DNA of 64,000 nt from Tribonema minus. Taxonomy: Eukaryota > Sar > Xanthophyceae > Tribonematales > Tribonemataceae. Made by a program: the position numbers and the translations under genes. The notes under the pieces are model-generated. The model had not been told where the DNA came from and searched no databases. It was given only the letters and a program-made list of their open reading frames with translations. The stretch is taken from positions 62,001 to 126,000 of the forward strand of contig JAFCMP010000547.1 of assembly GCA_017506865.1 (NCBI GenBank), read 5' to 3'. Below are positions 1 to 64,000 of the stretch, one piece after another; positions within the stretch are counted from its first letter, which is position 1; each line of letters starts with the position of its first letter.

Positions 1-2011
1 TGCCGGTGGCGCACGTGCTGGATGATGAAGTTGAAGTTCAGGTCGACGACGAGCTGACCCTGGCCATCGTGCTGCAGCCTGCGAGCGCGGATGGCGCTGT
101 TGCTGCCGGCTGCGCGGAGGCGCAAGACGAGGCGGGGGCTGATGGTGATGATCAGTGGCGGCAGCACCTGCTGTCCGTTCTGTGCCGCCTGGCGCTGCTG
201 GAGCTCAATACGCTGGTGCACGACAGCGATAAAAGGGGGCGCGGGGGGGCGCTGGCGCAGGTGAAGGGGGGCTCGCAGCAGCCGCAGCAGCAGCAGCAGC
301 AGCGAGCAGCACATGGGGGCAGCGCTCAGATGACGGCCATACAGCAGGTGGTGCGGCTGGTGCAACATCACATCTTCAGGCAGCAGGTGAGCGTGCACCT
401 GTAATGCGAGTACTGAAGTGACTTAGCCGGCATTTTGCCAATGTCAGCTACTTGCCTCTTTTCAAATGCAAACGTGCACCGCAGGCAACACGTGATGTGT
501 CACAGGCCGCATGCGCACGAGTAGCGTTTGTGGTGATAATGATGATTGGAGGCTTTGGGGCTCAAAGTCATGTTGCCAACAAAGGGATTCACACGGCGCA
601 ACGAGATCTGTTGTTGGGTTGTGAATGATGGCGTGTCAATGATGCGCGTTGCCACTGCCACATAAATACCCTTTCAGGCCTATATCTTCATGTAGGTGAA
701 GATCTGCGTCACGGTGTAGACTGTGCTGTGTTGATACAAACTAGGGCACTTCAAAGCATGCACAGTGTGTGCATCTATCAACGTATATATACTATCCAGG
801 GCATGACATCGTGGATCCTCATCATCGGCACTTCGGGATAGATGCAGCGGTTGGGTTATATATACGTAGGCAGCATGTCATGAGGAGTAGCAGAACAAGC
901 TTTTTCATGAGCATCATTGCTCATCAACGCCTAACACAGGGTGAGAGTTTGCCCGGTATATGTCAGGCAACAAGCATATGCCAAAAAGCCCTTGCACAGA
1001 AACAACGTTCATGTGCCACCGTATCAAAAGTGGTTCTTGGCAAATGGCCTCTCTTCATGTACCCATGCGCCCTAAGCAATCATGTCTCCACCCCCTGACT
1101 TAGTGCAATAATGAAGGTTTCCAGCATCAAGATATCTACCAAACTGAGAGCACTCAGCATTTGCAGCACACTGTGGTCAGCATTGTTCAATCACTAACAG
1201 CAATATCAACCTCTTCTTTTGCAATGCTGCAGTATGGTGCTCGCATTTGCAAAGCGCTGTATAGTGGTTGTGTGTACAGGATGTGTGCAGGCAGACAGCA
1301 CGCTGCAAGACGTTGCTTGGAAACGTTGCGGCGGTGCTCCGCATCTGTGTATGTGTGTATGCCATCATGCAGTTCAACTCAACTCTTTTGCATCGCGCGC
1401 CAGGGACGTTAGGAGACATACGCTCAGTGCATCATGATAATTATTCAATCAAAGGATGTCTATGTATACATATGTGCTATCAGTAGAGGGCACCTTCAGC
1501 GACAGTGCAGCATCACACGCCAGTTCGCGAGAGTGCATCAACACATGACCCACTGCCTCTTGTGCCACCAAACGGCGCGTGCACAGGTGTGCGGCGTGCT
1601 CCGAGACGTCTCCACCGACGTAGCAACGCTCGGCATCCACACGAGCGCGCGCTGGACGCACTTCGAACTTCAAGACGCGTTCTCGCGCGCCGCCGTCGCG
1701 CTGGGCGCCAACTTCAACTTCACGGTCGCGCTGCGCGGCGCGGCGGCGACGGTCACGTCGCTCCCCGGCGCGCGCGGCTTCGGGACCTCGTACCAGCGCT
1801 GCCTGCCCGCTCTGCGCGCGCCGGCGCAGCTGGCGGCGGCGCTGCGCGGCGAGGTGCGCCGCCAGCTGCTGCAGGCGCTCGCGCGGCAGTGCTCCGAACG
1901 CGCAGCGGCGGCGGCGGCGGCGGCGGAGGGTGGCGGCGAGCGCTACAGCGTGCAGGCCAGCGTGCACGGCGGCGTAGTGCGGGTGTTCGAGCTCAGCAGC
2001 TGCACCAGCGA

Positions 2012-2044
<33 letters not shown>

Positions 2045-2441
2045 TGGCGACGGCGGCGGCGGTGGGCAGGATGCTCTGGGCGCTGCTGCTGCGCGGTTTG
2101 CCATGGAGGCGGGGCCGCTGAGACTGCCGCTGGTGACTCTCTCGTGCGAGTGCGCCGACTTTGCAGACGCAGCACCGCCATCGTCACCAGCAGAAGCAGC
2201 AGCGGCGGCGGCAGCGGCGGTGGAAGGCACTGCGCCTGGGGAGCCGTTCATAATCACTTGTACTGCGCATGGGGGCAACGCTGTTTCCCAGCTGGCGGCG
2301 ATCGGCGTGCCTGTGACCGCTGCTGCTGATGGCGTAGCTGTGATGTGGCAGCAGGGGGTAGGGCTTGGTGTGCTCAGTAAGCTGGAAGCTGTCATCAATG
2401 CGCTGTTGCCGCTGTCCGATCAAGCAATGGACATGGCGTAA
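1..2441 (+). CDS. 3' part of an unrecognised gene, two exons visible
   Basis: The exon open from the left window edge ends at 386 with donor CAG|GTGAGC. The next exon starts at 1587 after GCACAG and runs to a TAA stop at 2439-2441. Both junctions are phase 0, so the frame runs straight from ...HHIFRQQ into VCGVLRDVSTD. The first exon carries a leucine-rich helical stretch (WRQHLLSVLCRLALLEL) and a short glutamine run. The last exon has a beta-like segment around ANFNFTVALRG, an alanine run, a long glycine run coded by (GGC)n near 2013-2060, and an orderly C-terminus ending QAMDMA. I do not recognise the family; a Mediator-type helical subunit crossed my mind but no diagnostic motif supports it. 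The 5' part lies outside the window. Intron 387-1586 holds no other gene that I can see. Confidence 0.5.
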
Positions 2442-4575
2442 CAGCCACATACACAAAGACTGGCATGAGGCAGTGTACTGTGTTGAATGTGTGTTTGGCT
2501 GGAACAATGCATGCTCGCTGCAAGGTTGCTATGACGCCAAACTATTCGCGACTGATTAGACTTGGAGCTCAAACACAATGTTTCGCGAGAAGCCGCAACT
2601 GGTTCAGCAAGGCTGCATTGCTGGCTGTAAGCTTGTGGGCCTGGCTCCGCAAGAACATGTTGCAGTTTGTGTCAACTATTTATAAGCATACTCTGTGGGG
2701 GTGTCACACGCTGTATCCACACCACTTTTGCAACACAAATCTGTCAGGTCAACGGCTGACTTCATGTGTAGGTGAGGCCAAGCCTTGTGTATGCAACTGC
2801 ACAACAGGTGCAGTTGCAGTGAATGGGCGCTCCTTGCATTCAAATTTTGTGATCATGTCATCAAGCTGCGCCCCAGCTGGAACAACACAACACACTACCT
2901 TTCACGCTTGCCGCAATCGCATGCGGTGTGAGCAACGCCTTAGTCTCTAGAGGTAGGTTGGTGATACCCCTCTCCCTCTCCCCGGGGGGGGGGCGCCACA
3001 TGCAGTCTGTTCGCGGTAGGGTTCTCATTTTATAAAATGCGTCTCAACAAACCAAAGAAAGGGGCGCAGCCTGTATACGCGAAACTTCAACGCACAGCAC
3101 AACGCCAAAGTATGGTGAGTCGTGCTCATCAACCGCATTTCGTGCTGCGAAGCAGCAAGCGTTTCCCTGGCACACTGTAACAGCAGGTGCGCACTGCTGC
3201 GGTTTGGTGGGGCTATGACACCATTCACCTCGTTCACACTGTCATGTCGACCTCTTGCTGAAGCGAGTAATACCACTTAGGCAAATTTTTGTTTAGCGGC
3301 GTGAAAAAGCCCAGATGGTGGATGCTCAGCCACCACCAGAATCTGAGAATCTGACAACTACTTGCAGTGTTGTAGTTTTCATGTCTTGAAAAAAGTCATC
3401 TCTCACATGGGACGCGAAATTCAAATGTCCAGTTTGATACTTTGCTTGTATGTGCCTGTATCCCCCTTGCCACAGAGCCAGGTGACAACAAAGTCAAGCC
3501 GCATTTACCGATGCTGATGAGAACCAGTGACCAGCTTCGCCGCCTACCTGAGTCTGGAGCGATTTTCAGCAATCTAGACTGTGCTTTCTCTCACCTGTGG
3601 AACCTCCACTGCTGCTGCACTTCTGTCAGCCTCCATCAGTGCTGACTTGAAGTGAAAAGTACTTGTAATTGCAGATTCCTGCTTATGGCGCGAATACTAT
3701 TTGTCCACAGCGGCAAGTAATCTGCCAGTGTTGAGCATTGTTGGCGAGCAAATCGTGCTACTTGGATCTCCATGCATTGATGCAGAAAATTGTGCTCAGA
3801 CAGTCGAATCATGCTCTCGCGTAACTACGTAATTTGGGCATGGCCAGGTGTGGCATATATGGCGTTGTATGCGGTAGGATGCAGCAAACAAACATCACAA
3901 AGCAGGAATGAGACAATGATAAACAATTTCAAGACATGCATGATGCTTGGAAGTTGAGCCATGCCAGAGCGCATGGCACATACGTGGACTTCAGTGTGTG
4001 CACAACCGGACACACCAAACCTCCAGTCACTCCAACTCTGTGGGGGTAGCCCCCCTTCGGACTTTCGTTGTACAGGCAGGGCAGACACAGCTGGTGGCAC
4101 AGCAGTGCTGCGCGGCAACGGGCGCTCGACCGGTCACTTCAACTTCAACCCTTGCAGTCACTGCAATCGGCAGCACCGCGCTATCACCACCCTGCTGCGT
4201 TGCACAACGCTTCAAGCAGTACCGCTAGCGCTGCACTAACCCTACATGCTGCACCCTGCACGTAGCTGCTGAGTCGCTCAAGTGCAATCGCTCAGAAAGG
4301 GCTAAGCATCAAATGTTCAAACAGCCTCGTGTCGCCAAGTAGGGTCTGCGCTCGCGGCCGCACAAACAAGCAGCTGCAATTCGCACGGCCAAAACTGCAG
4401 TTCAGCGCAGTCTGACAGGTGCAGCACGCGCACAGTCCGCCCCCTCCTCCAATTTCAGCACCGGCACTTCACTCGGTGGCACTGTGCGTGGCCGTCCTCC
4501 TGTGTCACCCCGGCGCTGCATATACATGCCAGAACGACCACACACACCACAGCGCTGCATGTGTCACCCTCACCC
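2442..4575. other. Intergenic spacer between convergent genes
   Basis: This stretch lies between the stop of the plus gene and the stop of the acetyltransferase gene on minus. Only short open frames without coding character occur on either strand. A G-run sits near 2983-2992. I see no RNA gene and no clear poly(A) signal that I would assign. Confidence 0.5.
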
Positions 4576-7495
4576 TCACCCTCCACTGGCACCGCCGCCG
4601 CCCTCAGGGACTGGCTCTGTCACACCGCCCGCCTCTGATGGGTCATACAGCGCTGCCACAGGCCGCTTGCCGAGCACTGACTTGTCTCCACATGCAGGCT
4701 CGGCCTCAGGTGCTGTTGGCGGCAGTTGTGGCGGTTGAATAGCCGCTGGCTGTGTGTTGGTGTCGGCGGCGGCGGCGATGCCATAGCTGACGTGAAAAGG
4801 GATTAGTGGGTGACGCTTCTCGTGGGCGCATTTCTTGTTGCGCTCGCCAGGGGCGCGACCGGCTTCATGGCTGGCGCAGCTCTGCACGCAGCGCAAACAC
4901 AAAAAGAGGAAAGTGAGTAACCGCTTTGAGAGCATCGCTCAACTTCAAGTAATTCGGCGCGTCACTCGTGGCACTGCTGGGTGAACAGTGGGCAACGTGG
5001 GGAAAGGGTATGCGCAAAGGAATTTATGGGCCATGTTGAGCCATGACAATATGCAGCCGTGACATGGCTACCAGCATCTAAAACACGATTGATATGTTAG
5101 CAATAGCATCGCATCACGCAATTTGGCTTCTGCGCGGGCTGTAAAAACTGCCACAGCACAGCAGCAACACAGTCACGACCATGGTAGACAAAATGCATCG
5201 CTGTGCATATGCATCACATATGCAGCAGTGCTGTACTGATCAGCACTGTTGCCGGCCAAGATGCTCTGATCATGAGCAAATATTATAGGGTTCCTAGACT
5301 TTCGCTGAGCTCATCAAGACATGCTTGTACCAAACACCGTGTCTGCTCTGCTCAGAGCAAGAAATGCAAAACTTGCCAAATATCTACTACACACCAACAA
5401 CTTCGGCCAAGACACTGACAAAACACGCGCATGAGGAGTGCCACCAGTGTGCATCAGTAGCTCAACGCACTACACTTACCTGTGCCTCAGGCTGAGTCGC
5501 AACACACAACTGCATCTTACATAGTGCATCACTCATGATAATTTCAACACTTGCGGTGCCATCTGAATAGTCGCTACCTTGGCCGGTGAATGAGCGCAAG
5601 GGCACTGTCCACCGCATTGTGTACAGGCAAAGTCTTGCCACTGGGCAGGGTCACTTTGTCAAAGCGCACGGTTCATACCAACGATCAGCAATGTGTACAT
5701 CTACATGCTTTCTACATGCCGCCACTACATAGTGATGTTTGCAGTTTTCACGAATGTAACAAAACCCATCATCTTGATTTTCACCTTGAACTTTGATAAA
5801 AACTTCAACTTCAAATGAACTGGCTCTTAACTTCAAGGTCCGAACCACGAGGCCTCCCACAATGCGAATCAGTGCAAGGGCACCGTCTACCGCAGCATGA
5901 GCACAGGCAGCGTCTTGCCACTGGGCAAGATCACTCCGTCAAAGCGCACGGTTCATACCAGCGATCAGCAATGCGTACATGTACATACTTTCTACATGCC
6001 GCCGCTAGTGATGTTTGCGGTCTTTGCAAATGCTGTCAGCCATATCAGCATCTTAAACGTCACCTTAAACTTCAATGCATACTTCAACTTCACATGAACT
6101 GCACCACGAGGCCTCACCTGATACGCGCAAGATGCGCAGCGGTACCCGAGGCCGTTGCAGATGGGGTGGGGGGGGTCGCACCGGTTGCACTGCGGGTTGA
6201 GGGTGTTTCGCCCCACTCGGTGGCAATGGTAGATAAGCAGCGCCGTGGTGTGCTTGGCCCAGCGCAGCGTATCCGACTGGCACCCCAGTGACATGAGCGC
6301 CTCCACGCAGGTCTGCTGCGAGTCGATCGGCCCCCCAGGCAGGGGGGCATCAGGGTCCGCGCACGCGTCAGCATCCACCTTGAACCCAGCGCTGCCGTAA
6401 GTGCGCACAGCAGCCTGCCACATGGTCTCGTGAGCGCCCTGCAGTGGCGTGCCGGCGGCGCGCGCCAGCGGCACCACGAAGAGGTTCTCCTGCTCTTCTT
6501 TGACCGCAGCGCAGAGACGCAGCAGCAGCGCGCGCAGCTCCTGAGCATAGGTACTATCTGCTCCCACAGCGTTCTTCTTGAGCGCCTCGTTGCGCTGGTG
6601 CAGCAGGCCCAGGAGCTGTATGGGCCAGCAATCTCCCTCGATGAGCACTGGCGCCACTGGGCGACAGTCGCCCTCCCCCTGCCCCCCTGCAGCAGCCGCA
6701 AGACCAGCCCCCGCCACAGAGGCGCCCCCCCCCTGCATCGCCTCTTGCTCCATCGCAGCAAAGTGGGCGACATAGAGGTTGGTGCGCATGCTCTCCACGG
6801 TGGTGTCATCCTCGCCGCAGCGCTTGAAGATGCGGTTGTAGAAGCTGCGCAGGTGCTCCGAGGTGGCCGCCTTCATGCGGGCTGGTCGCTGCCACCAGAC
6901 GTAACTCCCAACCTGCCGAGCCGGGGCACTCCAGAGGTATGCTGTCTCGAACCCCAGCCGGCGAGCATGCTCCAGGTATGCGCCAATCACCTCCTGGTAC
7001 AACTGGCTGCGAACCGCGTCCGGGTAAACGTACTCGACGCTGTCGACGTACGCCACATACACGGATTTGCGGTTGCAAGCAGGAGCATCGGCGCCGTACT
7101 CATACACGTACACTATCAGCACGCATACGTCCACTCCATCAATGCGTGCACACAGGCCGATGGCCTTGACGGTGTAGTCAAAAGCAGGAGGCAAGTCGTC
7201 ACCAGGCCCGGCCCTAAACATGTGCCAAATGATGATGGGCACGTCGTAGATCTTGTTGCCACTCGCCAGCACGCGCACGCTCAGGTCCCCCGCGTTGAGC
7301 GCTGCTGCAGCAGCTGCGCCATGCCTGCGCGCGTAGTCGTCAAGAGCTTGAGTACACCGTGCCCGAACACGCGCCTCCACGAACGCGCTGAGGACATTGT
7401 GCTGCAGCGTCTCCGCACGGTACGCATCGTGCACTGTGACCCGTGCCTCGCCCGCCGCCACCGCCACCCCCACTGCCTCCGCCTCCGCCGGCCGG

Positions 7496-7529
<34 letters not shown>

Positions 7530-7639
7530 GCTGCACTGCCACCCCCACCGCCTCCGCTGCATGACGCTGCTGCTGCTGCTGCTGCTGCTGCTGCGGCACC
7601 GCAACCGCCACCGCCTCCGCCTCCGCCTCCGCTGCCCAG

Positions 7640-7681
<42 letters not shown>

Positions 7682-8860
7682 ACCGCCACCCCCACCGCCT
7701 CCGTCTCCGCATCAGCATCACGGCCTCTGTGCCTGGCTTGCATGCGGCAAGCGCAGCACGCGTACGTCTCCCCGCTGCTGCCGGCGCGTGGGTTGTACAG
7801 CGCGCATGCGCAGTGCTCATACCGTCTACACATGCTGCACCGTACCATCTCCTCGAAGAGCCCGCTGCCTGTGTTGCGTTTCTGCAGGTCTTCCATGAGG
7901 AGTGGCTTCACGTCCGTGCAGCTGCCGCCAACCTCAGATGCCACACCGCCGACATCTCCGCCAAGCCCAGCGGCCGCCGCCGCAGCAGCCTGCGCCACCG
8001 TAAACACTGCCACCGCTGCTGCCGCCCCACGCACTGTAGCTGTGCGTGGTGCTGCCGCTGCATGCGGCGAAACGACTGCAGATGCTGCAAGCGCCCCTTC
8101 GCCCACCGCCACCTGCCTCACCGACAACACGCCACCTGCTGCCCCCGCTCCAGCCTCTGTCACCGCTGTGCGCGTGCGCGCTGGCGCGCGCTTTCGCCCT
8201 GCCGGTGCGCCGCCATTTGCGGCAGCTGTGCGTGGTGCAGCCGCTGCATGTATCGTCACCACTGCACGAGCGGCAAGCACCTCTCCGCCCGCCGCTGCCT
8301 GCCTCCCCGGCAACGCGCTGCCCCCTGCCCCCACCCCGAACTCCGCCGCTGCTGTGCGCATTGCCCTCGAGGCTCGCTCGCTGCTTGCTGTGCGTGCAGT
8401 CGCCACTGCTGCGTGCTCGGTTGTCTCCGCCCTGCCCGCCCTTGCCCTCCTGCCCCTGGCTGACATCCCTTCCAGCAGCTTTCGGGGCTCCGCTGCTGCC
8501 TCCTCCTCTGCCGCCCCTGTGAGACCCCCTCTCCTTACCGCCGCTCCTGCTGAACGCACCGCCAATGCCCCGCCCTCCGCAGCCGCCTCAGCTGCCTCTG
8601 CGCGCGCCGCCGCTGCCGTGAGCAAACCCACTGCCAACGCCCCGCCCTCCGCCACCGCCTCAGCTGCTGCTGCGCGCTCCGCCGCTGCCATGCGTGAACC
8701 CACCGCCAACGCCCCGCCCTCCGCCGCCACCGCTTCAGCTGCTGCTGCGCGCGCCGCCGCTGCCGTGAGCGAACCCACTGCCAACGCCCCGCCCTCCGCT
8801 GCTGCCGCCGCTGCCGTGAGCGCACACATCGCTAACGCCCTGCCCTCCGTCGCCGCCTCA

Positions 8861-8898
<38 letters not shown>

Positions 8899-9876
8899 GC
8901 GCGCCGCCGCTGCCGTGAGCGAACCCACTGCCAATGCCCCGCCCTCCGCTGCTGCCGCCGCTGCCGTGAGCGCACACATCGCTAACGCCCTGCCCTCCGT
9001 CGCCGCCTCAGCTGCTGCTGCTGCTGCTGCTGCTGCTGCCCCAGCGTGCACCTCCCGCTCTGCCTCACCAGGTGCTATTGCTTCCGCTGCCGCTGGTGCC
9101 TCTGCTGCTGCTGCCGCTACTGCTGCTGCCGCTGCTGCAGGCTGCTCTACGTTGCCGTCAAAGCCCTCCAAGTCATCAGAAGGTAGAGCAATTGGGCCTA
9201 ACGGCAGCTTCTTGTGACAGAGTTCGCAACAGCACCAGCTTGCATCAGGGGCTAGGTACAGGTCCTGCTTGGTGACGATGTACCTGCTGCAGATGTTGCA
9301 GCGGTACACCTCAGGCTTGCGGCGCATGCACTGGTACCCACAGACGGTGCAGCAATGGTGGGAACCTGCCATTGGGCAGCCATTGCACTGTGCCCGCTGC
9401 TTGGCGTCAGCCTCCACTGCCTTCGCCCAATTTGTGATGAACACCTGACGGAGAGCTTCCGCCTGGAGGTGCACTTGGTGCGATGGGGTGTCGCGATTAA
9501 AGAGAGTGGCGTTGGCGAACACGAGCTGCACGTCAGCCTCGAAAGCGTCCGCGCTCTTGTACAGCCTGTCCCGGCCGCGTCTCTCGATGGTGCCAGAGTC
9601 CATCGGCTTGCAGACCACATTGCTATAATCTGGCGCCTCCGCCGCGGTCACGGGCCTGTTAAAGAGACCGTCCGTGTTAACCTTGCGGTCGTCTTTGAGG
9701 AGCAGGAGCACAGGCCTCAGCAGGTTTTCCCAAAGCGCGTCCCTGGAGGTGATGAGCACGTGGCGGGCGATGCTCTCTGCGGAGCAGGTGCTGAGTGCGC
9801 TGGCCAAGGCGTTGTTGGCAAGGGGTGCGGCGACCTTGCAAGCTTCTGGGGGGGTCTCGAAGGTTCCAGCAACACC
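4576..9876 (-). CDS. p300/CBP-type histone acetyltransferase with bromodomain, PHD and ZZ fingers (5' end unresolved)
   Basis: This is a nuclear coactivator that should transfer acetyl groups from acetyl-CoA to histone lysines. Two exons are clear: 6118-9876 (starts after GCGCAG, 1253 codons) and 4576-4881 (102 codons, TGA stop). They are joined phase 0 across a 1.2-kb intron. In order: a bromodomain (about residues 45-158, with VVCKPMD and the VFANATLFN helix), a Cys-rich cluster (160-228), an alanine-rich linker (240-670), a PHD-like finger (RCSMCRRYEHCACALY), three glutamine tracts, and the KAT11 catalytic core (about 815-1032, with IDGVDVC, YVAYVDSVEYVYP and GAYLEHARRLGF). After these comes the RRAKHSS-like segment LRWAKHTTALLIYHCHR. 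A ZZ finger is assembled only when the two exons are joined (CNRC..YRCASC..SC..KRHPL). No TAZ2 follows. No ATG precedes residue 1 in the large exon: the apparent start at 9807 is TTG, so at least one upstream exon is missing. The bromodomain makes it metazoan-like rather than plant HAC-like. Confidence 0.86.
5589..6101. repeat. Tandem duplication, two copies of about 234 bp, in the last intron of the acetyltransferase gene
   Basis: Bases 5589-5822 and 5868-6101 are diverged direct copies; both contain GCGCACGGTTCATACCA and end in AACTTCAACTTCA.ATGAACTG. The second copy ends about 16 bases from the donor at 6117. No open frame is shared by the copies, so they look non-coding. Confidence 0.8.
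7491..7680 (-). repeat. Three CAG (glutamine) tracts inside the acetyltransferase exon
   Basis: (CTG)n runs on the plus strand near 7499-7529, 7566-7592 and 7640-7680 encode polyglutamine on minus. They are separated by near-repeated spacers reading roughly AEAVGVAV. The tract-plus-spacer block itself is repeated three times. The tracts lie between the PHD-like finger and the catalytic core, where flexible linkers are expected. Confidence 0.85.
8761..9030 (-). repeat. In-frame 150-bp coding minisatellite (50-residue unit) in the acetyltransferase linker
   Basis: The block at 8761-8877 recurs at 8911-9029 almost without change, separated by a longer alanine-coding (CTG/GCT)n run. The period is 150 bases, a multiple of three, so the repeat adds 50 residues without a frameshift. 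Shorter related units (EGGALAVGSLTAAAA-like) continue down to about 8530. All lie in the alanine-rich linker between the N-terminal Cys-rich cluster and the PHD-like finger. Confidence 0.85.
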
Positions 9877-10629
9877 CTGCGCATGAGCACAAGCAACGCA
9901 TGATGTGCGGCAGCATTGATGGTCAAAAGTTCAACTGAAACTTGAAGAATTGGAAGTTCAACTAAAACTTGAAGTCTGGGGAGAGAGAAAGCGTGAGGTG
10001 AGATCATGACCACAATGTGCGATGATCAAGTATTGGGTTTGGCTTAATCGGTTCTGACTTGGTAGCTATTCGGGGGAGTGAGAGTTGGTGATGGGGCGAC
10101 GCAGGGCGCGCCTGTGCTGTGTGATTATCAGCCGCCGTATAACAGGTATATGCAGTGCTGGCCAGAAAGAAGCGCTTTGTCGATAGAGGCCTCCTAGCTT
10201 ATGGTACAACATGATGCGGTTGTACTCAGCAGCCGCACCGCATTAACGTCTTTTTTGTCGTGGTTTCATTTCACGGTCTTGCAGCTTCCTGGTGTGTCGT
10301 CGGGCGCGTGGATGCACAGCTGCGTAAACAGTCCGAATACTATTTTTTTATAAGCAGTTTCTTCATCAATACCATTGGAAATGCAGGTGTTGTTGCGAAG
10401 AAATGCCTCGTGCATACACTGAGAGAGCGACTTGAATCATTGACCGAACTGGCAAGGACAACTTTGAAACGTCAAGGCACCAGTAATTTCACACGTGGCA
10501 GATGTTATTTTTTCCAACCAATTGTGCAGTAATTCAAAGCAGCGGCAAAAGCGCCTACACAGGTCAGCCACATGCAAGCACTTGGCAACTTTTGATGAAC
10601 TATACAGATGCTTTGAAATTAGATCTCAC

Positions 10630-13205
10630 CAGTTCAGCCAGGTAGGCGCCAATCGGTGTGGCTGACTCCCGTCTTGGAGGCCCAAACACCAGCTGCAGCG
10701 CCACCGGGGTCTGCACGTGACTCGTGACGTGAGGCATGCAAGCCCAGATGGAAAGTGCTGTCAGTTCATGCAACAGCAAAAGTCAGCAACAGCATAATTA
10801 CGTGCACTTGCTCATCCTTGCAAGCACATTTCAGATCGAATGTTACCAGATGAGATTTACCTCATGATCTGGTGGCGTGTACAATATCATCGAGCATGTG
10901 ACTGCTTGCGGGCAAAATTGCCTGTAGAAAGCGATGACTGCATTGTGCAGGCAATGAAGACGTGGTTGACTTGCTTTGTACCCCAAATGCAAGCTGTGCT
11001 CATACCTCAAGAAGCACGATGAAAGTAGCTGCATGGTGAGCACTGCATTGCGTTGCTCTTAGGGTTAGGGTTAGCTGACATGGCAGTATGCAGCCCAGAA
11101 CTGAGCAAATTCCAGAATTTGTACCAAAAGATCATTATACACTTCAATTGATACTTCTAGTCATAGAAGGGGCTGATGGGCTTATGATGTGCGTACAGTC
11201 GTCCTGGCAACGCTCAGCTTTATAGGCAAGGACTGCAGATGCCCTAGAACATAGTGCATCAGTGATCTATAACTTAAAGAAGAGTTCATTTGTGAAAGTC
11301 CTACAGCATACTGATCTCACACAGATACCTGCTAATTGCTGTCAAGTTGAAGTAACCATGTGCCTAAGGGCTTCAGCAGTGTGAACGCGCACGCTTGCTT
11401 AAAAGCAGCATCTGATTATCTCCACGTGCTGGTGATAAAGCTGCAGAGGAGGCAGACAAATTGAGCAATCCACGCACTTCGGCCATGCACTTTCCCGCAG
11501 ACGTACCTTTTTGTTGTCAAAGGGCTGGCAATGACTGCAATCCGCTTTCCGGCACCCATTCTTCCAGTGCTTGAGAAGTTCCCTGTTTGCATTCAGAAGC
11601 ATGCATGGAGCATGGTAAACATGCAATGTAACATGGCACGGAATACGCGCACTGTGGCACCTACCATAACTTGAATACACTACGCACACTTGTCTGAGCA
11701 TGCAATCAGAAATGCCAAGTACAGATTATCAGCGATGGCCGTGTCTATAAACTGTCATGTGTTGAACAACATCAGTACCCATTACTGCAGAAGTGTGTTG
11801 GTTGTGGTGTGGTGTCCCCAACAGTGTACATTTGGTCGGGCAGTACTCACCTGCAAGTAAGCCGATAGTGGTAGGCGCACTAGCTTGCTGCTATTGTGGT
11901 GGAGGTACTTCTACTGTAAGGCTTGAACGCTAATAGAGCATAGTACACCGGTGCAACAGCGTTTGAGTGTGTTGAGTCCAATACACCTACTAGTAGCACT
12001 TGATCCTATGTACGCTGGTAAATGCACTTGGCGCTAATGTTTGGAATACCTGCGGCAACTTTCACTGGCACGTATGTCAAAAGCTGCACATACGCTTTCT
12101 GCTCATGGCCTCCTGGCACTGTGCTGTAAACACCTAGTTCCACGCACACATGTGTGCAGTTCACAAGGACGCTACACTGGCAATAATGTGTGACGCAAGG
12201 CTCACCTGGACGTACGGCAGTGCTCAACGGGGCAGTCCTCATCTGTGCATTGCTGTGCGTGCGCGCGCAGCGCTTGTGCTCGTAGGCAGCCCTGTATTGT
12301 GGGCACATGCTCCGCCTTGCACTTCACAGTGTGTCGTAGAACCTGAGCCATCCAGATGGTATCCTGCACAAGCAGTGTAAGTAGTACAATACGCACATGA
12401 GACAGCAGAGCTTAGAGTGCCACAATGGGCGAAGTGTTAGGCTGAATGTTTGGTCCTCAAGGCAGGCAATTCTGTTCTCTGTCAACTCATGTTCGGTTTG
12501 GCTACCGAATATTGTGAGCAGTGGCACTTCCATGGCTTGCCCGGCCGTCTTTTGGCTTCATCGACAACAACAAAATCGAATTTGCCTGGATTCAAGTCGA
12601 GTAATCCCTCATAGTTTCCTGGCAAGTAAATTGGGCAAGAGCAATCTTGATGCTAGAGGCCTTCAAATTCAGCAAGAACAAATGCTTCTACTTCGAAGTA
12701 CTGGAGTTGCATAATCATTGTGTTGCGGTACCTTGGGTATCTGCTGTTGTGCCAGTAAAGCGTTTGCGCTCCCTCCACCAGTGCTGCCTGGACTTTCCCT
12801 GGTGCTGCTGTCTGCTGAAGTAGGTAGCATCCCATGGGCCTCCTGTGCCAGCCAGGACATGAAATGCAGTACTGCTGCATTTTTCAGCTTTGAATGACGA
12901 CCGACGTGCTTGACAGGCTGTCCCAGTTTTGGATCCGGTGTGTGCAGCGGCCACGCCTCCAGAATGCCAGGCAGAAGTAGCTTGCTTTGCTTCCGTGAGA
13001 CATTTTGGTTGGCTACTATTACATCTGCTACCATCTGCAGCGTCAGCGTTGAACGTTCAAGCGTCTCTTGTTTAAGCTGAGCCAGCTGAGACGTGCCGTC
13101 GTTGCTCCAGAAGTCATCAGTCAGCTCACACAAGTCTAGGCGCAGATTGAGGGAAGTATTGCCCTGCATGACCGCCCGTCGTTTCCGTCGTGGCGAGACC
13201 GGCAC
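10630..13205 (-). CDS. Exons of an unrecognised gene (may be the 5' part of the acetyltransferase gene)
   Basis: Four segments on minus have open frames bounded by good splice sites. 12732-13205 starts after TGCCTGCAG and has 158 codons, with a basic start and then DLCELTDDFWSNDG. 12506-12618 contains LLDLNPGKFDFVVVDEAK. 12050-12176 contains QKAYVQLLTYVPVKV. 10630-10710 has 27 codons, with VALQLVFGPPRR and GAYLAEL before GTGAGA. The second and third join in phase. The 10630 exon is phase 0 at both ends, so it could join directly to the acetyltransferase exon at 9876. The other junctions do not close, so an exon is missing or these belong to separate genes. FVVVDEA resembles a helicase Walker B, but no Walker A is convincing. 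Product unknown. Confidence 0.38.
11058..11076 (+). repeat. Interstitial telomere-type repeat, (TTAGGG)2-3
   Basis: The sequence reads CTTAGGGTTAGGGTTAGC in a region without clear coding sequence, between the 10630 and 12050 exons. Confidence 0.85.
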
Positions 13206-16200
13206 CTGCAGGCACAAACACGTTCACAGTGCATGCACGACAGGGCATGTAAGATTATCAGCATGGAATAGCGATAGTATCTGAAAGCTGCCATGCTTCT
13301 CCACAAGGATTTGCCGTTTTTGCTCATATGGCTTGTTTCGCTCTTGGTTTATCAAATGTACGCGCATAGTGATTCAAGACGCCGTTGTAAATCCTTGTTG
13401 TCTCATACACGCCCCACTGACCGCACTGAAGAGCGTCGATGTGCTAAGCAATAGATTATGCACACTCCATCAGTCGTCACCATGGGTGCTGCAGCGCAGG
13501 GCGATGAATGAATGATGGCAGCAAAGCACTAGAAGCACTAGAAGCACTATGTACTTCGACTCAACAAGGCGGACAGGCACGCCATAGCAGCACCCCTTCA
13601 GCACAATGACAGCAACAGCGTCATGTGTTGCTATGACAGAATCACCGCCACGTGTTGCTACGTCTAAGTGGCTCGCGATAGAGGGCATGGCAAGAACACC
13701 CACCAAATGTCAGAGAGGCTTTTCGTCGTTTGAACTAAACAACAACCTCACCAGCCTCTCAGATTCCTGTCACGGCAACAGTGCACACACCAATCATGCA
13801 ATCACCCTGCGCATACTTCTACGCGACCGCCGGCGCTTTTTAAGAGGCACCCGACAAGCTCGCTCACCTGTGTCACTTGCTCGTGAACGCCGTTCACGAA
13901 GAAGGCAAGAAAGATGGCGCGGATGTCGGTGATCGCCAGCACCTACGCGCTTCCTGACCTGACAGATCCTCTTGGCAGCTGCCAGCGCACCCTGCTGCTG
14001 ACCAAGGCATAAAGAGAGCCGGCACGGCTCTCTCAGCAGATAGTAGTAGATAGGTCTTCCTCGCCTCTTTGCCAGACGCCGACGCAAAAGCAACTGCGAC
14101 AGATCAACAGCGATGCCGCATTCGTTGCGTTTGACACTGCAAATTCTCGTAGTAGTGGCCTGTATGCGCAATGTGTTTTTCAGCGATCAGCGATCAAAAC
14201 CGTTACGTTGGGGGGTATGTTGGCAACTCGTAACAGTTTTGCGTTGCCGGAATCGCTAATCGCCACACACCGGTGCTACCTACTACTGCGGAGAAGTACG
14301 CACAACGTGACACCTTTAGCCTCGCCACAGCCGCACGTAATTGCTGCCTCGAGTGCCCTGCTTCGCCATACAGCAAGAGCGTTTGCTTCACCACCGAGAA
14401 AGCTCAGTGGAACAGCAGCGCTGCAGCGTTGACAAGAACCGTCCAGCCCCCTGATGTCTTCGATGGCAACTCATCCAAGCGCACACAACCGGGCTACATC
14501 CACACGCTCCAGGACTCGCATTGGAGGCGCTATGCATTGGGAGCGCTACTACAGTGAGGAAGGAGTCCCAGCATCTTGTGATCACCTTGGCTGGGCAGAA
14601 GAGGTGAGCGCCGGTCTGCGAGCACTTCACAATGCCGCTAGTGCTGGCAGGGTAGCATCTGATTACCACGTGGGCCGCCCGGACAGCAGTTCACTACCTA
14701 GCTCTAGCCTAGACTTTAACTTACCGACTAACAGTACTCGTTGTCGACTCAACTCTAAAAATTTACTGGTAGTAGACTTTGTGCAAGTGCCTCCGCAGGC
14801 TGCAAGTGTCAAGGTAGCTTTCAGATTCCCAAGCACAATAGTAGGAGCATACTGTTACAGAACACTACACGTAATAAAGCAACGAAGCCCATTACTTCTG
14901 TTGACAAAACTCACATGTGCTTGGAGGACCCGCTGCACCTGCTGTTCAAGCAAGCTCACTGGCCTGGGCATATGTACAGATAAGTGCCTGGCGCACGAAC
15001 GGTGCCTTGGATAAAGGAGGGCCACGTGGACATCCTGAGTGGTCACCTGGATTCCTGTCTCTCGATTCCCACGACCAGCAACGTGGGGTCACCCGCGTAC
15101 CGCTCGGTTTGGTGGGGGGAGGGGCTTAGTTGCTGTTGGAACTGCCTATAGCTCGGTCCTCGGCAGCTTGATGGCGGTTGGCGATCTGAGACGCAGACGT
15201 TATTGCAGAGGGGAAGCACTATGCATGCCCTTCTCTGGGGGGTTAGGGGTGCAATCCCTCCCTTCCCGGGCCGCCCCTTAATCCTTGGCACGCCGCGTGT
15301 GTTGACAAGATAGACATATTCAGAGGCAGAGCCCCATCAGACTGAAATAAACACAAGTAAGAATGCAGAGAGCAGCTCAACAACAATATCATCACAGCGC
15401 ATCTAAGAGGCTTTGCTGCTCACCATTAGTCATCAGGGCTCTGCACTTACTTTAGAATGCACATTCAGACCTAATGTTCAGCCATTAAGAGTGAGTGAAC
15501 CTCAAGTGCTCAGCCATTGAATTGAAGTCAGGTCGTTCTGGAGCACGACAACTTACTGAGTATCACCGTCATATTCTGTATGAAAGAATCAGAGCTTTAC
15601 AAGTCATCAACATCATAGCACCTGAAATGCTTGAAATGACCGAGTGTAGAGTAGGCAGCCTGAGAGAGACAAGTAGGAACTGCTGTCCGGCCGGCCCAGG
15701 CGGTGAGATGATGGCTATCGCACACCTCCGCACACAATTTTTCCTCTGCGAGTACGGTCTCCACCTTGCCGCGGTGCAGAGGCTTAGGCGCGTGGGCTCA
15801 ACCAGCTCAGGTGTCGTACCAAGCGAGACCACCTTACCACGGCCAGTTACTGCTATACTTCGCAAGCCGCTCAGAAGTCGCTCACACACTTTGAGCTTAT
15901 GCGAGGTGCCCCTGCTCACAGAGCCAGCCATTGAGTAGAGACCGTTGACCTTAATGCATCATGCAGCATTCATACTGATATGCGTATCGTCACAATGCAT
16001 GTTGATTTGGCAACATCAAAATGTTGCATGCGCATACTTGTACGCTGTCTGCTACTCTCTTCTCTCGCCTTGTCTGTATGTTGCCTCTGCACTGCCACAG
16101 GTGGGCAAACCTACCTATCCACCTACATGGCTGTCATCAAGCTGTCACGACAGTGTGACACCAACAAGGATTCCACGACGACGTCACAGCCTTGGCGCCC

Positions 16201-16557
16201 GCTGCAAGCCCTAAACACTTTGTTTGTAGTACTGTATATCCATAGTGGGCCGCAGCTTGTCAGTGCAGCAGCACGCAAGGTTTGTATTGTAATGCACAGA
16301 AGCGGATACCGAGCTGGCAGCGCACCACGCAAAGACGGGCTACGTGCTGTTTTGCCGCATGCGCGGGAGTCGGAGCGAAGCAGATCTGTGCCAGTACATT
16401 TGGGCGGTAACTGTAGATGCAACACACGTGCCAAGGCACCACATCATGATGTTGCTGCGAGCATTTCACAACATTAACACCGCCACATCAAATTGTGAGG
16501 TTCTTGTGTGTTACCTGTTTTTGTGTGTTGTATCCTGTGATCCTGCTGGCCAATGCA

Positions 16558-16679
16558 AATGCGCGGCATCATTGCTTGCAAGTATATGTACCCATAACTT
16601 GAGCATGCAACCGTGCTAATACGCGGCATCATTGCTTGCAAATACATGTACTTATAACATGAGCATGCAACTGTGCTGC
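16558..16679. repeat. Two-copy tandem repeat, unit about 61 bp
   Basis: A segment containing GCGGCATCATTGCTTGCAA and GAGCATGCAAC.GTGCT occurs twice head to tail with a handful of substitutions (16558-16618 and 16619-16679). It is non-coding. Confidence 0.85.
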
Positions 16680-16999
16680 GTATACGCTTACGTCAGTCTC
16701 GATTCCTGTCGACAGTACGCCAATTTACACTGAGATGACTAGCGGAATTGCACGCATAGTTGCATTGACGTATACTCTCAGGGCCATGTACAGATGCTCT
16801 CCAAGTACCATATGTAGTGCAGTTGGCAGAGAAGAGGCTCGTCCCGTCTTGACGCATGGCACAGCAGTGTTGTTTATTTCTTCCAAATTTTTGCTTCGGG
16901 CATGAAAAAGCCCAAATGGTTGCTTGAAACAAAAAAAAATCAAGGTTCAAATCAAAGCACAACGAGTCAGAGTCATCGAACGGCTCAGCAGTGGGGTTT

Positions 17000-17047
17000 G
17001 GGTTTGGTTTAGGGATGGTTTAGAGTTAGGGTCTTAGGGTTGGGTAT
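17000..17047 (+). repeat. Degenerate telomere-type tract
   Basis: The tract consists of GGTTTGGG/TTTAGGG/TTAGGG-like units with many changes. It looks like an old (TTAGGG)n insertion. Confidence 0.65.
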
Positions 17048-17881
17048 GGTTGCTGCACTTGATCCCTCCTTATACCCAAGTGCCACAGCCTCGACAGCAC
17101 CGCAGCGCGCAGCCACTATTAGCAAGCAACGCCCAATGCCACAAGCGCCACAACTATCACATCAGATGAGCAGTAATGTAGTCATTCAACGCGCACCGCG
17201 TGTGGGATGGCTGGCGTCGCGGCGAAGGAAGTGATGCTACGGATTTTTTTGTACGCAAAAAGACTACAGACATTGGTTGCAACAAGTTTTCTAGAGACGA
17301 GTTTGGGTAGCTTGTTGAAGCTTTGCACCCTCACAGATGAGCGTCTAAGGGGAGTGGATGTTTCCAACCAGCAAAAAGCAAAAGCGCGAAGCACTTCGAT
17401 GAAGCAGTATGACACAAGCCTAAGGTTGAAACTCACAAAGAAATTTATGTTGGAAAAAAAGCATTGGCATCATTGGCATCAGTGTTGGGCTTGTAAGGTG
17501 TTTCAACACTGTTTTTGCATAATTATGTATGGGCTCGAATAACTTCTGATGACGCTTTGCGTCAGGTGCTCTTAGAGACAGAACATAGATAAAGCGCTGA
17601 CAGCCGGTACGAGCATGTACAAGCAATGAAACAAAGCAGTGGCGAGCACAGACAGGATTAAGGGGGTCCTGTGTTGAAAGTTCAAAATGTGTGAATTAAT
17701 TTGGTTGCATCCTTGCAGATCAGCCGTTGAGCTGATGAGGGCATTGCGCTAGTGTAAAATCCTCAGAAAGGAGTGCAATTGCCTGGCGTGCGGCCCGACT
17801 ACAAAGCCACTGCAACACAATTGGGAGCTGCCTTGGCAACTCTGTGCTGCTGGCGTGCTGTCTGCATTGTCTGCAGCTCAC

Positions 17882-18687
17882 CTGCGGCTACGTGCAATTC
17901 AACACCTTGGGGCACTGAGGCTTCAAAGTCAAACTTCAGGATGGCTGCCCATGCAATGCGCCTGCAGCTGGGGAACTGAAAGCAGAGGGGGCCAATGTCA
18001 GGACAAGGAGTGGCAACCACATCAATCACTTGTGCGCCTGCTGCAGCATGCGTGCAGAAGGCTGCCCAGGCAACTGCCATGCTGCTGCTGACGCGCTGTA
18101 CAACATTGCTGCATTAATGGCGGCGCATACGCTAACAAGTAGCCACCTAGCTGCATCTTGCCACTGTGTGCACACCACTGGTAGGCAATGGTGTGGTATC
18201 CGCTGTGGCTTGCATGCAGTGTGTTCCAAGGTCACCATGACGTATGATACGCAAACAATTGTTAACTTGAAGATTGATGTGCTGCTGTCGCTGAGACTTT
18301 GGGCCCATTGGTATGCACGCAACACACACAAGATCAGTGTGTTGCTGTGACTGCAACTCTGGCACCTCAAAAGCGTAAGCAACCAAGTATCCATTATCTG
18401 ACACAGTCCATGTTGTCGCGATGTACAAGGTGGCCCACAGACCAGCAAGCACGATTGTAATACCAGTGAGGAACATGTGTGCGGCCACAACGCTTTGCAC
18501 GTACCTCCCCTTTGCTGGCCTCCGGCACAGCGTGGCTGATTCTCGACTGCTGGCAGCATGTACATGGCGCCTCGTTGCAGCCCCCTTTACGCGCTCTGAA
18601 GCACAGCGCAAAGCAGCGTACCATTGATCAAACAAAACGTGTTGAGCCTGCGCATCCTCATACTCGATCGTGAAGTTCAGGTGTCGA
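17882..18687 (-). CDS. Exons of an unrecognised membrane protein
   Basis: Three minus exons close in phase. 18591-18687 begins one base into a codon and encodes RHLNFTIEYEDAQAQ..LRCASER. 18366-18509 has 48 codons and a hydrophobic segment HMFLTGITIVLAGLWATLYI, a likely membrane helix. 17882-17975 encodes IAWAAILKFDFEASVPQG and ends phase 1 before GTGAGC. The 3' exons below 17882 were not found. Upstream on the same strand, 18733-19017 (ATG start, helix followed by CCMCGCC and a basic cluster) and about 19504-19850 (KVDYTLNLRSGP; NATQKNGSG) look coding and may belong to the same gene, but their frames and borders are not settled. The pattern of beta-like segments around membrane helices suggests a cell-surface protein. 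No family is recognised. Confidence 0.45.
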
Positions 18688-18732
18688 CTGCCGGCCAGCC
18701 CTAATTGGCACGCGGTGGGACTCAAACATGCT

Positions 18733-19017
18733 TTAGCAGCCGCCATCACCGCCACCACCACACCCGCCATCGCCGCCGCCGCCACCACCGTCGCCGCCTC
18801 CTTCACAGTCGCACCCCCAACTGCACGGGCACCACCACCACCACCGCGAGTTGTCGCAGCAGCGAGTACTTTCATCGAGGCGTTGTCCACCAGAAGCCAC
18901 TGGCGTTCGCTTACGGGGCTTTCGGTATTTGCAGCAGCCGCACATGCAGCAGAAGCACCACACAACCAGCGCACATCCGATGCAAAGGGCGGCACCTATC
19001 GCAGCCTCATCTACCAT
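18733..19017 (-). CDS. Candidate exon: membrane helix followed by cysteine cluster
   Basis: From an ATG at 19017 the frame reads a 20-residue hydrophobic stretch (IGAALCIGCALVVWCFCCM). CGCC and a basic KYRKPRKR follow, the usual arrangement of a membrane helix with cytoplasmic palmitoylation-type cysteines and a stop-transfer. It then runs into a glycine/cysteine stretch coded by (GGC)n that may be intron. An overlapping frame on the same strand (about 18688-18995, ATVVAAAAMAGVVVAVMAAAK) is equally open, so only one of the two can be real. Confidence 0.3.
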   Translation of the reverse strand: MVDEAAIGAALCIGCALVVWCFCCMCGCCKYRKPRKRTPVASGGQRLDESTRCCDNSRWWWWCPCSWGCDCEGGGDGGGGGGDGGCGGGGDGGC

Positions 19018-19902
19018 GGCCGCAGCAATACTCTAAGAAATCCTCAAAATGGGTACAGCAACTAGTTCCCTGACTTTTTTTGGATTTTTCAAGAAAACCT
19101 CTCCATGCGCTGCCGCTTCTTGAGCCATCTAAGCATCTATATAGCGATGCTCGTGATCTATCAACCTACATAGCACGGCTGTTGACACAAGGTCTTAGTT
19201 GAACTTCAAGGTCGGGATGAACTTTAAACTTCAAGTTCAGGGCTTGCTTCGAGCTTTCAAAAGCTGGCGTTGGTCTGCCAGCGCAAGGTCGGTGTCGTCC
19301 TCTGGCGCCGTCACATGATGATCTGTCCGCCTAGCACTGGCAGGCCTGCCAAGGCTGCTGCTCTCAGGATACCTTTCGGCTGCCTGTGCTGTGCTGCCCC
19401 CGGCACTGGTACCTACGCAATGTTGCAGCCGCCTACGTGGGTGCAAGTGATGGCGTGGAGGATGGCCCGCTCGCTGGACTGCTGCTGATCTCTTTCGCAA
19501 TCCTTATGGCGCGGGCGGACTCCTGGTGTGGGTTCGCGAGTGGTAGCAGCTGCAAGCGCTGGTGCTGCCACGATGCAAACGGCAGCCCAAGTCAGGAGCG
19601 GTTTCCACAAGGCTGCGGAATACCAGACTCTGCGCACTCAGGAACCCTTCGCTTCCGCTGCAGTTCAAATCCGCTGGTCCAGAGCCGTTCTTCTGGGTCG
19701 CATTGTACATGTCGTGGAAGAGCGCAAGGAGTTCTGGCAGGCGAGAACTATCCGCAGCACCCTCACCTCCCTTCTGGGGCCCGCTGCGCAAGTTCAAGGT
19801 GTAATCCACCTTTGCTTTCTGTGGCCGCAGCACTGGCACAGCTGGCACACATGCCGCTGCGTTGTGCACTGCGGCATGCACACGCGCTGCAGCTGCGCTG
19901 GC

Positions 19903-20621
19903 TATGGACTATGTCAGCAGCGACGGTGGCGCGCTAGCCCTGCGCGTGTGCACCGGCGCGCTGCCCGTCGGCGTGGCCAGCGTCGCCGTCATTGCTGTCT
20001 ACACTGCGGCCGGTGATAGGGTCATTCCACATCCGCAAACCTGCTGGCGCACGTGTGGCGGCACATCTACGCGACGCCGCAGCTGCGTACGACTGGAGCA
20101 TGCAGGCATGCGCACGGTTTGCGGCGAGCTGGCTGGCAAGGTATGCCGAGCAACTCGCACAGACCGACACTGAGCGAGTCGCAGGTGTGGAACGTCGCGC
20201 TACGCCGCGCATCCGCGCGTGCATGCCTGCGGTGGCGACAACAGGTGCAGAATCGCTCTCAGTGTGCCACGACGATGTGCGCAGCGCTTTCTTGGAGTAC
20301 GCGCGCCAGTGCTACGGAGGACAGATGTCGTTGCCTCCGTGCACGTATGCGATGCTGCCGCCGCACGCCTGCGATCGCGAGACGCGGCATATGAGGGTCG
20401 CGCTGCTGGTCTGTGCCGCATTCGCATCTCACGCACTGCTGTTCCCGGTGGACTTGGCACGGTGGACGGGATGCGTCATCACGACGATGATGGAGAGCAG
20501 CAGCAGCTGGGGTATGTGCTGCAGCGGCGCGTGCATGGCCCAGACTTTGCACAGCACCGCCGTGACACAACTTCATCAACTGCTCTTCGTTGTGGGCTCA
20601 GTGTTCTGCCGGTGCTGCTGA
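19903..20621 (+). CDS. Coding-like stretch of unknown product, frame not settled
   Basis: On plus the frame ending at 20621 reads helical, compositionally protein-like sequence such as VAAHLRDAAAAYDWSMQACA and DDVRSAFLEYARQCYGG. A neighbouring frame opens with an ATG at about 19904 (MDYVSSDGGALALRV). A frame change near 19990 would be needed to join them, and no intron of credible size fits there. This could be one exon of a larger gene, or a decayed gene. I recognise nothing in it. Confidence 0.28.
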
Positions 20622-20829
20622 TGCTGTGTTCAGGCTTGGGGCTGACCTCACCATTGGATTAGGAGGAGCCACCGCGCGGGCTGCAGGCGCACGAGCGCGT
20701 ACAGTTTCTTCTCGGGAGGGCGTACCTTGCCACCCACCCGGTATGACGACAAGGTCGTCTACGGACGTAGTTCTGCTCGTGTCATGCGTGTGGTGTGTGG
20801 TTTTGCATACGTTGACATTATCGTGAGCT

Positions 20830-21626
20830 GCGTCATGTATTGTGTGCTGTGCTTGCAAATGTGCATGGACATCATTGGCACATTATGGCCCTGACTTTGC
20901 AGCAGCTGCTGTTGATTGCATTTGTTTTACAGGGTGATTGAATGAAAAGTTGAACAACTGCATCATGGCCCATCCTGTCAGATTTGCGTGAATTGTGTTT
21001 TCGTGGTACCCGACCGCCAGCAAGCTGAGAACTGCTGCATGATCTGAACAAGGATTGGCAGAAGATGCCGCTGCCGCTAATAGTGATGTGCTTTTTACAT
21101 TGTAAGGTCATAAAGGCCAGCTGCAAACTACCTTGCAACAAGCGCCAGCTGAACGCAACGCACGGAGAACAGCAAGGACTTGGTGTAAGGCATAACGTAT
21201 TGTAAGCGAGTGAAGGTGCTGGATAAAAAAAGCAAATATTGCTTGATCTTGAAGCCAAGGTGAGATTCTGACGGTTATGGGGTGACTGTGGAAAAGCAGT
21301 GAAGCCGGTTGTGCAGTCAAAACAAGTCCCTAAGTGTTGCCAATGTTGACGAATCGCTTTGAAGTAAATATACTCAATGAAGGGAACACAAGGCGCTGGT
21401 CTGACACGTGGCATTGCGCTCATGTGCAGGCACGCATGTCAAGTGTGACGTTGCATGATAGAATGGGTGCGCAGTGTATGACCGCTGGCAATTCAAATGC
21501 TGACATGTCCTTCAACATTGCAGAATCAGAATAGGACACAAAAAATTGGCAGCTACAGGAAGCACGTCACCAAACACCTCCCGCACTACAATCGCTGTCC
21601 ATGTCCATTAAAATAAGTAATTGCCG
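20830..21626. other. No gene seen
   Basis: Only short frames on both strands, without motifs or bounded exons. It ends at the stop codon of the ankyrin gene. Confidence 0.4.
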
Positions 21627-23778
21627 TCAGTCAACGGAAGCAAGCACGACGTCGACTTGTCGTTCGCTTGCATCGCCTGCTTCCTGCTGCCGATCTGAGT
21701 GAACCGGCACTTCTACCGGTACATCTTTGCTAAATAAAGCATCGTCAAACAAGGCGTCGCCGCCATCTTCCCCCGTCTCCTCCCCCCTGATTTTTGCCTT
21801 GACAACGGCTACGCGTTGCCGTCCCTTAGAGCGCGCCTCCGCCATTGCGCTGCGTATTTCCGTCTGATCAATGTCGTCTACGTTGGCAAAAAAGTTCTCT
21901 CCTTCGTCCGGTCTGTGGCCGCGGTTGTCACACGAGTCAGCATCGGCGCCCTGGCTCAGCAGGTAGCGGCACACCGTCGGGTGGCCGAAGCGTGCTGCCA
22001 GGTGCAGCGCCTGTGTAGACGAGAGAGGTGCGAGCAACGGGCCGCACAGGGGCACGACATTTGACATGTGAGAACAGCTCAGCGAAAAGTGAGAGTTAAG
22101 GTTAGTGACAGTTGGCGCTCGCTACGATTGAACCGGGTGCAGTACTGTGAACTGAGCAGTGTGGCAGCTGACTCAACGGTGCAGACCACAGCGCTGATTG
22201 TGAAACGCTGCCTGCGCTTAACGAATGCAGAGTGCCTGCGGAGCCAGAGCAATCCCAGTTCCAGGGTTGATGGCAATGAGAAACGCGCAGCGGTCACAGG
22301 AAGAGGAGCCACTTGGCGGCGGCGCTCTCTAAAGTGAAACACCACCCCCCAAGCAGATCTATGTGGATTGTATGCAAGTCAGCAGGATCGTGACATCTGG
22401 CTTGAAGCCGCAGCATCTTGTGCACGAGTGCATGCGTGCAGTTGAAATTGTCGTTGGTGAAATGCTGGCGGTCACGGCCTGACCGGCGCCGCCGCTCAGG
22501 AGGGTGTGTGTCAATTGCGTATGTGGCATGATTGTTACTTATTTGTTACTTGTGTATGATCTATACCACGTCCTGCAATGATTGTTACTTATGCTTGGTC
22601 TACATCGCGTCTTGCAGCGCTGTGCGCATGAGACGGTACGCAAGCCGTAGCACAGCGGCGTAGCACCGCTCAACAGCATCTGCTCCCTGTAGAGCGCTGT
22701 CACCGCGCTTGCTGGCCAGCTTTGCGCTTTAAAACAGACGCTGTATTGCAGCAGTGGCCATGCCAGCCGTGGCGCTTCTGTACAATGCACACACGCGCCC
22801 GTCACGCTGAAATATCATCCTTGGAACACACCAATTACTCGAAATTTACTCATGCAAGGACTTCTAGAGCTGCCCACTTGCGCATTGATGGCATATACAG
22901 TACACTTCGAAGCATACAATATGCATGTGTGTACACGTATGGACATGTGCTGCGAGCCCGCAGGACTCACTGTTCGGCCGTCGTTGTCTTCGATGCTGAT
23001 GTCAGCGCCTGCTGTCTCCAGCAGGTACCTGCAGCAAAACAATTGGGCGTATGGGAGCAGAGGAGCACGCGGTGAGACACAACACAGTGGCAGCGCTCAG
23101 CTGTGTGCAGCGGGCACTGGCGTGCTAAGCCGCAAAATGCATATACTGACAGACCGTGGCAACATATGCGGTACCAGCGCACAGTGCAATATGCCGCTGA
23201 TTCGGGGTCACAGAAGTGATGACGAGGCGGGTCGAGTTTGAGTTGGGGGCAGGAAACGCGGTGATGCACATATTGCAGCTTGGAGCAGCTCACCTTGCAG
23301 CGATCTGCAATACCAGCATCAATGTAGATCCTATCAGAAAGCATGAAGTGAACCCTTAGCCCTACACCTGCAGCGTGGCCGCTGGACACAGTCGTGACGG
23401 CTCAGCACTGCTGTCACCAAGTGTGTGCACTGCGGAGCGCGCATGCAAAATGCCGAGGTGCTCATTGACAACAATACAGTACAGGGGCACCAGGCCACCA
23501 TAAACGCACGAAGTGTACCCTTGGACCTACCAATCAGTACGGCCGCCAGGCACAGTTGCAACTGTAAACGTCAAGCACCAGGCGCAAACGTTGAGCGCTG
23601 CTGCATCGGCACCGCAGCGCGCGCGCACCTGCACATGTCGAGGTGGTCGTAGCGCGCGGCGTAGAACAGGGGCGTGAGGCCGATGGTGTTCTGCACGTCC
23701 ACGGTGGCGCCCTTGGCCATGAGGTACTTGGCCATGTCGATCAGGCCGCTGATGGCCGCGTAGTGCAACGGCGTGCGC
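21627..23778 (-). CDS. Ankyrin-repeat protein, 3' exons
   Basis: Three exons join without phase error: 23629-23778, 22971-23028 and 21627-22010 (TGA stop). Together they spell consecutive ankyrin repeats: TPLHYAAISGLIDMAKYLM, GLTPLFYAARYDHLDMCR, YLLETAGADISIEDNDGRT and ALHLAARFGHPTVCRYLLSQ. The repeats then end and an acidic tail follows (TEIRSAMAEARSKGRQRV, later GEDGGDALFDDALF). Two of the introns cut inside single repeats. The protein should act as a protein-binding scaffold; the partner cannot be told. Upstream exons must exist because the 23778 exon starts with the last base of a codon. A fragment near 24370-24440 on minus (GYTVVHCAATAGL) looks like another repeat, but I could not bound it. 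Confidence 0.75.
22528..22618. repeat. Short tandem duplication in an ankyrin-gene intron
   Basis: ATGATTGTTACTTAT followed by a diverged TATGATCTATACCACGTCCTGCA/TTGGTCTACATCGCGTCTTGCA block occurs twice, about 48 bases apart. Confidence 0.7.
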
Positions 23779-25420
23779 CTGCGCAGATATCATGTCAGAG
23801 CGCGCGACATCAGCTCCAAGCAGTTGGTGCAGGCGGGATCATCCCCTGTGTGCCTCCTTCTGTCTCCCGAACCAACTGTGCAAGTCTGTGCGAGCCATCG
23901 TTTGTGTGAGATGGGTGTCACGCAACTAAGAGCCAAGACCAGTGACAGTGATACTGTTCCAGTGACTCCATCAAGTTGAGTCTGCCACAGGAAAGAGATT
24001 TACAGCAAGGGACCAGTTTGGGCGGTCCTCCTACGGTGGATTTGATAGAAGGGCAATAGACCAAGAGCTTGAAGGAAACTGTGGTTGCATGCCATGAGCC
24101 ATTGATGATTTGGACATGGTACACTAAGCAATGCAATACTGTGGCAGTCAGACAAGCTGCTGCTCAACAGACTGTTGCTGTACACTGTCAGAGGTACGCA
24201 TAAAGTGACCAAAGCAGCAGTACCTCGACGTCAGTCATGTGTGCCAAGTAGAAGCAAATGATTTCTAGTCTGTCCACTGGCACATGCGACTGCCGCGATG
24301 AGCATGTACATTACTGCCATATGCTCAAACAAATACACTGGGTGCACTGCCCTCTGACACCCGGGGCCTACAGCCTGAGTCAGCCCGGCAGTGGCAGCGC
24401 AGTGCACTACCGTGTACCCGCCACAGACAGCCACAGGGAAACAGCGACATGCATTTGACATGCACTGGCGCTGACATGACTCTGGGAACAGCGCCATCAA
24501 GTACAGGGCAGTACACTAGTTGGTACTGCCTCAAGGGTCAAGTCATTCCCCAGGAAGAAGCATTGGCTGACTGTCGCAGCGCAGCGGCAGCGTGCTGCCC
24601 GCAGTCAAAGAGGTACAGTTGTATGCAATGGACATCAGACTTTGCCGCTGACGGTCAGTTGATCATCAATTGTATTATGATTTATATCTGTTGTATAGTA
24701 TGATAAGCTTTGCCGCTGCTGGTCGTCTGGCTGCACTTAATTCACGTTGCACTCACAGTCCAGCACAGGCCAGACTTGGGTACACAGGAGAGTACTGAGA
24801 CGCAGCCACGCTACTCCGAACTGCGCCAGTCGTTAAAGAACGATGGTGGCACAGTGCGCCGGAGTTCATGTGCCAGCACAAAAGCAGGTAGAGCGGCATG
24901 CACCTTATGTGGTTGCCGAATGGCACTACTTCGGTTCGGCGCCCTTGAAGGTTGATGACTGTGGCGGTGCTCGCAACAGTATTCATCTCTGCCCCTGGAA
25001 GGCCTGCTCTTTGGTTGCCATTTGCGCAAGCTGCAGCATGTCAACCATTAAAACTACAGTAACTCTATAGTGCACCCCTGAAAACACACGCATGCAACAA
25101 CGCAGAAAATACAACTACTTCGTCACGGTCTGCTTGAGGAAAAAGGCTGAGGTCTTGCTTTCGTCAGCGGCTCAACGGATGATGACAACATAGTATTGCG
25201 ATCTCAATGACGAAGGTATCAACATCAACTTCCAGCGCGACGCTGGATTGGGGCAGGAATGGGACGACGAGTAGCGGAGCCAAGGACGATTGTAGCACGT
25301 TAGTTTTCGCAGCCTCCCCGCTGCTAGAGGCCAGTTGTGTGCTGAAAACAACCACTGCATCGAGAGTGAACGCGACACTCACCCACCACCATCCCGCATG
25401 TCAGGGCGGGCACCATTCTC
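23779..25420. other. Upstream region of the ankyrin gene, no bounded exon
   Basis: It probably contains 5' exons of the ankyrin gene. The only hint is a minus-strand ankyrin-like phrase near 24370-24440. The rest shows no coding character that I can defend. Confidence 0.35.
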
Positions 25421-25539
25421 CATATAGTGCCTCACTATCCTCATCTTGCCGCTGTTCACGCCATCCCAGAACTTCGCCAGCCCTTTGTTCGCCATATATT
25501 CGCCCAGCCAGCCCAGCCCGACAAGCGCGCGCCACTTGA

Positions 25540-26039
25540 AGTTCACACCTCAGTTGAAGTTGTGCTTTTGAAGTTGAAGTACGCACGCAGGCGCGCGCCA
25601 ACGGATCCGGAGTTCGACGCTGCGCCGCTGCCTCGAAAACACACGTTACGCGCAGCCAGCGCTGTGTGTGCTGGCGGCGGCGCTGGTGGCGCTGTGGCGC
25701 GCGCGCGGTGTGGCGCCCGCCGCGCCGTGCCGTCTTCAGTCGGCCCCTTGCTCGGCGAGGTCACCGCCGCCGCCGCCGCAGGTGCGCTGTCGCTGCGCGT
25801 GGCGTTCGAGTTTGCCGTGCGGCGCACGCGCCTCATAGCGGATGCGCCGCGTGCCGACGGCTGCATGTACGCCACGCACTGTGCGGAGGCGGACACAGTG
25901 TGCGCGCGCGATAGAGTCCGCGCGCACGCACTGCCGCCGCCGCCGCCGGCGCCGCTTCCGTGTGCGCGGCGGCGGCGACGCCGCCATCGCCGCCGTCACC
26001 TTGCCGCTGTCGGTGACTAAACCGGAGGCGGCGGTATAG
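25540..26039 (+). CDS. GC-rich coding-like stretch, product unknown
   Basis: The plus strand is GC-rich here like the true exons of the window. One frame carries SLRVAFEFAVRRTRLIADAP and CMYATHCAEADTVCARD, a cysteine-bearing beta-like segment. A second frame ends with GGDAAIAAVTLPLSVTKPEAAV-like sequence before a TAG at about 26037. An intron or frameshift between them is not resolved. It lies 0.8 kb upstream of the RGS gene and might be an exon of it or of a separate gene. Confidence 0.28.
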
Positions 26040-26074
26040 CGGTAGTCACGCCTTCGAATCGCCGCTGATGGAGG

Positions 26075-26087
26075 TGGCGGCGAGGGC

Positions 26088-26119
<32 letters not shown>

Positions 26120-26120
26120 A
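26075..26120 (+). repeat. (GGC)n microsatellite
   Basis: An almost pure GGC/GCG run next to a coding-like stretch. The same trinucleotide codes glycine or alanine runs in the true exons of the window. Confidence 0.85.
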
Positions 26121-26829
26121 GCAGCGCCGCGCGCGCCCGTAGTGCCGGCCGGTCGTCGCCAGCGTCGCAGTCGCCAATCACCTACATCACAACAACCAAC
26201 TCAAATCACTGACAGAAACGCTCAACGCTTTCGGCGTGGCGTGGCGTGGCCAATCCTCATGAACTTCCTGCGCTACCTCCAGCGAGCGATGCAACATTTC
26301 TGAACGCATTGGTCAGCTTGAACATGTGTACAAACAAATCATCATAGCTGCTGCTGCTGCTGCTGCTGCACCGCCCACATGGGCAATGCAATACTTCATA
26401 GCACGCTTTCGGCAACGCAGTTGCTTGAACGTGCAATCGTGTGTGGGGGGGTTGGGGCATTGCCTTCGCTTTGCAATGCAAAGTGAAAGTGGTCGAGTGT
26501 GTGTGTAGACGTGATTAAGCTTCTCTCCGCCGCAGCCTCCTCTATCGAGCGGCGACAGGTGAGAATCGACTCTGCAACTGCACAGCGAAGTGAAGACGTC
26601 TCTTTGGTCGTGTGTGTCAGCTTAGTGTGGTCAACTGAGAACACTGAGAAGCCGACGCTTTGTGCACATCGAAGACCGCAGCAGAGAGCGCTTTGTTTAC
26701 ACACGAGGGCATCATCAAGTCCCTTTCGCGCTGACAACAAACCGTTCACATGGTGTGCCGATCATAGTGCTGTGCTGGCGCGCGGTGGCGTCGCGCACTG
26801 GCTGACGAGCCTGCCACACACTGGGGCAC

Positions 26830-29800
26830 ATGGCAGACGACATAGGAGGACGACATCATCGATATCATCGGTGGTTTTGCAGACGTAAGTTTTGCTCGCT
26901 CTATATGCTACTGGGGGGATCGCTCACGTAGCTCAACCTTACTGTCGCTGCTCCTCCGCGCGCTGCTGCTCGCTCTCTCTCAGAGGCAGGCACCCCGTAC
27001 GCTTACTATGATCCAGATGCAGGCGGCTGCCCGGAGCGTCTGAGAGCAGGGAGGCGCCGGTGTACACAAATCTGTTGTGCGCTCGCTGCTACTGGTGGCT
27101 CTTCCTGGGACTCTGCAGCTGGCGCCTGGCGATGTACAGCAGGTGAGGGGCATGCAGTGATCGATGGCGATATAAAAAACTGACTGTGATCGGCGGTGCC
27201 CTCGGCCTACACGCAGTCTGCGTGCAGTGCGCGACGAAGCGCGACATTCCTACTTTGGTGGGATTTTGTGATTTAAGCCTCGGTCGAGGATTGTCAAAGC
27301 GCTGCTGCTGCTGGCCGCTTGTAGGTCACGATGTGTGTACGTCCATCACTTCGCTCAGATCTGAGCTTGAGTTCCATCAATCGATTGGAATTAAGTACTC
27401 ACAAGAAACCTGTCCGTGCTCGCAGGTTTACCGCCATGGCACTGCCTTGGTTCGGCAATTTCAGGCTTCCAGGATGACATGAGTGACGGTGCTTCTGTAT
27501 CATCGTCGGCGTCATCCGACTCGACAATGCCGCAGTTCGGCCGCCTGCTTGCCTCGAGTTCGGCAGGTCAGGTTGCGGCAGGTCAGGCCCCATTCATTCC
27601 AACACCTACACCAGCGCCGACGCTGGCGCCGCCGACACAAGAAGTGCCGGCACAACCAGGCGCAGCGCAGTGGTTTGATGCGCAGGTCCATATGCTGCTG
27701 GTATCCTTGACCATGCAGCAGATGACCCCTCCCGTCGTAGCAGGCGTGAAGACGGCAGTCACAGCGGCGGGAGACGACAGTAGCTACACCCTGTCCCAAG
27801 TGTCCATAGACCGCTTGGAACAGACCACGGTTTACGAAAGCATGCAGGAAGGCCATGCTTTTGACGACCACGACGGCGATGGCCTCGAACGGCGGCGGCA
27901 GTGGCGGCGGCGGCGGCGGAGGTCCCTGCGCGCGCCTCCGCAGCAGCAGCAGCAGCGGCGGCGCGCGCAGGCGGCGGCGGCAGATCAGGTCGCCCTGGAC
28001 GTCACCGTCCAGCTGCGCGACGCGACGTCGTGCGACACCGTGGAGCAGTGGGCGCAGACGCTGCAGACGCCGCAGGGCACGGCGGCGCTGCTGGCGCAGC
28101 TGCAATACAACGGCGTCAACGCCACCAGCGTGACGGACGTGAGCTTCGCGCTCATCACGACGGACGCCGCCGGCGCCGCCGTCTCCGGCCCCGCGGCCAC
28201 GTGCGCACAGCTCCTCGGACAGGGCGGCGGCAGCGACAACCTCAGCACGAGAGCGCGCGCCGCAATTATCGGCGCCGCCCTCGTCATAGGCATCATCCTG
28301 TGCGTCGCGTGCAGCTTTGCGTGGGACAGGAACCGCGGCAGCCCGATCCGGCGCGGCGTGAGCGGCTACGGCGGCAAGGTGAAGGGGGCGGCGGCGGGGC
28401 GGGGGCGGGGGAAGAGGGGGGGGGACGGGGAGGTGGAGGAGCGGAAGGGGGTCAGCGCTGGCACCGCGTGGACCATGGTGGACATGGAGACGGTTCCGTC
28501 GTCTGCAGTGAGTATTCATTCGTTTTGCTCGCATCGAATCACAATGTCGCGTTGCTGTACACATGTTCATGGATGGGGCTGCAAACTGGTCGCAACAAGG
28601 GCCGGTAATGCGCTGTACTGCCTCCAGCAGCAGGCATAGGTATGTAGGTAGGTGGGAGACCTTTGCTTTTGCTGTCCTTGCTAATCGCGTGTGGCCACTT
28701 GGGTCGTGTGCAGGCGATGGACGGGCACATGTTTGGCAGCTCACAGCACCTGTACTAGTGAGTTGCGTGGTGCCTTCATTCAGAAGCATGCTCATCTGCT
28801 TGGAGCAGTGGAGGTGATGAAGACGCATTTGAGTCACAGCAAATGGCGCGCCTTACATCATGTTGGAGCTGTGGCACAGAGATGTGGAAACTGTGCTCAC
28901 TGTGCCGCCACAGTTCACGTACACAGAGCATGTATGGAAATCAGACAACTACAGCTATAGGCACCGCCTTCCAACGCAGTCGCAGCTCACAGGCATGGTG
29001 CAGCTGTGAATGGGCAGCACACTGAACTTGTTGTTACCTGTTCAGCTGATCCCGCCAGGAGAAGATGGCCAGGCATGTGAGATGGCGGTGTACTTGCCGT
29101 GCAATGCATCAAAGCACTGGAAGCTGCAGTTGCACCTGCAAGTTCAAGTGACGGTTGTGCATTTTGCTCAAGAGGTTCCTGATGACAGAGGCAGCGGTCT
29201 GCAGCGCCCTTGCGAAGCGGCGCTGAACTTATATGTAGTTTTCAAGCCTGTCAGTCGCTAATGCACACTGCCTGTGCTGCACCCTGAGCAGCAGCACTCA
29301 GTCCTGACTACACGCAACACCCCCCCCTCCCACCCCCCCCCCCCGGCCGCCTTGCAGCGGGTCCTGACGCTGGAGGCGGCCTTCTGCAACGCGCAGGCCA
29401 AGGAGAGCCTGCGCGTCTTCTGCATCGAGCTGCACATGGAGGAGGCGTACCTGTTCTTTGAGAAGATCACGGACCAGGTGCAGCGCCCGCACGCGCCGCG
29501 CTCCGCCAAGGCGGCGGCGTTCAAGCAGGCGGTCATCGACGAATTTGTCGCGGAGGGCGCGCTGCACCAGCTCAACATCTCCGAGGAGCTGCGGCGCGAG
29601 ACGCTCGAGGACGCGTCCACGGACATTGTGTCGCTGCTGCCGATTCTCAAGGAGGTATGTAGGTATATGCACGCGTGGGCCGAGCGCTGTGTTGCATTTG
29701 CCGCTGGTTGCGTGCGTCGCGAAGCGGGCTTCGCCGCGCGCTGTGCGCGTCACGGAAAGGCAGCTGGTTTCGGTTGGCGACGTGCTACGCAATACGCAGG

Positions 29801-30766
29801 TGTATGCGGACACGTCATCGTGTTTTGCAGCTTTCGTGTGCAGTACAGCCACGCCGCATCGCGCGCACGCGCGTCATCCTATCCACACCCCCATGCCTCT
29901 CAAAACCTACCCTCTTACCGCTTGCAACATTCATTACTGCAAGCACTCTCAAACTTCACCGCTGACGCTCCAACCACAACACCGCGCCGCAGGTGCACGC
30001 CACCATCCTGGCCGTCGCGTGGCCGCGCTGGGTCGCCAGCGAGGCCTTTGAGCGTCTCATGGCGTCTGCAGAGATGCGCCCCGCAGGCTTTGCGTACGTC
30101 GCAGACAAGCAGTCGCAGCTCGAGCGCGCGTGCCGCTTCAACTCCCCCACGGCGGCGGCCGCGGCAACCGCCGACGGCGACCTGACGGCGCGGGGTCACC
30201 CCCTGCCCGCGCCGATGCACGGCATTGGCAGCCCCGTGCCCGTGGGCGCGGAAGCCATGATGTCGCCGCTGTGGATCAACATTCCGCAGGCGAGCTCAGA
30301 AGCATCGGCGGCGGCGGCGCTGGGCGGCGGCGGCGGCGGCAGGCGCCGCGGCAGCGCCTCGCAGCAGGCCGCGCAGCAGCACCAGCGGCAGGCTCAGGCG
30401 GCGCAGGCGCGCCGCGACTCCATGCTCTCGCACGCAGCCCACTGGGTGGCCACGTCGCACCTCGCGCTCATCCAGAGCTCCGCGCTGCAGAACCGCGGCT
30501 CGGGGAGCACTGCCACCACGGCGACGTCCGTGGGGCCGCTGTCCGTGGGCGCTGTGCCGCCGGCCGGCGACATTGAGGAGGCGGCAGCGGGCGGCAGCGG
30601 CGGCGACGGCGACGGCAGTGGCACTGGGTTGCTGGCGGCGGCGGCGGCGACGCATGCTGCGCCGCCTGCCGCGCAGCCTCCGCCGGCCGTGCAAAGCAAC
30701 GGCGACGCCGCAGGGCCAGCCATGCGGCAGTGGATGCCATTGGCAGAGGAGGAGGACGCGGTGTGA
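26830..30766 (+). CDS. Single-pass membrane protein with C-terminal RGS domain
   Basis: The RGS part should stimulate GTP hydrolysis by a G-alpha subunit at the membrane. Exons 26830-26884 (ATG), 26984-27142 and 27426-28507 close in phase. They give a Cys-bearing N-terminus, a Ser/Thr/Pro stretch (PTPTPAPTLAPP), a SEA-like segment (ALDVTVQLRDATSCDT) and one membrane helix (AAIIGAALVIGIILCVACSF) followed by a basic glycine-rich tail. Exon 29358-29654 (99 codons, phase 0 at both ends) and last exon 29993-30766 (TGA) hold the RGS fold: LEAAFCNAQAKESLRVFCIE, FVAEGALHQLNISEELRRE, ILAVAWPRWVASEAFERLM. A low-complexity tail ends EEEDAV. Joining exons between 28508 and 29357 are not settled: 28714-28755, 28914-28997 (TYTEHVWKSDNYSYRHRL) and a piece starting near 29053 are candidates. 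Only one helix is seen, so this is not a 7-TM RGS receptor on present evidence. Confidence 0.74.
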
Positions 30767-32278
30767 TGCGCCGGCGACGCCCGCGCTGCAGCTGCCGCGG
30801 GCAGCAGAGGGCGAGAGCTACGGCGCCGCAGCGGGCGGGGTGTGCGCCTGCGGGCGAGGGCGCAATGCTGCGAGGGGGTGCACATGCTTAGGCTTCGCTA
30901 CCCCCCCTCCCCCCCCCCCCCCCCACCGGCTTCTTTGCTGGGCTCTGAGCAGTGCTGCGCGCCACGAGAGGGCGGCGTTATTTTGTTTGCGGGGCTGCAT
31001 GACATTATACGCCATGTTGGCGCCCTGCGCCCTCCTCGCGGCCCCGCTGCGCAGACGCACAGCGCGCATCCGATCCGAGAGATTTGTCATGTGAGGCGGG
31101 GGTGGTGGTTCCTCCAGGGGGTGGTGCCGTGAGCAGTTGAAGCTGAAGTGCCAGCATGCCCTGCACCGCAGGCAGCAACGGAGGTTCACCACACTGGCCA
31201 CACGGCGTGCGCGCGGGACCCCTACAGAAATCACAACGAAGCGCAAGTCTGCCTGCGGAGAGAGGCAGCACCGACGGAGGCCGCGGCAGCGGCGGCGGCG
31301 CAGTGCAGCCTCACAGGCTGTGACGTTTCTGGCTGCGCTCGCCAAAGAAAAGATGCCTCTTGGACAGCGGTTTTGCTTGTTTTATCATTGCAGCGGGAAG
31401 CGCCGTGTCTCTCCCCCCTTCCGCACCTGGGTTTCCTCAGTAGTCGCTCGGTTACATGCATGTATTATATCTGTGCACGCGCACGTGCAGACACACAAGA
31501 CAACACCTCTAACGCTGCTTATCAGCACCTCCTGCAGAGCCACACCGCCACCTGAGCGTTGTGGTCCTTCCCCGCTAACTTCAACTTGGTAAATTGAAGT
31601 CGTTGCCTCCCGTCGCCTGTGCTCTCCTGCTGTCATTGCTTATTGCGTGTGTTGCTTGCTTGGCCGCGCGGTGTGTGTTGTGTAATTGCTGGCTTCAGCT
31701 GTAGCTCCTTCTGAAGGTTACTCCTTGGAAAGTGAATGGTGTTGGTGCGCAGAGGGGCAGCAAGCTGAAGACAGAACCAAAGGCCTCTCACAGAGCAATT
31801 GGATGTTTTTTCTATATTGAAGTCAAGAACGCATCTACTTGTGTCCATGACAAAGAACTCAGGAGCAACACGCCCATGCTGATGACTAGCTAGGGTCCAC
31901 CTCGGCTGCAATGCCCTTGACTGATGCACCAGACGTGAAGCAACAATACACTCCCATGTAGCAGCCTGCATACTCTCAAGAAGTACGCAACACACAGCAA
32001 GATCCATCTCAACACGCAATGGCCCCCCATTGCCCTCCCACATGTCCCGTCTTACGCTCCCCTACAGTAATCAACCCGTATTGTGACGCGTTGGCACCAC
32101 GCAGTCACCAGCCAACGAGTGCGCTTTCAGCGACGCGACCATGTGCCCAGCGTAGGCAGCGCGGTACGCGAGCGCCGCCGCGGCACTTGCTGCGCGCTGC
32201 AACAGCTTGATGCGTTGCTGAGCGCTGCCGTGGCACTTGCTGAGCACTGCAGCAGCTGTGTCACTGAGCGCTGCCAGC
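30767..32278. other. Spacer between the convergent RGS and carbonic anhydrase genes
   Basis: It begins with GC-rich 3' sequence of the RGS gene and a C-run near 30900-30925. Short frames on both strands have no motifs. AACTTCAACTTGG...TTGAAGTC at 31578-31600 is one of the dispersed CTTCAA words. Confidence 0.4.
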
Positions 32279-35200
32279 CTAGCACTTGCTCACTTTGCGG
32301 CCGTTGAGGGGCTGCGTGGGGCGGTTGTTGGTGCCGACGAGGGTGGTGATGGGGGCGAGCGCTGACGCCTGTTTTTGGGGATCAAAAGCAGCACAAGAGA
32401 AACCGCGTGCTCGGTTGAGAACTGCTGCAGCGTCGTGCGCTCAGAAGTGCGCAGTGCACTTCAGTTTTTGAGCAGTGCTACATGAAAGAGCAGCAGAGCA
32501 AGACAGCATGCTCGGTTGAGAACTGCTGCATCGGCGTGCACTTGCACACGAGCGACAGCTCAGAAGTGCACAGTGCACTTCAGTGTTTAGCAGTGCTAAA
32601 TGAAAAGCAGCAGGAGAAGATAGCGTGCTCGGTTGAGAACTGCTGCACCAATGTGCACTTGCACATGAGAGCGACAGCACAGGAGTGCGCAGTGCACTTC
32701 AGTTTGAGCAGTGCTTAATGAAAAGCAGCAGGAGAAGATGGCGTGCTCGGTTGAGAACTGCTGCATCGACGTGCACTTGCACACGAACGACAGCACAGAA
32801 GCGCAGTGCAGTTCAAGTTGAGCAGTGCTACATGAAAGAGCAGCAGAGCAAGACAGCATGCTCGGTTGAGAACTGCTGCATCGGCGTGCACTTGCACACG
32901 AGCGACAGCTCAGAAGTGCACAGTGCACTTCAGTGTTTAGCAGTGCTAAATGAAAAGCAGCAGGAGAAGATAGCGTGCTCGGTTGAGAACTGCTGCACCA
33001 ATGTGCACTTGCACATGAGAGCGACAGCACAGGAGTGCGCAGTGCACTTCAGTTTGAGCAGTGCTTAATGAAAAGCAGCAGGAGAAGATAGCGTACTCGG
33101 TTGAGAACTGCTGCATCGACGTGCACTTGCACACGAACGACAGCACAGAAGTGCGCAGTGCAGTTCAAGTTGAGCACTGCTAAATGAAGAGCAGCAGAGG
33201 AGGACAGCGTGCTTGGTTGAGAACTGCTGCGATGACGTGCACTTGCAAATGAGCGACAGCACAGGAGCGTCCACTAGTAACTATAGTGCGCCGTGCGCTT
33301 CAGTTGAGTACTGCCGCATTGGTATGTGTGCTGCCACGACTGCAACAGGCAGGGGAGGTCTAAATGAGCGCGCTTTGTGCACGCAGCCACGCAGCCTGTG
33401 GTCACAAGCGCCCTTTGTGCCTGTTGATGATGATCGCACCATGACCCATGACGCACATGAATATGACGTGTTTGAATACGGGGAGTAGTGTTTCTGTTAC
33501 CTGCATGAACTGGAAGAGAGTCTTGTTGATGACCTGGATGGACACAGGCTTGGCCATGACGATCCAGCTGCAGGCGCCACAGGGGGGTGGAATGGTAGCT
33601 CAAGTCAGTGACACGTGTAAGGGCTTCCATATGACGCTCGTCACACAGCTCGCGCACATGCTGCCATGAGTATAGCGTAGTACAAGTAGAACAGGCTCAG
33701 AGCAGCAAGGGGGGGGGGGCAAAAGAGGTGGCGCGAGCATCAGTGCTCGCATTGTGATGTGAACGAGGTATGATACTTGACGTGAAGTATATGAGACTCA
33801 CAGGCAACTTTGTGGAACTCATTCAAGCAAAGTGACAAATTTGATCTTCTTGGATTAAATGATACGGATGCTGTGCAACAATGTACAAGCATTGTGTGCA
33901 GTCAGGGGCAGCTGACTGTTTGAATCCGCCCTTTGTGGCAGCATGCATGTCACTTGTTGAACTTTATGAGGCGCTCACGTGACGATCTCGGAGCAGCCAG
34001 GCGTGGTGAGGGAGCCCTCATACGTGTAGTAGCTCATGTCCTTGGGAAGCAGGAGGTAGGGGTTGGCCAGCTGGCTTTCAAACCCCTTGGGGAAGGTGCT
34101 GTCCCAGTAGATGCCGCCAACGGACCGACCCAGCAGTGCAAAGTACTTCTCCACCTGCGGCGGCCATGCAGCATCATTCATGGAGGTGAGCTGCTCTGAA
34201 GATTCAAGCAGCATGTGTGGCGTTCGTGGTCATGCCGTGATGCTTAAATCAACAGCCGCCTGTGTGGCGCTACTGTGAGTGGAGGTTCAAGCAGCAAGCG
34301 TTCGGTGAAGGACTTGAAGTTGAAGTTGCTCGTGCAGGCTCTGACAGTCACATGAGGATCACGCTGCAGGCAGCATGGCCAGAGCGGCAACAAGAGACTG
34401 AGAGCGCGTGCAGATTTGCAAAGCATTGCTCAACCTCCTGCAACTGCACGTGGCTCAACATTGCCCCGTCAACACCGACCCTAGGCTACAGCAGCAGCAG
34501 AACTGTGCACGACAATGAGCGTGCCATGCCTTGTAACATGATGCTCCCAATGCTGCGGCTGCCGACTTGCAACACTCTCACAAAACGTACTTGACGTACT
34601 TGAGAGTACATCAATCAATCGTTTCCGAGACCTCTGCCACTGCCTACCGATGCTCGCGGTGGCTTGATGACCTGCTTCCAACTTGAACCTCACCTGCAGC
34701 CCAATCCTCACCCTCAACCCAAAGCCTCACCATAAGCCCTGACCTAAACCTTATTCCAACTGTAAGCCTCGTCGTAAGCGGGGCAGCGAGCACTGCGCCC
34801 TCGATCATCGCCTCACTTTGCCACAGTCATAACCCTCACTCGAACCCTAATTGTGTGCAGGCGTATGCACAGGGCTCACGTCAACGGGGGCAGCGAGCAG
34901 CGCGCCCTCGACCATCATCGCTCATTCACCACACTCCGAACGTCACAACCCCAACTTCAACCGTGCACAGCATCACCGCACTTCAACCGCAACCTCAACT
35001 GTGCACAGTGCTCACCTCGGCGGGGGCAGCGATCAGCGCGCCCTTGAGCATCACGGCGATGACAATGATCTTGCCCGTTTCCTCGTCGATGTGCACCAGG
35101 TGCGTCTCCACGTCTGCGTTCTCGCCGTTGATGGTGTGCTCACTGACGGAGTGGAAGTGGATCTGCGAGTGCGCGCGCCAGCAGTACACGTGGCTTCAGC

Positions 35201-38200
35201 ACAGTACAGCGGTGAACTCTATGTGGACTGGGCGACCGCGCCAGTCATGACCGATCACTGCGGAGTTAAAAAACGGCACACATGCCTGTGGGACATGCCT
35301 GGATGTCTAAAGTTTGCTATTTTTCTCGCTTTACGGCTACTTGCTGCGTTATCCTCCGTTGGCATCCTCGCCGACAGAGATCATGAATGGCTACTTCCCA
35401 CGTACTCAGATCGCTGAGCACTGACTCTCTCTGGGTCCCAAAAAGGGCCTTTCTGTCCACTACTTGTTTAGAAATGCCGACCTTGGTGTTGGGCGAAGCG
35501 CTCTGGGGTCCTGTCAGAGGTGCAAGTCATGACATTTCTAGTTGGTGGTTTAGGAAACAAAGAAACACAAGAAGTTGTGCAAGCTGGAGGACTTGCCAGG
35601 GAGCACGGCACACTGCAAACGTGAGCGCACCGATGCTCACGAGCAGAGTTGAGAGTAGGGTAAGGTGTAGAGCGGGGGCGCTTGTCGTCAATTGATAAAA
35701 TGATCGTGTCATGTGAACATGTTGGCACTGGGCCGCGCTTGCTCCTGGGCGTGTGAGGAATGGCAGTGCACCGGCTAGCATGAACTGGGGGCTGAGCATC
35801 ACCCACTTAAATTCTTTGAGAGAGTGGCACAGCTGCGCTGTCTCATTACCCACGGCACAGAGGAGCTACTGTGAAGGGCAATTAAAACACGCGTGGAGCT
35901 CACAATGAGCAGCGCTACCTGACCATGCAGCGTACGAGCCGCAAGTGCCAGCGAAGCGGCTTCTGGTTGAGCGCAACATTGACCCAATAAACTTGAAGTT
36001 ATACACTTGAAGTTGTATACTTGATTAGTCTTAAGGGAGGTTCTGGCTTACCTGCTTGAGGTGGTAGTTGTGCCCCATGTACTGCATGCGCACAGAAGGC
36101 AACACACCAGCAGGCAAAAGGGTCAGCGTCGGTGCATGTGTGATGGGCGACGCGTCGGACACACGTAGTAGGTGCGTCGGCACATACATACTTCAAGATG
36201 AAGTACATCCTTCAGTATGCACCTGGTGATTGAGAGGCGCACAAATGCAGCACATGTCTCGCGCTTGCCTTGCCACAAAAAAATGGACACTGATACCAGC
36301 CTCAGCGTTCCGCAGAAGCTGCTGGCTGTTCATTGGCGTGAATGCAGCGGCGCGTGACGTCGCAGGCAGCAGCCTGGCTACTGGGTTAGGGTTAGCGTTA
36401 GGGTTAGGGCTGCTCTCACTCACCGAAATAGTGGGGAAATCAGCCTTCTGGGAGCACAGGTCGGACTCGATGTAGGCCATCTCAAAGGCATGGCCGCTTG
36501 ATATGGCAGTCAGGTCACTGAACAGGCACGCGCCGGGCTTGACAATGCTTATCGTGTTGGCGCACACAGGGCTGGCGAGGACCACCTGTGCAGCAGCGCA
36601 TAGAAGGGGAAGGGGAAGGAGGGAGCAGGGGAGGGGTAAATGCGTGTGTGTGTTGTTGGTGCGCAAGAAAGGGGAAGGGGAAGGAGGGGGGCAGACTGGT
36701 CAATGGGTGTGTTGCTGGTGCGCAAAAAAGGGGAAGGGGGAGGAGGGGGTAGACTGGTCATCAATGTGCATGTTGCTGGTGTGTGGAGTTGGTGCAAACC
36801 TGGCACCACAGCCTGCGCCGCACCACAGCCGGCGCCGTGTCAAGATTGGTGTGGAGGGGGTAGAGGGAAAGTGGGATGCCACACCAAATATCAAACCGTA
36901 TTAGCGGTTCATGAGATGCGACTTTGGAGCACAGCCACGTGTTCTATTGTGGCCAGCCTTGAACTCGACATATTCAGACACGACGGTTGTGTACACGCTG
37001 TGATGGCACAGGGCTTTCGTTTCTATCCCGTATACATGTGCTGCGACGCCCCAGATTTGAGGCCCGCAAGGCGTTGGTCACGGCACTCAAAGCCTGCACG
37101 CGTCTGTTGCACACCTACAGGATATCATTGAAGGAGTAGGCTACGTGCATGTATGCTGTACGTCAGCTCTGAATTATGTGTGCACGCATTCATTGCAAAT
37201 TGCTTCAAAAGCGTGACTATATTCACCTCAGGCTTCTGACAGCAGCCGACGAGAGATTTGTGGGTGACCATGCGTCTTCAACTTCCCACGAGCTCAAAAC
37301 CCTCAGTGTCAACAGGCATTATCATGGACACCCGGGATTGACTGCTGCGCAGTCACACAACCCCAGCCCTGAACCCTAGCCCTGGCCCTGACCTGACCTA
37401 ACCCCAAATCCTTCTTACATCCTGACCATAACTGGCAACGCTCAGCTGCCTCCTGTTTTCGCTCTCACTTCATGACGAGGATCGTCAGTGCAAGCAATAA
37501 GAGTCCCCAAAGTCGAGTGCTGCGCACCTACTGCTCTTGCTGATAGTAGCGCTCGTATGACATGTGCTTTGATTCGCAGGTGTTCTTGCTGGACTTCGGT
37601 GACATGGACCAAGTATATGTCATTCAATTGGGTTAATATAAAGGCAGGTTTGCAAGAATTTCTTGCTGGAATTCAGTGACATGGACCAAATATATGCCAT
37701 TCAATTGGATCGATGTAATACTATGTAGGTATGCGCACCTCGGCCGTGATGATGTTGATGGGGCTCTGGCGCGAGTCCGCCATATTGACTTGAGTGACAT
37801 GGACCAAGTATATGTCATTCGATTGGATTGATGTACGTACTACTAGGCATACGCACCTCGGCTGTGTTGATGTTGGTGGGGCTAGCCTAGCGCGAGTCCG
37901 CCGTGCTCTCGCTGGACTTCAGTGACGAGGACCAAGTAATATACAGTATGTGTCTTTCAATTGGATTGATGCATGTTACAGTATGTAGGCATACGCACCT
38001 CGGCTGTGATAATGTTGATGGGGCTCCGCCTAGACGAATATGCTACTGTAGCCCCTGGGCTCTAATGTATAGTACAAGTCTTTCAATTGGATGTATGCAT
38101 GTTACAGTATGTGGGCATACGCACCTCGGCCGTGATGATGTTGATGGGGCTCTGGCGCGACTCCGCCGTGTTCTTGCACTTGACGCCGGCGAGGTTGCCC

Positions 38201-40958
38201 CACTGGTCGGGGGGGTACTTGTTGTTGCCCGACTGCCAGTGGCATGGATCAGACACAGCACGCACACGCACATCAGGCACTGGCACCGCGGCGCTGAAGT
38301 ACCTTTGGAGACACCTCTGGCAACACGTAGCGGATGCAGAGCTACTTGAAAAATCCACAGCACTTCAAGTTGAGGTCGAGTCCTGGCTCTGACTCGGTGG
38401 CACTCCTTAAGTATTGATATATGTATTTACCAATTGGACAGTGTTGCGGCATTGAATATGTGCACCGTAGTCGAGAGGGTGGCATGCCATCAGAGAGTTC
38501 CAGGTACCACGGCTTCCTATATGATGTCTCACATAGGTGCTTGTATGCAACTTCATATTTGCAGCTCTTCAGACTCTTCTGGCTCCGACTGGCTGAAGGC
38601 AAGCCTGAAGTACTGACAGAGACACCTCTGGCAACACACAGCGGATGCCGAGCTCTCGGTAAATGACTTTAAAAAGAAATCCTTCAGGAATGGCGCATCG
38701 CGCGCTCGACAAACCGCAGGTCCTGGTTGAACAGTGTATATGGGCGAGGTGCATGCTTGAAGTTAAGGTGTTGTCACCCTGAACATGCAATTTGACAAAA
38801 CATGCCATTTGACGAACATCAATTTGCAGCACTTCAAACACCGTTAGGTTTGTGTGTGCGCAGGGGTGTCGTAGCAGGGAAAGATCGGGTTCGCACGCGT
38901 GCCTCATGCGCGTCTGTGAGTGATGAGCAAAAAAGGCATATGTTGATGTTTTTGTACTTCAACGTGAAGAAGGACGGCAGCCGCTTCAAGCTTGAATTTC
39001 TTCAAGCTTACAGTTCTCACCGGGTTCAACACGTAGCACAGCGTGTTGTAGGTCCAGGGGCTATCCACCACTGAAGTGCACCTGTCATATCAAAATTTGC
39101 AACGCAGCAGCACAATTTAATGACTGTGGGTGTCAGACGCTTATTGCTAGCAGCAGACTAGCCCCTATGCCGTCGAGGTATGCAGGGTGGGCTGCAGAAA
39201 TGATACTTCAAGTAGTTGAACTTCAAGAAGAAGTTGAAAAGGTCACGCGGGTGGAGCAATGCGCAAGCGCCAGCACACAAGCTTACGTGTGTTGTTGGCT
39301 GCCGTGTCACTACACTACCACATGCACATATGTATGTACAGGCATACAGGCAAGTACACGTGCGCGCGCACAATACAAACGCACGCGCGCGCCACGCCTA
39401 CTCAAAATACACACATTTACACTCCAGATACATGCAACGTATACATACATGCACACATACATTACATACAGATGTACCCTCACTCAAGTACACAAGTATG
39501 TGTTGCAACGTAGAGAGCTGTTGCTCACTGCGCTGTTGCACCACACCCGCAGAGCTGGACATCAAGGTGACAAATGCAAGAGGAGACCGACGCCAGTCAT
39601 GTGCTGCTAGAAGTGAATATATTGTAGTCTGGCTATCGGCAAGTTTAACTGCCGTAACCGTCAAGCGCGCAAGCGGCAATGAGCATGTAAAAGCCATATG
39701 TTCCAACAGTATGCACCATATACACATGCATGGATGCACATGGCGTATGCGTGTGTGTTGCACCAGCATAGCTATGGAATGTCATATGGCAGGGTAGGGC
39801 AGTGCTCAGGTGTGGTGACATTAGGGTTAGGGTTAGGGTTAGGTACCTGTCAGCAGCGTTCAACACCAGCAGCGAGCGCTGGTGCTGCTCGGCCAGTGTC
39901 GCCTCCCCTTGTGCGTTGACATCAGCGGAACCACGCAGCTTCTACAGCAGCCAGCAACAGCACGGCAGCAAACGAACAAAGCTCGGTCAGTGCACCTGCT
40001 GGCGCAAAAGTTTCAATCAGTGCAACGGGTGGTGCAACACGTGGTTTTGTGCATCTCAGAAGCACCTTGAGGCATGATATGGGTAATCTGCCTGCCTTGC
40101 GCAGTGCCTTCCGATCAGCCTGCCTTGCAGGCACTGCAACCAATGTGCACACTCAAGGGGTACGACGCCGCGTGGCCGCTCAGCCAGCGGCGCATGCTTG
40201 GGCCTCCAAATGTACAAGTTCGACACTTCATGTTGATCATCTGGTCGTTTTGCGCTTTTGCCAATTACAGCTGCCAGGTCCGAAATTCTTTATGCCAGCA
40301 TGGACACTACGGAGCTGGTACAGCTACAACGGTTATCATTCGAACCCATTCGGGCCTTCACAAAATCATGAGGACAAGTCATCGGGCATACTGCCATGTG
40401 TGACGAAGCCAGCAGTGAAGGCGTTGGGGTTTGCAGGGCGAAGACAAAGTTACTGCGTTTAGTCTGGGGCTCCTTTGGAGCCTTAAGTGTTGCAAGACGA
40501 CCCTCTGTGTGAAAAAAATTGCTGAAAAGGCTGCCACCTGTTAAAGCGGCAAGCCTGTCACCTGCTGATATACAGCTGTTGATACCTAGACATTCCGCAT
40601 TCCTGTAGCACGAAATCCACACGAAAAGGGACCAGTGCACTTCATGCAGGATGACACCTCAACTAGCACTGCTCTGTCTCTTTTGCTGCATGCACCTACG
40701 TAAGCCGTCACTGCACTGCCAACTGGATCTTCGCGTCGCCAGCTCAGTCATTGTACGGTCTGCACCCCATTACACGGCGACTGGATAATACTTGCAGCAA
40801 GAAAGAATTTGCTGCCGCAGCCTGCAGGTCTGCTCAACTTCGCAGTACATGATCATGGAGGCACTCACCGCACTGTCGTGGGCCACAGCCGCTTGCGAAC
40901 TGAGCAGCAGGATAGCCAGAGCGGAGACCACACGCAGGGACCTGGATCCGAGAGGCAT
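32279..40958 (-). CDS. Secreted alpha-carbonic anhydrase, 8 exons
   Basis: It catalyses CO2 + H2O to bicarbonate and, in algae, typically serves carbon supply outside the cell or in an endomembrane space. Exons on minus: 40869-40958, 38125-38232, 36424-36585, 36052-36081, 35016-35162, 33979-34154, 33501-33567 and 32279-32368 (TAG). Lengths sum to 870, giving 289 residues, and every junction closes in phase. Exon 1 is a classic signal peptide (basic start, VVSALAILLLSSQAAVA, then HDSA). Family marks appear in order: QSPINI, SGHAFEMAY, IHFHSVSEHT (two zinc histidines), ETHLVH (third zinc histidine), YYTYEGSLTTPGCSE (substrate-pocket threonines), VSIQ..., NNRPTQPLNGR. Exon 4 is only 30 bases. 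The splice from exon 1 to exon 2 closes in phase but is the least certain. Exon 2, 3, 5 and 8 borders are surrounded by tandem repeats described separately. Confidence 0.93.
32411..33230. repeat. Tandem array of about 117-bp units with 350-bp higher-order period, in the last intron of carbonic anhydrase
   Basis: The phrase TCGGTTGAGAACTGCTGC recurs at 32411, 32512, 32629, 32747, 32862, 32979, 33097 and (TTGG variant) 33213. Steps are 101, 117, 118, 115, 117, 118 and 116 bases. Units are of three types, and the three-unit block 32512-32861 is repeated almost identically as 32862-33211. The recent amplification step was therefore a 350-bp triplet. Frames through it are open on both strands only because the repeat has few stops; I call it non-coding. 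Confidence 0.95.
34680..34856 (-). repeat. Degenerate telomere-type (CCCTAA)n tract
   Basis: Repeated CCCTMAAC/CCTAAACC-like units (for example CCTGACCTAAACC, CGAACCCTAATTG) lie in the intron between carbonic anhydrase exons 6 and 5, next to the copied exon-5 edges. Confidence 0.65.
34777..35045 (-). repeat. Three copies of the 3' edge of carbonic anhydrase exon 5
   Basis: The functional edge is near 35011-35050 (CTCACCTCGGCGGGGGCAGC, GATCAGCGCGCCC). Diverged copies lie near 34868-34925 and 34777-34815 (GGCAGCGAGCA.YGCGCCCTCGA). The nearer copy keeps a donor-like CTCAC; the farther keeps only the exon-derived part. Confidence 0.75.
36384..36412 (+). repeat. Interstitial (TTAGGG)n, 8 bases inside a carbonic anhydrase intron
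   Basis: GGGTTAGGGTTAGCGTTAGGGTTAGGG stands just downstream (on minus) of the exon-3 donor at 36423. Confidence 0.88.
36600..36790. repeat. G-rich tandem repeat, about 65-bp unit, three copies
   Basis: Units of AAGGGGAAGGRGG..AGACTGGTCA.. GTGTTGCTGGTG lie directly upstream (on minus) of the exon-3 acceptor of carbonic anhydrase. On minus they supply a strong pyrimidine tract. Confidence 0.8.
37362..37412 (-). repeat. Degenerate telomere-type tract
   Basis: CCCAGCCCTGAACCCTAG and CCCTGACCTGACCTAACCCC resemble decayed (CCCTAA)n, in the intron between carbonic anhydrase exons 3 and 2. Confidence 0.6.
37560..38170 (-). repeat. Tandem array of about 120-bp units, each carrying the 3' edge and donor of carbonic anhydrase exon 2
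   Basis: The functional exon edge plus donor (plus-strand CGCACCTCGGCCGTGATGAT, then TTGATGGGGCTCTGGCGCGA) at 38121-38168 recurs at 37736-37783 (almost perfect), 37854-37903 and 37997-38032. Between copies, a second phrase (GACATGGACCAAGTATATGT then CATTCAATTGGAT) recurs near 37601, 37679, 37796, 37925 and 38070. All exon copies retain GAG|GTGCGTA- or GAG|GTGCG-type donors. Confidence 0.92.
38297..38660. repeat. Dispersed 40-bp duplicate upstream of carbonic anhydrase exon 2
   Basis: GAGACACCTCTGGCAACAC followed by GTAGCGGATGCAGAGCT at about 38307-38343 recurs at about 38618-38655 with few changes. Confidence 0.75.
39819..39842 (+). repeat. Interstitial telomere-type repeat, four TTAGGG units
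   Basis: A perfect ATTAGGGTTAGGGTTAGGG run continues into TTAGGTACC, in the first intron of carbonic anhydrase. Confidence 0.92.
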
Positions 40959-42029
40959 CTTGAGGACTTGTTGCAGAAGTAGGCTCGGGCTCGGCTACGG
41001 TGGAGTGAGTGAGGAGACTTTGAAAGCAGACATGAGAAGCAATCGATCCCGCAGCGCACACCTGGAAGCGACAGCAGTTTTTCATGGTGGATGAACGCTT
41101 TGCCGCGGTGGGACCGTGATGTCGCATGACGCCAAGGCAAGCACACACACCGAGCTCTCCAAGCACCGAAAGGCCGGTTTGACGCCTCGCTTGGGGATGC
41201 ATCAAGGAATGTATACGCAGAGAACACTGGGGTCGTGCTCATCGAGGATGAAACAAATGCTCCACATCGCAAGCGCCAGCCCCGATCCATCGCGGATCCG
41301 CAAAAAGTCGTTACAAGTGGAAACCGCCCAAACCTCCTCCAAAAAGTTTTATTTTCCACCTCACCCCACGTCAAAGGTTTGAATTTCCCACTTTAGTGCC
41401 AGTTTGACGCAAGCAGCCAGAGTAAAGTCTCGTGCATCCAGGAATAAGTATGGTCATCTTGAGTTGTGGTGACAGTGAGATGTGCGTCAACGGCTCAAAC
41501 ACTACAAATTGTTAGGTTAGTGCAGGGTCAGGGCAGTGCAGACTAGCTGCGTACTACATCATTAATAGTATCAGAAGTAAACCTAGGCATGCATTTATAA
41601 AACACGTGGCCTCCCTTGGGGCCTTCATCAATAAATTCCAGTCCACAAGTCTTGGCCATTTGCAACGCAGAGCACATGTGTACAAGTGACGTCCAGGTCA
41701 CATCAGTGCGCCACGACGATGCCGACGGACAAGTGCAATACGCCAACATGTATGTACAAGCAGAAACTGTACATAAAGTTCACACACCAATGTCAAGAGC
41801 AGGCTTTGATAAGCCATGTGCCAATATGCAATACGCAGGCGATCTGCACAGCAGCCTTGCATGGAACGCCGTGCCAAACAGCTGATAGGCAACGACACAT
41901 GCGCATGTAGAAGGCACCAGGTTTTCTGAAACCAGTTGCTGGCAATCCGCAAGCAGCAATTTTGCTATGCACGCAACGCCCTGACACAACATCAATCGCA
42001 GTGTATGCGCCTGCGTGCAGCAGTTGTAT
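40959..42029. other. Spacer upstream of carbonic anhydrase and downstream of the RABL6 gene
   Basis: It should contain the carbonic anhydrase promoter and the RABL6-like 3' UTR. A short minus-strand frame ending at 41543 (CGLEFIDEGPKGGHVFYKC, TINDVVRS) has a protein-like look but no partner exons. It may be a relic. Confidence 0.4.
41543..41700 (-). pseudogene. Possible relic exon, unknown origin
   Basis: From about 41700 the minus frame reads TWTSLVHMCSALQMAKTCGL, then EFIDEGPKGGHVFYKCMPRF, and ends at a TAG at 41543. The composition is unlike the flanking repeats and looks like true protein sequence. No start, acceptor or upstream exon was found in the small gap to the RABL6-like gene, so a fragment of a lost gene or mobile element is more likely than a functional gene. 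Confidence 0.22.
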
Positions 42030-45000
42030 TTATGTAGCGCCGGGCCGGTCTTTTTTTCTGCTCGTCTTCTTCTTCTCTTTTTTGTGTCTATGCTGTGTTT
42101 CTTCTGCTGGTGCCATGTCTCGTGCGATCGCCAGTGCCGCATCGATCGCGCGCCGAGCAGCAGCGCTCAGATCGGCGGCACTCTCACCGCCGCCGCCGCT
42201 GCCGCCGCCGCCGCTGCCATTGACGCTGCCGCTGCCGCCGCGGTCATCGCCGCCTGTGTCGCGGCCGCCGTTGGTGCTGCGATGGCCGCCGCCGCCGCCT
42301 CTGTCTGTATCACTATCATGCACGTCCACTGGTGAGTGCTGTGCAGGCTTGACTACCACCGCCTCGAATTCACTATCACTACTGGCAATGCGATGCCGTA
42401 TCGCTGGTCGGTCAGAGGCAGTGCCCTTCGCATCGCCAGCTGCCGCAGTGTGGCCTTCACCACTGTCGGGAAGCGGGCTGACGTAGGCGCCGCTGCCAAC
42501 GCCGCCACTAGCACCGCCTTCATCGCCGCTACCACCGTCATCATCACTAAAGAAATCGTCAGCGATGCCAGATGCGAGTTCCGGTGGCGCAAAGGCGTCC
42601 AGCACAGCTATCTCCCCCGCCACCACCGGCGCTGCGTGCGGTGGTGCTGCTGCCTTGGCCACAGGCGGCAGGCTGTCTGCATCGCTCAGACTGTCATCGG
42701 AGTCAAGCAGCACCACCGGCAAAGGCGCCGCGGCGGCAATCGGTTCGCTGTCATCTGCCGCCGCTGCAGGCTCGTGCTCACTCACATCCGGCGTCAGCAA
42801 CGGCTGCGCAGGGGGCTTGCCGCTGCCACGCCCTCGGAGCGATGACTCGCCCGCATCGTCGTCACCACTACAGTGCTCAGCAGGTGCGGCAACAACACTT
42901 GCACTTGCACTTGCGCTAGGTGCGACTGCGTGAGGTTCCGCCCGTTGCTGAGCCGCTGTGACCTCGATGCCGTCGGCGGCGACGCCCTGCGCCGACGCGT
43001 CTGGGTCGTGAGTTTCATTCGCGGCTGCTGCGGGTGCTGGTGGCGGCAGTGCGCGTTCGCTGAGGCGTGCTGCGCCATCGGGGTCGCCCGCCGCCGCATG
43101 CCGCTGCTGCTCATTGTCATCATCTGCTGCTGCGCCAGCTCCCGCCGTGGGAACCCCCACATCCCCCGCTGCGTCCGGCGTGCCTGTGACTTGCGTGGCA
43201 CGTGTGTACGCCGTGTCCGCCGCGCCGCCTTCGATTACAGCTGTGCCGAGCTCAGCAGGCAAGGGCGAGGCTGTAACCGCAGCAGCAGCAGCAGCAGCAG
43301 CCGTAGCGGCAGCAGCAGCGTCGTGCTGCGAAGGCGCCACCGGCACATCACCAACGTCAGCTCTAGCATGAGCGTCGCTGCTGCCGCTGCCAGTGTCGGC
43401 GCCGCCACCAGCGCCGCTGTTCCCGCCAATCCTGCCGTCGCTGCCGATGCCGTTTTCGCTGCCGCTTTCGCCGGTGCCACCGCCGCCATCGTCGTCACCG
43501 CTGCCATCATAGCCACTATCACGCGCTTCAGCTGGTGCTAATGACATAGCAGGCGTGTGGGCCCCGATAGCGGGCTCGCAAGCTGTATCATCCTGCACCG
43601 ACATGGTATGTTGCTCGCTGCGCTCGCGCCACTCAGCAGCAGCAGCAGCAGCGGTGGCGACGGCATCAGTGGTGGCAGCAAGCGTCGATGGCAGCGGCGA
43701 CTCAGCAGCAGAAGCAGCGGCGGCAGCGCCAGTGCTCTCTGCGTCCGACGCGCCTGCTGCCTCTGCTGTATCGGACGCTGATTGTGGCTCCTCTGCTGCC
43801 GCCGCCGCTGCTGCTGCTGCTGCAGGTCCTGGTTGCGCTGCTACAGTGTCGCTCAGTGTTGCCTCTGAATCGGCCGAATCTGATGCTGCTGCTGCTGCTG
43901 CTGCTACTGCCGCCGCTGCCGCCGCTACGTGTATTGCTTCGGCGTCCTCCATATGGGCCGCCGCTGCCGTGCGCACGGCTTCCGCTTCCGCCGCTTCATA
44001 TATGGCCTCCTCCAGCTTGGCCGCCTCCGCATCAGCCTCCGCTGCTGCCGCCGCCAGACTGCCATCGACGTCAGTGCTGCCGCCGCAGTGAGGGCCACTG
44101 GCGGCAGCAGCGCTTGGTGCAGCAGCATCATCGCTCAGGCCATCCTCCGCATCTCCTGCCGAGTCGCTGTTGTCGCGAGCTGCGTCCGCCGCTGCGTGAG
44201 GCGCTGCGCGAGGCGCTGCCGCAGAGAGCGCTGCTTCTGCTGCAGGCGGCTCATGCGCCCCTGCCGCAGCTGCAGCCTCCAGCGGCTCTGCCGCACCAGC
44301 AGCATCGCCAGCAGCAGCAGCAGCAGCAGCGCGACTCTCTCCCTTCGATGTTGCAAGGCCCTGGCCATCCGCGGCATCCAAGTCGCGATCGCTGATGTCC
44401 GCAGCGGCAGTGGTGCCAGCGTTGGCAGCGGTGGCGGCACTGGCGGCAGCAGCGGTGGCACCGGCGGCGGCGGCAGCGGCGGCAAAAGCAGCCGCCTCCA
44501 CAAGCGTCACCCGCTTGAGCTTTGTGAACGTCAGCGGCTCCTCGTCTGAGGAGTCGCTGTTGCTGGATTCCGCATAGCTGAGGCCCCTTCGCATGGAGCT
44601 CGCTCTGCTGGCAGCCTTGTCCGCAGTTTTGCCAGCGCTTTTGCCAGCGCTTCCGCCGGGACTGGCGCTGCGCGCGGCGCTCTGCGGCGAAGGCGCGCCG
44701 CTGCCGTGTTCGTCGTCTGACGTGTTGCGGTTGAAGAACTCTTCCAGTTCGCTGAGCGGCTGCAATGAGCACAGCAAGGGTTAGGGTTGGCCCGGCAACA
44801 AGACGGTATGTAGCGGGACATTAGAGACTATGCGTATGAGTCGTCAGCTTCAGCTTCTGCGCGCACGGGGGTCACATGCGCCCAGTAGGTCGTATCTGCT
44901 GCCTACACATGAGTGCTAAAATTCGCCCTTGCCGCCATGTAATCCTGCATCTACATCGCTCTGGCACGCATCGTGTCAAACTGCCTTCTGCGCAGATCTG

Positions 45001-48000
45001 TTGCATGATTGATGTCTGCTGAGGACTGCTGTCTGTTGAAGACTACCTCCGCTGCGATTGCGCAGCGCTAACGTGTGTATGTGCAGTGGCACCAAGCATG
45101 CTCTCAGGTCTCACAAAGAGCACGGCACAGCAGTGCTGGCCATCGCCTCCATGGCCTAAGTGTTGTTGTTGAGGCAAGCCTCGTGCAGCCCTGCGCAGGA
45201 TGCGCGCAGACTGCAGCATAAATGACATTACCATTTTCATCGCATCCCCAGTTTCTACCCTGCATGCAGATGATGAGCACCCAACTTCACTCACTTGAAC
45301 TTGCGGTTGACCCTCCGCTGGCTGCGGCTCCGACGCCATGGGCACTGCGGGCGAAGCTGCCGCGCCTGCTGCTGCAGCCGCCGGCGGTGCCTCTGGATGA
45401 GCCAAGGACTCCCCTGTTGAGATCCCATGGCTGCTGCCGCCTCTGCTTTTCTCTTTCCGCTTGTGCTTGTGCTTGTGGGCCTTCGTGGCGGCGCTCGCCG
45501 AGGCTGCAGCAGCGCTCAGGTCCTGCGCACACACGGTTGTGGACGGTGCTCAGCGCCTGAGCGATACGTCAACTGTTGCACCTGCAAGAGGCAGATTTCC
45601 ACATGGTGGTGGACAGCAGTTGCTGTATCTCTGGGGGTGAACAGCGTTGCACATCTAGGTGGCGCTTCAACTGACACACCTGTAAGAAGTGACTCTCCCT
45701 AGAGGATTTTTGGCAACGACACATCCGTTGCAGCATAATGGCCCGTCATCAGATAAGACTGCCACCATCAAAACTGACGATCACAGGGAGGTGCTCCATT
45801 GAGCATAGCCCATCGAGGCACTGCAGTTCTTGCAGCATCGCGGGATGCATGAGCTCTGGCATCTGCAGCAGGATGAAGTAATGCCACGTGAGGGCCTGCT
45901 TGAGGGCCGGTGTGATGTACTTCATACGAGTATACGCGTTTACATGCATCGACTACCAGATCCATGCTGTCACATCACAGCAGCTGCCAGTCCCCTCCCA
46001 GTGCGCCTCGACCTTGACCCACCGCGGCACCAGTGCCAAAGACTGTATGCTTGCAATACAAATGTGGCCGTAGTCCTCACTGACCTCGGAGTCCTTGCTG
46101 CCGCGGCGGTGCGCGCCGCTTCCGCTGCGCTGCTTCTTGTGCTTGCGGTGCTTCCTCTCCTTCCCCCGCTCCGCCTCATCGGCCTCCGCCGCCCCCGCTG
46201 ACACCTCATCTGAGCGCTGCTGCTGCTGCTGCTGCTGCTGCTGAGCGCTGCCATCACTTGAGCTGCGCTGCAGCGGCGCTGCCGCCGCCGCTGGCGATGC
46301 CGCTGCCGCTGCCGTAGCTGCCGCAGAGGGCCGCGTCATCACGTGACGCGGAGCAACCGCCGCCGCCGCCGCCGCTGCTGCTGCTGCCGGCGTCGCTGGC
46401 GGCGGCGGCGGCTGCGCGTGCGGCGGCAGCGCCAGCGAGGTGGCGCGGACGTGCGCGAGGTGCGTGGCGTAGTCGTGACCCGCTATGAGGGCGTCGACTT
46501 CGCGCTGCGTGCTCTGCACAGTGCGCGCGCGGCGAAGGGGGGCAAGCAGGGGGGGTACGTGAGCTTGGAAGGACGCTTCTGATAACAAACGAGATGAACT
46601 GGTTTGGTCTATCACATCGGCACAGATCGGTGATCCCTGATCAATTGTCGCGATGCAGAACAGACCAAAGCACCTACGGGTTAATAACAGCACTCTGTAT
46701 GGGCAAGCACTTCAAGCAAGAATCAGAGAGCTCGGACACATGCACGCAGCTGTTGCCACCGGGTGCTGTTTGCGTTACCATGACTGGCAATGAGGGTATG
46801 CAGCTTTGTATGTACAGTGTGCTGTATAATGCACGGATCAAAGGTCAAATGCACGACGAAAGCTCACGAGTTGTCTGTGCAATGGGCACAGGAAGTAGCC
46901 AGAAACCAGACCAGCACACAGAAAAGGATCACGAGCACGAGCCTGTGATAGACACACAACTAAACGTGCAGCCAAGGTGGCACCTGAGCTAGGCTTGCTG
47001 CCTCTGAGCTAGGCTTGCTGCCTCAGCAAGTTGTTCTCGACTTCTACTGTCTGTGACGCACCTGTGCTGACTCTGCAATGTCAAGTGCGTCTCACTCCGG
47101 TGCATTGCTCAACGCAGTTGATGTTGACACACTCAGCAGCAATGTCTGAAAACTCCGGGTCATCTCCAACCGCTGCTACCTGTTCATTAGATGAAGCCGC
47201 ATGAATAATAGAAGTAACAAAGATCCGTTGCTTTCATGTATGCGTATACCTATGCACATGAAATGTACTTCAAGTATGCATACTTCAACAGTCAGTTGGT
47301 GGGCACACCTGCAAGTCGCGCTCCAGGATCTGCAGCTGTTGCTGCACCACCGCCCGCTTCAGCTGCAGGAACGGCACATTGAGGTACTGGTACAGCACCT
47401 GCACATAGCACAGGGTTAGGGTAAGGGTTAGGGTTACAAAAGCATGCGGCCTGTCAGTGACATTGAGGTACTGATACAGCACCTGCGCACAGCAAAGGTT
47501 ACAACAGCATGCGACCTGTCAGTGGGCTACGCCGTGTTTCAACACTGCTGACACCGCAGCAGTGCTCAATGCTGCTGACACCGTACCGTGTCTGTTCTCA
47601 TGCCCGCCGCATCATGGAACACGGCGTGAGGACAACAGTGGGTGCTAGATTCATAGAGGACCCAAGCCCCCGCTGCCACACATACATGCTGTCGCTACAG
47701 CAAACTGTGCTACAAATTGATGACACCTTTCACAGCTCGTTAGAAGGGCGCCAGACCCCTCCGTCACAGCATTTCAAACTTGTAACCGCCCACACGTAAT
47801 TGTTCCAAAACTGTCACGGTCCTCCATCTGTAACGACCATCCTGCTGCAGCAGGAGGCGATACTCGGACCGTTACCTACTCGCTCATTTACGAGTCACTC
47901 GTTGACGTGACGCCGCCACCTGACTCAACGACTCGCTCGCTCACTCACTCACCCGCAGCCCGAAGCAGTTGACCATGGAGCACGGGAACGCCACCGTGCG

Positions 48001-49931
48001 CCGCTCGCACCCGCGCGCGCTGTCCACCTCATTGCGCGCCTTCGCCACCGCCGCTACATCCTCCAGCGTCACCGCCGCTGCCGCCTCGCCACTGCTGTCG
48101 CCATCGCCGCCCCCGCCGCACACCCTGTCCCAGAAGTTCAGCAGCAGGACAATGGAGACGGTTCCAGGGACAGTTCCCAGGGATGCCGCGGCGTGCGCCA
48201 GGGACCGTTCCTCATATGGGTCCACCATGAAGATGACCACCTGCGCGCCCTGGTACACGTCGACCACGGTGGCGTCGAGCGCTGCCACCTTGCGCTGAAC
48301 GCTGCCCCCGCCGTCCATACGCACGGCGCTGCCTGGCGGCGGCGGCGCAAAGGTGTAATTCAGCAGCGCTTAGCACGGCGTGCAGGTGGAACATAAATGT
48401 TGATGAGAGGTGCCACCTTCCGCTGAACGCTGCCGCCGCCGTCCATGCGCACGGCATTGCCTGGCGGCGGCGGCGCAGCGGCCTAGTGGTAGCGCTCAGT
48501 GCACGACGGCGCAGTGGTGCAATTCAGCAACGCTCGGTGCAAAGTGCAAGTCGAACATGGCAGGTCGAGAGGTGCCACATTTGCTGAACGCTGCTGCGTC
48601 CATGCGTACGGCGCTGCCTGGCAGCAGCGGGGAGGGACGGCGCGGCGCGCGTGGTGCAGGTCAGCAGCGCTCATTTGCACGGATACATAGCGCAAGTGCC
48701 GGCAAGTGATAGGACACGGGCGGCATCGGCAGACAGAGCCCACTCACCAGAGCTCTGCAGCGTGACCACCGGGTCCCCCCTGTTGGCCGCAGCAGCGGCA
48801 GCAGCGCTCAGCATAGCGTGGTCCACCACGTCCCACACCTCCACCTTCACCACCTCATCGCTGCCTTTCGCCGCCCAGTTTATGGTGCCCGTCTGGATCT
48901 CCGGCGTCGGCGTGTACTGCGTTATTAAGGGGATTCGCGCGAAGAGAAGCGGCCGTGCAGGTCAGGAGCGCGCCTCGGGGCGGTGCGTGGTGATGAGCAG
49001 TTGCACTCACTTTGAAGGTGAAGTGTATAAAGTAGTTTGATTGTAAACTTTAACAAAAGTGGAACAGGGTGGTCGTCCCGATTGCACGAAGTAAGTCACA
49101 CATGACTCAACGCAACACAGAAATGCACCCTTTTCTTCAAAAGTAAAGGAAACAAACACTCGTGCTGCGGTGAACACGCTCCTATCGCATTCCCTGAATG
49201 GAGCTTGTCTGTTGTGCAAAAAGCGCAAGTAGGAGAGTCACCTCTGGTCTGAAGTCCCAAACACATGAATAAACAACTGCAGTAGTGGTAATGACGAGTC
49301 TCGTTGTTGACAGTCCATTTCATGACAAAGACTCATGCTTCGGTGAGCATGCTGCTGTTAACGTAACTCCAAGGGTTGGTGGTAGTCGGTGCGTGCAGAA
49401 ATAAGGCATGGGTAGGAGAGTCACCTCCGGTCTGAAGCGCAAGTCCTGCAGGCGCGACCACAGCGCCGTTTTGCCTGTGCCCCGCTCGCCTCGGATCAGT
49501 ATCTTCATGTTGTAGTCTGCGCCGCCGCCGCGCAGCTTCCGCCTGCAGGCGCACAGAGCGACAAGCAGTTTTGAAAGCACGGCACACCAAGGCATACCTC
49601 AGAGATTTTATTTTTTCATAAACAACTTTAAAACATGAAAACCAAGAGGTGCTGGTGAATGGCAGTGGCCTGTTTGCCAACATCGCGGCGAACTTCACCT
49701 GCTGTACTTGGGCTGCAGCGCAACCTATAAATCCTGCCGACGTGCAAAGTTGCCTGACCGAGTCTCTGCCATCCTGAATATTTGAAACCAAGATATTCAG
49801 CATTTTCTAATTTTTTTATGCATACGGGCATGTCGTGGTCCATGTACCGCGGCGCTTTCTGCAGCCACTGTTCCTGTGCGTCGGAACCAAGAATGTTGAA
49901 GCATGTCGGCTCACCTCATGATGGAACCCAT
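42030..49931 (-). CDS. RABL6: Rab-like GTPase 6 (RABL6/PARF) homologue, 8 exons
   Basis: This is a Ras-superfamily GTPase of the RABL6 type, with a GTPase head and a long disordered tail. Exons on minus: 49915-49931, 49425-49542, 48748-48916, 47953-48332, 47309-47398, 46085-46513, 45295-45522 and 42030-44759 (TAA). They sum to 4161 bases, 1386 residues, and all phases close. An ATG three codons further up (49940) is also in frame. Diagnostic marks: [19 protein letters not shown] with the P-loop at about residues 24-31; [24 protein letters not shown] (family form of the DxxG motif); NFWD in place of a canonical NKx[20 protein letters not shown], matching the end of the GTPase fold. The tail has Lys/His-rich blocks ([17 protein letters not shown]), LSELEEFF and a 910-codon last exon of alternating acidic, Ser and Ala runs with a basic C-terminus. 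The tail is longer than in animals; its Ala runs are coded by (GCA/GCT)n. Confidence 0.92.
44776..44790 (+). repeat. Short telomere-type repeat at the acceptor of RABL6 exon 8
   Basis: AAGGGTTAGGGTTGG lies about 20 bases upstream (on minus) of the exon-8 acceptor at 44760, where it reads CCAACCCTAACCCTT and forms part of the pyrimidine tract. Confidence 0.8.
46984..47023. repeat. Perfect 20-bp tandem duplication
   Basis: CTGAGCTAGGCTTGCTGCCT occurs twice in direct succession in the intron between RABL6 exons 6 and 5. Confidence 0.92.
47378..47525. repeat. Duplication of the RABL6 exon-5 5' edge with a telomeric tract in one copy
   Basis: Copy 1 (47378-47459) and copy 2 (47461-47525) share CATTGAGGTACTGRTACAGC, ACCTGC and GGTTACAAMAGCATGCGRCC. 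Copy 1 contains GGGTTAGGGTAAGGGTTAGGG between these parts; copy 2 has only AAAGG. Copy 1 supplies the functional acceptor (TATGTGCAG|GTGCTG); copy 2 has an intact alternative acceptor (GCGCAG|GTGCTG). Confidence 0.9.
48290..48640 (-). repeat. Three copies of the 5' edge of RABL6 exon 4
   Basis: The functional edge near 48290-48345 (plus strand CGCTGAACGCTGCC, CCGTCCATACGCACGGCGCT, GCCTGGCGGCGG) recurs near 48420-48478 and, more diverged, near 48585-48635. Each copy keeps the plus-strand GCCTGG, that is CCAG|GC on minus, the acceptor itself. Confidence 0.85.
49150..49440 (-). repeat. Duplication of the RABL6 exon-2 3' edge and downstream intron
   Basis: The block around 49322-49437 (plus strand TGCTTCGGTGAGCATGCT ... 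GTAGGAGAGTCACCTCCGGT, CTGAAG) recurs around 49155-49253 (TGCTGCGGTGAACACGCT ... GTAGGAGAGTCACCTCTGGT, CTGAAG). The donor GAG|GTGACTCTCC is kept in both as (A/G)GAG|GTGACTCTCC. Confidence 0.82.
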
Positions 49932-49940
49932 TTTTTGCAT

Positions 49941-51971
49941 TTGAGGGCCCCGTTCGGGGGTTGTCGCCTCGCTGGCCACGTCATCGATGGAGGGACTGCC
50001 CGCGCCCTCGCTTCCAGCTGCATTGCCCATGGCTTGCCACCTTGTCGCTCGCTCGCTCTCCTGGCTAGCACGTAGTATCCTGATACTTGATGTGCTGCTG
50101 GTGCTGCAGTCAAGTGGCGCAGGCCAGGACGCCGGAGGTGACTCTTCCTACCCCGGATTGCCTTGCGACATGATGCACCACTGCATCCTCTGCCTAAGCA
50201 AGTACTTGCGTGAATCTAGAGCTCCACAAACTTCCACCAACTTCAAATTTCATGAGAGGTCTCGTACTCAGACTCGAGGCAGCATTGATGTGAGTCTGAC
50301 AGAAGGGTCTTGCTTTCTTCTTGCTGCATCACGGTACGCATGAAAATGTTGGTATTCGCTCTGTTAAACACGTTGATAAACGAAGCAGCCATGTGCTATA
50401 ATTCAACGAGTACTCCAGTAGGTGAGTCTGAGAAGTCTACAACGCATCCAAGGCCATGTTGAGAACGAACAGCTTTTAAGGAAACAGATTTTCTTTTCAA
50501 TCACGACGCAGTAATGATTGTCGGTAACGTGCTCTGTGCAGTCAGGCTGGCAACCTTCTACGCAACGCCCAAACAAAGACAGGCATTACACGTGAAAGCA
50601 GAGCGGCAGGAAGGCCAAGCCTTGTAGCTTGGGTTGTGGTAGGGCCACAGCAGTAGCGCTTGCGATGACAGGGACTAGGAGACTGCATGGGTTCGTGGCG
50701 CTTTACTTCAAGTTAGGGCATGAACTTCCTGCTGGACCCCTGACTTACATGCCATATTTCGACACACATGTCACATTCCAGTTGGCGAAGCAGCGCGCAC
50801 GTGAGCACGTAGAGAAGCAAGCGCGAGCAGACAGTTGAACTAGATCAGCACAGAGAATGTGCAGATGCGTCTCAGGATGAGTGCACCGAATGTCATGTTT
50901 GTGTGATCCGTTGTCAGCAGCTCACGGGCACAGCGTGCCGTGTGCAAAGCGCTGCTGCACTCCCTCTGTGTTGCACAGCTGCAACTGTGTGCAGCAGGTT
51001 GGTACGCTTTCCCTATTTCCCCTAAACATCAACTTGAAGATGGTGCCATCGAGGCACGTCACTTAATTGTCACCACTGTGCCGGCCGAGGACGCACTACA
51101 AGATCAAACCCTCCTGTCGGCCTCCTTCGAGAGACAAGTATCCAAAAAAGCAAGCAACCGCCCCCTCTAGGGGCAGGGCAACCCCAACAGCCCCAAGGGG
51201 TGTGTCACCAACACTAAGAAGGGGGCTCTAAACGGGTAGGGATGAGGGGGCTGCATAAGGCGCACTTAAAGAGACATCTGCGGAGGATGCTGGCGGGCAT
51301 GTGCTGCCTGCCGCCGCTGCCGCTGTACCTTGTGCGCACCGCAGTTACGCAGCAGTGCTCAAGCTCGTGTGTGTACAAAATGCGGCCAGCGGCAGTGGGC
51401 GCTGCATCAGTCTGGACAACAGACAGGCCTAGCAACTGGCGCAGCAGCACCAATATGACCGTGGACGCCGTCGCCGCTGACGCAGCACCAGCGGCTGGTG
51501 CAGCAGTAGCATGATGCCCCTGGAAGCTGCTGCTGCTGCAGCAACAGCCGCTGCTGCCTTAACAGCCACTGCTTGCGCAGCAGCAGCGCTCAGGTCAACA
51601 CTGACAGCTCCGTACGGCGCCACAGCATCGACGGCTTCACGTACAGCTGGTCGGCATGACGGGTTGCAAACACCACGCTGCAGCACTGACGAAGTGCACC
51701 AATAGCACTGCCAGCGGTGAACCAGCTCAAAGCTGCTGTGCTCAGAGCTCACGAGCAGCTGTTGCAGCACCGCCGAGCCGAACCAGCGGCAGTGCGCAAG
51801 CAGCAGCGGCGGCGGCGGCAGCAGCAGCGGCGGCGGCAGCAGCAGCAGCAGCGGCGGCGGCAGCAGCAGCAGCGGTTGCAGCAGTGGCCGCACCCGCCGC
51901 GGCGGCAGAAGCAGCAGCAGCGGGTGCAGCAGCAGCAGCAGCAGCAGGCCACCGCAGCCTTGCGCCCAGCG
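49941..51971. other. Spacer between RABL6 start and SLC33A1 stop
   Basis: It should hold the RABL6 promoter. A plus-strand frame ending near 50838 (GHELPAGPLTYMPYFDTHVT) looks faintly protein-like but stands alone. Near 51770-51960 the sequence is a (GCA)n/(GGC)n tract, described separately. Confidence 0.4.
51770..51960. repeat. (GCA)n/(GGC)n compound trinucleotide tract downstream of the SLC33A1 stop
   Basis: Alternating GCAGCA and GGCGGC runs lie just past the stop codon (on minus). Open frames of polyalanine or polyglutamine type on both strands are products of the repeat. Confidence 0.88.
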
Positions 51972-54900
51972 CTATGTGACCTTGGCGACATCGCGCCCCG
52001 GCGCAATGTGCCACTCTGACTGCTTGAGCCCCTGCAGCTTGACCACGGCGCGCCAGCACAGCACGAGCCACACGACGCCCGCCACCACGCACGCTTGCAC
52101 CTGCAGCGCGCACACGCAGCGGAGCGATGCTGTGATGCTGAGCGCTGGGGTCATTGCGCTGTCGTGATGAGCGCTGCTTTGGGTGCATACATTCAAAATT
52201 CAAACGCTTTTGTACAGCAAGCATGCTTGAACACCCCAGCGTACTCGCAGCGTCTTCGCACCTGGACGTTGTAGCCGTCCCGCACCACCACGCAGTGCCC
52301 CCCCAGCTTTGCGCACGCCTCGCTGGTCTCGTGAGCGGTGCACAGCGCATCAAATGCCCCTCCATCAAGCACCGTCCCCCCCGTTTCGCCAAGGGGAAAA
52401 CACCGCCGCTCCGTGAGCGAGTCCATCAGATACAGGCTCAGAGAGTTGGGCCTGTCAAGGGGTGAAGAAACACATCGGGGAAAAGATGTGGAGTCTGCAG
52501 GTGTACTGAAGCTGTGCGCTAGACGCGGCAATGCCTTGATGCGTGAAATCTACAAGGCAAGATTTCAATAGGTTTGGTAATTCAAAGCTTGAAGTCGTTT
52601 CCTTAAGTGAGCCATCAAATACAGGCTCAGCGAGTTGGGCCTGCCAGACGTGAAGAAAGACATCGGATGTGTAATGATTCAATGAGCCTGCCAAAGTGTG
52701 GCATATCGTAGGAAGATCCTAGAAGTACTGCGGATATCTGCCGAGTGCTGTGCTTCTGGTAGGTTCACTGAGGCTGTGCGCTGGACGCAGCGATGCTCTC
52801 TTGTGCAAAATCCACAGAGCGGGATATGAATGGAATCACAAGGCTCAGAGCCCATGGCTTAGAGTAGTCGTGTCCCAGTATGTCAACCCAGATGCATCAA
52901 GCAGCGGATTCTTTTATACTTCAACACCTGGGGAAGAGCAATTATTGAAGACTTGCATCGCACACAGATCTTGAACCATGGATTGACAACTTGAAGTTGT
53001 GAAAGTTCTTGGTGGGCGCATGCAGGCGCAGTCATGCAGCGCCATACACTTCAACTACAAGCTGACTATGGTGCACGATGTCAAAATGATGAACACACAT
53101 GCCTGGCAGGACGCGACTTCTTGAAGTACCCCACGTTACCACCATGAGTGGAATCATGCACATGGCGAAAGGCGAACCTAGTACCACTACCTGCTCCTAT
53201 GACAAACATACAACACCATACTTCAAATAACATACATGCGTACCACTCACTCACTGACTCACTGACTCACTGACCCACTCACCACTTGGTCCCCAGGTTC
53301 GACACCGTGTTGAGCAGCGTCATGTACGTCCCTACCATATACATACATACGCAGCACGACTCACTCACTCACTCACTCACTCACTGACTCACTCACCACT
53401 TGGTCCCGAGGTTCGACACCGTGTTGAGCAGCGTCATGTACGTCCCGCCAATTGCGGGGTCGCTCACGCGCGCAAAGAACGCCATCATGCTCACGTACAT
53501 GAAGTTGGAGGCAACTTCGTGCAGCACCACCGCCCCCCCCAGCGCCGCGTAGAACGTCCCCCTGTCCCCTGTTTGGGGGGGCACCGCGTACACGGCGCGC
53601 GCCAGGGGGAGCACTGCTGCGTACACGAGCGTCACCGCGATGCGCAGCGGGTAGCCCGCGAGAAAGACACTGAGGGGCTTGGGCCCTGCGGTGAGGCGGC
53701 CCACGGCTACGGGGATCAGCATGCCGAGCGCCACCAGCAGGGGGGACATGAGGGCCAGCTCCTGTGGTTGGGGGGGGGGGGGGGGGGTAGCGTAGGGTTA
53801 GGGTTTAGGGCTTAGGGTTAGGGTTTAGGCATCGTCATCAGCACTGGTGGCTGGTTGCGGAACGTGTACCGACATCACCGTTGAAGTATTAGGTATGCAA
53901 CATGAACTGAAGAACAAGTGGGTACTTCCAACCCCCGCGGTGAGGCACGTTGCCGAAGCGCGGATCAGCATGCCGAGCGCCACCAGGAGGGGGACATGAG
54001 GGCCAGCTCCTGCTGTGTTGTCACGGGCAGGTAGCGGGTCGGCGACATCATGAGCAATGGTGGCTTGCATGGGAATCTAAGCCTACTGTGTATCAGCACG
54101 CATGAGCTTTGTGAGACGAGCACAGCAGTCGCAATGTCAAGTTTAAAGCACTTGAAGATACCTGTCTTACAGTCAGTCATGAGTGACCAACCTTTAGGCT
54201 TGTCAAACCGAGAGTGCTCATTGGTTTGACGTGCCTGAAGAGGCATGCTCGTCACCTTACTGGCTTGCAAGACACTTGTTGGAGCACGCCCTCCCCTCCC
54301 TCCTTCGCTCCTCCCACACAACCTGTCGCCGCTGCATGTAAATATGAGGCCAGTACTCCAAATCCAACGCACACAGGCTAACCTTAGTGGTGTTCACAAC
54401 CGGCAAGTCTTTGTATTCTAGAACAGACCAGAAAAAGACGTACACAAGCTCACCTCGGGGTAGGAGGGGTAGGGGTAGATTTAGGATTAGATTAGTGTTT
54501 GAACCGTACACAAGCTCACCTCCTTGGGCATACCAAACTCCACGAGCTTGAGGCTGGTGGCGGCGTCCGTGACGGCAAAGGCCACCTTGCACGTCAGCAG
54601 CAGCCCGCACAGCAGCTGCACCGACGGCAGTCGTATGCAGCGCCCCAACTGACGGTACGTCTGTCGCAGATGCGGGTGCGGAGGGTCGGAGGTCAGCGGC
54701 AGGTGCCATCACCATCACACGGCTCAGCACACGGCTCGCGTCATGGGTATGTGGTTCAGAGGGCGTTCGATCGCGCGTGAGGAGGCCCTGCTGCGTTTAA
54801 CATCAATCAACAGGCGGCACGAGCAGAATTGAAACGAATAATGCAGCTGGCGGTATTTCTGTCGCAGTTGCGGGTGCGGAGGGCTAGACGTCAGCAGCAA

Positions 54901-57900
54901 GTGGTGTTAGCATGATGGGCACTGGAGTACGCATGCGACAGTGGCGCAAGGTAGCAGGAAAGACCGCAAATCTCTCATACAAACCCTGGCATCAGAGGCG
55001 CAAGCAAGGCAGCCGGGAATGACTGCTGCTTCGTAAGCAAGCTGTAAGATCTGCCCTAGCTAGCGCCAACTGGCGATTCAATTATGTCTATCGCAATCGC
55101 AAGAAGGCGAGATGTCAGAAACAGCAGGCTGTGTCGCCAACACATAGCTCATGTCACGGGTGGTGAAGTGCGAAGGGCGTAAGCGCGCATCTAGAAGTGC
55201 CAGCAGCAGTTGCAGTGTAGCCAATCAACGGCATGCGTGGTATCAACCAGGACAGGTACATGGTCTTCTCGGTGGAGCAGCAACTTCAACCTCACTTCAA
55301 TCGACTCACTCCAAGAAGTCGAAGGGCTTGCGCGCGCAGTTAGAAGCGCCGGCAGCAGTTGCAGTGTAGCCAACCGGTGGCATAAGCGGTTTTTAACCGG
55401 CACACAAGGGCAGCTTCTCGGTAGAGCAGCAACTTCAACTTTACTTCAACCAGTGACTCGCCTCAAATAGCCCCTCCACCTCCACCTCGCTCTCATCGTG
55501 CCGCTCCTTCCGGCAGAACCTGAGCAGTGGCAGCAGCGTAAAAACTGCATGAGACTGTTGAACCGGTACGCATTGCCATGACGAGCACTGCGATTGCTGT
55601 GAGTTGCAATGATAGCTGTCGTACCACTGGTATGTATTGCCACTACGAGCATTGCAGTTGCCTGTTGAGGATACATACAGTGCACACAGGCATCTTGCCT
55701 TCATGATATACATTGTTCAACTCTGTCACACAAGCATCCAGCTGTACCTACATACCACAAATCTCTTGGCCCTTCTTCAGCCTAGCACGCCATACACACA
55801 TACGTCGATGTACATGAGCTGACTGACACGCGCCTCACCGCCGTAACACAAAGCCTCTGTTGTATGCCAGTGCCGAATTCCCCATCCATCAGCACCAGCG
55901 TGCACACATGCTTTAAGAAGCACATGCAAACATACCATATATTTCCGTAGACATATACGGAGGAGGATGAGATATTCCGGAGGTACGCAAGTAAACACAA
56001 TCGCCACATAGGTGCATGAACTTATCAATGCACTGAAATCACATGTACATGCTTTGAAGTACAAGTAGCACGCACAACGGTAATGCATACAAGTAAACAC
56101 ACCATATATACATACATACCCCCAAACCAGAAAATCTCACCAGACGTACAGCGTCGTTGCCAGAAACACCATTGCCCAGAACACCAGGAAACTCGGCAGC
56201 ATCACTATGCGCACATCGGACGCAGTCACGATGATGCAAAGAAACAGGTAAACATGCCATACCATACACATGCCCCGACCTCACTCACCATACGTGTAGC
56301 GTCGTTGCCCGACACACAATAGCCCAGAACACCAGGAAACTCAGTGGCGTCACAATGCCCACATCGGATGCAGTGGACACCGGTAATCACACCATACATA
56401 CATACATACCACTGACCAAACTCACCAGACGTAGAGCGTTGTTGCCAGAAACACAATCGCCCAGAATACCAGGAAACTCGGCAGCGTCACAATGCCCACA
56501 TCTGACGCAGCCCCCGGCGCCCTGAAGTAGCGGTTACAGACCCCCGGGTCGTTGAGTGCGAGAAATCCCACGTGCGCCAGAAAGAAGCCCAGCGTCTGCC
56601 CGAGGCTGTTACACGTTGAGGCGTAGCCGACGTTCTCCCTGCTGAGCATCGTGAGCGCCCAGCCGTCGACGGCAATGTCCTGAACAAGGCACGGGGAGCA
56701 TCACGCGGTGAATCCACAAATTGGTTAGTACTACATACTGCACAAGCTGTATACATTGACACATACGGATTGTATATACGTGTAGCGTGCAACAAGTACT
56801 TGAAAGCAGTGTCTGCGACAGTGGTGTCTCTTACGCATCAAGGCGTCACCGACGTTTTCCCTGCTGAGCATTGTGAGGGCCCAGCCAACGACGGCGATGT
56901 CCTGAACAAGGCACGGGAAGCGTCAAGCGGCGAATCCATAGAGTTATTATTACTGCACAAGCCGCAGACGTTTACATATACGGATTGTACGTGACAGTGG
57001 TGTCTGTTGCAGTGGAGGCTGTTACACGTGGAGGCGTAACTGACGTTCTCCCTGCTGAGCATCGTCAGGGCCCAGCCGTCGGCAGCAATGTCCTGCACGC
57101 GGGAGGCATCAGCCGGGGAATCCACAGAGTTATTGTTGCTGCAGAAGTTGTATACATCGAGATGTTGTGAGTTGGAGTGGAAATGAGCGCCGCTTGCGGT
57201 GAATGCAGCATAGGACACAAGAGTATGGGAGGAGAGCTCCGGCATGTCAGTGTCCAAAAGAGCCTGCTTGACCCTGAGGGTGAGAATCGTGCAGCGTTGC
57301 CCCCCGCAGTTCTGTGATCATCAGAGCGTTCTCGCTATTTCATGTGGGTGTGCCTTGTGACGTAGTGTCCATTGTGCAAGTGTTGCAGGGGTGAATAGGT
57401 TGACATTAGCATTGGCTCTGGTTCCGACGAATGCGGCACAGGGCAAACAGTATGGGAGGAAAGCAGCAGCATGTCAGTGTACACAATAACGTGCCTGAAT
57501 CTGGCGAGAATCGAGCACAACGTTGCCCCCAGGCTAGGGCAGTTTCACGCCATTTCCAGGGCCAGGGCCAAGAGCAGGAATAGCTGCTGAATGCCAAGAC
57601 AACTTTCACTGTACAACGAACAGCCTCTCGCGTGGTGCACACGGTCACCAGAGAAACTCAGCAAACAGCCTCCCTCAACAAACACAAAACAGATCTCCCA
57701 CCTGCGTGGCCATCATGGCGTACAGCGTGAGGAAGTACGCCGTCAGGGCGGTTACGTCGGGCGCAACCGCCACCCCCCCGGGGCCATCGCCCATCCACCC
57801 GGAAATGTAGGGCGCACCCCCCAGCATCATGAGTCCACAGAGCATCTGCACCGGCACCAGCCACGACTTCCGGCGGCCAAAGGGCTTGTAGTAGAGGGAG

Positions 57901-60409
57901 TCGACTAGGGGGGCCCACAGGAGTTTGAGGCTGAAGGGGAGGGAGACCAGGCTGAAGAGGGCCTGCTGGGAGTAGGACACCTGTGGGGGGGGGAGGGGGC
58001 GAGTGCAATAATAAGCACACCATATATACATCGTGTCTGACGTATAGGGGTGACACAAAGAGGATGTGATTGCACTGTCCTGGGCTGCTCTATCACGACC
58101 TGGCACATGAGCCAGACCGCCAACCTCAAATTGGAACACATTTGAACACATGAAGGGGCGCAAGTGCTCAGCAGTGCCTGCCACTGTCTCAACAGTCATG
58201 TATTCACTGCTTGAATACCCAGCTGGAAGTAGACTAAACCTGTGATGCAGTGTTCGAACAGGTTGGAAGGCAGCTTAAGAGGCGCCATGCCTTCAACAGT
58301 GCGCAGCGCTGTATCGAAGGAGCTTGTCACTAGAAGCAGTCAGAGCCACATCAACATGTGAAAAGTGTGATTGAAGCGCCGCCAAGCACGTCCTAAAAGC
58401 AGGTTGTGGCTTTCTGTATTCGCAGCGTACTGCAAATTGCTCAGCCGTGTACTGTGTACTGCTCAGCTGTGTACTGATTGTGTACTGCAGCTGCTCAACA
58501 GTGCTCAGCAACTGGACAAATCGCGCGGACTGAAGTCCTGGTGACGACAGCTGGTGCACAATGAGAGCCAAAATGCGTAAGCTGCTGCCATCTCCAGCTT
58601 TAAAATAGGCGCAGCAGTGAATGATGTGCAGTTCCCTTTGAATACAATAACTTGACAGACTGGACAGTCAGCCTTAGGAGCTGGCTTTCAGCCAGAGCTG
58701 ACAGCAGCTGCAACAGCAGTTGTGGAATCCTAATTCTAACCCTAATTGAAACCCTAACCAACCCTAGGGTAAAACCAGTTTTCAAACCTCATTGGGCACA
58801 TGAAGCCTCTTAATGAGGGTGCTGCCATGGCCATTGGCAGCTGCCTTGCAGTCAGTGTCAGCAATGTCTTAAACGAGTCTCTTGATGTTACACCTCTTGA
58901 TGGTACACCTCTTGATGTTGCACCTCCACCAACATCAGATGTGGCGTTCACCCCCACCTGCCTCAACTGACGCGCATTCAGCCTCTGAGTGAGGGTGCTG
59001 CCATGCCTGTTAGGTGACAGCTATACAACTGCACTCAGAATCATGAACGTTTCAACATTTTCACCCCCGCCAAGCTCAAATAAGTCCACGATGGCCCCTA
59101 AGTTTCATTGTCAACACGTGTATCCTATCACTCTGCATAAGCCCCAGCAAACCCCCAACTTTAAAGTATCAACATCAGCTTTGCGGTGTGGAGTGCTGTC
59201 GATTGGCTATATACATACATACATACATTCATGCATACAAACATGCTGGAAGGTCAGGACTTGTGTGCTGAATGATGCTAACCCTATCTTTCAGCACACA
59301 AGTCCTGCCCAAGCAGCGCTCTGTAACTGCCCTCTCCCAGATGCATGTCCAGTCAATTGGACGCAGCAATGGGCTAGGTTAGGGTTAGGGTGTCACTTCG
59401 ACTGCGAATTGCTGCTTGGCAGCACTGCCATTTGGCAGTAGAGCTCGTACGGCGCTTTCAGAAAGTCACATGCCTCTGATGCTGGCCTTCTGCAGCATAC
59501 ACAGCTTCACAAGATGCAAGCTGCCGGGAACAAACTTCAACCAATCACGATGATCAAAGTGCACAATTAGCTGCAGGTCCGGTACTACTGCTACCAACCA
59601 AGTTGAAGTGCTTGAGACTGAAGGGTTGTGGTGCCAAAACAACACCTGAGACAAAAGCTGATCGCAGTTCATGCATGCACCATCGCAGCATACATGTGCT
59701 CCTGCTCCGCCCCATTGCTCTTGCAGTGTAGCAGCAGCGGTAGAGCGCTGCTGTCTGCTGCCGCAGTGCTGCGTGCCTAGCATGCACCTGTTGTGCAGCG
59801 GCACTAGCAGCACCGCTAGCAGCAGCAGTGGTATGCACATGCATGCATGCCCCACACGTGCATGGCCACAGCAACACCCCTAACGGCAGTAGCAGCCGCC
59901 GCAGCCTGCGATACATCCGCACTGCAAACTCTTCGATGAAACTGTCGACTGCACTGTCCCAAACCCTCATACTTGAAGTACCCGCTTCCAGTTGAAGTAC
60001 GCACCTTGTTGTGCAGCAGCAGCGGTATGCTCCCGCTGAGCCCCATCGGCACCCCCTGCAGCGTGTATAGCAGCAGCAGCAGAGCAATGCTGCCCGCGTC
60101 GCGCGACACCCCGTGCACCAGCCGCCCGCTGCTGCCCTGCCGCCGCTGCAGCGAGCCCGTGCTGCCGCCGCCGCTGCTCTGCCGCCTGTGCGCTCCTCCC
60201 GCCTTGGCAAAGCCATTGTGGCTGCCATTGCTGGTGGTGCTGCTCTTGGGGGTGTTGAAGTCGCCCCCCGAGGAGGGGGAGTCTAGCTGGTGCTTGCCGC
60301 CGATGAGGCTGATGCTCTGCCCATTCTGCAAGCAATGGGGGGCCGCGGCCGTTGCAGCGCATGCCTGTAAGAGGGTTGTGATTGGTGGTACCGGACTGGT
60401 GAAACGCAT
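51972..60409 (-). CDS. SLC33A1: Acetyl-CoA transporter, SLC33A1 (AT-1) family, 8 exons
   Basis: This polytopic major-facilitator-type carrier imports cytosolic acetyl-CoA into the ER/Golgi lumen for acetylation there. Exons on minus: 60005-60409, 57702-57980, 56426-56679, 55462-55519, 54520-54660, 53397-53761, 52262-52451 and 51972-52100 (TAG). They sum to 1821 bases, 606 residues, and all phases close. Family phrases run in order: LLLLLYTLQGVPMGLSGSIP; FSLKLLWAPLVD; FGRRKSWLVP; DIAVDGWALTMLSRENVGYA then STCNSLGQT; SDVGIVTLPSFLVFW; FAVTDAATSLKLVEFGMPKE; LTAGPKPL; DPAIGGTYMTLLNTVSNLG; GYNVQ at the start of the last helix. The start is taken as the ATG at 60409, in frame with no intervening stop; an alternative is an upstream exon spliced at 60325. 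The intron after exon 4 begins GAG|GCGAGT, a GC donor. Nearly every exon border has a nearby degenerate copy. Confidence 0.94.
52411..52835 (-). repeat. Duplication of the 5' edge of SLC33A1 exon 7 and its upstream intron
   Basis: The functional edge 52411-52570 (plus ATCAGATACAGGCTCAGAGA, GTTGGGCCTG...; then CTGAAGCTGTGCGCTAGACG) has diverged copies at 52597-52680 (ATCAAATACAGGCTCAGCGA, GTTGGGCCTG) and 52761-52830 (CTGAGGCTGTGCGCTGGACG). An acceptor (CAG|GCCCAAC) is present in both copies of the edge. Confidence 0.85.
53278..53410 (-). repeat. Copy of the 3' edge of SLC33A1 exon 6 plus (GTGA)n donor microsatellite
   Basis: The functional edge at 53392-53450 (CTCACCACTTGGTCCCGAGG, TTCGACACCGTGTTGAGCAG) is repeated at 53278-53333 with two or three changes. 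Between them lies (CTCA)n, read on minus as GTGAGTGAGTGAGT..., continuous with the functional donor TG|GTGAGTGAG. Confidence 0.93.
53690..54013 (-). repeat. 75-bp duplication of the 5' edge of SLC33A1 exon 6, flanking a telomeric tract
   Basis: The functional copy is 53690-53764 (GATCAGCATGCCGAGCGCCA ... GGACATGAGGGCCAGCTCCT). The upstream copy is 53938-54013, differing at few positions. Both end with CAG|GAGCTGGCC on minus. Between them, 53769-53830 holds a G-run and GGGTTAGGGTTTAGGGCTTAGGG-type sequence. Confidence 0.92.
53793..53830 (+). repeat. Interstitial TTAGGG/TTTAGGG tract
   Basis: The tract is GTAGGGTTAGGGTTTAGGG followed by CTTAGGGTTAGGGTTTAGG, preceded by a run of about 18 G. It sits between the two copies of the exon-6 edge. 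Confidence 0.9.
54439..54522 (-). repeat. 18-bp duplication of the SLC33A1 exon-5 donor flanking a degenerate telomeric tract
   Basis: CGTACACAAGCTCACCTC occurs at 54439-54456 and at 54505-54522. The second spans the functional border (minus GAG|GTGAGCTTGTGTACG). Between them is GGGGTAGGAGGGGTAGGGG, then TAGATTTAGGATTAGATTAG. Confidence 0.92.
54650..54905 (-). repeat. Copy of the 5' edge of SLC33A1 exon 5
   Basis: The functional acceptor region at 54650-54705 (CTGACGGTACGTCTGTCGCA, GATGCGGGTGCGGAGGG) has a copy at about 54846-54903 (CTGGCGGTATTTCTGTCGCA, GTTGCGGGTGCGGAGGG). The copy keeps the minus-strand CTGCGACAG acceptor. Confidence 0.85.
55185..55460 (-). repeat. Two-copy tandem duplication at the GC donor of SLC33A1 exon 4
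   Basis: Units 55185-55312 and 55327-55460 share GCCRGCAGCAGTTGCAGTGT, then AGCCAAYC, CTTCTCGGTRGAGCAGCAAC and TTCAAC.T.ACTTCAA. The functional border at 55461 reads GAG|GCGAGT on minus, while the corresponding place in the other unit (about 55303-55313) reads GGAGTGAGTC, a GT donor. Confidence 0.82.
56138..56512 (-). repeat. Three tandem copies of the 3' edge and donor of SLC33A1 exon 3
   Basis: Functional copy 56421-56512; copies at 56279-56372 and 56138-56222; spacing about 142 bases. Each reads (plus) CTCACCAKACGT..AGCGT, then GTTGCC.GA.ACAC.AT.GC and CCAGAA.ACCAGGAAACTC. All three keep TG|GTGAG donors on minus and the VFLATTLYV reading, with substitutions. Confidence 0.93.
56600..57105 (-). 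repeat. Three tandem copies of the 5' edge and acceptor of SLC33A1 exon 3
   Basis: Functional copy about 56600-56700; copies at about 56846-56935 and 57017-57125. Each has (plus) GTTYTCCCTGCTGAGCATYG, GGGCCCAGCC-type and GGC.ATGTCCTG sequence with a usable CAG acceptor. The 5' flanking intron (GAATCCAYA...ATACGGATTGTA) is copied too. Reading the copies gives DIAVVGWALTMLSRENVG and DIAADGWALTMLSRENVS. Confidence 0.93.
58731..58772 (-). repeat. Telomere-type tract, (CCCTAA)n degenerate
   Basis: CTAATTCTAACCCTAATTG, then AAACCCTAACCAACCCTAG, in the first intron of SLC33A1. Confidence 0.85.
59369..59390 (+). repeat. Telomere-type tract
   Basis: GGCTAGGTTAGGGTTAGGG in the first intron of SLC33A1. 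Confidence 0.85.
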
Positions 60410-62207
60410 TGGCAAAAGTGATGATATGCTTGACGAATCGAAACACTCGAATGGAATTCATTGCAGGTATACTCCACTGCCCTGCAGCACTGGCATGATG
60501 TAGCGGTTCCGGTGAGTGTGACAAATCAGCATTGACTGCCCTGGAAAGATGTTTCTGCTGCTGCTGGCTCAGCCAATCATGGCTGTGAACCGTTATGATT
60601 GCAGTGCGCAACATGCTGATTCGCAAGCACACCTCAACACGTCCAGCAGCCAACCAGCTGCCTGACAAGCTGCTGGCACATTGCTCTGCAACTACTACTT
60701 CCACTGCCGCTTGCAACCTAAATAGATCCCAGGCGGGTCAGACGTGTTGCTTCTATTGCTGACCTGCTCCATCAGCCTCTGTGCAGCAAAAGAGAGCTAG
60801 GCGGTGATTTTGTTTCCCATGCTTCACTAATGCTCGCATAACACACAATGACTGCCAGCAGCTCCATAGGTTACGTTGCAGGTGCCCTGCTGCAGCCATC
60901 ACAACAGGCCCAAAGGCCGCAACTGTGATCACGGTGCTGTTGCTACAGCTCACAAGCTCCTGCCCATTAGAAAGCGCCGCCGGTGCTCACGTTGTCTACA
61001 GCAATAGCTCATCGTGAGCTTCAAAACCCATCCAAAGACTGTCATTCGGACACTACAGCAAAGCAAACGCGGCGTCAATGTTGCTGACAGAAGAGATGTA
61101 CGGTTTTGAGTATGACAACGTGCGAGGTACCGCCAGAGCCTCCCTGAGGGGGGGTGGGTACTTTGAGAAGGTACTTCGAGCAACCCCTGCACCCGCAAGG
61201 CCTACATGAAGCAGTGATCAAGAGGGAGCTAGCATTGCACGCGCTGCGCAGGTACGTGCTAAAATGCCACCACCGACAAATGTCTGGCGTCGCACCGCGG
61301 CAGCTAACTCAAAAGCGCGCGTGTGGCATCATCTAACACACCACAACCATCTTGCTGCTGTTGCTTGCCAGAAATCACTCGTGCTGTCAAGTATCAGCCA
61401 TTCATCAAACCGGTGAAGCAGTCATACGCCGACACCGAGGCAGCGAGACACACGTGTGTACAGAGTCGTTGCCGCACAGTTATGTACCTCTAGCGCACTG
61501 ACTGCCTTAGCATCAGGGCTCCGTTTTCGCATGCGCCTAATAGCTTGAGCGCAACAGCGTGCGCCGTCTTCCCGCTGACCTCTCCGCTTCTCAGGGCGCT
61601 CGAGCGTGCCTGCCAATTGAAGTTGTTCTTGCGCTGGCGCGACTTGATGGGAAAGGTTGGAGCACTGCCGTGGCGTCACCTGTTGTGGAATGCATCATGA
61701 CAACATGTGTTGCCGCAAGCTGCATGACTAACCATATCACCATTCAACATCAGTTCCTGTTGGTAACATTACAGATGCATGCGAATGTGGCACCACATAA
61801 TGTGATGTCAGACACAAGCGGACTGCATGGGGAGCTTGTGCATGACTCATCGGACAACGATGAAAACCACAGACAACATGTTCATGCGCCAGAGGCGCGC
61901 GGTGTTTTGATCAAGCCATCACCACAGGCTCATGTTACAGCTGCAACATGTGTGGCGGCACGCAATGTCATGACATTCAAAAGCGGACTGAACAAGGAGC
62001 ATGCGCACAGCAACGATCAAACAACAGAAAACATGTGCCAGTGAGATGTGCAACACTATGATTGAGCCAAAGCCCCGGTGTTGTTGTCCTGTGTGCTTGC
62101 AGCACCGTGTCTGTGTTTGTCTGTAACATATATGAGCTGTGTATCATGTGCACTACCTGACTGGCGAAGGTCAGTAAAAGAAAGTAAGTTTTGGCGCTCC
62201 GCAACGC
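60410..62207. other. Spacer upstream of SLC33A1
   Basis: It should contain the SLC33A1 promoter and possible 5' UTR exons. Short frames on both strands have no motifs. I see no tRNA or other RNA gene. Confidence 0.4.
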
Positions 62208-62723
62208 TCAACTGCAAACGCGTAAAGCAGCTGTATCGCGCTTCTTGAGGCAGACCAGCACCTCGTCAGAAAAACGCAGCACCCCGAGACCCAAGCGCGG
62301 CTTGCGTTGACCCTTTACCCTAAGCAGACATGACATGTAATTGGAGGCAGGCGCGCAACGATGCCCTCGCCAGTCGGTCTTGAGCACCAAAGCGGCGGCT
62401 GCTGCCAGCTCAATTTGCAGCACTGCGCAAGCGGTTCGCGCTGACTGCAAAACCCAGGTGCACCTGTTGGCTGCGAGTCTCTGGGGGCTGTATCGCTGTT
62501 CCTCTGCTGTTGGCCGAACCGCCGGCGATACTACCAAAAGGCACACAGGATCTAGCTGACGCCACTGGCTGTACTGCCAATGGGTGTACTGCTGATTGCT
62601 GAGACGCTGTTGGCTGCACCGACAGGCTGTACCGCCACTGACTCCCTGTGTACTGCCACTGGCTCCCCCAGTAAATGAGCTGCACTGTCCAAGGCTGTAC
62701 TGCTGCTGTTGGCTGTACTGCTG
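62208..62723 (-). other. In-frame open extension past the TAG stop, starting with Gln/Tyr/Ser repeats
   Basis: Read on minus straight after the TAG at 62724, the same frame is open to a TGA at 62208. It begins QQYSQQQQYSLGQC, continuing the AKQYSQ pattern that precedes the stop. Later it contains ALVLKTDWRGHR and LGVLRFSDEVLVCLKKRD. It is either a 3' UTR that arose by repeat expansion or a readthrough/decayed coding extension. Confidence 0.4.
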
Positions 62724-63884
62724 CTATTGGCTGTATTGCTTGGCTTCCTCCTCTAGCTCTGCCCTGACCTCCTTCACAGTGGCCGCCGCATCAGCACCCA
62801 GTGCCTTCTCAAATTCTGCGAGCTTATCGGAGGCTGCTGCTAGGGCATCAGTTACAAACAGCGCCTGCGTAGAGTCCAGCACCTTGATGCGCTGGCCCTG
62901 GTTTTAAACAACAGCGGCAAAGAGACATGATGGCAGAGCGTGATGTTGTGATAAGGGCGAAGGGGCTTAATAAATAGTGTGAATGTGGAAGCTACATGTG
63001 AGGCATGGTGCTGAGCGCTGCCACCGTGTCGCTTGCACCTGCCGTGCCGCGCAGCAAAGCAGTGCTGAAGACAGTGTGCAAAACAGTGCAGCCGGGGAGA
63101 TTGCATACAGTTGAACAACCACAGCCTTGAAAAGTGCGGTCACAGTTGCTGGCAATTGAACCGTGACGTTTCTGTGGCGGAAAGTGCAATCATTGTAACA
63201 GGCGATTGAACCGTGACGCTTCTGTGGATGTTGTGGAGAATCGCTAGTGTGGTATGCTACATGATGGGCTACCGTTGCACGCATGTCCACAGAGTCCAAC
63301 CTACACAAGTACTTCGAAGTATGAATGTTCACTTGCGTTGAAGGCTTCTGGAGTGCGCATCAGCGCCTGCCAGTGACTGCGTGAAGCTACCGGTTGAGCT
63401 GAGCTGAAGCGGCCATGACAGAATGCATTCCACAGGGTAACTTGGCACAGGACTGCACAGCAGCTGTAAACCGTGTTTGGGTTCAACGCAAGCGGTCTGT
63501 ACAGACAGCCATCTTTACGCCAGATCATTGCACTAGCCTCCGCCGATTGAAAGTGACCCTGGGATACTTGTGATCTTTTGACATCACCATACGCAGTCCA
63601 ACATCTACTGCTGGCCCAAATCACCAACAAGAACACTCGCACTGAGCCTCGCACTGACCGTGGTGTTGTTGATGCGCTCCGGGAAGAAGGGTTAGGGTTA
63701 GGGTTAGCCTCGCACTGACCGTGGTGTTGTTGATGCGCTCCGGAAAGTAGCTGAGCATCAGGTCAAAAAGCTCCAGGCTGTCGCGCGCCAGCGTCCGCGC
63801 CTGCTCCCTGGACGCCGTATAGAGCGCTGCCTGCTGCAGCGACTCCTCTAGCTTGTAGTTCTTGATGAGGCCCTTCACCAACAC
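62724..63884 (-). CDS. 3' exons of an unrecognised helical protein
   Basis: Two exons on minus join phase 0: 63720-63884 (55 codons, starts after ACCGCAG, donor ACG|GTCAGT) and 62724-62897 (starts after AAACCAG, TAG stop at 62724-62726). The protein sequence is helical throughout: LIKNYKLEESLQQAALYTAS, ARDSLELFDLMLSYFPERIN, then KVLDSTQALFVTDALAAASD and a charged coiled end EVRAELEEEAKQYSQ. The four-helix look reminds me of small plastid lumen or PsbQ-like proteins, but no motif confirms this. The gene continues to the right beyond the window. Downstream of the TAG the same frame stays open for another 172 codons (see findings). The donor of the first exon lies in a duplication with a telomeric tract. 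Confidence 0.55.
63646..63750 (-). repeat. 44-bp duplication of an exon 3' edge and donor flanking (TTAGGG)3
   Basis: GCCTCGCACTGACCGTGGTG, then TTGTTGATGCGCTCCGG, occurs at 63646-63689 and at 63707-63750, with GGGTTAGGGTTAGGGTTA exactly between. The right copy is the functional edge of the helical-protein exon; both copies keep the ACG|GTCAGT donor. Confidence 0.95.
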
Positions 63885-64000
63885 CTGCGGTGCGGTAGGG
63901 CCACAATGAATGAGCAATCAGCATTCTCACTTTCGGCTGAAGCTCTGCAGTGGCTTGTGGACAGTAGATCCAAGAAGGAATGGCGCTGGTCTGCGATTCA

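Follow-up and report, generated by a model that had tools for sequence, protein, structure and literature searches.

How did copies of exon edges, together with their splice sites, come to lie in the neighbouring introns of three unrelated genes of Tribonema minus, and are the edges themselves what is copied? The genes lie in a 64,000-bp stretch of contig JAFCMP010000547.1 (the window, whose positions are used below). We modelled them in part, all on the minus strand, each as one open frame across its modelled exons. SLC33A1 (acetyl-CoA transporter 1; 51972-57980) runs through seven exons to a stop codon (57702-57980, 56426-56679, 55462-55519, 54520-54660, 53397-53761, 52262-52451 and 51972-52100). 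These are exons 2-8 in the numbering of the sequence-only reading that first drew attention to the pattern, and the 5′ part of the gene lies outside the model. A RABL6-like small-GTPase gene (47309-50030) is modelled as five exons from its ATG (49915-50030, 49425-49542, 48748-48916, 47953-48332 and 47309-47398) and extends further. The carbonic anhydrase model comprises six exons and leaves out those further 5′; we equate its exon 38125-38293 with exon 2 of that reading and exon 35016-35162 with exon 5, the latter falling outside the range that the reading had given. Pfam backs the names of the joined carbonic anhydrase exons (PF00194, 2.2e-30) and of SLC33A1 (Acatn, PF13000, 1.8e-107), which also matches acetyl-CoA transporter structures in the PDB (3.9e-116), whereas the name RABL6 is not established, as the protein matches only Roc (5.4e-7) and Ras (2.9e-4) in Pfam.

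We counted a border as copied where a match of at least 40 bits lay no more than 600 bp away and reached at least 8 bp into both exon and intron. Ten of the 34 borders checked in the three genes carry such copies (8/34 at 15 bp or more on each side). Five belong to SLC33A1. The acceptor and start of exon 3 (56602-57160; parent 56602-56759) recur at about 56828-56961 and 57015-57160 with 72-78% identity, and the end and donor of the same exon (56089-56510; parent about 56383-56510) at about 56244-56373 and 56093-56225 (75-84%). The exon 5 acceptor (54646-54903; parent 54646-54705) has a copy at 54844-54903 (82%), the exon 6 end and donor (53230-53446; parent 53341-53446) one at 53230-53332 (91%), and the exon 7 acceptor (52410-52666; parent 52410-52478) one at 52600-52666 (84%). 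In the RABL6-like gene, copies accompany the exon 2 donor (49229-49437; parent 49412-49437, copy 49229-49254, 26 nt, 96%), the exon 4 acceptor (48253-48630; parent 48253-48349, copies 48405-48477 at 90% and 48544-48630 at 76%) and the exon 5 acceptor (47376-47498; parent 47376-47414, copy 47460-47498, 90%).

Carbonic anhydrase contributes two donors. The end and donor of exon 38125-38293 (37583-38177) are followed by three more copies, start to start 118, 142 and 126 bp apart, and by a partial copy at 37583-37641. The end and donor of exon 35016-35162 (34780-35053; parent 35002-35053) have a copy at 34866-34917 (86.5%), which a partial stretch at 34780-34809 resembles. The acceptor of exon 38125-38293 is uncertain; it was still counted among the borders and has no copy at these thresholds. 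A 50-nt, 84% identical repeat (38294-38343 and 38605-38654) ends at this acceptor.

Edge copies had been proposed at ten exons, and nine of these have one at the thresholds. The tenth, exon 4 of SLC33A1, is a borderline case: a unit of 150 bp, present in two copies (55165-55449, 77%), starts at its GC donor, and the exon-edge part, seen by eye only, was left uncounted. At the start of SLC33A1 exon 6 (53710-54012), a 55-nt, 94.5% identical pair (parent 53710-53764, copy 53959-54012) extends into the intron by no more than about 4 bp and is not counted as crossing.

The pattern extends far beyond the window. Among 60 conserved exons located independently across the genome, 18 are accompanied by a direct copy within their own flanks and none by an inverted one; two of the 18 (L013 and L015) belong to a single cluster of tandem carrier genes. 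Compared with the flanks of other loci, the same exons give 40 direct and 31 inverted matches in 3510 comparisons, so the own-intron rate clearly exceeds the unrelated-intron rate. This bears out the proposal that the copies include exon edge and splice site, are direct and tandem-like, and are widespread.

For the repeat counts, low-complexity pairs (trinucleotide entropy below 4) were removed, and four overlapping or tandem-paralogue loci (L013, L015, L018 and L028) were left out of the pair, border, resampling, decay and frame counts. The remaining 56 loci hold 159 unique direct pairs and one inverted pair in 172,115 unique bases, a direct density of 0.92 per kb, and 152 of the 159 have a shift of 600 bp or less. 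The window itself yields 47 direct repeat rows, and five inverted ones within 1.5 kb. Identity falls between 70 and 94% for the middle 90% of pairs. The copies are of mixed age, as the sequence-only reading held; its further statement that the process is continuing stands only in part, with 20 of 169 pairs (overlapping loci unmerged) at 90% identity or more. Invention of false tandem copies during long-read assembly could explain a few identical copies (81 nt, 100%, in L044), but the divergence of the bulk is beyond what an assembler would invent, and the neutral codon pattern described below, over 26 borders, also speaks against it; we give misassembly almost no credence. The copies are confirmed as real, and the pattern is genome-wide.

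Whether borders are favoured over other non-coding DNA is a separate matter. One locus (L058) yielded no exon, so the border analysis covers 55 loci, in which exon edges were predicted by a simple purpose-built sequence model and not from RNA. Local direct repeats cross 13 of 107 borders and 540 of 5545 flanking non-coding points, that is, 8-11% depending on distance (106/945 at 60-150 bp, 177/1562 at 150-300 bp and 257/3038 at 300-600 bp). Some of these flanking points may sit in unrecognised exons, and some are counted twice here and in the resampling, since merging of the remaining overlapping loci was confined to the pair count. Exon-interior points are crossed at 30 of 2064. Within the window genes, repeats cross 8/34 borders, 192/877 intron points and 3/116 exon-interior points.

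A mechanism aimed at or favouring splice junctions, such as transcription- or RNA-linked copying, would duplicate exon edges with their splice sites. We resampled points 60-400 bp from borders (1000 draws) under seven threshold settings, five unfiltered and two filtered by identity, and borders exceed the resampled mean in all seven. The excess mostly lies within the spread; it is clear once pairs are filtered by identity and, in the window, at a reach of 8 bp or more. At the main setting, the 13 borders crossed compare with 11.1 +/- 1.9 resampled, and 217 of 1000 draws reach 13. Across the five unfiltered settings, the loci give 13, 16, 11, 13 and 12 against 11.1, 12.6, 8.8, 10.9 and 10.2 (84-247 draws per 1000), and the window, with 30 borders, gives 8, 10, 5, 8 and 6 against 4.9, 5.5, 4.0, 4.8 and 4.6 (12-369 per 1000); the lowest of these window draw counts belongs to the setting of at least 8 bp (10/30 against 5.5, 12/1000). 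Identity filtering gives 6 against 4.0 (150/1000) and 10 against 5.9 (21/1000) in the loci, and 4 against 0.9 (6/1000) and 9 against 1.8 (0/1000) in the window, which was chosen for showing the pattern. These filtered results, the strongest in favour of junction targeting, are themselves tilted, as exon-derived copies diverge more slowly and are therefore favoured by identity filters; slower divergence accounts for the direction of the border excess, while its size lies outside this account. At donors, repeat coverage on the exon side (0.18-0.21) is above intron coverage in the 55 loci, as targeting would have it, but on the intron side there is no peak at borders, coverage being 0.10-0.16 over the first 60 bp and 0.11-0.19 at 100-400 bp. 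We regard junction targeting as unlikely. The idea that copying acts on exon edges as such is unsupported: a mild border excess is possible, and borders are at most slightly favoured.

Once made, the copies decay like sequence free of selection, as they should where the real exon alone is under constraint. With one pair per border at 26 borders, mismatch is 0.077, 0.086 and 0.170 at codon positions 1, 2 and 3 and 0.184 in the intron. Relative to intron, this amounts to 0.44 for positions 1 and 2 (95% interval 0.28-0.62) and 0.93 for position 3 (0.70-1.19); positions 1 and 2 thus diverge at about half the intron rate, the 0.5 expected if constraint acts on the real exon alone. Selection could in principle preserve copies, either for use as alternative exons or because their splice sites serve as decoys or alternatives, and the splice dinucleotide is indeed retained in 37 of 42 copies. 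In the neutral-decay test, though, 35 of 39 copies keep it where 32.8 are expected, a small surplus; positions 1 and 2 show no less divergence than expected of a neutral copy, and 38 of 42 copies would introduce a stop. Only one of the 42 would add in-frame, stop-free sequence (two if alignment gaps are ignored). The same codon ratio and frame count show no coding constraint on the copy of the kind expected of tandem exon duplication or mutually exclusive exons. We therefore consider selection on the copies very improbable, and the suggestion that they feed new proteins through alternative splicing is unlikely to hold.

The best account of these observations, to which we assign a probability of roughly 80%, is frequent local tandem duplication that is tolerated at borders. 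Segments of about 50-250 bp would be duplicated head to tail over short range, frequently in non-coding DNA, and a segment that happens to straddle an exon-intron border would yield a duplicate including the exon edge and its donor or acceptor. The site attached to the exon, which is the first donor or the last acceptor, would stay in use; the open frames suggest that it is the one spliced. Duplication at borders would be tolerated because the surplus edge turns into intron, where it would be freed from constraint and decay, and duplications within exons would be removed because the protein would change. The mutational step itself was presumably slippage or unequal exchange. This account is supported by the direct orientation, the unrelated genes affected, a border rate close to that of the flanks, the depletion in exons, the neutral decay and the unit-number difference described below. 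Among 46 pairs of at least 85% identity with a spacer of at least 25 bp, 30 have a homologue of the spacer and 16 have none; purely interspersed copying is a minority possibility.

Earlier work cited in PMC4974935 calls internal gene duplications a common observation, and in the potato RdRp gene a single recent tandem duplication over an intron-exon boundary is reported to have made a new intron, with support from RNA-seq reads (PMC4974935). The potato case resembles ours in that the duplicate spans an existing border, includes the edge and its splice signals, and renders surplus exon intronic; it differs in being single, whereas here many borders are affected and copies decay inside existing introns. 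The model of Rogers, as reviewed in PMC3443670, derives intron gain from tandem duplication of an exonic AGGT segment. Short tandem duplication beside AGGT-like sites is common to both, but here the duplications copy borders already in place and make introns longer, and the segments counted, which straddle borders by our choice of selection, are not exonic segments with AGGT at both ends. Nor do the regions compared show the near-identical sequence across unrelated introns that marks introner elements: the 1,016-bp SLC33A1 repeat region has one matching place in 158 Mb, and the exons rarely match other-locus flanks (40/3510). The 151-Mb genome of Haematococcus lacustris, whose telomere motif is AACCCT and whose genes average 10.37 exons, contains 47.3% repeats and likewise has short repeats arranged in tandem (PMC7617258); the available text of that account mentions neither exon edges nor splice sites in connection with them.

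The mechanism is familiar from single cases, and the density is the new part; the literature searched, titles and opening abstract lines in an open-access library, yielded no description of genome-wide exon-edge duplication. Documented intron gain by tandem duplication consists mostly of individual cases, whereas 13 duplicated edges among 107 sampled borders imply many decaying intermediates of varied age, which would make it possible to measure how fast duplications arise and are lost, how often cryptic splicing occurs and how fast introns grow. We speculate, tentatively, that local tandem duplication is exceptionally frequent in this lineage and maintains a standing set of duplicated splice sites at roughly every eighth border, lengthening introns in small steps and providing, across the genome, material from which tandem duplication could make new introns and move exon edges. 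Annotation calls for caution, as gene finders will be faced with several credible versions of a single exon edge.

The duplication step appears to be displayed by a gene pair near C90:759837 and C179:150252. The intron measures 209 bp in C90, with two contiguous units of exon edge and donor, and 102 bp in C179, with one, and the joined 181-codon frame is open in both. The two C90 units are 80% alike over 46 nt, less than the 89% between the gene copies there, so the difference may reflect loss in C179. Only two of eight insertions of at least 12 bp within the aligned pieces look tandem.

The assembly that contains the window comprises 158.2 Mb in 554 contigs. It yields 92 exon matches to PF00504, the light-harvesting family, which indicates a photosynthetic alga. 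The minus strand of the window carries seven placed exons of SLC33A1, five of the RABL6-like gene and six of carbonic anhydrase. All three models are partial, and each exon set gives one open frame when the splice sites attached to the exons are used. The identities of SLC33A1 and carbonic anhydrase are secure; matches of the RABL6-like protein are limited to general Roc and Ras profiles. SLC33A1 exon 4 has an apparent GC donor (GAG/GCGAGT, window 55462, minus strand) with which the frame stays open.

Local direct repeats place copies of exon edges, with their donors or acceptors, in the neighbouring introns of these genes. At a score of at least 40 bits and a distance of at most 600 bp, such repeats cross 8 of the 34 borders checked when at least 15 bp is required on each side of the border, and 10 of 34 at 8 bp or more. 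The sequence-only reading had described this copying at ten named exons. Copies are present at nine of them, with SLC33A1 exon 4 a borderline case, and this upholds the observation. Carbonic anhydrase also contains a 50-nt repeat (84%, window 38294-38343 and 38605-38654), one copy of which ends at the acceptor used for exon 38125-38293; it is an acceptor copy almost without an exon part.

The exon-edge copies are real, common across the genome and above chance. Independent loci were taken from two families unrelated to the finding, mitochondrial carriers (best 30 of 146 places) and DEAD helicases (best 30 of 36 places). At 18 of these 60 loci the 1.5-kb flanks contain a direct copy of the locus's own exon region (family match plus 100 bp on either side), and at 0 of 60 an inverted one, compared with 40 direct and 31 inverted copies in 3510 comparisons with the flanks of other loci, which bears out the earlier claim that the copying is widespread. 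Two of the 18 positive loci (L013 and L015) share one cluster of tandem genes. Unique repeat pairs in 56 loci (172,115 unique bases) number 159 direct and 1 inverted, about one direct pair per kb, with at least one direct pair in 42 of the 56. The window holds 47 direct repeat rows and five inverted ones within 1.5 kb, two of which are palindromes on themselves.

Borders are special little or not at all. In 55 loci, where a simple coding-plus-splice-site model set the exon edges, local direct repeats cross 13 of 107 borders; non-coding flank points are crossed at 106/945 (60-150 bp away), 177/1562 (150-300 bp) and 257/3038 (300-600 bp), and exon-interior points at 30/2064. The corresponding window counts are 8/34 borders, 192/877 intron points and 3/116 exon-interior points. 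Resampling one point 60-400 bp from each border (1000 draws) gives 11.1 +/- 1.9 crossed in the loci versus 13 real borders, and 217 draws reach 13. The border count lies above the resampled mean in all seven settings. Without filters, 84-247 of 1000 draws match or exceed it in the loci and 12-369 reach it in the window, itself selected for this pattern; the lowest window value (12/1000) comes from 10 of 30 borders at 8 bp or more versus 5.5 resampled. Identity filters enlarge the excess in the loci (6 versus 4.0, 150/1000; 10 versus 5.9, 21/1000) and in the window (4 versus 0.9, 6/1000; 9 versus 1.8, 0/1000), the direction expected because the exon part of the copies diverges less than the intron part. 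A mild border preference is possible, and there is no clear targeting of exon edges.

The ageing of the copies was followed in 42 pairs crossing 26 borders, of which 16 lie in the loci and 10 in the window; the pairs mismatch at 247/2187 positions in the exon part and 640/3512 in the intron part. With one pair per border, mismatches at codon positions 1, 2 and 3 are 37/479, 42/488 and 81/476, and 449/2443 in the intron. If the copy is neutral and the exon next to it constrained, positions 1 and 2 should differ at half the intron level and position 3 at roughly the full level; the observed ratios are 0.44 (95% 0.28-0.62) and 0.93 (0.70-1.19). The splice dinucleotide is retained in 37 of 42 copies, and in 35 versus 32.8 expected among the 39 with enough intron sequence. 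The frame would be kept in 17 of the 42, a stop would be introduced by 38, and one would add in-frame stop-free sequence. By these codon-position, dinucleotide and frame counts, and within their power, the copies therefore show no visible sign of maintenance either as exons or as sites. Very young pairs are few (20/169 at 90% identity or more, 6/169 at 95% or more), which may reflect a slower present rate or assembly collapse of nearly identical copies.

A general duplication process, filtered by selection from exon interiors, most likely produces the copies as a neutral side effect. Slippage-like tandem duplication or unequal exchange would make them, since the orientation is direct, some cases are contiguous and the units are short. 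The homologue of the spacer is absent in 16 of 46 spaced pairs, suggesting that deletions or occasional template switching probably act as well. That introns can be gained through tandem duplication is accepted (PMC3443670), and in potato RdRp a tandem duplication spanning an intron-exon boundary created a new intron (PMC4974935). In listings of the open-access literature no report of exon edges duplicated this densely turned up, nor did any in passages of an algal splicing review (PMC12702839) or a Haematococcus genome paper (PMC10400597). The copies are of interest as a natural, densely populated record of the initial step in duplication-driven intron change.

Two contigs of the assembly, C90 and C179, carry two versions of one region (loci L062-L069; C90:757000-799499 and C179:145250-187559), 5-7% diverged with about 38 kb aligned. 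Divergence is 4.9% across 28,183 aligned bases, a figure that counts overlapping pieces, and 6.8% across 9,850. The versions are either uncollapsed haplotypes or a segmental duplication. Near C90:759837 a 209-bp intron holds two exon edge plus donor units, and the matching 102-bp intron near C179:150252 holds one; the joined exons are open over 181 codons in both, with eight amino-acid differences. The two C90 units are 80% alike over 46 nt, versus 89% between the gene copies there, so a gain in C90 and a loss in C179 are equally likely. The versions also differ by one 40-bp tandem unit and by copy-number changes in an array. Among eight insertions of at least 12 bp, two are tandem (24 and 18 bp) and six are not.

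The window carries other repeats. A tandem array at 32381-33267 (period about 118 bp, longer periods 235 and 350 bp) lies downstream of the last placed carbonic anhydrase exon (33501-33567). Tandem repeats of 147-150 bp and an AGC-rich repeat occur at 8537-9039 and 51799-51947, the latter stretch directly beyond the SLC33A1 stop codon. Short interstitial telomere-type repeats of at least two units occur at six places, all in one orientation, TTAGGG on the plus strand (11059, 36398, 39821, 53812, 59379 and 63692), compared with none in 100 shuffles. Those at 36398 and 53812 fall within introns of the minus-strand genes.
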